A stretch of 42,089 nt of DNA. It comes from Rhodocyclaceae bacterium (lineage in GTDB: Bacteria > Pseudomonadota > Gammaproteobacteria > Burkholderiales > Rhodocyclaceae). How positions within the stretch are numbered: the stretch's first letter is position 1; each line of letters opens with the position of its first letter. The stretch lies in NCBI GenBank assembly GCA_020445745.1, contig JAGRGB010000118.1, positions 1-42,089 of the forward strand. The letters run 5' to 3'. Shown here piece by piece: positions 1 through 42,089 of this stretch. Made by a program: the position numbers and the translations under genes. Under the pieces are notes generated by a model, which was not told where the DNA came from, did no database searches, and saw only the letters and a program-made list of their open reading frames with translations.

Positions 1-729
1 ATCCAGGCCTACGAGCGTCGCAACGTGCTGATCGGCCTGGCCTGCGGCCTGCGCGGCAAGGCGCAGATCGGCAAGGGCATGTGGGCCATGCCCGACCTGA
101 TGGCGGCCATGCTGGAGCAGAAGATCGGCCATCCGAAGTCCGGCGCCAACACCGCCTGGGTGCCGTCGCCGACAGCGGCGACCCTGCATGCACTGCACTA
201 CCACCAGGTCAATGTGGCCGCCGTGCAGCAGGAAATCGAGAAGCTCGACCTGGACGGCGAAGCCGAGAAGCTGATGGCAGACCTGTTGACCATTCCGGTG
301 GTGGCCAGAGCCGACTGGAGCACGGAGGAGCGCCAGAAGGAGCTCGACAACAACTGCCAGGGCATCCTCGGCTACGTCGTGCGTTGGGTGGAACAGGGGG
401 TGGGTTGCTCGAAGGTGCCCGACATCAATGACATCGGCCTGATGGAGGATCGCGCCACGCTGCGAATCTCGAGTCAGCACATCGCCAACTGGCTGCGCCA
501 CGGCGTCGTCACCCAGGAGCAGGTGGAGTCCACCCTGCGCCGCATGGCCGAGGTGGTCGACGGCCAGAATGCAGGCGACCCCCTGTATCGCAAGATGTCC
601 GGCAATTTCGACACCAGCACGGCCTTCGCCGCAGCCCGCGCGCTGATCTTCGACGGCTGCGCTCAGCCCAGCGGCTACACCGAGCCGCTGCTGCACGGCT
701 ATCGGCGGAAGTTCAAGTCCCAGGCCTGA
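1..729 (+). CDS. glcB: Malate synthase G, C-terminal part (5' end outside window)
   Basis: Malate synthase condenses glyoxylate with acetyl-CoA to malate in the cytoplasm (glyoxylate cycle and glycolate use). The frame is open from base 1 and ends with TGA at 727-729, so only the last 242 or so residues of a protein of about 720 are present. The sequence is close to the E. coli class G enzyme: the GMWAMPDLM segment, [20 protein letters not shown], then GCSKVPD and [19 protein letters not shown]. By family alignment the Asp of MEDR (codon 448-450) is the catalytic base (E. coli D631) and the Cys of GCSKVPD (406-408) corresponds to C617. The GTG at 25 lies inside the gene and is not a start. 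A terminator follows immediately, so the gene is not co-transcribed with the cytochrome operon. Confidence 0.97.
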
Positions 730-751
730 GCACCGCTTCGCAGACCATCAT

Positions 752-784
752 CGAGCGGCCCCGTGACGGGGCCGTTCTCTTTCT
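752..784 (+). terminator. Rho-independent terminator of glcB
   Basis: An 8-bp perfect GC stem (CGGCCCCG at 756-763, CGGGGCCG at 767-774) has a TGA loop and is followed by a pyrimidine tract (TTCTCTTTCT). It begins 23 bases after the glcB stop. A second hairpin (CTGGCGGC 783-790 / GCCGCCAG 800-807) follows directly and may reinforce it. Confidence 0.85.
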
Positions 785-1353
785 GGCGGCCGTGCCGGCG
801 CCGCCAGCGTTGCGCCCGCGCCACACCCGTCGGCGGCACCGATAGCTTGCATTCGACGATCGGCGACCGCCTGACCGACGCAGCTGCCTCGCGGCCGCGC
901 CGGGGCGATTGGGTAGCCGATCGTCATGCCTGGCGGCGAAATCACGTGGCGACCGTTTGCAGCGATGCAACGCGCATTGGCGGATCGGCGATGGATCGCC
1001 CGCTCGGAGTGGTCCGGTCTTCGCGCTGCGGATCGGGCTCCGAGGCGGGACCCTAAGGTTGACGGCATCGGCGACACCGGCTCGTCGGATCCGCTCGCGG
1101 AGCGCGCGCGTGGCCATCATGCTGCATCACAACAAACGCCAATGCCTTTGGGCAAGCGCGTTTCGCGCCACCGCAGACATCTCTTGACAAAGATCAAGCC
1201 GACGCAAATATGACGCCTGGCAAGGGTCTGCGCGAGTATCTTTTTATCTCAGGAATCGTATGCCCTTGCCGTTATTGATCGGCGACATCGCCCCTTCGGT
1301 GCGTCAGCGACCCGTGCGCGGCACCGATGCCCACCCAAACGAACGGAGGCAGG
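785..1353. other. Long non-coding leader upstream of the electron-transfer operon
   Basis: About 570 bases carry no credible gene. The short open frames overlap on both strands, lack ribosome-binding sites and resemble no family I recognise. The stretch holds the second hairpin behind glcB (783-807) and, near its right end, the FNR-like box at 1184-1197 followed by an AT-richer patch (about 1205-1250) where the promoter of the cytochrome operon most likely lies. The function of 810-1180 is unknown. Confidence 0.6.
1184..1197 (+). promoter_or_regulatory. FNR/Anr-type operator upstream of the cytochrome operon
   Basis: TTGACAAAGATCAA matches the FNR/Anr/Dnr consensus TTGAT-N4-ATCAA at 9 of 10 defined bases. 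Its centre (1190.5) is 163 bases before the first start codon (1354). Weak -10-like hexamers lie at 1235-1247 (around GAGTATCTTT), which would place the box roughly 50-60 bases upstream of transcription, compatible with class I activation. The start site cannot be fixed from sequence. The left half also reads TTGACA, so a sigma-70 -35 element is an alternative. Oxygen control suits anaerobic respiration to extracellular acceptors. Confidence 0.65.
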
Positions 1354-1698
1354 ATGGACATCAGCAAACCCGTAGCCGCGCTGGCGGCAGCAATCGTCGC
1401 ACTGGCGTTCGCGCCGAGCATGGCATTTGCCGAGGCCGATGCGGAAGCGGCCAAGGATCTGGCCAAGGAAAGCAAGTGCACGACCTGCCACTCCGTGAAC
1501 AAGAAGAAGGATGGCCCCCCCTACAAGGAAACCGCCGAAAAGTACCGCGGCAAGGCCGACGCCGTCGACACGCTCTACAAGCATCTGACTTCCAATCCGA
1601 CGGTCAAGGTCAAGGGCAAGGAAGAGCAGCACAAGTCGCCCAAGACCGACGACGAGGCTGAAATCCGCAACCTGATCGCGTGGATTCTCGAGCAATGA
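1354..1698 (+). CDS. Periplasmic monoheme cytochrome c (MtoD-like position)
   Basis: Predicted small soluble electron carrier of 114 residues, first gene of the Mtr-type operon. The ATG at 1354 is preferred over the in-frame ATG at 1327 because GGAGG lies at 1345-1349 and a normal Sec signal then begins at the N-terminus, with cleavage after about residue 26 (PSMAFA). One CXXCH motif (CTTCH, residues 42-46) binds heme covalently. The size and helix-rich C-terminus resemble class I cytochromes c. The mature chain has no methionine, so the usual sixth ligand is missing. His77 and His93 are the only other histidines of the mature chain. In iron-oxidising Sideroxydans a monoheme cytochrome (MtoD) accompanies the mto genes, and a shuttle role between the inner-membrane tetraheme protein and MtrA is inferred here. 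Confidence 0.85.
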   Translation: MDISKPVAALAAAIVALAFAPSMAFAEADAEAAKDLAKESKCTTCHSVNKKKDGPPYKETAEKYRGKADAVDTLYKHLTSNPTVKVKGKEEQHKSPKTDDEAEIRNLIAWILEQ

Positions 1699-1744
1699 GA
1701 TTCGGTTCGCGGCGCGCCAGCGTAGCGGACAAGGGGAGAACGCC

Positions 1745-2395
1745 ATGGAATCGCTGATCAGCCGCCTGCGGCGGCGCTGGAAGCTGGCGCTCGGCCTGAC
1801 GGTGCTGGGCCTGGTGGCTGGCCTGATCCTGGTGATTGCCGGCGCCGCCGGCCTGGCGTGGACCAGCACCGAGGAGTTCTGCATCGGCTGCCACGAGATG
1901 CGCGACAACGTCTATGCGGAATACAAGGGCACGATCCACGACACCAACCGCAGCGGCGTGCGGGCGATCTGCACCGACTGCCACGTGCCGCGCGAGGTGG
2001 GACCGCTGATCCTGCGCAAGATGCGGGCGACCTTCGAGGTCATCGGCCACCTGCGCGGCATCATCGATACCCGCGAGAAGTTCGAGGACCACCGGCAGAT
2101 GCTGGCCGAGCGGGTGTGGAAGCGCATGCTCGAGACCGACTCGCACGAATGCCGCAACTGCCACAAGGAAGAAAAGATGAAGGCCAAGTTGCAGACCGAG
2201 GAGGCCATCTCGCGCCACGAAAGGATGCGCGAGGAGGGCACCACCTGCATCGAGTGCCACTATGCGATCGCCCACGAAGAACCTGAAGGCGACGGCCCGG
2301 TCGAGCTGCGCGAGCGGTTGAAGATCCCCCTGCTCCCTGCCCGCCCGGCGGCGTTGCAGGACACGGATGGCAAGACCACGGCGATGAAGCACTAG
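1745..2395 (+). CDS. NapC/NirT-family tetraheme cytochrome, CymA-like quinol dehydrogenase
   Basis: 216 residues. One N-terminal membrane anchor (about residues 14-38) is followed by a periplasmic domain with four CXXCH motifs at 46-50 (CIGCHEM), 76-80, 136-140 and 168-172. The spacing and the Met two residues after the first heme His are typical of NapC/NrfH/CymA. Such proteins oxidise quinol in the inner membrane and pass electrons to periplasmic partners. Placement between a soluble monoheme cytochrome and MtrC/MtrA/MtrB homologues argues for a CymA role in extracellular respiration rather than nitrate reduction, and no nap or nrf gene is present here. The start has a good ribosome-binding site (AAGGGGAG ending 7 bases upstream). 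The C-terminus carries about 35 extra, charged residues beyond the last heme. Confidence 0.92.
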   Translation: MESLISRLRRRWKLALGLTVLGLVAGLILVIAGAAGLAWTSTEEFCIGCHEMRDNVYAEYKGTIHDTNRSGVRAICTDCHVPREVGPLILRKMRATFEVIGHLRGIIDTREKFEDHRQMLAERVWKRMLETDSHECRNCHKEEKMKAKLQTEEAISRHERMREEGTTCIECHYAIAHEEPEGDGPVELRERLKIPLLPARPAALQDTDGKTTAMKH

Positions 2396-2410
2396 CAATA
2401 GTCATTGCGG

Positions 2411-2440
2411 CCGGCGCCACGGACCCGTCCGTGGCGCCGG
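2411..2440 (+). other. Strong intercistronic hairpin before the mtrC-like gene
   Basis: A perfect 13-bp stem (CCGGCGCCACGGA 2411-2423 with TCCGTGGCGCCGG 2428-2440) closes a CCCG loop, 15 bases after the stop of the tetraheme gene. No U-tract follows, so it is less likely a simple terminator than an mRNA stabiliser, processing site or partial attenuator separating inner-membrane from outer-membrane genes. Confidence 0.7.
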
Positions 2441-2495
2441 GACCGCTGCATCGAGGCCGTGGACAACCCACGGCTGGAAATTGAGGAGCGGCGAG

Positions 2496-5042
2496 ATGAG
2501 ATCACGATTGGCCGGACTGGGCTTGGTGTCGTTGGTGGCGCTGGTGCTGGGCGCCTGTGGTGGAGGTGGAGGCGGCTCGAGCGGCCCGGTTCAGGGCTCG
2601 TCGGTCGCCGACCAGTTGGCCGCGGCAGCAGCTGTGCAGTCGAATGACACCGCGGTGAATTCTTCAACCGCGTTTACGGCGCTGCAGGATGCGGGAGTGC
2701 CGGCGGTGGTCATCAACAGCCCGCCAAAGATCAATTTCACCGTGTTCTCCGACGGCGAGGTCAAGACCGACCTGACGGCCGCCAACCTGCGATTCGCGAT
2801 CGCCAAGCTGGTGCCGGGCACCGGTGGCGAGCCGGACGACTGGGTCAACTACATCTATCGCACCGAGACCGCCTCGGCGGGAGTCGGGCCCGGCGGCAAT
2901 CCGGCGATGGCGAGCGCTCTGCAGGCAAACACCGAATCGGCAGCGGCCGATCGGCTGGAATTCCACCAGGAGGGGTATTACACATATACCTTTGCCGCAG
3001 ACATCACCGATCCCGCCCAGACTCAGGGCGTCGTGTTCGAGCCGGGGCGTACCCACCGCGTCGCGATCCAGCTTTCCTACAGCAATGCCGCAGGTGAAAC
3101 GGTATTGGTCAATCCCTATTTCGATTTCACGATCGATGGCAACGGCAATTCGGTGGCGGTCACCGACCCGAATCTGACCCGCAAGATGGCCGACGTGTCG
3201 TCCTGTAACAGCTGCCACGAGAAGCTGGCGCTGCACGGCGGGGGTCGCGTCGACGTGCAGTTCTGCGTGATGTGCCACAACCCCGGCACGACCGACGCCA
3301 ACAGCGGCAACGTGCTGACGCTGGCGACGATGGTGCACAAGATCCACGCCGGTCGCCTGCTGCACACCAAGCTCGAGGAAGGCGAGGGCGGCGAGGAGTT
3401 CATCATCTGGGGCTTCCGCGACAGCGAGCACAACTTCTCCGAAGTCGGCTTCCCGCAGGACCTGCGCAATTGCACCAAGTGCCACTCCGGCGACAACCCG
3501 GCGACGCCGCAGGGTGACAACTGGAAGACCGCGGTCAGCAAGCGCGCGTGTCTGACCTGCCACGCGAACAAGGCCGGCTCCGACTGGGAAGCCAGCCACA
3601 TGGTGTTCGCCGGCACCCTGGTCGGAGCCGGAGCGGCTGCCACCGATCTCACCAACCAGCAGTGCAAGGACTGCCATCGGGTGGGCTCGGCCCTCGCGCC
3701 GGAGCGCGTGCACTTCAACCAGAACGAGGAGCATGCGGCCCGCTACAAGATGAACATCGAGGACATCCAGGTACTGCAGGTGCCCACCGCCGCGCTCGAG
3801 GGGCAGGTGCAGGTGAAGTACTTCCTGTCCGACCCGACCAATGGCGACGCGGCCTATCAGCTCGAGTCCGATTCGCAGCGCTTCGGCAGCCTGCGAATCC
3901 ACGTCGCCTACCAGAACCTGGTCGGCCAGCCGACCGCGGTGACTGAATTCACGGCCTACAACAACGGCGGCAGCAATGCCCGTGTGAATGCCATCGACGG
4001 CACCAACGACGGTTCCAACCACTACACCGCGGTGATCAAGCTGCCGGCCAACACCGACACCGGAGTGGCCGCCGGGACTGCCCGGGTGGTGACGATCGGC
4101 CAGGTGGTGGAGCATCTGCTCGAGGTCAAGTCGGCCACCGATCCGCGGCCCGAGGTGGTGCCGACCGAGACGGTGAACGTAGTGGTGCAGAACACCTTCC
4201 AGGACTTTGCGCTGACCGGCACGCTGAACCCGCGCCGGACCGTCGTGGCCACCGAGAAGTGCAACCAGTGCCACGGCGCACTAGGCACCACGTCCGGCTC
4301 GAACACGCTGGCCAACGCCTTCCACAGCGGTGCCCGCAACATCGTCGAGGCCTGCGTGATGTGCCATGACGTGAACCGTTCGTCCAGCACCGTGATGACC
4401 AACGGCCTGGCGATGCAGGAGTCCTACCAGCTCAAGCGCATGATCCACGGCATCCACGGCAGCTCGCGGCGCACCCATCCGTTCACCCACGGCAACCCGG
4501 TGCAGGGCGCCTTCGGCAAGGACGGCTCGCTGCCGCTCGGTGGCATCTTCCTCAACGACTACGCGGTGCGTGGCTTTGCTCCGACCCTGTTCAACGCCGG
4601 TGCGGCGGTGGCGGCCGGGTCGAGCTTCGCGACCGTCGAGGAGATGATCAACGAGGCGGCGACGGCGGCCGGCTACACCGGCTCGCCGGTGGAGATCGAG
4701 AACTACGCGGCCGAGGTCGCCTGGCCGGGTGTCGGCATCAACTGCAACGTCTGCCACGTCGACAACTCGTACAAGAACGATCTCGGCCCCCTTGGTGCGG
4801 TGGTGTCGGAGCGTCCGACGGGTTCCGATCCGCGCGGTTACCAGGTGATCTCGCCGAAGGCCGCAAGCTGCACCGCGTGCCACGACAACAGCACCGTGAT
4901 CGCGCACGTGACGAGCTTCGGCGGCGCGACCTTCGGCGACAAGACGCAGCAGGAATACCTGCAGTCGCCGCGGGAGACCTGCGCCGACTGCCATTCCAGC
5001 GGCGGATTCAAGGGTGTGGACATCGTCCACGGCCAGGAATAG
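2496..5042 (+). CDS. mtrC: MtrC/OmcA-family decaheme outer-membrane lipoprotein
   Basis: Surface terminal reductase (or oxidase) of the electron conduit, 848 residues. The ATG at 2496 is chosen because GAGGAG lies 7 bases upstream and the product then starts with a lipoprotein signal ending in the lipobox LGAC (Cys21), followed by a Gly-rich linker. Ten CXXCH motifs occur at about 237, 257, 326, 352, 390 and 589, 620, 750, 792, 829. They form two pentaheme groups, each preceded by a cysteine-free beta-rich segment, the I-IV domain plan of MtrC/OmcA. About 125 residues separate hemes 7 and 8, longer than the neighbouring gaps. The gene lies between the CymA-like and MtrA-like genes and is bracketed by hairpins. 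It could serve metal reduction or oxidation; sequence alone does not decide. Confidence 0.93.
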   Translation: MRSRLAGLGLVSLVALVLGACGGGGGGSSGPVQGSSVADQLAAAAAVQSNDTAVNSSTAFTALQDAGVPAVVINSPPKINFTVFSDGEVKTDLTAANLRFAIAKLVPGTGGEPDDWVNYIYRTETASAGVGPGGNPAMASALQANTESAAADRLEFHQEGYYTYTFAADITDPAQTQGVVFEPGRTHRVAIQLSYSNAAGETVLVNPYFDFTIDGNGNSVAVTDPNLTRKMADVSSCNSCHEKLALHGGGRVDVQFCVMCHNPGTTDANSGNVLTLATMVHKIHAGRLLHTKLEEGEGGEEFIIWGFRDSEHNFSEVGFPQDLRNCTKCHSGDNPATPQGDNWKTAVSKRACLTCHANKAGSDWEASHMVFAGTLVGAGAAATDLTNQQCKDCHRVGSALAPERVHFNQNEEHAARYKMNIEDIQVLQVPTAALEGQVQVKYFLSDPTNGDAAYQLESDSQRFGSLRIHVAYQNLVGQPTAVTEFTAYNNGGSNARVNAIDGTNDGSNHYTAVIKLPANTDTGVAAGTARVVTIGQVVEHLLEVKSATDPRPEVVPTETVNVVVQNTFQDFALTGTLNPRRTVVATEKCNQCHGALGTTSGSNTLANAFHSGARNIVEACVMCHDVNRSSSTVMTNGLAMQESYQLKRMIHGIHGSSRRTHPFTHGNPVQGAFGKDGSLPLGGIFLNDYAVRGFAPTLFNAGAAVAAGSSFATVEEMINEAATAAGYTGSPVEIENYAAEVAWPGVGINCNVCHVDNSYKNDLGPLGAVVSERPTGSDPRGYQVISPKAASCTACHDNSTVIAHVTSFGGATFGDKTQQEYLQSPRETCADCHSSGGFKGVDIVHGQE

Positions 5043-5053
5043 CGAGCCGGACC

Positions 5054-5085
5054 GGCGGCACAGGGGCGCCAGCCCCCGTGCCGCC
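5054..5085 (+). other. Intercistronic hairpin between mtrC- and mtrA-like genes
   Basis: A 14-bp stem with one A/C mismatch (5054-5067 pairs with 5072-5085) closes a 4-base loop, 11 bases after the mtrC-like stop and 88 bases before the next start. No U-tract follows. Together with the hairpin at 2411-2440 it isolates the mtrC-like message on both sides. Confidence 0.65.
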
Positions 5086-5173
5086 CGACCGCGGCAGCGG
5101 CGGGACCCATCGAAGGCCCTGGGCGGGCAATCCACGCGGCCCCGGGTAGCGCAATCCCAACGAAGAGGTTTCG

Positions 5174-6142
5174 ATGCGAATCAGCAATGCCCTGGCGGTG
5201 GCCGCCCTGTGCTTCTTCGGCCTGTGCGGCACCGGCATCGCCAAGACCGATGCGGAGATCTCGGAACGCTGCGTCGAGTGCCACGACGAGGAAGACCTCA
5301 CCGACATGAGCCGACGGGCCCATGCGGTACGCACCGATGCGCGCGCGCCCAACTGCGTCGATTGCCACGGGCCCAGTTCGAGCCACGTCGAGACGCCCGA
5401 AGACGCGGACGAACGGCCCAAGCCGGACCATGTCTTCCGGGAAGGGGGCGGCCTCGACCCGGACCAGCGCAGTGCCGTCTGCCTGCGTTGTCACGATCGC
5501 GATGCCCAGCGCACCTTCTGGGCAGGCAGCGCCCATCCGTCGGCCGACGTGGCGTGCACCACCTGCCACACGGTCCACGCCAACCACGACCGCGTCCTGG
5601 TCAAGGCCGAGCAGACCGATGTCTGCTATTCCTGCCACAAGGAGCAGCGGGTCGAGATGAGCCGACCTTCGCACCACCCGGTGCCGGAGGGCAGCATGCT
5701 GTGCGGCGACTGCCACAACGTCCATGGTTCGACCGGGCCGGCGCTGGTCACCCGCGACAACACCAACGACACCTGCTACACCTGCCACGCCGAGAAGCGC
5801 GGCCCCTTCGTGCACGAGCACGAACCGGTGGTCGAGGATTGCGCGAGCTGCCACAACCCGCACGGCAGCACGATCGGTGCGCTGCTCGTCAGCCGCCCGC
5901 CGATGCTGTGCCAGCAGTGCCATACGCCCCACGTGGCCGGCGAGGTCGGCGCGCTGGGCGGCCAGGACGGCGTATTCACACCGGCCGGACCGGACCAAGG
6001 GCCGCAGATCACCGCTGCCACCGGTGGCAAGAACGTCGTCACGCTGTGGCAGGGTCGCAGCTGCGTGAACTGCCACACCCAGGTGCACGGATCGAACAAT
6101 CCGGCGGCAACCAACCCGACCCCGCAGTTCTTCCTGCGCTGA
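5174..6142 (+). CDS. mtrA: MtrA/DmsE-family periplasmic decaheme cytochrome c
   Basis: 322 residues with a Sec signal (about 1-23, cleavage after GTGIA) and ten CXXCH motifs at 33, 61, 103, 128, 151, 177, 201, 223, 246 and 297. Length and heme number match MtrA of Shewanella and related MtoA, the nanowire-like protein that threads the outer-membrane barrel and hands electrons to the outer decaheme cytochrome. The His-rich linkers and near-regular heme spacing are typical. It is followed 16 bases later by the barrel gene, its obligate partner. GAAGAGG sits a few bases before the ATG. In the related Pio system the decaheme protein has an N-terminal extension, which is absent here, so MtrA/MtoA is the better comparison. 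Confidence 0.94.
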   Translation: MRISNALAVAALCFFGLCGTGIAKTDAEISERCVECHDEEDLTDMSRRAHAVRTDARAPNCVDCHGPSSSHVETPEDADERPKPDHVFREGGGLDPDQRSAVCLRCHDRDAQRTFWAGSAHPSADVACTTCHTVHANHDRVLVKAEQTDVCYSCHKEQRVEMSRPSHHPVPEGSMLCGDCHNVHGSTGPALVTRDNTNDTCYTCHAEKRGPFVHEHEPVVEDCASCHNPHGSTIGALLVSRPPMLCQQCHTPHVAGEVGALGGQDGVFTPAGPDQGPQITAATGGKNVVTLWQGRSCVNCHTQVHGSNNPAATNPTPQFFLR

Positions 6143-6158
6143 CAACCGGAGCAAAGCG

Positions 6159-8345
6159 ATGAAAAAGTGCGTTGGACCGGTGACCGTGGCCCGCAGCGTC
6201 CTCGGCACGGCACTCGCGGCCTTGCTGCTGCCCGCGGCCGCCGAAGACGTCGTGCTCGAACAATCGGTCAGCGTCGGCGCGGCCGCTGCCAGCGGAGACC
6301 AGGGCGATCGCGCCCAGTTCGGTCAGTACAACGGCCACAGCGACCGCAACAGCGCGGCCCTGCTCGACTTCGACTACTACCGCCGCGACGATGAGCACGG
6401 CCTGCTGACGCATCTCCAGGGGCTGAACCTGCTCGGCGAGACACGCGCACTGGACCTGCTGTGGAAGAAGCAGGGCGACTGGCAGTTCAGCGCCGGCTAC
6501 CGGGAACTGGTGCGCGTCGATCCCTACCGCCTCAACACCGGCATGCAGGGTGCCGGGTCGACGAATCCGCAGGTCGTGCATCTGGCCGGTGGCCCGGGCA
6601 GCGGTTCCGAGATCGATCTCGAAACGGAACGCAAGCGGCTGGAACTGGGCGTCTCGAAGTGGTTCGCCAATTCCTTGCAGTTCGATTTCACCGTCAAGAG
6701 CGAGAACAAGGACGGCGAGCAGTTGTTCGGCCGCGGCATGAACTGCCCTTCGCCGATCGCGCCCGGCTGCGCCCCCACGACCGGCATCAGCCCCGGCTGG
6801 GCGGTGCTGGCGCTGCCGCGGCCAGTGGACGCCAACCACACCCAGGTCGAGGCGCGGCTGACGTATGCCCGCGACAAGTTGCGCATCAACGGCGGCTACT
6901 ACGGCTCGTTCTTCAATGCCGCCACCGGCGCGCTGGAACCGGACGTGCCGGCCAGCCTGAACAACGCGGTGGGCCAACCGGGCCCGCTCAACACCGGCCT
7001 TCAGCCGCTGTTGAACCAGCCGATCGCCCTGTGGCCCGACAACGAAGCGCATCAGGTGCATGTCGCGGGCCTCTACTCGCTGACACCGACCACCCAGGCC
7101 CGCTTCAAGCTGGGCCATGCGCTCGCCAGGCAGGACGAGCGTTTCGCCTCAGCCGGCCTCGGCGGTGCCCCGGGCGGAGTCACCGACCTGGCCGGCGAAG
7201 TCAGGACGACGACCGTCGTGGCCGGCGTCACGTCGCGTCCGCAACGCAATCTGTCCTTGCTGGCCGAAGCAAAGCTCGAGGACAAGGACGACGATACGCC
7301 GATCGAGACCTACAACGTCGAGGGCGACGCCAGCTACACCAACCGCAACTACTCCCGCACCCGGCTGCGCAGCAAGCTGCAGGCGGCCTATCGCTTCTCG
7401 TCCGAATACCGCGGCCTGCTGGCCGTCGAGCGCGACGCCATCGACCGCGGCAATTTCACGGCGACCAGCGCGGTATCGGGTGTCAACGCACTGCGCTCGC
7501 AGACCCACGAGATGATCTACCGAGCCGAACTGCAGCGGCGCATGAGCGCACAGCTGAGCGGCGCGCTGAAGTACGAGGCGCGTAGACGCGACGGCTCGAA
7601 CTGGCAGCGGCCCAACAGCGGCGTCGGCGTCACCGACGTGGACGACGCCGAGACCGGCCTGCCGTCGACGGCCGTGTTCGCGCCGACGCTGGCGGATCGC
7701 AGGCGCGACCAGATGAAGGTATCGGCGAACTGGCAGGCGACCGAAGACCTGGCGCTGCAGTTCGCCGCCCACTACGGACTGGACCGCTACGACACCCCGA
7801 CCGACCTCGGCCTGCGCGACTCCCGCACCCGCTTCGTCAGTGTCGACTGGAGCTACGCTTTGTCGCGCCGCACCAACCTGACCGGCTATGCGAGCTATGG
7901 CAGCCAGGCTCTGGTACAGGCGCGTCCGGAGGCCTACATCATGGCTTTCGACAACACCACGACGACTTTCGGGCTGGGCTTCACCGCAAGCCCGACACGC
8001 AGGCTCGACATCGGCGGCAGCCTGGCCATGATCGAGGACCGCAGTTCCTACGACCAGACGCTGGATGCGGCAGCCAGTGCCAACGCGGCGACCCTGCTGG
8101 CGGCGACCGGCGGGCTGCCCGACATCGTGTTCCGGCGCATCGAACTCAAGCTCACGGGGAGCTACGATGTCTCGAAGGCTTCGAAGCTGAGCGCCGAGCT
8201 GATCCACCTGCGAACCGAGTACGACGACTGGGCCTACACCTTCGACGGCACGCCGTTCCTGTATTCGGACAACACCACGGTCATTCAGCAGGCCGGACAG
8301 AGCGTCAGCTTTCTGGTGCTGAGGTACGCCTACCGCTGGCACTGA
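6159..8345 (+). CDS. mtrB: MtrB/PioB-family outer-membrane beta-barrel porin
   Basis: 728 residues: signal peptide to about residue 28 (LLLPAAA), then a chain dominated by alternating hydrophobic/polar strands and Gly/Asp/Asn turns. It ends in the aromatic C-terminal strand FLVLRYAYRWH expected of outer-membrane proteins. MtrB forms the sheath that holds MtrA and docks the surface cytochrome. Tight coupling to the mtrA-like gene (16 bases, GGAG before the ATG) supports this assignment. Unlike Shewanella MtrB there is no N-terminal CXXC; the only mature cysteines are Cys196 and Cys204, in a Pro-rich loop. The operon appears to end here, with a hairpin 33 bases after the stop. Confidence 0.92.
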   Translation: MKKCVGPVTVARSVLGTALAALLLPAAAEDVVLEQSVSVGAAAASGDQGDRAQFGQYNGHSDRNSAALLDFDYYRRDDEHGLLTHLQGLNLLGETRALDLLWKKQGDWQFSAGYRELVRVDPYRLNTGMQGAGSTNPQVVHLAGGPGSGSEIDLETERKRLELGVSKWFANSLQFDFTVKSENKDGEQLFGRGMNCPSPIAPGCAPTTGISPGWAVLALPRPVDANHTQVEARLTYARDKLRINGGYYGSFFNAATGALEPDVPASLNNAVGQPGPLNTGLQPLLNQPIALWPDNEAHQVHVAGLYSLTPTTQARFKLGHALARQDERFASAGLGGAPGGVTDLAGEVRTTTVVAGVTSRPQRNLSLLAEAKLEDKDDDTPIETYNVEGDASYTNRNYSRTRLRSKLQAAYRFSSEYRGLLAVERDAIDRGNFTATSAVSGVNALRSQTHEMIYRAELQRRMSAQLSGALKYEARRRDGSNWQRPNSGVGVTDVDDAETGLPSTAVFAPTLADRRRDQMKVSANWQATEDLALQFAAHYGLDRYDTPTDLGLRDSRTRFVSVDWSYALSRRTNLTGYASYGSQALVQARPEAYIMAFDNTTTTFGLGFTASPTRRLDIGGSLAMIEDRSSYDQTLDAAASANAATLLAATGGLPDIVFRRIELKLTGSYDVSKASKLSAELIHLRTEYDDWAYTFDGTPFLYSDNTTVIQQAGQSVSFLVLRYAYRWH

Positions 8346-8377
8346 AGTCGGGAAACGCCAACGAGCGGACGGCGCGA

Positions 8378-8397
8378 TCCGGTGTCGTCACACCGGA
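8378..8397. terminator. Possible bidirectional terminator between convergent genes
   Basis: A perfect 8-bp stem TCCGGTGT/ACACCGGA with a CGTC loop lies between the mtrB-like gene and the convergent lectin-like gene. Neither side has a U-run, so termination is inferred from position more than from structure. The rest of 8346-8530 shows nothing else. Confidence 0.45.
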
Positions 8398-8530
8398 CCG
8401 CCGTCTGGTCGCCCCGCCAGCCGATGGACGGGGCAGCGCCCGAGATTCCTCGTCGCACTGCGACGCGACGTGCGAGTCACTGCCGGTTCCCCATCGCCAT
8501 CGCATCGGCGCAGCGGTGCATGCGCTTCGG

Positions 8531-9214
8531 TCAATCGGCGGCGAAGCAATAGAGCAAGCCGTCCCCGCCGGTGCTGCGCAGCGCCTGCTGGCTGCAGCCA
8601 CGGGTCGGGTGCGCCGAATTCCAGGAAGTTGCCCAGGCATCGCCGGTGGGGCCGGCAAGGTCATGATGGCCGATCATTGCGCTGCCGTCGTCGCTGCTCT
8701 TGGTCCAGTTGCCGCAGGTCGTGTCGCCGAACGGCGGGCTCGGCGGAAACGCGGTGCCATCGGGCCGTGATCCGGTCAGAATGTCGTGGCGGTTGGGCTT
8801 CTCGCCGCGGCCGTTGACCGGATTGCCCCTCTCGTCGAGCAGATGGTCCTTGCCGAGCATCGCCCCGCCCGAATGGAGCGCCGCGACGTCTCTCGCGACC
8901 ACTTCCCCCTTGGCGTTGACCCACGGGCCCTTGCCGATGCGATCGCGCGCATGGACCACCTCGGTATCGGTCAGGGTCTTGCCCTGGGTGCTGAGATAGG
9001 CGCGCCAGGTCCGGCCACCGGCTCCGGCCGCTTCCGCCAGCGACTGGCAATGGGCGTCTGCCCCGGCCAGACCGCCGAGATCCCCGCCGTTGCCGGGCCC
9101 GGCGCTAGTTACGAAGAAGGACATCCCCCCGCCACTTGCCGAAAGCGACATCGCCATCAATCCGGCCAGCACGACCGCCGGGCCCGCCCTTCGAACCACC
9201 TTTTGACCGTCCAT
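8531..9214 (-). CDS. Secreted lectin-like (C-type-lectin-fold) protein
   Basis: 227 residues, exported. The second of two adjacent ATGs (9214) is preferred because AGGAGG lies 5 bases upstream; an upstream in-frame GTG at 9292 has no ribosome-binding site. The N-terminus is a signal peptide (hydrophobic about 11-27). The mature part starts FFVTSAGPGNGGDLGGLAGA and has four cysteines (56, 167, 207, 223) able to form two disulphides, plus Trp and Gly spacing like small bacterial proteins annotated as lectin or DUF1554. By that resemblance a carbohydrate-binding C-type-lectin/endostatin-like fold is inferred; I see no catalytic motif. It is transcribed alone, convergent to the electron-transfer operon, and a functional link is not shown. 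Confidence 0.8.
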   Translation of the reverse strand: MDGQKVVRRAGPAVVLAGLMAMSLSASGGGMSFFVTSAGPGNGGDLGGLAGADAHCQSLAEAAGAGGRTWRAYLSTQGKTLTDTEVVHARDRIGKGPWVNAKGEVVARDVAALHSGGAMLGKDHLLDERGNPVNGRGEKPNRHDILTGSRPDGTAFPPSPPFGDTTCGNWTKSSDDGSAMIGHHDLAGPTGDAWATSWNSAHPTRGCSQQALRSTGGDGLLYCFAAD

Positions 9215-9746
9215 CATGACCTCCTCTCGCTGGGGACAGCCATTGGATGACGTCGGCGTGATTCGGTTCGGCGGCAGATCGACGTTTTTCACACGCGGGC
9301 GGGGAGCCCGGCCTTGTTCGGCGTTCCGTTCGCATGGAACGCCGATGCACCGCCTCGCGACTCCGCGACGATACCGTTGCGATCCTTCAATGCCGACGGC
9401 CCGCCACTGGGTGGTGTCGGCCCGGTGCTGGTGGCAGTGGGACCTGACCGGGAGGCGTCCGCCACCGCGACGCGGCCGTCGCGACCGCCATCCATCGGGC
9501 GATGCTTGCCCTCCGAGCGGTAGCTGGCCGTAGTCGGCCGGCTATGCGTGCATCGACTGGATGCGGATCTCAGCCCCGGAGCGATGGAGTCCGCCTGCAC
9601 GCGGGCCACCAAGCGATCCGCTTCAGGCTGCGGCGCAGGCGATCGCCCACGGTCTTTCGCTTGATCACCCAGCGCCCATGACACGACCTGCCCCAGTAGT
9701 GGGTGCAGCCGAGCAGATCGAAGCTGTCACTGTCACCATCGTCCGA
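9215..9746. other. Non-coding stretch upstream of the lectin-like gene
   Basis: About 530 bases with only short overlapping frames that match no family I know. The promoter of the leftward lectin-like gene must lie near 9215-9300, but I cannot pick its hexamers. The rest may be eroded sequence next to the MITE-like element. Confidence 0.5.
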
Positions 9747-9756
9747 CCCGGGTGGC

Positions 9757-9931
9757 CAGGGCCACCGCAGCTACTCACATTGCATGACCGGCCGGTCAGT
9801 CTCCAGCCCAACGGGGCAAGATTCTTCACATATTTTGTGCAATTTCCTGTTCTTTTCGCGGGCTAGACGGCCTCCGTGGCCAACCCCAACGCTGATTTCC
9901 CCATCCGGAATGGGTAGCTGCGGTAGCCCTG
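9757..9931. mobile_element. MITE-like element, 175 bp, with 18-bp inverted ends and 10-bp target duplication
   Basis: The left end CAGGGCCACCGCAGCTAC (9757-9774) and the right end GTAGCTGCGGTAGCCCTG (9914-9931) are inverted repeats matching at 17 of 18 bases. Each is abutted on its outer side by the same 10-mer CCCGGGTGGC in direct orientation (9747-9756 and 9932-9941). This is the expected anatomy of a transposed element with a target-site duplication. The 139-bp interior is AT-richer than its surroundings in places (around 9820-9855) and encodes no transposase, so mobility would depend on an enzyme elsewhere. The parent family is not identified. A caution is that the 10-mer contains CCCGGG and pairs partly with the inverted end. 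Confidence 0.7.
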
Positions 9932-9941
9932 CCCGGGTGGC

Positions 9942-10319
9942 GACCTGGATGCGACCAGCCGTGTCTTGGTCGGGCGACCAACCTTTGCCGGACGGGGCTG
10001 TATCCCGCTGGACTTCATACGTACTTTCCGGCCGGCAAGTTGCGCCGACCTTTCCAAGCAACCAGGCTTTCCTGCCGCACCCAGGCTTGACCACACTTGT
10101 GCGACCTCTGGCGGTTCAAACGATGTCAATAATCGCCGAAGATCTACATAGCATTTCCGTACGCCCACTTGAGATACATCAAATAGGCTTCGAATTCTCC
10201 GACTGACTCATCGCCAGCTCACCTATCGTCTGATAGATTTGCCTCCTTTTCGCCCACCAGGCATAGCGTCACAGCATATTTTTCGATTCATCCTACAATC
10301 TGCCAGCGGAGATTTCCAA
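9942..10319. other. Non-coding, AT-richer leader of the repeat-protein gene
   Basis: About 380 bases without a convincing gene. GC falls toward the right end. A TTG-started extension of the downstream frame (from 10239) lacks a ribosome-binding site and would bury the signal peptide, so it is treated as untranslated. The promoter of the downstream gene probably lies here but is not resolved. Confidence 0.5.
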
Positions 10320-11480
10320 GTGCCATTTCCCACTTTCCAGAAACTTTTCTTGAGCGCAAGCCTTATGGTTCTGCCGCAACTGGCTCATGCGGAAGTACTC
10401 GAAATTCCTGGTAGCGACGATGTCAATATCTTGATCGACGTCAACGACAGGGGTGACGTACTGTGGCTGAAATCAGCAGCTGCGCCGAACACGCTTATGA
10501 AAACGTCCCCCGACGGACAGGGCGGTTACGTACACGTTGCCGTGAACGACATGGTTTCCGCTACCGGTTCGGCAGTTGCCTCCCTGTCATCTAACGGCGA
10601 TATCACCTGGAGCGGCTACGCATCGGGACAACCCCACATCTTCTTCTATGACGACTCGACAGGTACGGCATCTCAGCTCACGCCACCTGGAACGGTTCGG
10701 CCGTGGGGACCTGTCATCAGTGGAAATGGTGACGCCGCTTGGACGACGCAACCAAGCTTGTATTCGAACATGCATGTCGAGTATTACACTAAGAGCGATG
10801 GCTTGATCACGCGCCTTACGGCGAGTGCAAGCGCAGTCACTCAGCCCGCGATGAACCACGGCGGCGATGCATTCTGGTTCGAGAAGTCCGGCAGTGGCGA
10901 TTTCGATCTGCGCAAGTATGATGCCGAAGCGCAGACCACTTCGACGCTACTTGTGCGCCCGATCGGGACGACACTCAGAAGGGTTCACGCGAGCGAATCC
11001 GGTGACGTGGCGTGGATTGAAGTGGTTGCCGGTGAAGGCATCCCCGACCTGTTCTTGTATGACGCTCGAGATGGAAGCGTGGAACGGATCACGAATTCGA
11101 CACACGAGGAAAACAACGTTCAATTCAATCGTGCCGGAGACCTCGTGTGGAACGCCGTGGGAGACATTTGGTTCCTCGATCGGAGAACGCAGCAACCCAA
11201 GTTGATCGACAGCGCACAGGCTGCAAACTCGGGAAATTTTGCGCTGAGCGACATGGGAGAAACGGCTTGGAGCGACCAAGTGGGGCTCGGATCTGAGGTC
11301 CGTCTGTTCAGTAACGCGACTAATTCCTACCACGACGTAGTTGGCGTCGAACCGTATCAGATCGAGAATCATCCGAAGATGAACGCCGCAGGCGATCTCT
11401 ACTTCAGGGTCGAATGGATTACGGGTGGCGTAACGCAAAGCCGAATCGTCCGCGCAACGCGACAATTTGAGTGTAATTGA
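10320..11480 (+). CDS. Exported protein with eight ~45-residue GD-W repeats (beta-propeller-like)
   Basis: 386 residues from a GTG start at 10320, chosen because GGAG lies 8 bases upstream and the product then begins with a clean signal peptide ending LAHA (about residue 23). The mature protein is built from eight modules, each with a core (S/N)xxG(D/E)xxW/F, for example NDRGDVLWL, SGNGDAAW and NRAGDLVW. The core Gly falls at residues 45, 93, 137, 182, 228, 273, 313 and 358, a period near 45. Such blades resemble TolB/PD40-type propellers, so a seven- or eight-bladed periplasmic or secreted propeller is inferred. There are no catalytic motifs; the only cysteine in the mature chain is the penultimate residue. 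Base composition is clearly lower in GC than the flanks, and the gene lies between two repeat elements, both hinting at acquisition. Confidence 0.8.
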   Translation: MPFPTFQKLFLSASLMVLPQLAHAEVLEIPGSDDVNILIDVNDRGDVLWLKSAAAPNTLMKTSPDGQGGYVHVAVNDMVSATGSAVASLSSNGDITWSGYASGQPHIFFYDDSTGTASQLTPPGTVRPWGPVISGNGDAAWTTQPSLYSNMHVEYYTKSDGLITRLTASASAVTQPAMNHGGDAFWFEKSGSGDFDLRKYDAEAQTTSTLLVRPIGTTLRRVHASESGDVAWIEVVAGEGIPDLFLYDARDGSVERITNSTHEENNVQFNRAGDLVWNAVGDIWFLDRRTQQPKLIDSAQAANSGNFALSDMGETAWSDQVGLGSEVRLFSNATNSYHDVVGVEPYQIENHPKMNAAGDLYFRVEWITGGVTQSRIVRATRQFECN

Positions 11481-11608
11481 CGCCAAGCCTGTTTGCCTTC
11501 CGGACGCCTGCCCTCTCCGTCCGATCGAGCCAGCGTGACCGCGAGGCAGCCGGCACGCCTATCGACATGGGGTGCGGGATGTCTCGCGGCAACATTTCGG
11601 AAGCAATT

Positions 11609-11694
11609 GGGTCACCCATCGGCCTCCCCGCTGCAATAGGGCGAGCAGAGCTCTGCGGCTCCCCCTATTGACGGAGACAGCTAATGGGTGACCC
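11609..11694. repeat. Two-block inverted repeat (86 bp), possible small mobile palindrome or paired operator
   Basis: The outer arms GGGTCACCCAT (11609-11619) and ATGGGTGACCC (11684-11694) are perfect 11-bp inverted repeats. Inside them CAATAGGG pairs with CCCTATTG, enclosing a further GAGC/GCTC pairing. Each outer arm is itself an odd palindrome (GGGT-N-ACCC). The element is about 130 bases after the repeat-protein stop and 95 bases before the small membrane protein. No target duplication was seen. It could be a REP/MITE-like unit, a terminator-like cruciform or two operator sites. Confidence 0.6.
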
Positions 11695-11788
11695 CACCGC
11701 CGCAGAAAACGGTTTCGGCGAAGACGCCGTTTCGGGTACGCTTTCTCGACCGCAGGGATCACCTCTCTGCCCATCGAAGGGAGCCGCG

Positions 11789-11986
11789 ATGAACGAATTT
11801 CTTGCCGTAGCGGGCCGGGCCGTAGGGGTGGTCGGGTTGTTGGTCAGTCTACTGGCCTGCGTGGTCCGCCTCTCCGGCTACTACACGCTCGGCAACGTCC
11901 AGGCGATAACGATGTTGCAGCTGGGCGTCGCGGCGATCGTCGCCGGCAGCTTCCTGCTGCTGTGGTCGATCTCGCTGCGGCGCTGA
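11789..11986 (+). CDS. Small two-helix membrane protein, unknown function
   Basis: 65 residues. AAGGGAG lies 5 bases before the ATG at 11789, and an in-frame upstream ATG at 11684 falls inside the inverted repeat and has no ribosome-binding site. Two hydrophobic segments (about 8-27 and 40-60) separated by a short RLSGYYTLGN loop suggest a double-spanning inner-membrane protein ending in RR. It is convergent with the ketopantoate reductase-like gene, with 11 bases between stops. I do not recognise a family. Confidence 0.7.
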   Translation: MNEFLAVAGRAVGVVGLLVSLLACVVRLSGYYTLGNVQAITMLQLGVAAIVAGSFLLLWSISLRR

Positions 11987-11997
11987 GGCCCGGGCGG

Positions 11998-12918
11998 TCA
12001 GCCAGCGCGCTCGCGGTCGCGCAACTGCATCTGCGTCAGCGCCGCTTTCAACAGAGGCACGTCGATGCCGGCGGATTCTGCACGGCACGCCAGATCGCCG
12101 AGCACGTGCTCGTGCTCGGTGCGGTGGCCGGCCTGCAGGTCGCGAAGCATCGAAGCGGCAAACGCCGAGCCGGGCTCGGTCAGCATCGTCAGCGCCTTGT
12201 TCTGGCCGGCCTCGGCGACCGCCTTGCCGTGGGCAGCGGCCACCGCCAGGCACTCGCCATAGAGCCGGCGGGTCAGCGGCTCGCCGTGGGGCGTCGCGAC
12301 GATCGCGCCGACCGAGGCCCGCATCAGCGTGGTGATGCCGGCCAAGGTCGCCAGGAAGGTCCATTTTTCCCACAGCGTCGCCTCGATGTCGTCCGCCAGC
12401 CGGCAATCGAAGCGGGCCTGGGCGCACAGTTCGACGAAGCGGCGGGCGAGCAGCCGTGTCGGCTCGTCGCGGCCGCCGACCGTGAGGCTGTGGATGCGAT
12501 TGAGCTGGCGCACGACGCCGTCGTCACCCAGGACTCCGGCAATGTGGGCGACGCCGCCGAGCACGCGACCGGCCCCGAAGCGGGCGTCGAGGCGGTCCAT
12601 GTGGGCGAGGCCGTTCAGCAGGGGCAGCACGCGTCCCGACTGTCCGACCGCCGGCGCGATGGTTTCGATCGCGTCGTCCAGATCGTAGGCCTTCGCGGCA
12701 AACACCGTCAGGTCGTATTCCGGCCGCACCTCGTCACGCACGACGCAGCGCGGAGCGACGTGGAAATCGCCGTAGGGGCTCTCCACCTGTAGGCCTTCGG
12801 CATCGATGCGCGCCTTGCGTGCCGGCCGCAGCAGAAACGTGACGTCGGCACCGGCCTCGATCAGTCGCGCGCCGAAATAGCCGCCAACCGCGCCGGCACC
12901 GAGGAACAGGAGCTTCAT
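11998..12918 (-). CDS. 2-dehydropantoate 2-reductase (ketopantoate reductase family)
   Basis: 306 residues. The N-terminal Rossmann motif GAGAVGGYFG (7-16) binds NADPH. Conserved residues of the family are present: Lys76 in AAKAYD, Asn102 in LLNGL and the catalytic Lys185 in WEKWTFLA. The reaction in the PanE/ApbA family is reduction of ketopantoate to pantoate on the way to coenzyme A. Many members in multi-copy genomes act on other 2-oxoacids, and its position as the last gene behind two glutathione transferases makes a catabolic or detoxifying role equally possible. The start is preceded by AAAGGA, and 12 bases separate it from the upstream GST stop. Confidence 0.85.
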   Translation of the reverse strand: MKLLFLGAGAVGGYFGARLIEAGADVTFLLRPARKARIDAEGLQVESPYGDFHVAPRCVVRDEVRPEYDLTVFAAKAYDLDDAIETIAPAVGQSGRVLPLLNGLAHMDRLDARFGAGRVLGGVAHIAGVLGDDGVVRQLNRIHSLTVGGRDEPTRLLARRFVELCAQARFDCRLADDIEATLWEKWTFLATLAGITTLMRASVGAIVATPHGEPLTRRLYGECLAVAAAHGKAVAEAGQNKALTMLTEPGSAFAASMLRDLQAGHRTEHEHVLGDLACRAESAGIDVPLLKAALTQMQLRDRERAG

Positions 12919-12930
12919 CTCGTCGTCCTT

Positions 12931-13554
12931 TCAGCTGACTGCGGCGCTCGGGCGCCCTGCGATGCGGTCGCGCCAGGCCTGCAGGTTCGGCATGTCCTCC
13001 TTCGCCGGCGAAAACTTCATCAACCCACGGGCAAACTCGACGCAGCAGAACGCGGTGATGTCGGCGATCGTGAAGCGGTCACCGGCAACGAATTCGTGAC
13101 GGCCGAGCTCGCCATCGAGCCAGCGGGCGACATCCCGCACCTTGCGTCCCTGGGAATTGCCGAAGTCCTTGAACTGCGGTTGCTCCAGCGGCGCCAGGCC
13201 GGGGTGGGAGTGCCGCACCCAGTTGGTGACGCCGAGGAACAGATACCACTCGACGCGGCGGTCGGCCATCTCGACAAAGGCACGCTCTTCGCTGCCCTCC
13301 CCCATCAGGTTCGGCAGCGGCTGGACCCCTTCCAGGTAGGTGCAGATCGCCCGCGTCTCGCTGAGGAAGCGTCCGTCGTCCAGTTCGAGGACCGGCAGGC
13401 GCGCCATCGGATTCTTGTCGACGAACTCCGGCCGCTTGTGTTCGTCGGCGCCGATCGACACCCGGGCCTGCTCGATACCGGCGATGCCCTTCTCGGCGAT
13501 GAACATCTGAACGCGCCGGGGATTCGGTGCGCGCTCGGAAACGTAGAGCTTCAT
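12931..13554 (-). CDS. Glutathione S-transferase family protein
   Basis: 207 residues with the two-domain GST plan. The thioredoxin-like N-terminal domain (about 1-80) starts [18 protein letters not shown], and the glutathione-binding motif [19 protein letters not shown] has the invariant cis-Pro and the Ser-rich gamma-Glu-binding turn. A helical C-terminal domain ends in the [11 protein letters not shown]-capping box. It presumably conjugates or isomerises electrophilic substrates in the cytosol. It lies 11 bases after a second, different GST and 12 bases before the reductase, forming a three-gene leftward operon. The substrate cannot be read from sequence. Confidence 0.9.
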
Positions 13555-13565
13555 TCACTTCCTCC

Positions 13566-14276
13566 TCATACCCCTTCCGCGCGGGACTGACCGGTCTCGA
13601 CCATCCGGCGCGCCTCCTCGGCAAAGCGTCGGGCGCCTTCGTCGTTGTCGCGTCGCTCGCCGATCGACGATGGCGGACGCTCGATACCCCGCTGTACCGC
13701 GGGCCGAGCCCGGACAGTGTCGATCCAGCGCTTCAGGTTCGGCATGTCGTCGACCTCGACACCCGACCAGCGGTAGGTGCGCACCCATGCCCAGTTGGCA
13801 ATATCGGCGATCGAGTAGTCGCCGGCAAGATACTCGTGGCCGGCAAGATGCCCGTCAAGTACCCGGAACAGGCGCCGCGTCTCGCCCTGGTAGCGGTCGA
13901 TCGCGGCCGGGATGCGCTCCGCGAGATAGCGGTGGAAGACGTTGGCCTGGCCCATCATCGGACCGACCCCGCCCATCTGGAACATCAGCCACTGCAGCAC
14001 CCGAGAACGCCCCTTGGCGCTCGACGGCAGCAGGCGGCCGGTCTTCTCGGCGAGGTAGATCAGGATCGCACCGGACTCGAACACCGTGAAATCGCCCTCC
14101 GCCCGGTCGACGATCGCCGGAATCCGGCCGTTGGGATTGATCGCCAGGAACCACGGCTGCTTCTGCTCCCGAGCGCCGAGATCGAGCACCCTCATGCGGT
14201 ACGGCAACGCCAGTTCCTCGAGGGCGATCGAGACCTTGTGACCATTCGGTGTCGCGGCGGTAAACAGGTCGATCAT
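13566..14276 (-). CDS. Glutathione S-transferase, YghU/YfcG (Nu-class)-like
   Basis: 236 residues; the ATG at 14276 is preceded by GGAGG 7 bases upstream, whereas the longer frame to 14375 has no ribosome-binding site. The N-terminal [17 protein letters not shown] and [11 protein letters not shown], the [13 protein letters not shown] box and the C-terminal [11 protein letters not shown] are characteristic of the YghU/YfcG group, which shows disulphide-bond reductase and peroxidase activity in E. coli. It has the family's charged C-terminal tail. It is the first gene of the leftward GST-GST-reductase operon and is divergent from the amino-acid dehydrogenase, with a 168-base shared control region (14277-14444) in which I could not pick a firm promoter. 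Confidence 0.9.
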
Positions 14277-14444
14277 CGTGGATCCTCCGCCAGAGTAATC
14301 GATTCCAGGTTGCCAGCATGCCCGGTTCCGGCCATCGATGCACTCGCCGCCTGTGCCCGTCGGCCGCCATCGCACTTGTCATGCGTCTCGCCGTTGTCCA
14401 AGCTGAATGGAGGCCGCGCAGCGGGCCAGCACACGGAGCCAGCG

Positions 14445-15488
<1,044 letters not shown>

Positions 15489-15665
15489 CCCGCCTGCCGA
15501 AGCCGGCGACGCGCGATCGATGGCAAACGCGCCGGGTGGGCACCGCCATCGACCACAGGGCGTGACCAAGCTCCGCGGCGCGTCCATCGGACTGGCGGCA
15601 ATCGACAGCCTTCGCGGTATGCTTCGGCCCTTACCTCGCGAGAACAGCTCGAACTGGAGACCGTG

Positions 15666-16790
15666 ATGCCCGGACTGCTTCCCGACGTCGACCCCGACGG
15701 CCTGCTCGAATATTCGGTGGTCTATACCGACCGTGCGCTCAACCACATGTCGCAGAGCTTCCAGGGCGTCATGCGCGACATCTCGCGCGTGCTGAAGAAG
15801 GTCTACCAGGCCGAGGCGGCGATCGTGGTCCCGGGCTCGGGCACCTTCGGCATGGAGGCGGTCGCCCGCCAGTTCGCCACCGGGCGCCGCTGCCTGGTGA
15901 TCCGCAACGGGTGGTTCAGCTACCGCTGGTCGCAGATCTTCGAGATGGGTGACATTCCGTCGGAGCAAAGGGTGCTGAAGGCACGCCGGATCTCGGACGA
16001 GCACCACGCGCCGTTCATCCCGGCGCCGATCGACGAGGTGGTGTCGGAGATTCGAGACTTCGAGCCCGAACTGGTCTTCGCGCCCCATGTCGAAACCGCC
16101 GCGGGGATGATCCTGCCCGACGATTACCTGCAGGCCGTGGCCGATGCGGTGCATGCGGTCGGCGGGCTGTTGGTGCTCGACTGCATCGCGTCGGGTGCAA
16201 TCTGGGTCGACATGAAGGCGATCGGCGTCGACATCCTGGTCAGTGCGCCGCAAAAGGGCTGGAGCGGGTCCCCCTGCGCGGGTCTGGTGATGCTCGGCGA
16301 GACCGCCCTGGCGCGCATCGATGGCACCACCAGCACGAGCTTCGCGTGCGATCTCAAGAAATGGCTGCAGATCATGCAGGCCTACGAGAACGGTGGCCAC
16401 GCCTACCATGCGACGATGCCGACCGACGCCCTGCGCCGCACGCGCGACGTCATGCTCGAGACCGAGGCCTACGGCTTCGACAAGGTCCGTGACGAGCAGC
16501 AGGAACTGGGCCGGCGGGTGCGCGAGTTGCTCGAGCGGGCCGGCTTCACCAGCGTCGCCGCGAAGGGCTTCCAGGCGCCCGGCGTGGTCGTCAGCTACAC
16601 CGAGGACGCGGACCTGCACAACGGCCGCAAGTTCGTTGCCCAGGGGCTGCAGACGGCTGCCGGCGTGCCGCTCCAGTGCGACGAACCGGCGGACTTCCGG
16701 ACCTTCCGGATCGGCCTGTTCGGACTCGACAAGCTGCACGACGTCGATGCTGCGGCGGCCCGCCTGGAACGAGCGATCGGCGCGCTTTGA
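15666..16790 (+). CDS. Class V PLP aminotransferase (alanine-glyoxylate/serine-pyruvate type)
   Basis: 374 residues with ATG at 15666 (GGAG 6 bases upstream; a GTG at 15663 is too close). Fold-type I PLP enzyme: GSGTFGMEAV phosphate-binding loop, VLDCIASGA with the Asp that contacts the pyridine nitrogen, and SAPQKGWSG with the Schiff-base Lys197. It resembles alanine-glyoxylate and serine-glyoxylate aminotransferases, which move amino groups onto glyoxylate or pyruvate. The C-terminal segment lacks features that would fix the substrate. Neighbours are an amino-acid dehydrogenase and a DUF808 membrane protein; a shared nitrogen role is plausible but unproven. Confidence 0.85.
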   Translation: MPGLLPDVDPDGLLEYSVVYTDRALNHMSQSFQGVMRDISRVLKKVYQAEAAIVVPGSGTFGMEAVARQFATGRRCLVIRNGWFSYRWSQIFEMGDIPSEQRVLKARRISDEHHAPFIPAPIDEVVSEIRDFEPELVFAPHVETAAGMILPDDYLQAVADAVHAVGGLLVLDCIASGAIWVDMKAIGVDILVSAPQKGWSGSPCAGLVMLGETALARIDGTTSTSFACDLKKWLQIMQAYENGGHAYHATMPTDALRRTRDVMLETEAYGFDKVRDEQQELGRRVRELLERAGFTSVAAKGFQAPGVVVSYTEDADLHNGRKFVAQGLQTAAGVPLQCDEPADFRTFRIGLFGLDKLHDVDAAAARLERAIGAL

Positions 16791-16879
16791 GCCGGCCGTC
16801 CGGCGACCCCTGCCAGCGTCGGATTGAGCGAACTCCCGGCGCCGGCTAAGATCGGCCAACCCGATAGAATGGGAATCCC

Positions 16880-17794
<915 letters not shown>

Positions 17795-17811
17795 GCGGGA
17801 TCAGGAACGAC

Positions 17812-19368
17812 ATGGCCGACCAGGCAAGCGAGGCGATGGCACCGATGAGTCAGGCCGAACAGGCGCCCGGCAGGCCGATGCTGCGAGTGCTGCTGATCGA
17901 GGACAGCGCCGACGACGCGTTTCTTCTGCTGCGTCGCTTCCGTCTCGCCGGCTACGAGGTCGTCAGCCAGCAGGTCTGCTCCGAGGCCGAGATGCAGCGC
18001 GCGATCTGCACCCAGCCGTGGAACCTGATCCTGTGCGACCACCGCATGCCCGGATTCGATGCGATGGCCGCACTGAACGTGATCAAGGGTCTCGGGCTCG
18101 ACGTGCCCTTCATCATCGTCTCGGGCCAGATCGAGGAAGACAAGGCGATCTCGGCGATGCGCGCAGGGGCCCACGACTACCTCAACAAGAACCATCTCGA
18201 GCGGCTGCTGCCGGCGGTCGAGCGGGAACTGCGCGAGGCCGCGAACCGCCGCAGCCGCCGCGCCGCCGAGGAAACCCTGCGCGAAAACGAAGCGCGGCTG
18301 CGCTCGCTGGCCTCCAATACGCCCGGCCTGGTCTTCCAGATGGTGCGCGCCGAGGGCGGCGGACTGCTGTTTCCGTTCGCCAGCGAGGCCAGCGAGATGC
18401 TGCTCGGCGTGCCGGCCGCGAAGCTCGCCGAAAATCCGGATGGTTTCATCAAGCGGATCCTGACCGAGGACCGCGACAGCTTCATCGCCGCCCTCGGCGA
18501 CGCCGACCATCCCGGTGCGCGGATCAACTGGGAAGGCCGGGTGTGCACACCCCGGGGCGGTATCAAGTGGGTCAACCTGCGGGCCTCGGCGCGGGTCCTG
18601 CCCGGTGGCAACATGGCCTGGGAGGGCGCCATGTGGAACATCACCCACAGCAAGCAGGCCGAAGCCGAGCTGCGCGAATCGCAGCGGCAGCTCGCCGAAC
18701 TGTCGAACCACCTCCAGCACGTCAAGGAGGAGGAACGCGAGCGCATCGCGCGCGATGTGCATGACATCCTCGGCGGCCACCTGGTGGCCATGAAGTTCGA
18801 GATCGCGATGCTTGCCGGCAAGCTCGATGCGCCCCCCGAGGTGCTGGCCAGGCGTGCGGCCTCGCTGGGCAAGCTGGTGGACGAAGGGATCGAGACGGTG
18901 AGCCGGGTGACGCGCGAGCTGCGCCCCGGCATCCTGCGCGATTTCGGCCTCGCCGCGGCGATCGAGGGTCAGGCCGAGGATTTTACGCAGCGCACCGGCA
19001 TCCCGTGCCGTATCCTGTGTGCAGACCACGACATCGAACTGGCCGAGAGCGCGTCGATCGCGCTGTTCCGGATATTCCAGGAGGCGCTGACCAACATCAG
19101 CAAGCATGCCGGCGCCGACCAGGTGGAGGTCCGGCTGACCGAGGAAGGCGACGATGTCATACTGGAAATTGCCGACAACGGCTGCGGCATCGCGCCGAAC
19201 GACCTCAACAAGCCCCGCTCTTTCGGCCTGCGAGGTATCCGCGAGCGGCTCGCCAGCCTCGGCGGCGGCTTCGAGCACGCGGCGAACAAGCCCAGGGGCT
19301 CGCGACTGGTGGCACGGCTGCCGGTGCATGCGGGCATGGACCTGAAAGACGAAGAGGGCACGTCATGA
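17812..19368 (+). CDS. Receiver-PAS-histidine kinase (NarX/DegS-type kinase core)
   Basis: 518-residue cytoplasmic signalling protein with no membrane segment. The N-terminal CheY-like receiver (about 24-140) has acidic pocket ED(30-31), phosphoacceptor Asp76 (CDHRMPG) and Lys126. A PAS-like sensor domain lies at about 160-285. The HisKA_3 dimerisation domain carries the H-box ERERIARDVHDILG with His317. The HATPase domain has the N-box ALTNISKHAG (Asn428) and G-boxes DNGCGIAP and GLRGIRERL. ATG at 17812 follows AGGAACG. The stop overlaps the start of the LuxR-type regulator by 4 bases (ATGA), so the two form a pair. A receiver placed in front of the kinase implies input from another phosphorelay. 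The signal is unknown. Confidence 0.9.
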   Translation: MADQASEAMAPMSQAEQAPGRPMLRVLLIEDSADDAFLLLRRFRLAGYEVVSQQVCSEAEMQRAICTQPWNLILCDHRMPGFDAMAALNVIKGLGLDVPFIIVSGQIEEDKAISAMRAGAHDYLNKNHLERLLPAVERELREAANRRSRRAAEETLRENEARLRSLASNTPGLVFQMVRAEGGGLLFPFASEASEMLLGVPAAKLAENPDGFIKRILTEDRDSFIAALGDADHPGARINWEGRVCTPRGGIKWVNLRASARVLPGGNMAWEGAMWNITHSKQAEAELRESQRQLAELSNHLQHVKEEERERIARDVHDILGGHLVAMKFEIAMLAGKLDAPPEVLARRAASLGKLVDEGIETVSRVTRELRPGILRDFGLAAAIEGQAEDFTQRTGIPCRILCADHDIELAESASIALFRIFQEALTNISKHAGADQVEVRLTEEGDDVILEIADNGCGIAPNDLNKPRSFGLRGIRERLASLGGGFEHAANKPRGSRLVARLPVHAGMDLKDEEGTS

Positions 19369-20006
19369 GCAAACAGATTCGTGTCTTGATTGCCGACGAC
19401 CACTCGATCGTGCGCCAGGGCCTTCGCCAGATACTCTCCGAGACCGAGGATCTGGCGGTGTCCGGCGAGGCGTCCAACGGCGTCGAGGCATTGCAGCAGG
19501 TGCGCCAGGACAGCTACGACGTGGTACTGATGGACGTATCGATGCCGGATCGCAACGGCATCGACGCGCTCAAGCTGATCCGCAAGGAGTTCCCGCGACT
19601 GCCGGTTCTGATGCTCAGCATGTATCCCGAGGAGCAGTACGCGATCCGGGCATTGAAGGCCGGTGCCGCCGGCTACCTCAACAAGCAGAGCGCGCCCGAG
19701 CAGCTGGTGACGGCGATCCGCCAGGTCGCCAGTGGCAAGAAGTACGTGTCGGCATCGCTCGCCGAGGAACTCGCCAACGCGATCACCGACGACGACGAGC
19801 GGCCGCTGCACGAGCGCCTTTCGGACCGCGAATACCAGACCCTGTGTCTGATCGCCTCCGGCAAGACCCTGACCCAGATCGGCGAGGAACTCAACCTCAG
19901 CGTCAAGACGGTCAGCGTCTACCGCGCCCGGCTGCTCGAGAAGATGCGACTGTCGAACAACGCCGAGCTGACCCATTACGGCCTCAAGCACGGCCTCGTC
20001 GAGTGA
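19365..20006 (+). CDS. LuxR/NarL-family response regulator
   Basis: 213 residues. The receiver domain (1-125) has DD at 11-12 and phosphoacceptor Asp57 (VVLMDVSMP). The C-terminal LuxR-type helix-turn-helix (about 150-213) begins LSDREYQTLCLIASGKTL and contains the recognition segment LSVKTVSVYRARLLEKM, close to the GacA/UvrY and NarL group. Its start overlaps the kinase stop (ATGA), so phosphotransfer from that kinase to Asp57 is the natural inference. Targets are not evident in the window. A diguanylate cyclase gene follows 71 bases downstream and might share the transcript. Confidence 0.93.
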   Translation: MSKQIRVLIADDHSIVRQGLRQILSETEDLAVSGEASNGVEALQQVRQDSYDVVLMDVSMPDRNGIDALKLIRKEFPRLPVLMLSMYPEEQYAIRALKAGAAGYLNKQSAPEQLVTAIRQVASGKKYVSASLAEELANAITDDDERPLHERLSDREYQTLCLIASGKTLTQIGEELNLSVKTVSVYRARLLEKMRLSNNAELTHYGLKHGLVE

Positions 20007-20077
20007 CGCCCTGAGCGGCTCAAGTCGCCGGTGGCACGGCCGTAGACCGGGCACTGTCCCGCTTTCGCCCCGGTGCC

Positions 20078-21898
20078 ATGGCCGTCGACCACAACAACCC
20101 CACCGAAATCGCGCGCGAGACCTTCCGGCTGCTGGCGCAAAGGCGCGTGCCGCCTACCCCGGCCAACTTCGAGCGTCTCTATCACGAAGTGGCCGGCAGC
20201 ACGCCGCAGGAAGCGTTCCCGGCACGCCGACTGAAGAACCTGGCCGCCAGCCTGCCGCGCGACAATCCGGAAGCGGCGCGCACCGCGCGTCGCTTCGAGC
20301 AGTGCGTCGCCAAGGGCGACTGGGATGCGTTCGCCGGACTGATCGGCGAGATGTGCGGAGGCGACAATGAGCAGGCGCTGCAATGGGGCCCCGCGATCCG
20401 CGACCTGGTGGGCGAGTACGAGCGCAGCCACCACGGCGTGACCGCGGCCCGCAAGCGCGAGGCCCTGCAGCACGTCCTCGCCTCGACCGCCGACGCGACC
20501 ACCCTGCACCAGCGCATCGGCGGCCTGGTCAAGGGCTGGCGACACCACCAGTCCGATGCCGCCGCCGACGACCCGACGACACCGCCGGAATCCGCGCCGG
20601 CGGGCGCGGTCGGAGATGCCGCGCCGATCGCGGGCGCCGCGGCGACCGGCGCGCCGCGCACCGACGGGCCGGATTTCGACGGACCCGCGACGGCCGGCAA
20701 GGTCGACGGCCGCCTCGCCGCGCTGATTGCCCAACTGCTCGACGACGGCCTGTCGCCGCTGATCGTCGACGTCCCCGACCTGGTCGACGAACTGCATGCC
20801 CTGGCCCACGATCTGCGCGAATCTCCCGTGGCACAGCTCGACGACGGCTGCCGGCAAAGGCTCGAGTCCGTCGTCAAGCGACTCGAATGGGTCGCCGAGG
20901 AACAGCTTGCGGTGCGCAGCGGATTGATCGGCGTGCTGCAACTGATCCTGCAGAACATCAGCCAACTGGTGTTCGACGATCGCTGGCTGCACGGCCAGTT
21001 GTCGGTGCTGACCGAGGTATTCACCCGCCCGCTCGACGTACGCACGCTCGACGATGTCGAACGCCGCCTGCGCGACGTCATCGACAAGCAGGGCCATCTC
21101 AAGCAGGAGCTCAGCGAAGCCCAGCGGCGACTCAAGACGATGCTGGCCGGTTTCGTGGACCGGCTCGCCGAGTTCAGCGCCACCACCGGCGAATATCACG
21201 ACGCCATCGGGCGCTGCGCCGAGCGCGTGGCGAAGGCCGAGGACATCACCGAGATCTCCGACGTCATCGAGGAGATCCTGCAGCAGACGCGCATCGCCCA
21301 GGACGCCGCGCAACGCTCCCATCGCGAGATCAACGGACTCCGGGAGCAGGTCGAAGCCGCCAATGTCGAGATCGGCCGGCTCCAGCACGAGCTCGACCAG
21401 GCGAGCGAGATGGTGCGCCACGACGCACTGACCGGCGCGCTCAACCGCAAGGGCATGGACGACGCCCTGGCCCGCGAGATCGGTCGTGCCCGGCGGCACG
21501 ACAGCCCGCTGTGTGTCGGTCTGCTCGACGTCGACAACTTCAAGCAGCTCAACGACACCTACGGCCACCATGCCGGCGACGATGCGCTGCGCCACCTGAT
21601 CACGGTGATCCGCGAGAACGTGCGTCCCCAGGATTCGGTGGCGCGCTACGGTGGCGAGGAATTCGTCATCGTGCTGCCGGACACCGGCACCGACGACGCG
21701 GTGGCGACGCTGACCCGCCTGCAGCGGGCGCTGACCCGGCGCTACTTCCTGGCCGGCAACAGCAAGCTGCTGATCACCTTCAGCGCCGGCGTCACCCGCA
21801 TCGCCGCCGAGGAGCGCGCCGAGGCCGCCATCGAGCGCGCCGACCGCGCGATGTACCTCGCCAAGCGTGCCGGCAAGAACCGCGTGATGACGGCCTAG
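20078..21898 (+). CDS. Diguanylate cyclase (GGDEF) with large N-terminal regulatory region
   Basis: 606 residues, cytoplasmic, no membrane span. The C-terminal GGDEF domain (about 447-606) has the active-site motif GGEEF at 525-529 and an inhibitory-site motif RPQD at 516-519 exactly five residues upstream. It is therefore predicted to make cyclic di-GMP and be product-inhibited. A coiled coil (about 405-445) precedes it. The N-terminal 160 residues, starting with an ETFRLLAQRRVPPTP-like helix pair, are conserved in some proteobacterial cyclases but have no function I can name. They are followed by a low-complexity Ala/Pro/Asp linker (160-210) and a helical region. The start has no clear ribosome-binding site. 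Cyclic di-GMP fits the nearby flagellar and surface-glycan genes. Confidence 0.9.
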   Translation: MAVDHNNPTEIARETFRLLAQRRVPPTPANFERLYHEVAGSTPQEAFPARRLKNLAASLPRDNPEAARTARRFEQCVAKGDWDAFAGLIGEMCGGDNEQALQWGPAIRDLVGEYERSHHGVTAARKREALQHVLASTADATTLHQRIGGLVKGWRHHQSDAAADDPTTPPESAPAGAVGDAAPIAGAAATGAPRTDGPDFDGPATAGKVDGRLAALIAQLLDDGLSPLIVDVPDLVDELHALAHDLRESPVAQLDDGCRQRLESVVKRLEWVAEEQLAVRSGLIGVLQLILQNISQLVFDDRWLHGQLSVLTEVFTRPLDVRTLDDVERRLRDVIDKQGHLKQELSEAQRRLKTMLAGFVDRLAEFSATTGEYHDAIGRCAERVAKAEDITEISDVIEEILQQTRIAQDAAQRSHREINGLREQVEAANVEIGRLQHELDQASEMVRHDALTGALNRKGMDDALAREIGRARRHDSPLCVGLLDVDNFKQLNDTYGHHAGDDALRHLITVIRENVRPQDSVARYGGEEFVIVLPDTGTDDAVATLTRLQRALTRRYFLAGNSKLLITFSAGVTRIAAEERAEAAIERADRAMYLAKRAGKNRVMTA

Positions 21899-21993
21899 CG
21901 CGCGATTCCGCGGGCCGACGACGCGCCGTCGCCGGTGTCGCCCGGTCGATGTCGGCGTGGGCGATCCCGGTCGCTTGACGCTATCATCCCCGC

Positions 21994-22650
21994 ATGTGCG
22001 CCCGACCCTGTTCCCACGTCCTGTTCGATCTGGACGGCACGCTGATCGATTCGGCGCCGGCAATTCTCGCCAGCTTTCGCGCCGCCTTCGCGACGAGCGG
22101 CGTCGCGCCGGTGCGCCCGATCGACGAGAGCATCATCGGCCCACCCCTGACGGAGACCCTGGCGCTGCTGTGCGGCAGCCGGCAGCCGTCGCGCCTGGAT
22201 CCGCTGGCCGAGGCCTTCAAGGCCAGCTACGACAGCACCGGCTATCGCGCGACCGAGGCCTACGCCGGCGTCGCCGGCATGCTGCAGGGCCTGCGCAGCG
22301 CCGGCTGCCGGCTGGCGATCGCGACCAACAAGCGCATCCATCCGACCCGCCTGATCCTCGAACATCTCGGCTGGGCGTCGTGGTTCGATGCGGTCTACGC
22401 GCTCGATCTGTTCGACCCCCGCCTTCCGGACAAGGCGGCGATGATCGCACGCCTGATCGCCGATCATCGCATCGCGACGGACGGCGCGGTGTATGTAGGC
22501 GACCGCGAGGAGGACGGGCTGGCGGCGGATGCCAACGGCCTGCCCTTCCTGGCCGCCACCTGGGGTTACGGCAGCCTGCCCCACCAGGAGCTGCGCCCGG
22601 GTTGGCGGGCGGCGACGGATCCGGACGAGTTGCAGCGGCTTCTGACCTGA
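21994..22650 (+). CDS. HAD-superfamily hydrolase, phosphoglycolate phosphatase-like
   Basis: 218 residues. HAD motif I DLDGTLIDS (nucleophile Asp12, acid Asp14), motif II IATNK, motif III Lys in PDKAAM and motif IV VGDREEDG are all in place. The alpha-helical cap between motifs I and II is of the Gph/PGMB type. It probably dephosphorylates a small phospho-metabolite; phosphoglycolate, a pyrophosphate or a sugar phosphate are possible. It sits just upstream of the nucleotide-sugar genes, 110 bases before rfbF, so a role in that pathway (for example making a free sugar) is conceivable but not shown. Confidence 0.87.
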   Translation: MCARPCSHVLFDLDGTLIDSAPAILASFRAAFATSGVAPVRPIDESIIGPPLTETLALLCGSRQPSRLDPLAEAFKASYDSTGYRATEAYAGVAGMLQGLRSAGCRLAIATNKRIHPTRLILEHLGWASWFDAVYALDLFDPRLPDKAAMIARLIADHRIATDGAVYVGDREEDGLAADANGLPFLAATWGYGSLPHQELRPGWRAATDPDELQRLLT

Positions 22651-22760
22651 GCACGGCGCCGGCGCGACAAGAATAGGCGGTGATTTGCCGCCCTCTTCGA
22701 GCGATCGCGCCCATCGTCCACGGCTTAGATTTGCCAACGTGGGCAATGGAGCTTAGCGCG

Positions 22761-23534
22761 ATGAAAGCCGTGATCCTGGCCGGCGGACTCGGAACCCGGC
22801 TGTCCGAGGAAACCCAGTCCAAGCCGAAACCGATGGTCGAGATCGGTGGACGACCGATTCTGTGGCATCTGATGAAGGTGTTCACCGCCCATGGCGTCAA
22901 CGAGTTCATCATTTGCCTGGGATATCGCGGCTACGTCGTCAAGGAGTTCTTCGCGAACTACTTCCTGCACACCTCCGATGTCACCTTCGACATGCGCGAG
23001 AACCGCATGGAAGTGCACGAGCGGCACACCGAGCCCTGGCGGGTCACGCTGGTGGACACCGGCGAGCAGACCCAGACCGGTGGCCGCCTGCGTCGGGTGC
23101 GGCCCTATGTCGAGGACGAGACATCCTTCTTCTTCACCTACGGCGACGGCCTCGCCGATGTGGATCTCGGCGAACTGAGGCGCTTCCATGCCGCCCACGG
23201 GCGCGCCGCGACGGTCACCGCGGTGGCACCGCCGGGCCGCTTCGGCGCCCTCGACATGGACGGACAGGCGGTCACGCGATTCAAGGAAAAGCCGGCCGGC
23301 GACGGCAACCTGATCAACGGTGGCTTCTTCGTACTGTCACCGCGCGTTCTGGACACCATAGACGGCGACGACATGCCATGGGAGGCGGCGCCGATGCAAC
23401 GCCTGGTCGCCGAGGAGCAGTTACGTGCCTTTGTCCATCGTGGTTTCTGGCAGCCAATGGACACCCTGCGCGACAAGCAAAACCTCGATCGCCTGTGGCT
23501 CAGCGGCCACGCGCCGTGGAAGATCTGGAAATGA
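22761..23534 (+). CDS. rfbF: Glucose-1-phosphate cytidylyltransferase
   Basis: 257 residues, from ATG 22761 (GGAG 9 bases upstream). It activates glucose-1-phosphate with CTP to CDP-glucose, the first committed step to CDP-dideoxyhexoses. The nucleotidyltransferase signature LAGGLGTRLSEETQSKPKPM is at 6-25; the FTYGDG metal-binding Asp, NGGFFV and FWQPMDTLRDK motifs are those of RfbF/DdhA/AscA. Length is that of the Salmonella and Yersinia enzymes. The stop overlaps the rfbG start (ATGA). It is the first gene of the long glycan locus; the 110-base leader contains a small GGCGG/CCGCC hairpin (22676-22692) but no promoter I can fix. Confidence 0.96.
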   Translation: MKAVILAGGLGTRLSEETQSKPKPMVEIGGRPILWHLMKVFTAHGVNEFIICLGYRGYVVKEFFANYFLHTSDVTFDMRENRMEVHERHTEPWRVTLVDTGEQTQTGGRLRRVRPYVEDETSFFFTYGDGLADVDLGELRRFHAAHGRAATVTAVAPPGRFGALDMDGQAVTRFKEKPAGDGNLINGGFFVLSPRVLDTIDGDDMPWEAAPMQRLVAEEQLRAFVHRGFWQPMDTLRDKQNLDRLWLSGHAPWKIWK

Positions 23535-24589
23535 GATCGTCGCGCTACGCCGGGCGCCGCGTACTGATCACCGGCCACACCGGCTTCAAGGGAAGCTGGC
23601 TGTCGTTGTGGCTGTCCCGCCTGGGCGCACGGGTCAGCGGTTTCGCGCTGGCGCCGGACACCGAGCCGTCGCTGTACGTCGCGGCCCGCGTCGACGAACG
23701 GGTCGACTCGATGATCGGTGACATCCGCGATGCAGACCGGGTGGCCGAGGCGGTCGCCGGCTTCGCGCCCGAGATCGTCTTCCATCTCGCCGCGCAGCCA
23801 CTGGTGCGGCGCGGCTACGCCGAGCCGCTGCATACCTTCGCGACCAATGTCATGGGCACGGCCAACCTGCTGGATGCGGTGCGCCGCAGCGGATCGGTGA
23901 AGGCCGTCGTGGTGGTCACCAGCGACAAGTGCTATCGCGAGGACACCAACACCTTCGGCTACCGCGAGACCGACCCCCTCGGCGGCCACGACCCCTATGC
24001 GGCGAGCAAGGCCGCCGCCGAGCTGGTCACCAGTGCCTGGCGCGCCAGCTTCGGCAACTGCCCCGGTGCCGCGCTGATCGCCACCGCGCGCGCCGGCAAC
24101 GTCATCGGCGGCGGCGACTGGGCCAGTGATCGGCTGATTCCCGACCTGTGGCGTGCCGCCCGTTCGAAGCGACCGGCGCTGATCCGCAACCCGGCCGCGG
24201 TACGACCCTGGCAGCATGTCCTCGAGCCCTTGTCCGGCTACCTGCTGCTCGGCGAGAGGCTGCTCGGCGGCGACGCCGAGGCGGCCGACGCCTGGAACTT
24301 CGGCCCGGCACTGGCGGACATGGAATCGGTCGAGAAGCTGTGCCAGTCGATGTGCCCGCGCCTCGGCGTCGAATGGCGCTACGATCGCACGCCCCAGCCC
24401 CGCGAGGCAGCCGTCCTGCGCCTCGACAGCTCCAAGGCGGCGATGCGCCTGGGCTGGCGGCCACGCTTCTCGCTCGACGAGGCGATCGCGCTGACCGGCG
24501 ACTGGTACGCCCGCTTCGACGCCGGCGAGGACCCGCGCGGACTGTGCATCGAGCGCATCGAACGCTACGAGCAATGCCGGCGCCGCTGA
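23531..24589 (+). CDS. rfbG: CDP-glucose 4,6-dehydratase
   Basis: 352 residues. It converts CDP-glucose to CDP-4-keto-6-deoxyglucose using tightly bound NAD. The short-chain dehydrogenase plan is clear: [10 protein letters not shown] (14-23), [17 protein letters not shown] with the catalytic Thr/Asp-Lys pair, YAASK with Tyr156 and Lys160, and [24 protein letters not shown] is diagnostic of the RfbG/DdhB/AscB group. It is translationally coupled to rfbF by a 4-base overlap. 196 GC-rich bases separate it from rfbH; they hold a perfect 16-bp palindrome (24720-24735) and the rfbH ribosome-binding site but no gene. Confidence 0.96.
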
Positions 24590-24785
24590 ACGATTCCTGC
24601 CGATCGCCGCAAGCCGCCTTGCCCGGCGCAGCGTGCCGCGATCGCGGCCGGGATCGGCCGGACAACGCCGATTCCCCCACCCGGCGCCGCCACGAGCCAC
24701 CGACCGCCTCGCCCGCGCGGCCGCCCCGGGGCGGCGCTTGCGGTCGCCGCGAGCGGGTGTCGCGCAGCGACGGGAGGATCGTCCG

Positions 24786-26189
24786 ATGAGCGCACCACCG
24801 AACCGCGCGGCGGTACGCGCCGCGGTCACCGCCTGGTGCGACGCCCTGCCCGAGACGGCCGCATTCGAGCCCGGGCGGACACCGGTACCGGTCTCTGGCA
24901 AGATCGTCGGCACCGCCGAGCGCCTGGCGATGGTCGAGGCGGCCCTCGACGGCTGGCTGACCACCGGCCGCTTCAACGAAGCCTTCGAGCAGCGCCTCGC
25001 GGCCTGGTTCGGCCTGGCCCGGGCGCTGACCGTCAATTCCGGTTCGTCCGCCAACCTGGTGGCGGTATCCAGCCTGTTCTCGCCGCGCCTCGGCTGCGCC
25101 GCGATGCGCCCCGGCGACGAGGTCATCACCGTCGCCGCGGGCTTCCCGACCACCGTCAATCCGATCCTGCAGAACGGCGCGATCCCGGTTTTCGTCGATA
25201 TCCGGCCGGATACCTACGACATCGACGTCGCACGCCTGGAAGCGGCGCGGAGCCCGCGCACGCGGGCGATCGTGCTCGCCCACACGCTCGGCAACCCCTT
25301 CGATCTGGCCGCGGTGAGCGACTTCTGCGCACGCCACGGATTGTGGCTCGTCGAGGACTGCTGCGATGCGCTGGGCTCGCGCTATCGCGTCGCGGACGAA
25401 GCACCGGCCTGGCAAGCCCGCATGCCGGATGCCCGCGACCCGTCCCTGTGGCGCCCCGCCGACGACGCCCCGCGCGAGCGCCACGTCGGCGCCTTCGGCC
25501 ACTTCGCGACGGTTTCGTTCTACCCGGCCCATCACATCACGATGGGTGAAGGCGGCGCCGTGCTCAGTTGCGAGCCGGATCTGGCGGCGATCGCCGAATC
25601 GATCCGCGACTGGGGGCGCGACTGCTGGTGCGCGCCCGGCTGCGACAATACCTGCGGCCGACGCTTCGACTGGCAGCTGGGCGAGCTGCCACGCGGCTAC
25701 GACCACAAGTACACGTACTCCCACCTCGGCTACAACCTCAAGATCAGCGACATGCAGGCCGCCTGCGCGCTCGCCCAGATGGACCGCCTTGAGGAATTCG
25801 TCGCGGCCCGTCGCCGCAACTTCGAATACCTGTCGGAACGTTTCGCCGATTGCCAGGACGTGCTGGCCCTGCCACGCGCGACCGCCGGATCGGCGCCGTC
25901 GTGGTTCGGCTTTCCGCTGACCCTGAGGCCGGAAGCCGGGGTCGACCGGGTCGACATGTTGCGCTGGCTCGACCAGCACCGCATCGCCAGCCGCCTGCTG
26001 TTTGCCGGCAACCTGACCCGCCAGCCCTACATGACCGGCCGCGACTACCGCGTCGCCGGTTCGCTCGAGGTCACCGACCGGATCATGAGCGACACCTTCT
26101 GGATCGGCGTCTGGCCGGGCCTCGACGAAGCCATGCTGGAGTACGCCGCCAACCGCATCCGCCTGTTCCTGGGGCGGGACTTCGACTGA
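24786..26189 (+). CDS. rfbH: CDP-4-keto-6-deoxyglucose 3-dehydrase (RfbH/E1), with an insertion
   Basis: 467 residues. A PMP-dependent, iron-sulphur 3-dehydrase that removes the C3 hydroxyl of CDP-4-keto-6-deoxyglucose. Like Yersinia E1, the DegT-fold lysine is replaced by His ([14 protein letters not shown]; His249 aligns with E1 His220), so it cannot act as an ordinary aminotransferase. Cys193, Cys280, Cys282 and Cys290 reproduce the cluster pattern C-Xn-C-X1-C-X7-C. Here n is 86 rather than 57: a 29-residue insertion lies between SRYR (about 201) and HVGAFG (about 233). Start at 24786 has GGGAGG 8 bases upstream. The usual reductase partner (RfbI/DdhD/E3) is not in the window. The next gene begins 11 bases downstream. 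Confidence 0.94.
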
Positions 26190-26200
26190 GAACGCTGCCG

Positions 26201-27691
26201 ATGAAACCGCTCTTCGTATTCGAGATGGCGAACAACCACATGGGTGACCTGGAGCACGGCATCCATACCATCCGTTCCGTGCGTGACGCCTGCAGCGGCT
26301 TCGAACAGGACTTCGATTTCGCCTTCAAGCTGCAGTACCGCGACCTCGACACCTTCATCCACCGCTCGCTGCGGGGCCGCAGCGACATCAAGTACATCAA
26401 GCGCTTCGAGGAAACCCGGCTCGACGACGACGCCTTCCGCACCCTGGTCGCGGAGATGCGGGCGATGGGCTTCGGCACCGTGTGCACGCCGTTCGACGAG
26501 GCCTCGGTGGCACGCATCGAAGCGCACGGCATCGACACCATCAAGATCGCCAGCTGCTCGTTCGGCGACTGGCCGCTGATGGAGCGCATCGCCGCTGCCG
26601 GCAAGGCGGTGATCGCCTCCACCGCGGGCGCCGGCGAAGACGTCATCGACCAGGTCGTGAGCTTCTTCCTGCATCGCCACACCACGCTGACCCTGATGCA
26701 TTGTGTCGCCGAGTACCCGACCCCCGACGACGCGCTGCAACTCAATCAGATCGACCTGCTGCGCCAGCGCTACCCGGACTGCCGCATCGGCTATTCGACC
26801 CACGAGTCGCCGGCCAACACCGAGGCGGTGATGATGGCGCTGGCAAAGGGCGCGTCGGTGTTCGAGAAGCACGTCGTGCTGCCGACCGAGCGATATGCCG
26901 CCAACGCCTATTCCGCCGACCCGGGACAGATCCGGGCATGGCTGGCAGCCGCCGAGCGCGCCCGCCGGATCTGCGGGCGGCAGGGCCGCTACGAACCGTC
27001 GCCGGGCGAGCGCAACAGCCTGCACTCGCTGCGCCGCGGCGTCTTCGCGTTGCGCGACATCGCCGCCGGCAGCGAGATCGACGACAGCGCGGTGGAGTTC
27101 GCGTTCCCGCCGGCGGAAGGGCAGCTGACCGCCAACGAGTGGTCGAAATACGCGCGCTTTACGGCCCGCGAGGCCATTCCGGCCGGCGCCCCGGTGCGCC
27201 ATGGGGCGATCGCGGAACGACAGCTGCGAGGGCGCGTGCTCGACGCGGTGACCCGCGTCAAGGCCCTGCTCGCGGCCGGCAACATCGTCGTCCCGGGCAA
27301 GTCCGACCTCGAGCTGTCCCATCACTACGGCATGGAGCGCTTCGACGAGTTCGGCCTGACGATGGTCACCGTGGTCAATCGCGAATACTGCAAGAAGCTG
27401 CTGGTGATGCTGCCGGGCCAGACCCATCCGGAGCAGTACCACGAGAAGAAGGAAGAGACCTTCGTGGTGCTCCACGGCGAGCTCGACCTGTGGCTCGACG
27501 GCGAGCACCAGCGGGTCGCTGCCGGCGACGTCGTCACGGTGCAGCGCGGCGTGCGGCACCGGTTCCACAGCCGGGCCGGCACGGTGTTCGAGGAGATCTC
27601 CTCGACCCACGCCAAGGACGACTCCTACTACACCGATCCGGCGATCGCGGACAACCCGCGGCGCAAGACCTGGCTCACCTACTGGATGTGA
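26201..27691 (+). CDS. NeuB-like sugar-acid synthase fused to a C-terminal cupin
   Basis: 496 residues. The NeuB/PseI-type barrel (about 1-245) has FEMANNHMGD, FKLQYRD, CTPFDEAS, KIAS, LMHCVAEYPTP and the metal-binding histidines H201 (IGYSTH) and H224 (FEKH). These enzymes join phosphoenolpyruvate to a C6 aminosugar to form a nonulosonic acid. An antifreeze/SAF-like domain (about 275-345, LRRGVFALRDIAAGSEI) follows, as in NeuB. The last 125 residues are an added cupin with probable metal ligands His409, His414, Glu418/419 and His453. The family's STG loop reads STAG. It lies 11 bases after rfbH and 2 bases before the TPP enzyme. Its acceptor sugar is unknown; no UDP-linked Neu, Leg or Pse precursor genes are here. 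Confidence 0.88.
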   Translation: MKPLFVFEMANNHMGDLEHGIHTIRSVRDACSGFEQDFDFAFKLQYRDLDTFIHRSLRGRSDIKYIKRFEETRLDDDAFRTLVAEMRAMGFGTVCTPFDEASVARIEAHGIDTIKIASCSFGDWPLMERIAAAGKAVIASTAGAGEDVIDQVVSFFLHRHTTLTLMHCVAEYPTPDDALQLNQIDLLRQRYPDCRIGYSTHESPANTEAVMMALAKGASVFEKHVVLPTERYAANAYSADPGQIRAWLAAAERARRICGRQGRYEPSPGERNSLHSLRRGVFALRDIAAGSEIDDSAVEFAFPPAEGQLTANEWSKYARFTAREAIPAGAPVRHGAIAERQLRGRVLDAVTRVKALLAAGNIVVPGKSDLELSHHYGMERFDEFGLTMVTVVNREYCKKLLVMLPGQTHPEQYHEKKEETFVVLHGELDLWLDGEHQRVAAGDVVTVQRGVRHRFHSRAGTVFEEISSTHAKDDSYYTDPAIADNPRRKTWLTYWM

Positions 27692-27693
27692 CG

Positions 27694-29523
27694 ATGGCAC
27701 TTGTCAGGGTCGCCGACTGGATCATGCAGCGCCTCGCCGACGAGGGGCTGCGCCATGTCTTCGTGCTGCCCGGCGGCGGCGCGATGCACCTCGACGACGG
27801 GCTCGCCTGCGAGCAGCGACTGACTGCGGTGCCGTGCCACCACGAACAGGCCTGCGGCATCGCCGCCGAGGCCTACGGGCGCACCGGCCACCCAGCCAAC
27901 GCCGGTTTCGGCGTCGCGCTGGTGACCACCGGGCCCGGCGCGACCAACGTCGTGACGCCGGTGGCCGGCGCCTGGATCGACTCGATTCCGCTCCTGGTCA
28001 TCTCCGGCCAGGCCAAGCGGGCGGACCGCCTCAACGGCCGGCCGCTGCGCCAGGGCGGTGTGCAGGAGGTGGACATCGTGCCGATGGTGCGCCCGATCAC
28101 CAAGTACGCGGCCACCATCACCGAGCCCGGCGACGTCCGCCGCCATCTCGAAGCCGCGCTGCACGCGATGAGCAACGGCCGGCCGGGGCCGGTCTGGATC
28201 GACGTGCCGCTCGACGTCCAGGCCGCGCCGGTGGATCCAGACACCCTGCCGCCGGCGACCCTGCCGCACGGCATGCCTGCCGCCAGCCCGGACCTGGCGC
28301 AGGTCGCCGGCTGGCTGGCCGGCGCCCGGCGGCCGCTGCTGCTGGCCGGCCACGGCGTGCGACTGGCCGCCGCCGGCGAGCGCCTGCGCGCCCTCGCCGA
28401 GCGCCTCGGCGTGCCGCTGGCGACCACCTGGAACGCCACCGACATCCTCCCCTGGGACCATCCGCTCAATGCCGGCCGGCCCGGCGTCGTCGCCGCCAGG
28501 GGTGCCAACTTCGCCGTGCAGAACTGCGACCTGTTGATCAGCATCGGCTGCCGCCTCGACAACATCATCACCGCCTACAACCCACGCGGCTTCGCGCGCG
28601 CCGCACGCAAGGTGGTGGTGGACATCGACCGCCACGAGCTCGATGCCAAGGAGATGGCGCTCGACATGGCGCTGGCGATCGATGCCGGGGCATTCATCGA
28701 AGCCCTCGGTGCCGCCACCAGCGGTATCGCGCTGCAGCCCGAAATCGCCGAATGGCGTGCCCGGATCAGCGGCTGGAAGCAGCGCTACCCGGTGTTCGAC
28801 AGTGCCGCTGCGCCGGCGTCGGGACGGATCGGCCACTTCCAGTTCGCCGATGCGCTGTCCGACGCGATTCCGCCGCACACCCTGATCGCCACCGGCAGCT
28901 CCGGACTCGCGGTCGAGGCCTTCTACACCGCGTTCCGCAACAAGGCCGGCCAGCGCATCTTCCTGACCTCCGGACTCGGCGCGATGGGCTACGGCCTGCC
29001 GGCCGCGATCGGCGCCTGCCTCGGCAACGAATCCCGGCCGATGGTCGCGGTCGAGTCCGACGGCAGCCTCCAGCTCAATCTGCAGGAACTGGCGACACTG
29101 GCCGGCCACCGGCTGCCGATCTGCCTGCTGGTGATGAACAACGACGGCTACTGCTCGATCCGCAACACCCAGCGCAACTACTTTGCCGGCCGCTACCTCG
29201 GCACAGGTCCCGAGGCCGGGCTGGCGATGCCGAACCTGGAACGGCTGGCGGCCGCCTTCGAGCTGCCTTTCCTGTGCATCGACGACGCCGCCACGCTGGC
29301 CGACGACCTCTCCCGCGCGATGGCGCTGCCGCGCCCCTGCGTGATCGACGTGCACCTGCTGCGCGACGAGACGCTGGCGCCGAAATGCGCGGCGATTCCC
29401 CTCGCGGACGGCTCGATGCGCTCGATGCCGCTCGAGGACATGAGCCCGCTGCTGCCGCTGTCCGTCCTTCAAGGCGAAATGCTGGTTCCGCTCCTGAGCC
29501 AGTCGGTGGAGGCGAGGGCGTGA
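27694..29523 (+). CDS. Thiamine-diphosphate-dependent enzyme, acetolactate synthase-like
   Basis: 609 residues with the three domains of the acetohydroxyacid synthase family: N-terminal Pyr domain with activating Glu51 (HHEQACGIAAEAYGR), a central Rossmann domain (about 190-330), and the C-terminal PP domain with the TPP/Mg motif ESDGS (454-458) to MNND (481-484). It probably decarboxylates pyruvate or another 2-oxoacid and transfers the two-carbon unit. No regulatory small subunit or ilv gene is near. In Yersinia, YerE of this family adds a two-carbon branch to CDP-4-keto-3,6-dideoxyglucose made by RfbF/G/H homologues, which are all just upstream here. That is the leading hypothesis; a 2-oxoacid-supplying or ordinary acetolactate role is the alternative. 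Its stop overlaps the next gene's GTG. Confidence 0.85.
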   Translation: MALVRVADWIMQRLADEGLRHVFVLPGGGAMHLDDGLACEQRLTAVPCHHEQACGIAAEAYGRTGHPANAGFGVALVTTGPGATNVVTPVAGAWIDSIPLLVISGQAKRADRLNGRPLRQGGVQEVDIVPMVRPITKYAATITEPGDVRRHLEAALHAMSNGRPGPVWIDVPLDVQAAPVDPDTLPPATLPHGMPAASPDLAQVAGWLAGARRPLLLAGHGVRLAAAGERLRALAERLGVPLATTWNATDILPWDHPLNAGRPGVVAARGANFAVQNCDLLISIGCRLDNIITAYNPRGFARAARKVVVDIDRHELDAKEMALDMALAIDAGAFIEALGAATSGIALQPEIAEWRARISGWKQRYPVFDSAAAPASGRIGHFQFADALSDAIPPHTLIATGSSGLAVEAFYTAFRNKAGQRIFLTSGLGAMGYGLPAAIGACLGNESRPMVAVESDGSLQLNLQELATLAGHRLPICLLVMNNDGYCSIRNTQRNYFAGRYLGTGPEAGLAMPNLERLAAAFELPFLCIDDAATLADDLSRAMALPRPCVIDVHLLRDETLAPKCAAIPLADGSMRSMPLEDMSPLLPLSVLQGEMLVPLLSQSVEARA

Positions 29524-30530
29524 CCCCGGCCACCGCCTGCCCGTGTTGTGGCAGCAGCCGATCGGACAGCGCTAATGCGCCGGAACCCCATCACCACTGT
29601 ATGGCGTGCGGCCACCGCTGGCGCCAGCGGCCAAAGCACATCGACTATCGATCGCAGCGTGGGCGCAATGCACTTGCCGCCGAAACGCTCGAGCGGAAGT
29701 ATTGCGATCGACTCGCATCATTGCAGCCCCAGCTTGCCGACGGTCAACGACTGATCGAAATCGGCTGTGCGGAAGGCGAGCTTGGCAGGCGCATCAAGTC
29801 GCGGTACCGAGTCGACTACACTGGGATCGAGCCGTCGAACGACGCGAGGCTAGCGGGCAAACACCTCGATCATGTGAGGCCAGACTGCGCTGGATTGGCT
29901 GGGTCCGCGTTCGACGGCATCCTCGCCTTCCACGTACTCGAGCACATTGACGACATTTCGGCAGAACTCGGCAACTGGCACTGTCTTTGTGCCGACAGTG
30001 GCTGGATCGTCGTCGAGGTACCACGCGCCGCCGGACATCCCGACCTCCACTGGGACCGCAATACCGAGCACCTGCACCAGTTCAGTGGCGCCTCGCTGGC
30101 GACCCTGGTGGAAGGCGCCGGTTTTCGTATCGACCGCCTCGATGCCGGTCATTTCGAATCGGTCGGCTATCCGGATTGTCTTCGACTGCTGGCCCGTCCT
30201 GCCCGCAGCCCTGAAAAGCAGCAGGCCGATCTGTTGGCGCGCTTCCATCGGCATCTTTCAGCACCATTCCTGGTACGTGGCTGCGGCGGAGACTTCTCCA
30301 ATTATGTCGCGCCGCTTGCAGACCGCCTGCCAATCGCCGGCTTTGTCGGCCCGGCACAGGAAGAACCGCTACCGGGAATCCGGTGCCGCCCCTACCGGCC
30401 CGCAGACGACACCTCGAAACCGATCCTGATCGGAACACTGCGTTTCGAACGGGAAGTCATCGAAGATCTCCTTGCCGAGGGGCACCCGGCGGGCCTCATC
30501 GTCACGTTGAGCAGGATCCTGGAACGATGA
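29520..30530 (+). CDS. SAM-dependent methyltransferase with N-terminal zinc ribbon
   Basis: 336 residues from a GTG at 29520 that overlaps the preceding stop (GTGA). An N-terminal zinc ribbon (Cys7/Cys10 and Cys27/Cys30, CPCC and CMAC) precedes a class I methyltransferase domain with motif I LIEIGCAEGE (78-87) and FHVLEHI. A C-terminal extension of about 120 residues includes a Rossmann-like IAGFVGP and a LIGTLRFEREVIEDLL stretch. The plan resembles nucleotide-sugar C- or O-methyltransferases, with a degenerate C-terminal reductase-like domain. From here on, third-position GC drops compared with the upstream genes. It is coupled to the next gene by ATGA. The substrate is unknown. Confidence 0.82.
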   Translation: MTPATACPCCGSSRSDSANAPEPHHHCMACGHRWRQRPKHIDYRSQRGRNALAAETLERKYCDRLASLQPQLADGQRLIEIGCAEGELGRRIKSRYRVDYTGIEPSNDARLAGKHLDHVRPDCAGLAGSAFDGILAFHVLEHIDDISAELGNWHCLCADSGWIVVEVPRAAGHPDLHWDRNTEHLHQFSGASLATLVEGAGFRIDRLDAGHFESVGYPDCLRLLARPARSPEKQQADLLARFHRHLSAPFLVRGCGGDFSNYVAPLADRLPIAGFVGPAQEEPLPGIRCRPYRPADDTSKPILIGTLRFEREVIEDLLAEGHPAGLIVTLSRILER

Positions 30531-31723
30531 ACGGGACTCAGGTCGATCGGGCATGCCCCGTCTGCCTGGCGACGGGCACGGACAAGGTGTTCGAGAACCG
30601 CATGAGTCCAGTCGGCGGCTTCGACATGAGCTACCGTGTGGCAAGCTGCCGGGGCTGCGGTTTCGTCTTCGCGAATCACTTGCCTCCCGCGCGACGCTAC
30701 TCGGACTATTACCGGGAACTCTCGAAGTACGACACCTGCGCTGACGCCGCGGCAATTTCCGACACGGAGCGATTGCGCGCGAGCCGGGTCGTGGCGATGT
30801 GTGAACCCTACATCGAACGGACCAGCGCGATCGCAGATTTGGGTTGCGGCTCCGGAACGCTTCTCGGTAGCTTCCGCGCGAAGGGATGGGAACGTCTGCA
30901 CGGACTCGATCCGGCACCGAAGGCAGCGGCGCAGGCACGGGCGATGTTCGGACTGAGCAGCATAAAGTCGGGCCTGCTGGCCGACGCGGCCCGGCTTCTG
31001 CCGCTTCGGCAATGCCGCCTGATCTGCCTTACGGGGGTCCTCGAGCACCTGCCCAGGCTTCGCGAGGAAATGTCATCCCTGATGGCATCGATCGCGGACG
31101 GCACCTTGGTCCTGGTCGAGGTTCCTGCGCTCGAGCGATTTCGTCGAAAGCCCTTCGAGCCTTTCGGCGAGTTCTCGCTGGAGCACATCCAGTATTTTTC
31201 GGCCCGCTCCCTCGAGCAGTTCTTTGCCGGACTCGGCGCCCGGCGGGTCGAGATGGAGTTGGCGGACCTTCCTCAGGGCACCACGGACAGCATCTTCGGG
31301 CTCTTCGCCAAGGGCGGGGCACCGAACCCAGGACGCGAAGTCAGCGACGACGGTGCCGAAATCCGCGCGTATGTGACTGAGTCCGAGGCGCTCATGTCAC
31401 TCGTCCGCGAGCGAATCGCCAACTGCAGAGGCCCGCGCATCATCGTCTTCGGCGCTGGCAGCCATTCGGCCAGATTATTGCCATTGCTCGAACAATGGGG
31501 GATCGCGTCGCGCATCACCGCCATCGTCGACCGCAACCCGAACCTCCACGGCCGGTGCATCGGACGATGGACTGTCGAATCGGTCGCACGCATCGCCGAC
31601 GATCCCGAGGCAACACTGCTGGTTTCTACTTTCCGCAGCCAGACCGAGGCCTCGCTCGCTTTGGCTGCAAGCTTTCCGAACCTGCAGCTGTTGCCCTACG
31701 CGGCGGAGGAGTTCCGGCCATGA
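30527..31723 (+). CDS. Sugar C-methyltransferase-type protein (zinc ribbon, SAM and C-terminal domains)
   Basis: 398 residues. Three domains as in NDP-hexose 3-C-methyltransferases: an N-terminal zinc-binding region with Cys10/Cys13 and Cys41/Cys44 (CPVC, CRGC), a SAM-binding core with IADLGCGSGTLLGSF (about 102-116), and a C-terminal Rossmann-like domain with IVFGAGSHSARLLPLL (about 306-321) and the AIVDRNPNLHG turn. Such enzymes methylate a ketosugar carbon, so a branched-chain sugar is implied. The paired upstream methyltransferase is a diverged relative, and the two could act in sequence or as a heteromer. Both ends overlap neighbours by 4 bases. Confidence 0.85.
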   Translation: MNGTQVDRACPVCLATGTDKVFENRMSPVGGFDMSYRVASCRGCGFVFANHLPPARRYSDYYRELSKYDTCADAAAISDTERLRASRVVAMCEPYIERTSAIADLGCGSGTLLGSFRAKGWERLHGLDPAPKAAAQARAMFGLSSIKSGLLADAARLLPLRQCRLICLTGVLEHLPRLREEMSSLMASIADGTLVLVEVPALERFRRKPFEPFGEFSLEHIQYFSARSLEQFFAGLGARRVEMELADLPQGTTDSIFGLFAKGGAPNPGREVSDDGAEIRAYVTESEALMSLVRERIANCRGPRIIVFGAGSHSARLLPLLEQWGIASRITAIVDRNPNLHGRCIGRWTVESVARIADDPEATLLVSTFRSQTEASLALAASFPNLQLLPYAAEEFRP

Positions 31724-32829
31724 CCGCCTCTTCGATCGACCGGGTGGCACGACAAGATCTGTCCAATCTGCTGAAACGCCATCCACTCCCCGAACTCCGT
31801 GGTATGCGGATTCTGATAACCGGCGGCACGGGATTCCTCGGGCGTTGGCTATTGACTGCGATCGCCCAATTGAACGAAGTCGGAAACGCTCTGGAGGTTG
31901 TTCTGACGACGCGCGATCCGGATCGCGCGCGCCGCACGATACCGTGGCTCGACAACGCAACCTGGGCGAGCCTTGTCGCCTGCGATCTGAGTCGCGACAC
32001 GCTGCCGCATGGACGATTCGATGCAGTCATCCACGGCGCCGCCGACACATCCGCAAGTGCGGCCTCCCACCCGGTCACCCTGCTCGAATCGATAGTCGAA
32101 GGCAGCCGCAAGGTGCTGCGGCGCGCCGCCAACGACCAATGTCGCCATGTCCTGATGATCAGTTCGGGTGCGGTCTATCTGCCACAAGAGCCGGGGCGCC
32201 GCTCACTGTGTGAAGATGCGCCGTGCGGCGGAAACCCGCAGTACGGCGCGAACGCCTATGGGCTCGGCAAATGTGCGATGGAAGCACTCGCGATCGCCCA
32301 TGCCGACACCTTCGGACTACCCGTGGCAATCGCGCGCTGCTTCGCGTTCGTCGGCGGGGGTCTCCCGCTCAATGCCCATTTCGCAATCGGCAACTTCATC
32401 CGCGATGCGCTGGCAGGCGGTCCGATCGTCGTGGCGGGCTCAGGAACCGCCATCCGCAGCTACCTTTACGCGGCCGATCTCGCCGTCTGGCTGTTGTCGA
32501 TCCTCGTCCGCGCGCCTGCGCGCGCAGTCTACAACGTGGGCTCCGACCAGCCCATCCACATCGGCGCGCTGGCCACCTCCGTACGCGACCTTCTGGCCCC
32601 CGAGGCACAAGTCGTCATCGAGGATCGGACCCGCAGCGAAGCGCGACCATGCTACCTGCCTTCGATTCATGTGGCCCGCAGGGAGCTTGGCCTGGACGTG
32701 TGGACACCGCTCGAAACTGCGATCCGCCGCACGGCCGAAGCGGCCGCGGCGCAACGGGCACCGTGGGCGAGCCTGTCCCAGGACAGGGGCACTTCCTGCC
32801 CAGGCCAAACACCGTCGCCAGACGCATAG
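31720..32829 (+). CDS. NAD-dependent epimerase/dehydratase family protein
   Basis: 369 residues, extended short-chain dehydrogenase fold. The N-terminal Rossmann motif GGTGFLG is at 35-41, preceded by a 30-residue lead-in. The catalytic residues are Ser in SSGAVY and Tyr180/Lys184 in YGLGK. ARCFAFVGGG and RSYLYAADLAVWL are the usual sugar-nucleotide contact segments. It probably epimerises, dehydrates or reduces a keto-sugar, for example as a 4-reductase after the C-branching steps. It starts with ATGA over the stop of the C-methyltransferase. A 19-base gap before the next gene is the only interruption in this coupled series. Confidence 0.87.
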   Translation: MTASSIDRVARQDLSNLLKRHPLPELRGMRILITGGTGFLGRWLLTAIAQLNEVGNALEVVLTTRDPDRARRTIPWLDNATWASLVACDLSRDTLPHGRFDAVIHGAADTSASAASHPVTLLESIVEGSRKVLRRAANDQCRHVLMISSGAVYLPQEPGRRSLCEDAPCGGNPQYGANAYGLGKCAMEALAIAHADTFGLPVAIARCFAFVGGGLPLNAHFAIGNFIRDALAGGPIVVAGSGTAIRSYLYAADLAVWLLSILVRAPARAVYNVGSDQPIHIGALATSVRDLLAPEAQVVIEDRTRSEARPCYLPSIHVARRELGLDVWTPLETAIRRTAEAAAAQRAPWASLSQDRGTSCPGQTPSPDA

Positions 32830-32848
32830 AACCGAAATGGAGGCGCGC

Positions 32849-33853
32849 GTGGCCAGCAATGTAGACATCGTCATCATCACGTACAACCAGGAAGAGTTTA
32901 TCGAGCCATGCATACGTTCGGCAGTCGAACAAACGGCGCACAATGTTCGGATCACCATCATCGACGACTGCTCGTCGGACCGGACGCCGGAGATCGCGGA
33001 GGCTTTGGCCCGGCAATGCGGCAATGCACGCTTCCTTCGAAATGAGAAGAACCTCGGCGAACGCCACACATCCAACAAGGCTTTCGCGACCACCAACGGC
33101 GACTATTTTCTTTTGCTCCACGGCGACGACCTCTTGCACCCGCGCTTCGTCGAGGAAACGGTAAATAACGGACTCGAGAAGCATCCCAGTTGCTCCTTCT
33201 CGTACGCCTTGGCATCGCGCATCGTCGGAGGCGAGGTGATCGACGACCTTTACCAGTTCATTCCAAGGCTGGCGACCGGGCCTCACGACCTTCTCCCCTA
33301 CCTGTGCTTCACCAACTGGATCTCGCCATCATTCGGAATCATGAGGCGCTCGGCCTGCGAGAAATTCGGCGCAATTCAAAGCTATATCGACAAGAAGGCG
33401 CCGACTTTCCTTGACCACTACATGTACTCGCGGCTCGCCGCCCACGGAGACTGTTATGTCGTATCGGAACGGCTCGGCCAGTACCGGATCCACGACAAAC
33501 AAACGAGCAGTGTCATCCGGCAAAGGATGAACGAGTATGCAATTGTCGTTTATGACCTGATCTTCAGCGATGTCGAACACTTCGATGTGAAGCATCGCTA
33601 CATGGCGAAGGCAAACCAGATCGGGCGTCTCCTGACCATGAACGGCATCGCCCGAACAGTGCTGGAGATGATCCGCAGCCCGGAGATCGCTCCGATCCTC
33701 AGGCCCACCGCGGCCGCACTGCTGACAACCATCGCGGACACCTTAGGCAATTTTACCTTCGACAGCAGCCGCGATGCCTCTGCAAGAAATTTCCAGCTGG
33801 AGGATCCGCGCAATCTTGACGTTCTTCGAAGTGCCGCGAGCAAAATCTCATGA
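32849..33853 (+). CDS. Family 2 glycosyltransferase
   Basis: 334 residues. GTG 32849 is taken as start because GGAGG lies 5 bases upstream; an in-frame ATG at 32837 sits ahead of that site and lacks its own. A GT-A fold: DIVIITYNQEEFI at the N-terminus, IDDCSSD nucleotide-binding turn and HGDD (91-94) as the DXD-like metal site, then LDHYMYSRLA as the acceptor-side segment. There is no membrane helix. It should transfer one sugar of the locus-specific glycan from a nucleotide donor. The C-terminal 90 residues are helical and variable. Its stop overlaps the aminotransferase start (ATGA). Confidence 0.9.
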   Translation: MASNVDIVIITYNQEEFIEPCIRSAVEQTAHNVRITIIDDCSSDRTPEIAEALARQCGNARFLRNEKNLGERHTSNKAFATTNGDYFLLLHGDDLLHPRFVEETVNNGLEKHPSCSFSYALASRIVGGEVIDDLYQFIPRLATGPHDLLPYLCFTNWISPSFGIMRRSACEKFGAIQSYIDKKAPTFLDHYMYSRLAAHGDCYVVSERLGQYRIHDKQTSSVIRQRMNEYAIVVYDLIFSDVEHFDVKHRYMAKANQIGRLLTMNGIARTVLEMIRSPEIAPILRPTAAALLTTIADTLGNFTFDSSRDASARNFQLEDPRNLDVLRSAASKIS

Positions 33854-35034
33854 AATTCCAAACCGCCCTGCGAGAGCCTGCGCATACGCCGCCTGCGCAA
33901 CTGGATGTCGAAGAGCCGATCTTCGTCACGAAACCGCACCTTCCGCCGTTGGAGGATTTCATCGACACCCTGCGGCAAATTTGGGCAAGCAAGGTTCTCA
34001 CCAACGGCGGTCCGTTGCACGCGGCGTTCGAAGAAGCGCTCGCACGATATCTTGGCGTGGAACACGCCGTTCTGTTTGCCAACGGGACCCTGGCCCTAGT
34101 TACCGCTCTGCAGGCTCTTCGCATCGGAGGGGAAGTCATTACGACACCCTATTCGTTCGTAGCAACTGCCCATGCCTTGCTCTGGAACGACATCAAGCCG
34201 GTGTTTGTCGATGTCGAGCCGGACACCTGCAATATCGACCCGGAACTCATCGAGTCGGCAATAACCCCCGCGACGACCGCGATCCTCGGAGTGCACTGCT
34301 ATGGCAACCCGTGCAAGGCGGCGCGCATTCAGCAGATCGCCGACAACTACAACCTGCGCGTCATCTACGACGGCGCTCACGCCTTCGGCGTCACCGACGT
34401 CGGCGGCAGCGTTCTGCGCCACGGCGATCTGACCATTCTGAGCTTTCACGCGACGAAGGTGTTCAATACCTTCGAAGGCGGAGCGATCATCTGTCCCGAC
34501 GCACGCACCAAGCGCCTGATCGGCCATCTGAAGAATTTCGGCTTCGTGGACGAGGTGACGGTGGTCGCCACCGGCATCAATGGCAAGATGAGCGAGATCA
34601 ATGCGGGATTGGGGCTTCTCCAGTTGCGCGACTTCGATTCGGTGCTGCAACGCCGCAAGGCATTGTACGAGCAGTACCTGGAGGCCCTCGCCGCACTGCC
34701 GGGCCTGCTGCTGCCGACTCCCGAGCACGCGACGAAGTACAACTATTCCTATTTTCCCGTTCGCGTGACGCCGGCTTTCGCAATCTCGCGTGACGATCTG
34801 TATGCGCGGCTACGACGCCAGAACATTTTTGGACGACGCTACTTCTTTCCGCTGATTTCGGAGTTCCCGATGTATCGCGGCCTGCCGTCGGCAGCCGCAG
34901 ATCGCTTGCCGGTGGCCACGCAGATTTCGCGCGAGGTCATTTGCCTGCCCCTCTATCCAGACATGACCCCGGGTGACGTCCGGCGCGTCGCGCGCGCGAT
35001 CGCCTCCGCGCGCGACGAGGCTAATCAGCAATGA
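33850..35034 (+). CDS. DegT/DnrJ/EryC1/StrS sugar aminotransferase
   Basis: 394 residues. A PLP enzyme that aminates a keto-sugar nucleotide, usually with glutamate. It shows TPYSFVATAHA, VDVEPDTCNIDP, YDGAHAFG (Asp174) and SFHATKVFNTFEGG with the Schiff-base Lys203 in place. This contrasts with RfbH in the same locus, where the lysine is His. The sequence is closest in feel to VioA/FdtB-type 3- or 4-aminotransferases; the position aminated cannot be told. 4-base overlaps on both sides link it to a glycosyltransferase and an ATP-grasp ligase, pointing to an aminosugar that is then acylated. Confidence 0.93.
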   Translation: MKFQTALREPAHTPPAQLDVEEPIFVTKPHLPPLEDFIDTLRQIWASKVLTNGGPLHAAFEEALARYLGVEHAVLFANGTLALVTALQALRIGGEVITTPYSFVATAHALLWNDIKPVFVDVEPDTCNIDPELIESAITPATTAILGVHCYGNPCKAARIQQIADNYNLRVIYDGAHAFGVTDVGGSVLRHGDLTILSFHATKVFNTFEGGAIICPDARTKRLIGHLKNFGFVDEVTVVATGINGKMSEINAGLGLLQLRDFDSVLQRRKALYEQYLEALAALPGLLLPTPEHATKYNYSYFPVRVTPAFAISRDDLYARLRRQNIFGRRYFFPLISEFPMYRGLPSAAADRLPVATQISREVICLPLYPDMTPGDVRRVARAIASARDEANQQ

Positions 35035-36155
35035 GCAAGCCTTCTCGCGGCTTCGTGGTCTTCAGCGGATACAACTCGCGGGCAGTGATCGCTTTCGCAC
35101 GGGCCATGGCCCACCAGGAAGTACCGTTCTGCTTGGTCGCGAGGGATGGCGCCGACGAAATATTGAGGACTCGATTCGCGAACCGCGTCGCTGCCATCCG
35201 TCCAGATCGTTCCCTCGACCCGCAAAGGCTCGCAGCGTTGCTGGACGAAGTGCGCGAACGAACCGGCTTCGGGCGACTGGTGCTCGCACCGACGACCGAG
35301 TCGCTCAACCGGGTCTTCCTGGAGCACCGGGAACTCTTCGCGTCCGGAGGCGTCGATGTGCCGCTGGTTGCGCAGAAACTGTATCGCGAATTGTCCGACA
35401 AGCTGCCTTTCACTGAATTGTGCCGGGCGCACGGTATCGCCGTGCCAGCGGCGATCGACGATCCGCGGCAGGCCCCACTGCCGTTCGTCGCCAAGCCGAT
35501 CGCCTACGATCTCGTGAACCCGGTGGCCCCTATGCTGATCTGCAAGGAAGAAGAGCGCCGGGCGTTTGTCGCTCGCCCCGACATGGATCGCTTCTTCCTG
35601 CAATCCTATGTCGGTGGACGCAGTCTCTATCTGCTGCTGCATGTCGGCCTGGACCAGCAGGTCCTGTCCTTCTCGCAAGAGAATTTCATCCAACAGCCGC
35701 ACGGGAAATCCATTGTCGCGGCATGCCCCTCGGATTTTCACCACAGCGAGGAAGCCGCACGATATGTATCGATGTTATTGGCTGTCGGCTTTCGCGGATT
35801 GGCCATGATCGAAGTCCGGGAGCACCAGGGTAGATTTGCGATGATCGAGTGCAATCCACGCATGTGGGGGCCATCGCAACTGTTCGTCGACGCCATGGGC
35901 ACAAACCTGTTCGAGGCGTTTGCACGTGACCATGGTTTCCCATGCAGCGTCCGGCCGCTGTTGGCCCGCACTGACTGCAGGTACTTCTGGTTTGGCGGGC
36001 TACTCGACGCACTGCAGGGAAATTCCTCGCCCACGTTCCACGCCTACTCGGCCCGCCGCTTGGCCGCCGAATTGCCGATCTGGATGGAAAACGACATCTT
36101 TCGGCGCGAAGACAGCTTAGACCTCTTTGCGGATACATTCGAGGCTGGCAGATGA
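35031..36155 (+). CDS. ATP-grasp carboxylate-amine ligase-like protein
   Basis: 374 residues. An N-terminal pre-ATP-grasp domain (VVFSGYNSRAVIAFARAM) is followed by an ATP-grasp fold: PFVAKPI nucleotide-binding strand, FLQSYVGG, IEV and the metal-binding motif MIECNPRMWG (Glu273, Asn275). Enzymes of this type activate a carboxylate as an acyl phosphate and couple it to an amine. Sitting between the aminotransferase and a methyltransferase, with ATGA overlaps on both sides, it may attach an amino acid or another acid to the new amino group of the sugar. No standard N-acetyltransferase is present in the locus, which would make this the acylating step. Substrates are inferred only. Confidence 0.82.
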   Translation: MSKPSRGFVVFSGYNSRAVIAFARAMAHQEVPFCLVARDGADEILRTRFANRVAAIRPDRSLDPQRLAALLDEVRERTGFGRLVLAPTTESLNRVFLEHRELFASGGVDVPLVAQKLYRELSDKLPFTELCRAHGIAVPAAIDDPRQAPLPFVAKPIAYDLVNPVAPMLICKEEERRAFVARPDMDRFFLQSYVGGRSLYLLLHVGLDQQVLSFSQENFIQQPHGKSIVAACPSDFHHSEEAARYVSMLLAVGFRGLAMIEVREHQGRFAMIECNPRMWGPSQLFVDAMGTNLFEAFARDHGFPCSVRPLLARTDCRYFWFGGLLDALQGNSSPTFHAYSARRLAAELPIWMENDIFRREDSLDLFADTFEAGR

Positions 36156-36931
36156 ATTCCATTGACCGCCTGCGGGAGCTGTACCGCGCGCGCAGCAAGC
36201 ATTCCGACTACCAGCGCACAGCACCGGCCCTCGCGCCCCTTCTCGGAGACGACTGCCTGCCTTCCGTGGATCGGCTCGAGCCCGAACGCTTCCTGTTCCT
36301 TCACCGACACCTGCCGCTGGCAGGTCGTTCGGTCATCGACATCGGAGCCAACTGCGGCTATTTCACGCTCGAAGCACTTCGAGCGGGCGCCACCAGCGTC
36401 GTCGCTTTCGAGGGTAACCTGGAACACGCCGCCTTCCTGGGCCTGGCTGGCGAGTTGCTTGCGTTTGGGCCGAGGCTGACCGTCCGCGCCACCTACCTCG
36501 ATCCCCGGCACGCCACCTGCAACGATCACGCCGACGTCATCTTTTGCCTCAACGTGATCCATCACCTCGGCGACGACTTCGGAGTCGACGCCACGAACGT
36601 AGGACACGCACGTCACGAGATGGGCCGGTATATTCGGTCGCTGACTCATCTCGGCTCACACTTGGTTCTCCAGTTGGGCTTCAACTGGCGCGGCAACCGG
36701 CACCTGCCACTGTTCGAACATGGAACCAAGCAGGAACAGATCGATTTCGTATCCTGGCTGGCGGGGGACGACTGGGCGATTCGTGCAATAGGAATTGCCC
36801 ATGAGCGCGAGTCCTGCGCCGGGCTCCAATATGAACCGCCGGCATCGCACAATCTCGGACGACGTAACGATCTCGGCGAATTCGCGAATCGGCCGATATT
36901 CCTGCTCGAGAATACGTCACCGCCGCGGTGA
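36152..36931 (+). CDS. SAM-dependent methyltransferase (small-molecule/sugar O- or N-type)
   Basis: 259 residues, class I fold. Motif I VIDIGANCGYFT is at 61-72, with VAFEGN as the acidic end of the second strand, and VIFCLNVIHHLGDD as motif IV. It resembles the DUF1698/CmoB-like and FkbM-type group only in the core. It starts with ATGA over the ATP-grasp stop, so it is coupled to it, and is followed by a 37-base gap to the large glycosyltransferase. A terminal decoration step (methyl ether or N-methyl) on the glycan or its acyl group is the likely role. GC is lower than in genes outside the cassette. Confidence 0.85.
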   Translation: MNSIDRLRELYRARSKHSDYQRTAPALAPLLGDDCLPSVDRLEPERFLFLHRHLPLAGRSVIDIGANCGYFTLEALRAGATSVVAFEGNLEHAAFLGLAGELLAFGPRLTVRATYLDPRHATCNDHADVIFCLNVIHHLGDDFGVDATNVGHARHEMGRYIRSLTHLGSHLVLQLGFNWRGNRHLPLFEHGTKQEQIDFVSWLAGDDWAIRAIGIAHERESCAGLQYEPPASHNLGRRNDLGEFANRPIFLLENTSPPR

Positions 36932-36968
36932 CCACGAATCCGCAACGAACGCAATCGGAAGACTCCCC

Positions 36969-39900
36969 ATGCGAATCTTCAGCCGCAATCGCCCGTACTA
37001 TGTCGATGCCCCCCCCTACCGCAGGACATCGGGCGGAATCCGCGTCATGCACCTGCTCTGCCATACACTCAATCGTATCGGCGAAGAGGCATACGTCTAT
37101 ACGCGCGAAACCGACCCGGCGCTCCACACGCCGACCCTGACCAGCGACATCGAGGCTGGGCATCGGGCTGCAAATCTGGATCCGATCACGATCTATCCGG
37201 AGATCGTGCAGGGCAATCCCCGTGGCTCCGGCTCCGTCGTCCGCTATGTTCTCAATCGGGCCGGCCTTATCGGTGGCACATCCCGATTCGACGCGAGCGA
37301 ACTCGTCTATGCATTCGGGCAGAATATCTGTCCCGCCGGCACGCCGCTGGAATCGGTCCTGTTTCTTCCGCCGTTCGACCTTTCGGTATTCCATAACGAA
37401 AGCAATCCGGACGACTCACATCGCCACGGCGCACTCGTCTATATCGGCCGTCACGTCATGGAGGAGGAGGAACGACTTCGGCTGCCAGCCGATGCGCGTG
37501 AGATCAGTAGCACCTGGCCCAGTTCTCACGAAGCGCTCGCCGCCGAGCTTCGCCGGACGCAGGTCCTGTATTGCTTCGAGAGTTCGGCGATCGCGGCGGA
37601 GGCGGTCCTGTGCGGCTGCCCTGTGGTGCTCCTGCGCTCACCGCAATTCGACGGAACGGTCATCAGCGCGCAGGAAATCGGGACCTGGGGAATTGCGACG
37701 AACGATTCGCCTGCGGCCTTGGAAAAGGCTCGCCACGAATTACCGAAATTGCGCGAGAGCGTCATAGCGGCCGAAGCGCGTTACTGGAAAGACCTGGGTC
37801 GATTCGTCACGCGCACCCAGACGATGCCGGTTTCAAACCAGGGGAACGCCGGCATGCTGACCTCAAGGCAGCGGGATTACTCGCTGTGGCGCAGCCGCCG
37901 CACCCCCCAGGAGATCGACGGCCAGTTGCACGCCGAGCGGATGGTGTCGAAATGGCGCTTCCGCCCGCGCTTCGCGCTCGGCGTGCGATTCGGCGCGAGC
38001 GACGGCGAACTGCTCGCCAACACCATCGATGCGCTGGCCCGTCAGTGGTATCCGGAATGGTCTCTGGTGGTGTTCGCAGCGGGCATCGACGGCCCCCCCG
38101 AATTGCAGGGCATCGAACAGATCCGCTGGCTCGCCGACGCTGACCAGCAGCTTTCGTTCGCCACGCTGCGTGGCGCCCATGACGCCGATTTCTATGCGGT
38201 CCTGCCGGTCGGCACGATGCTCGACGACCACGGGTTGCAGGCCATCTCCGACGAGATCAACGCGTCGCCCCAGTGGCTCGCGCTCTACACCGACCACGAC
38301 GAGACCGACGCCGAGCATGCCGGCGCCGAGCCGCATTTCAAGCCCGACTTCAACCCCGAACTGCTCTACTCGCGCAACTATGTCGGGCCGGCGGCCTTCG
38401 TTTGCCGCGAGGCGCTCGACGCGTTCGGCGACGGCGACGAGATCCTCTCGGCATCGCCCTACGGGCTGCTGTTGCGGATCCACGGCCAGACCGGGCCGGC
38501 GTCGATCGGCCACGTCGCCGATCCGCTGATCCACTGCCCCCAGACGACAGCCGACGACGATGCCGATGCGGCCGCGCTGCGCCGCCATTTCGATCGCTTC
38601 GGCAAGCGCGCGACGATCGAGGACGGCTGGTTCAGCCACACCCGCCGCGTGCGCTTCGAGCGACCCGCCGCGGCCCGCGTGTCGGCAATCGTGATGACCC
38701 ATTCGCAACCCGGCTACCTGAAGAACTGCCTCGACGCGCTGATGCGCACCGCCGGCCAGCCGCCGTGCGAACTGATCGTCGTCGCCCATGCCGTGCGCGA
38801 TCCCGACCTGAAGGCCTATCTCGCCGGGATCGAGACCGGCGCCCTCGGCATCCCATGCACGCTGATCCACGAAGCCGGTCCGTTCCGGCCGGCCGAGTTC
38901 CGCAACCGGGCGGCCGCTGCCGCCAGCGGCGACTACCTGCTGTTCATCGATGACGACACCGAGTCCTTCCACGACGGCTGGCTCGACGCACTGGTCGGGC
39001 ATGCCGCGGCCTGCGGGCTCGCCGCCGTCGGACCACGGCTGATCAGTTCCACCGACGGACCGCCACGAATCGTCGGCGGCGGCCGCATCCTGGGGCTCAA
39101 CGGGGTCGCCGGCGAGATCGGCACCGGCACACCGAGCCTGCTCGACGGCGGCTACGACCTGCGCCTGCAGGTCGACCAGGCGGTGTCGGCGCTGCCGGCC
39201 AACTGCCTGCTGGTAAGAAGCAGCGATTTCGAACGCCTCGGCGGCTTCGACGCCGCCGCCGCGCCGCAGCTGATGCACGACATCGATTTCTGCCTGCGCT
39301 GCACCGCCACAGGCGGCCGCGTGGCCTGGCTCGGCTCGGTCGATGTCGCCCACCAGGAAGGCGTCACCCGCGCCGAAGCCACCCGCAGCGCCAGCGGCCA
39401 GGCCGATTGGCTGGCGAATCTCGAGCACGAACGCCTGGCGCTGTTGCAGCGACACCTGCCGCGGATCGCCAATGACCCCCATTACAACCGCAACTACAGC
39501 CTGTGCGAATCGCATCACATCGATCTCCAGGCGATCGCCGACTGGCATCCGCGCTTCCACGACCGCCCACGCCTGCTGGGCGCACCACTGACCACCGGCG
39601 CCGGCCAGTACCGCATGGTGGCGCCGTTCAGGGCGCTGGCGCGCGCCGGTCTGGCCCAGTGCACGATCGTTCATCCGGTCGCCGACAACCGGCTGCGCAC
39701 TTTGTCGGCGGTCGAGATCGCGCGCCTGGCCCCGGACGTGGTGATCTACCAGAACTGCATCGAGGTGCCGATGATCCGCCAGCTCGCGGAATCGTCACGC
39801 CTCAACCCGGACATCGAACACATCGCGACGATCGACGACCGGCTCGGCGACCTGCCGCGCGACAACCCGCACTATGCGATCCATGCGCGCCACGCACGTA

Positions 39901-40568
39901 CCCGCCTGCGCGAAGCGCTCGCTCACTGCCGGCGCCTGATCGTCACCACCGAACCCTTGCGCGAGTACTTGGCCGACCTGATCGAAGACGTGCGGGTGGT
40001 GCCGAACTGCCTCGAACGCGACGTCTGGGGCGACCTGACGGGCGAGATCAACGATCACCGGCGGCCGCGCGTGGGCTGGGTCGGGGCGATGCAGCACGCG
40101 GGCGATCTGCGACTGATCGAACCGATCATGGCCGCCCTCGCCGACGAGGTCGATTTCGTGTTGATGGGGATGTGCCCGACCTTCCTGAAGCCCTACGCGA
40201 AGGAGGTCCATCCCTTCGTGTCGATCGGCGAGTATCCGCGACGGATGGCCACCTTGCGCCTCGATCTGGCATTGGCGCCCCTCGAGCAGCATCCCTTCAA
40301 CGAATGCAAGAGCAATCTTCGCCTGATCGAATACGGCGCCCTCGGCTGGCCGGTGATCTGCACCGACATCGCGCCGTATCGCGACGGTGCTCCGCCGGTG
40401 ACCCGCCTCGCCAACGATCCAACGCTCTGGATCGACACCATAAGGCAACGAATTCACGACCGCGACCACCTCAAAGAAGAAGGAATCCTGCTGCGTCGCT
40501 GGGTCCATGAGAACTACATACTGGAGGACAAGCTGGCGCTCTGGATGGCCGCGCTGCAGGGGAAATAG
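36969..40568 (+). CDS. Giant multidomain glycosyltransferase (GT4-like, GT2, GT2, GT4)
   Basis: 1,199 residues; ATG 36969 has GGAAG 7 bases upstream. Four modules can be seen. Residues 1-290 form a GT-B-like segment with YIGRHV and the ESSAIAAEAVLCGCPVVLL acceptor/donor motif. Residues about 335-560 are a GT2-like domain with YTDHDETDAE and PHFKPDFNPELL. Residues about 568-810 are a second GT2 domain with AIVMTH and FIDDDTE. Residues about 860-1199 are a GT4 domain with GWVGAMQHAGD and ECKSNLRLIEYGALGWPV. No membrane span. It directly precedes flagellin, as large flagellin glycosyltransferases do in other bacteria, so sequential sugar transfer onto flagellin is inferred. Third-position GC rises sharply after about 37860 (residue 297), so the N-terminal module belongs compositionally to the upstream cassette. 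Confidence 0.85.
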   Translation: MRIFSRNRPYYVDAPPYRRTSGGIRVMHLLCHTLNRIGEEAYVYTRETDPALHTPTLTSDIEAGHRAANLDPITIYPEIVQGNPRGSGSVVRYVLNRAGLIGGTSRFDASELVYAFGQNICPAGTPLESVLFLPPFDLSVFHNESNPDDSHRHGALVYIGRHVMEEEERLRLPADAREISSTWPSSHEALAAELRRTQVLYCFESSAIAAEAVLCGCPVVLLRSPQFDGTVISAQEIGTWGIATNDSPAALEKARHELPKLRESVIAAEARYWKDLGRFVTRTQTMPVSNQGNAGMLTSRQRDYSLWRSRRTPQEIDGQLHAERMVSKWRFRPRFALGVRFGASDGELLANTIDALARQWYPEWSLVVFAAGIDGPPELQGIEQIRWLADADQQLSFATLRGAHDADFYAVLPVGTMLDDHGLQAISDEINASPQWLALYTDHDETDAEHAGAEPHFKPDFNPELLYSRNYVGPAAFVCREALDAFGDGDEILSASPYGLLLRIHGQTGPASIGHVADPLIHCPQTTADDDADAAALRRHFDRFGKRATIEDGWFSHTRRVRFERPAAARVSAIVMTHSQPGYLKNCLDALMRTAGQPPCELIVVAHAVRDPDLKAYLAGIETGALGIPCTLIHEAGPFRPAEFRNRAAAAASGDYLLFIDDDTESFHDGWLDALVGHAAACGLAAVGPRLISSTDGPPRIVGGGRILGLNGVAGEIGTGTPSLLDGGYDLRLQVDQAVSALPANCLLVRSSDFERLGGFDAAAAPQLMHDIDFCLRCTATGGRVAWLGSVDVAHQEGVTRAEATRSASGQADWLANLEHERLALLQRHLPRIANDPHYNRNYSLCESHHIDLQAIADWHPRFHDRPRLLGAPLTTGAGQYRMVAPFRALARAGLAQCTIVHPVADNRLRTLSAVEIARLAPDVVIYQNCIEVPMIRQLAESSRLNPDIEHIATIDDRLGDLPRDNPHYAIHARHARTRLREALAHCRRLIVTTEPLREYLADLIEDVRVVPNCLERDVWGDLTGEINDHRRPRVGWVGAMQHAGDLRLIEPIMAALADEVDFVLMGMCPTFLKPYAKEVHPFVSIGEYPRRMATLRLDLALAPLEQHPFNECKSNLRLIEYGALGWPVICTDIAPYRDGAPPVTRLANDPTLWIDTIRQRIHDRDHLKEEGILLRRWVHENYILEDKLALWMAALQGK

Positions 40569-40581
40569 CGGAAATATTTCC

Positions 40582-40608
40582 TCAAGTTATCGACCTCGAC
40601 CCCGTAAT
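40582..40608 (+). promoter_or_regulatory. Putative sigma-28 (FliA) promoter of flagellin
   Basis: TCAAGTTA (40582-40589), an 11-base spacer and CCCGTAAT (40601-40608) fit the spacing of the sigma-28 consensus TAAAGTTT-N11-GCCGATAA, with 6 of 8 matches in the -35 and 4 of 8 in the -10. Transcription would start near 40616, giving a leader of about 90 bases. A perfect 12-bp palindrome GGAAATATTTCC (40570-40581) abuts it upstream and could be an AT-rich UP-type element or an operator. Confidence 0.5.
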
Positions 40609-40704
40609 AGGCCTCAACGGCACAACACTGCCGTACATAGCTGGAACGCCGGCTCCACAGACCCCGGCGTCCGCCTGAAACTCGAGGAACCAAGGAGTCA
40701 TAAA

Positions 40705-41532
40705 ATGGCTGCCATCATCAACACCAACATCCAGTCCCTGAACGCTCAGCGGAACCTGTCGATGACGCAAACGTCGCTGGCGACCTCGCTGCAGCGCCTG
40801 TCTTCAGGCCTGCGCGTGAACAGCGCCAAGGACGATGCAGCCGGACTCGCGATCGCCACCCGCATGACCGCCCAGTCGCGCGGCATGACCGTGGCGATCC
40901 GCAACGCCAACGATGCCATCTCCCTGACCCAGACCGCCGAAGGCGCGCTCGGGCAGATCAAAGATCACCTGCTGCGGATGCGAGACATCGCGGTGCAGTC
41001 GGCCAGCCACACAAATCCGACGAGCGAGCGGGCCTCCCTCGAGGCCGAATACGACCAGCTGCAGGCGGAAATCAGCCGGATCGGCCAGCAGACCACCTTC
41101 AACGGGCTGAAGATCCTGGACTCGAATGCCGGCGCCCAGACGTTCCAGATCGGCGCCAACGGCGGCGAGACCATCAGCGTGACCACCACCGCGATCTCCG
41201 GTGGCGCCGTCTCCTCGGCGACCGCAGCCGCCTCTACGGTATCGTCCGCCGGTGGCGCATCGGCCGCGATCGCAACCATCGATGCCGCCATCGACAAGGT
41301 CAACACCGACCGCGCCACCTACGGCGCCGCCCAGGTACGCTTCGAGGGCGTGGTGTCGATGCTGCAGATCTCGCGCGAGAACCAGGAAGCCGCCGCCAGC
41401 CGCATCATGGACGCCGACTTTGCCGCTGAAACCGCGTCGCTGACCCGGGCCCAGATCCTGCAGCAGGCCGGTACCGCGATGCTGGCCCAGGCGAATGCTC
41501 TGCCGCAGAACGTGCTCAGCCTGCTTGGCTAA
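40705..41532 (+). CDS. fliC: Flagellin
   Basis: 275-residue filament subunit, exported by the flagellar type III apparatus without a cleaved signal. AAGGAG lies 7 bases before the ATG. The conserved D0/D1 ends are intact: IINTNIQSLNAQRNL, RLSSGLRVNSAKDDAAGLAI at the N-terminus, and SRIMDADFAAETASLTR, ILQQAGTAMLAQAN, NVLSLLG at the C-terminus. The central part is very short: a Ser/Thr/Ala/Gly-rich stretch (about 157-188) replaces D2/D3, a likely site of O-glycosylation by the upstream locus. The C-terminal YGAAQVRFEG differs from the usual LGAxQNRF. The gene has its own promoter and terminator, so it is a monocistronic unit. Confidence 0.97.
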   Translation: MAAIINTNIQSLNAQRNLSMTQTSLATSLQRLSSGLRVNSAKDDAAGLAIATRMTAQSRGMTVAIRNANDAISLTQTAEGALGQIKDHLLRMRDIAVQSASHTNPTSERASLEAEYDQLQAEISRIGQQTTFNGLKILDSNAGAQTFQIGANGGETISVTTTAISGGAVSSATAAASTVSSAGGASAAIATIDAAIDKVNTDRATYGAAQVRFEGVVSMLQISRENQEAAASRIMDADFAAETASLTRAQILQQAGTAMLAQANALPQNVLSLLG

Positions 41533-41553
41533 GCCGGGCTTGCAGTAGGTATG

Positions 41554-41588
41554 CGCGGGAGACGGCCGAGGCCCTCTCCCGCGTTGTC
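41554..41588 (+). terminator. Terminator after flagellin
   Basis: A 9-bp perfect stem CGCGGGAGA (41554-41562) / TCTCCCGCG (41575-41583) encloses a 12-base loop and is followed by a short TTGTCACTT. The U-run is weak but the position, 21 bases after the stop of a highly expressed gene, supports termination or partial read-through into flaG. Confidence 0.7.
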
Positions 41589-41608
41589 ACTTCGCGGAGC
41601 TTAAGACC

Positions 41609-42034
41609 ATGTCCGTCCAATCGATATCCCCCGCAGCGCTCGCGCAGGATCCCCTGAATGTGTCCCAGGCCCGCCAGATCGCCAATGCGGCCGAAAACCC
41701 GAAGCCCGAATCGGGACGGCGCAGCGGCGAGGTGGCACCCGGCGAGCGAGTCAAGCCGACAGACAATGCCGGCGAAGCCGAACGGATCGCGTCCCAGGCC
41801 GCGCCAGTCGATCCGAAGGCGCTGGAGCGTGCCCTGGAAAACATCCGCCGCGTCGTCGAGCCCGTGGCACACAACTTGCGTTTCACCGTCGACGAAGACA
41901 CTGGTCGGACCGTCGTCAAGGTGCTCGACAGCGCGACCGACCAAGTCATCCGGCAGATCCCCAGCGAGGAGATCCTGTCCATCGCCAAGGCCCTGGACAA
42001 GCTGAGCGGTCTGCTGCTGGAACAGAAGGCCTGA
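41609..42034 (+). CDS. flaG: FlaG-family flagellar protein
   Basis: 141 residues. The C-terminal FlaG domain (about 70-138) is clear: ALENIRRVVEPVAHNLRFTVDEDTGRTVVKVLD followed by VIRQIPSEEILSIAKAL. The N-terminal 70 residues are polar, disordered and variable, as usual. FlaG affects filament length in Pseudomonas, Aeromonas and Campylobacter; its mechanism is poorly known. Start ATG 41609 has GGAG 9 bases upstream. Order fliC-flaG-fliD is standard for polar flagella, and fliD starts 16 bases downstream. Confidence 0.93.
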   Translation: MSVQSISPAALAQDPLNVSQARQIANAAENPKPESGRRSGEVAPGERVKPTDNAGEAERIASQAAPVDPKALERALENIRRVVEPVAHNLRFTVDEDTGRTVVKVLDSATDQVIRQIPSEEILSIAKALDKLSGLLLEQKA

Positions 42035-42050
42035 ACTACAGGAGACGCAG

Positions 42051-42089
42051 ATGGCCGGCACGATCACATCGGCAGGCCTGGGTTCCGGA
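42051..42089 (+). CDS. fliD: Flagellar hook-associated protein 2, first 13 codons (cut by window end)
   Basis: ATG 42051 is preceded by AGGAGA. The first residues MAGTITSAGLGSG match the conserved FliD start (MAxITSxGxGSG). FliD caps the filament and folds incoming flagellin. Position after flaG supports the call; the rest lies outside the window. Confidence 0.85.
   Translation, partial: MAGTITSAGLGSG

Follow-up and report, generated by a model that had tools for sequence, protein, structure and literature searches.

Carboligases of the YerE type attach a carbon chain to C4 of a 3,6-dideoxy-4-ketohexose, as in yersiniose (PMC12247030, PMC4509608), erwiniose, caryophyllose and gastriose; according to the available parts of these two papers, such enzymes are known chiefly from O-antigens and lipooligosaccharides. 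The caryophyllose branch is given as 1,3,4,5-tetrahydroxyhexyl in the accessible text of PMC5706390, and the literature we found, as far as its available portions extend, states no donor biosynthesis for gastriose or caryophyllose. Genes for CDP-linked sugars are also described in flagellar islands, namely RfbF/G/H/S of Clostridium butyricum (predicted paratose) and type 23 of Erwinia/Pantoea (PMC13317340, PMC4875605, as available in part); the words 'thiamine' and 'NeuB' occur in the main text of neither paper.

The stretch analyzed here (the window; 42,089 nucleotides of a Rhodocyclaceae contig, JAGRGB010000118.1) had been described as carrying 13 genes that lead into fliC and form one pathway apparently unlike any characterised. 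ORF and profile checks located all 13 genes on the plus strand in the order reported (Table 1). With start codons chosen by eye, 4-base overlaps occur at eight of the 12 gene junctions, and the gap of 136 bases between the giant glycosyltransferase stop (40568) and the fliC start (40705) was confirmed. The arrangement is conserved in other genera and hence is not due to chance. The claim that no characterised pathway resembles the set is not supported in that form: known pathways to C4-branched 3,6-dideoxyhexoses such as yersiniose are built on rfbFGH with a YerE-like thiamine diphosphate (ThDP) enzyme, and, to judge from the accessible parts of the papers cited above, RfbF/G/H(/S) or CDP-4-keto-6-deoxyglucose genes in flagellar islands have been reported before. 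What was unexpected is the pairing with NeuB, the most informative part of the locus, which the preliminary description overlooked.

Table 1. Predicted genes of the island and the two flagellar genes that follow it
Feature	Position	Strand	Support
rfbF (ddhA), glucose-1-phosphate cytidylyltransferase	22761..23534	+	TIGR02623 439.9 bits, cut-off 300
rfbG (ddhB), CDP-glucose 4,6-dehydratase	23531..24589, ATG at 23531	+	TIGR02622 454 bits, cut-off 278
rfbH (ddhC), CDP-4-keto-6-deoxyglucose 3-dehydrase	24786..26189	+	NF011936 678.6 bits, cut-off 423
NeuB-SAF-cupin fusion: PEP-dependent aldose-condensing domain and D-lyxose-isomerase-type cupin; proposed maker of a 3-deoxy-2-keto acid donor	26201..27691	+	Pfam NeuB 1e-37, SAF 9e-7, Cupin_2 3e-14; PDB 3g8r E 7e-137; conserved residues
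YerE-like ThDP carboligase	27688..29523 (GTG 27688 or ATG 27694)	+	PDB 8rph (JanthE) E 2.5e-117, then 5ahk E 5e-75; trees
SAM methyltransferase A, N-terminal CxxC pairs	29520..30530	+	Methyltransf_23 1.7e-22
SAM methyltransferase B, N-terminal CxxC pairs	30527..31723	+	Methyltransf_23 2.5e-19
SDR (NAD-dependent epimerase/reductase), candidate branch-ketone reductase	31720..32829	+	PF01370 3e-30
GT2 glycosyltransferase	32837..33853	+	PF00535 1.1e-25
DegT/DnrJ/EryC1 aminotransferase	33850..35034	+	PF01041 1.2e-99; best NCBIfam DesI-like 311 bits, below cut-off 650
ATP-grasp-like ligase (tentative)	35031..36155	+	sub-threshold ATP-grasp matches; homologue in G905
SAM methyltransferase C	36152..36931	+	Methyltransf_23 2.5e-4, below cut-off; homologue in G905
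Giant glycosyltransferase, proposed flagellin glycosyltransferase	36969..40568	+	PF00535 1.6e-11 (GT2) and a below-cut-off GT1 match
fliC, flagellin, 275 aa	40705..41532	+	PF00669 and PF00700
flaG	41609..42034	+	PF03646 1.5e-24

RfbF, RfbG and RfbH exceed the cut-offs of three equivalog models. The weakest of the 13 calls, and a tentative one, is the ATP-grasp: at normal thresholds this protein matches nothing in Pfam, NCBIfam or the PDB; three ATP-grasp families give sub-threshold matches (best E 0.0045), and an ExNPR-like motif is present. In Pseudomonas sp. CAN1 (L056) the ThDP gene is immediately followed by a 40% homologue of methyltransferase A, and homologues of the SDR (39-44%) occur in the islands of a genome of the same genus (G001), Zoogloea, Chromobacterium and two Pseudomonas.

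The preliminary description had called the ThDP enzyme acetolactate-synthase-like. We reject this identity, since in the PDB ranking JanthE (8rph, 396 bits) clearly and 5ahk (256 bits), which we take to be PpYerE, narrowly precede the acetolactate synthase entries (238 bits and less); by sequence the enzyme is a member of the YerE-like carboligases and would transfer an acyl group to a ketone. Its ThDP-binding motif has SDG instead of GDG. JanthE and PpYerE were placed differently in our two trees, which are quick builds with neither a mixture model nor bootstraps, the second leaving out L034, L040 and four distant paralogues.

The neighboring fusion was compared in an alignment of 29 of the 37 NeuB-cupin sequences in hand (the window and 28 of the 36 others). 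The NeuB catalytic residues K40, T93, K112, S115, H198, E219 and H221 are invariant in all 29; the roles of the NeuB residues, including N184 and R314, are presumed ones. The position of N184, the ManNAc contact, is Ala or Gly in 29 of 29, and the region of R314 reads F/I/Y followed by P, with a possible alignment shift by one, so that the fusions appear to lack the N-acylhexosamine acceptor contacts. The best PDB match of the cupin profile is the D-lyxose ketol-isomerase 2y0o (E 2e-15), followed, with quercetinases between, by 7nzo (E 3e-11); the metal ligands H411, E416 and H450 are found in 29 of 29, and at position 409, 23 sequences have Q and six have H. This domain is thus placed in the D-lyxose/D-mannose ketol-isomerase family and is a predicted isomerase.

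Loci of the best 80 of at least 592 confirmed ThDP candidates were then surveyed, and the counts that follow refer to this set. In 53 of the 80 rfbH is present above a 250-bit threshold; in the window rfbFGH is adjacent to the ThDP gene. Of the 80 loci, which come from many phyla, 64 have a NeuB-type PEP synthase no more than 3 kb from the ThDP gene, and in 62 of these 64 both genes share a strand; when only loci with 3 kb or more of flank on each side are counted, NeuB is present in 52 of 64. It is absent within 3 kb from 16 loci, and 12 of these have such flanks. In 59 of the 64 NeuB-bearing loci it is accompanied within 3 kb by an isomerase-like and/or phosphatase-like module, counted with HMMs seeded from the same loci. 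These partners have unrelated folds: cupin, AP_endonuc_2 barrel, KdsC-like HAD and GmhA-like SIS. The xylose-isomerase-like AP_endonuc_2 barrel, whose family includes endonucleases too, is fused to NeuB in all three cases scanned (Pseudomonas, Herbaspirillum and a MAG). A PDB search with the NeuB-fused barrel domain of L089 gave no match, nor did a Pfam search with two members of the HAD-like group hadW. The 13 genes of the window contain no phosphatase of the type present in many other ThDP loci. In Mycobacterium szulgai the NeuB-cupin, ThDP and rfbFGH genes lie together with a HAD phosphatase and a methyltransferase.

As a control, rfbH loci were collected from 398 Pseudomonadota genomes (42 matches, minus the window and four below the cut-off, leaving 37) and read over stretches of 5.6-20 kb, several ending at contig ends; L194 and L199 alone were extended. 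NeuB was found at none of the 20 loci with no ThDP gene in the stretch read and at four of the 17 with one (p=0.09 for the raw table, p=0.04 after the extension of L194). For 16 testable ThDP loci, NeuB was present at four of five inside the ThDP clade of the window versus none of 11 outside it (Fisher p=0.003). At L199, a member of this clade, the ThDP gene is present, and the surrounding sequence read, about 28 kb, contains no NeuB. No NeuB was seen within the 20 kb read at L179, the sole sampled rfbH locus grouping with JanthE, or in the stretches read at L180 and L181, which group with PpYerE; this suggests a different donor for the window enzyme. The linkage is not proof of a shared pathway, because polysaccharide genes cluster anyway.

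As in a flagellar glycosylation island, the glycan genes stand by flagellar genes, with a glycosyltransferase beside fliC, and the arrangement is conserved in relatives. In seven other loci a homologue of the giant glycosyltransferase immediately precedes fliC on its strand. The order cassette, giant glycosyltransferase, fliC, flaG is found again in Zoogloea, Chromobacterium, Methylophaga and Pseudomonas, which makes flagellin the likely target of the product. Distances to flagellin and to CTP_transf_3 genes were taken for 40 of the 80 survey loci. A flagellin gene lies up to 20 kb downstream on the same strand in nine of these 40 genomes, or in six of 37 with L085, L090 and L114 removed, for which flanking flagellin was known before the count; 31 of 40 have none at this distance and 13 gave none at all, some being incomplete MAGs. 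The cassette itself therefore is not flagellin-specific.

The gene content and a branched sugar, as given in the preliminary description, are supported, and so, on grounds of synteny, is flagellin as the likely target. The single 13-gene pathway is doubtful. In G001 the middle genes of the island are replaced by others, and G905, a genome with no close YerE-like enzyme, has homologues of the DegT, ATP-grasp, methyltransferase C and giant glycosyltransferase genes beside flagellins; the ATP-grasp homologue is 37-38% identical, and that of methyltransferase C (38%) lies between the ATP-grasp and DegT homologues. Because it is found beside flagellins without the cassette, the DegT/ATP-grasp/methyltransferase part appears to be a separate module, and we set the undivided pathway aside. 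The glycan may be amino-acylated.

The gene set probably joins two sugar-like molecules carbon to carbon, with the product going to the flagellum. By family assignment, RfbF, RfbG and RfbH would convert glucose-1-phosphate to a CDP-3,6-dideoxy-4-keto-hexose. The cupin domain would supply a free aldose, which the NeuB domain would condense with PEP; the resulting 3-deoxy-2-ulosonic acid would be C8 if the aldose is a pentose and C9 if it is a hexose. Sialic-acid and Kdo synthases catalyze the same type of reaction. With no CMP activation, the ThDP enzyme would decarboxylate this acid and add the C7/C8 acyl chain at C4 of the CDP-keto-sugar. The SDR might then reduce, or DegT aminate, the branch ketone, and the methyltransferases might methylate the product, a putative C13/C14 "gastriose-type" sugar that, like mycobacterial gastriose, would be a C4-branched 3,6-dideoxyhexose. 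Synteny suggests that the GT2 and the giant glycosyltransferase place it on FliC, probably along with a second sugar from the DegT/ATP-grasp/methyltransferase C module. On balance we lean towards such a flagellar glycosylation island, built around a C-C coupling cassette in which a NeuB-cupin keto acid is transferred by the ThDP enzyme to a CDP-keto-sugar and the product is put onto FliC.

Alternatively, NeuB could yield a nonulosonic or Kdo-like acid that reaches flagellin on its own after CMP activation, and the ThDP enzyme could form an ordinary yersiniose-type sugar from pyruvate. CMP activation is usual for NeuB-family enzymes and nonulosonates are common on flagellins; moreover, KdsB, present in the home genome, might in principle activate a Kdo-like product, and 26 of 41 genomes have more than one CTP_transf_3 match somewhere. 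However, the home genome (G000), which has one NeuB match, contains no sialic-type CMP transferase, its only CTP_transf_3 match being KdsB (TIGR00466 273 bits, cut-off 155); a single such match is found in 15 of 41 genomes, and among 40 other genomes, with contigs that are often short, only two (G136, weak, and G140) have a CTP_transf_3 gene on the same contig as the ThDP gene and no more than about 10 kb away. A scan of ten of the 13 proteins gave no PseB-, PseC- or LegB-type protein above the model cut-off. With N184 replaced throughout and the tie of NeuB to one ThDP clade left unexplained, this route seems unlikely; a sialic, pseudaminic or legionaminic pathway in particular was rejected, there being no NeuA-type match at home and the acceptor residue being changed.

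An LPS O-antigen or other surface polysaccharide locus, beside fliC by accident, is less probable still: the usual origin of YerE-like enzymes and the 13 of 40 ThDP genomes without a flagellin match would fit it, but profile scans of the 13 genes revealed neither Wzx nor Wzy nor an ABC exporter, the fliC-linked architecture recurs in several genera, and the decoration module stands beside flagellins in G905. The substrates of NeuB-cupin and the ThDP enzyme are predictions, and JanthE takes many donors (PMC12247030, available in part), so NeuB-cupin might do something else, such as condense PEP with a branched aldehyde from the CDP-sugar while the ThDP enzyme donates acetaldehyde; as enzymes of the NeuB family take free aldoses or aldose phosphates as acceptors, and the isomerase and KdsC-like phosphatase partners match a free-aldose route, we consider this improbable.

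The coupling reading suggests that the key pair, NeuB-like synthase and ThDP enzyme, offers a route to a class of puzzling branched sugars. We regard as rather probable a widespread logic in which NeuB-family synthases with interchangeable isomerases and phosphatases produce ulosonic acids that bypass CMP activation and serve a YerE-like ThDP clade as acyl donors, a C7-C8 polyhydroxy chain being put onto C4 of a CDP-deoxysugar; it would be used for flagellin here, would explain mycobacterial gastriose and had no match in the literature searched. Titles, abstracts and passages gave no paper linking NeuB to YerE-like enzymes; an earlier description could be contained in the papers on ErwE (PMC9306805), YerE-like clusters (PubMed 38951114) or JanthE (38874074). 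If true, this would mean a second metabolic role for NeuB-family enzymes, caution against sialic-acid annotation of such loci, and flagellar sugars of 13 to 14 carbons in Zoogloea, Chromobacterium, Methylophaga and some Pseudomonas, and the pairing could help to assign donors for many loci at once.

Among known systems, the islands of C. butyricum and Erwinia/Pantoea likewise hold CDP-4-keto-6-deoxyglucose genes in a flagellar context, while their proposed products are unbranched. The sialic acid and Kdo pathways (NeuB; KdsD-KdsA-KdsC) have the logic of isomerase, PEP synthase and phosphatase in common with the proposed one; there a CMP transferase takes the product, here presumably the ThDP carboligase. 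JanthE is the closest solved relative of the ThDP enzyme, with a similarly unusual motif (CDG), on a separate tree branch. The yersiniose A pathway (DdhA-DdhB-DdhC-YerE-YerF of Yersinia pseudotuberculosis; predicted or found for O-antigens of Pseudomonas as well) shares rfbF/G/H and a YerE-like carboligase acting on a CDP-3,6-dideoxy-4-ketohexose; YerE uses pyruvate to add a C2 branch for LPS, whereas the window has a coupled NeuB-isomerase fusion, another ThDP clade and probably a flagellin target. Gastriose (M. gastri, MygE) and caryophyllose (M. marinum, MMAR_2332) are, like the sugar proposed here, C4-branched 3,6-dideoxyhexoses with long polyhydroxyalkyl branches, that of gastriose being assumed in its exact form; they belong to lipooligosaccharides, unlike the probable flagellin glycan, and the mycobacterial NeuB-cupin, ThDP and rfbFGH genes seen together here are those of M. 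szulgai. Position 2 of the caryophyllose branch is deoxy, as ThDP transfer of an aldol-type keto acid would predict.

All 13 genes that the preliminary description had reading into fliC are present on the plus strand, with fliC and then flaG behind them. RfbF, RfbG and RfbH each passed the NCBI equivalog cut-off against their own models, while the proposed ATP-grasp ligase is a tentative assignment, its matches to three ATP-grasp families all being below threshold. Because a GGDEF gene precedes rfbF in two same-genus genomes (G001 and G004) as well, the island probably extends from this gene through fliC.

Coordinates of the island, of related loci and of other features in the window
Feature	Sequence	Coordinates	Strand	Remark
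GGDEF gene	window	20078-21898		upstream of rfbF
13-gene run	window	22761-40568	+	upstream of fliC
ThDP enzyme (YerE-like carboligase)	window	27688-29523	+	within the 13-gene run
fliC	window	40705-41532	+	downstream of the 13-gene run
flaG	window	41609-42034	+	after fliC
MtrC/OmcA-type outer-membrane multihaem cytochrome (10 CXXCH) and MtrB/PioB porin	window	2481-8345		apparently an extracellular electron transfer locus
Local fall in G+C	window	10001-11000		0.55 vs about 0.67 in the surroundings
Extra diverged ThDP-NeuB pair	L036, same-genus genome	8699-11672		within the same island
Extra diverged ThDP-NeuB pair	L038, same-genus genome	12190-15005		within the same island
Island middle of G001	L034	3859-16000		two radical-SAM/SPASM genes, Fe-alcohol dehydrogenase and AICARFT-like protein, replacing DegT/ATP-grasp

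The closest solved relatives of the ThDP enzyme in a PDB search were 8rph (E 2.5e-117) and 5ahk (E 5e-75), the latter presumably PpYerE, followed by acetolactate synthases. The entry 8rph is JanthE (available portion of PMC12188165). The preliminary description knew of no characterised flagellin-glycan pathway with this gene set, but YerE joins an alpha-keto acid to CDP-3,6-dideoxy-4-ketoglucose (available portion of PMC12247030), which is the product of RfbF/G/H, and therefore pathways that combine RfbF/G/H with a YerE-like enzyme are already known as a type. The window's enzyme has SDG in its ThDP motif instead of the customary GDG. Of the best 80 of 592 candidate loci, 24 belong to the window's clade, the tree group holding this enzyme; SDG was found in 16 of these (three GDG, one X, four unread by the pattern) and in none of the 56 loci outside it (50 GDG, six unread).

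The same best 80 of 592 confirmed candidates, from a scan of named genomes, had a NeuB gene within 3 kb of the ThDP gene in 64 loci, in 62 of them on the same strand; where at least 3 kb was available on both sides (64 loci), NeuB was present in 52 and absent in 12. Within 3 kb, the 64 NeuB loci carried a cupin fusion (25), a cupin fusion and a HAD-like gene (nine), a fused AP_endonuc_2 barrel (six), a KdsC-like phosphatase (15), KdsC-like and GmhA-like SIS genes (four) or no partner module found (five), these labels having been tested against curated libraries on representatives only. AP_endonuc_2 was above the cut-off and joined to NeuB in L089, L078 and L085, the KdsC subfamily was above it in L070 and L075, and the GmhA-like match of L083 was below it (164 of 209 bits). 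The HAD-like label "hadW" is based on a DxDDV motif, since neither of two members examined had a Pfam match.

The fusion is present at 79% identity or more in four of six genomes of the window's genus, and in two same-genus genomes (G002 and G004) an extra ThDP gene, 38-39% identical, adjoins an extra NeuB, 26% identical. Some match was found in 12 of 118 Mycobacterium genomes, and all five with at least 38% identity, including M. szulgai, have NeuB, ThDP and rfbFGH genes together. A contig labelled uncultured archaeon (L088) has rfbH and a NeuB-cupin fusion along with two ThDP genes, and a NeuB-cupin-ThDP pair occurs in two genomes of Prochlorococcus (L067 and L076) that gave no flagellin match.

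To test whether NeuB accompanies dideoxysugar loci in general, we sampled rfbH loci across 398 Pseudomonadota genomes as a control, reading 5.6-20 kb around each of 37 loci. NeuB was absent from the stretch read in all 20 loci without a ThDP gene; among the 17 with one it was found in L204, L207 and L214, plus L194 once extended, while L197 stops at a contig end and 12 lacked NeuB (ThDP vs NeuB, p=0.09 raw and 0.04 once L194 was extended). The NeuB-less loci include two that group with PpYerE (L180 and L181) and one that groups with JanthE (L179); the sole member of the window's clade among them is L199, with no NeuB across about 28 kb read. Over the 16 testable ThDP loci, NeuB was present in four of five inside the window's clade vs none of 11 outside (p=0.003, kin loci being treated as independent). 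In the second tree this clade has 35 rows (SH-aLRT 100), 33 of them with NeuB-cupin no more than 3 kb from the ThDP gene; the other two are L199 and L197, the locus that stops at a contig end. On the first tree, across 81 rows, NeuB presence has to change nine times. JanthE and PpYerE are long branches in the first of the two quick trees, and their placement shifts somewhat between the two.

The positions that we take to be the catalytic Lys, Thr and Ser and the metal-binding His of meningococcal NeuB are unchanged in all 29 aligned fusions, and that of Asn184, presumably a ManNAc contact, holds Ala or Gly in every one. For the cupin domain, D-lyxose ketol-isomerase 2y0o ranked first among the profile hits (E 2e-15), ahead of quercetinases (E 4e-12) and of the D-lyxose/D-mannose isomerase 7nzo (E 3e-11), which aligned along almost all of the domain. 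NeuB and CTP_transf_3 each gave a single match in the home genome, the latter being KdsB. We infer that the NeuB-cupin fusion makes a 3-deoxy-2-ulosonic acid and that this acid serves the ThDP enzyme as donor.

Among 40 genomes with the ThDP gene that were examined, nine have their nearest flagellin on the strand of that gene and 9.4-16.8 kb downstream of it, three of the 40 being already known to carry flagellin nearby; five of the nine have a further flagellin-family gene on the upstream side, at 5-10 kb. A homologue of the giant glycosyltransferase stands directly 5' of fliC, on the same strand, in seven other regions (G004, Zoogloea, Chromobacterium, Methylophaga, two Pseudomonas and the gammaproteobacterial MAG of L085), five of them chosen for an already known nearby flagellin. 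Flagellin-family genes of P. syringae and P. viridiflava are more than 30 kb from the ThDP gene. Any flagellin match was found in 27 of the 40 genomes, and the cassette appears to serve other glycans too, because the remaining 13 had none. A second flagellin of the home genome (L001, L046; G000:C16) is 81% identical to the window's, and the window's glycan genes are absent from the 20 kb read around it.

In G001, whose ThDP enzyme is 86% identical, the middle of the island carries genes for radical-SAM/SPASM proteins, an iron alcohol dehydrogenase and other methyltransferases. In another genome, G905, homologues of the ATP-grasp, the third methyltransferase (MT-C), DegT and the giant glycosyltransferase adjoin three flagellin genes; the remainder of that contig matched no window gene, and the closest counterpart of the ThDP enzyme in this genome reaches no more than 31% identity. 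The swapped middle genes of G001 and the decoration homologues beside the G905 flagellins point to an island with a constant core, a terminal glycosyltransferase and exchangeable decoration.

RfbFGH within flagellar islands is already known and not new, because the available portions of PMC13317340 and PMC4875605 report RfbF/G/H/S in a flagellar island of C. butyricum, and genes for CDP-4-keto-6-deoxyglucose in those of Erwinia/Pantoea. Neither "thiamine" nor "NeuB" occurs in the main texts of these papers, and the NeuB-ThDP reading is untouched by this prior art.

With a pentose as substrate, the fusion would yield a C8 acid and the ThDP enzyme a C7 branch with deoxy at the second carbon. Gastriose of M. 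gastri reportedly bears a 1,3-dimethoxy-4,5,6,7-tetrahydroxyheptyl branch, which is exactly the pattern predicted from a pentose (C7, second carbon deoxy). The title of an entry in the references of PMC5706390 names a C4-branched 3,6-dideoxyhexose. The caryophyllose branch is 1,3,4,5-tetrahydroxyhexyl, with the deoxy position the same as in the predicted branch (available portion of PMC5706390).
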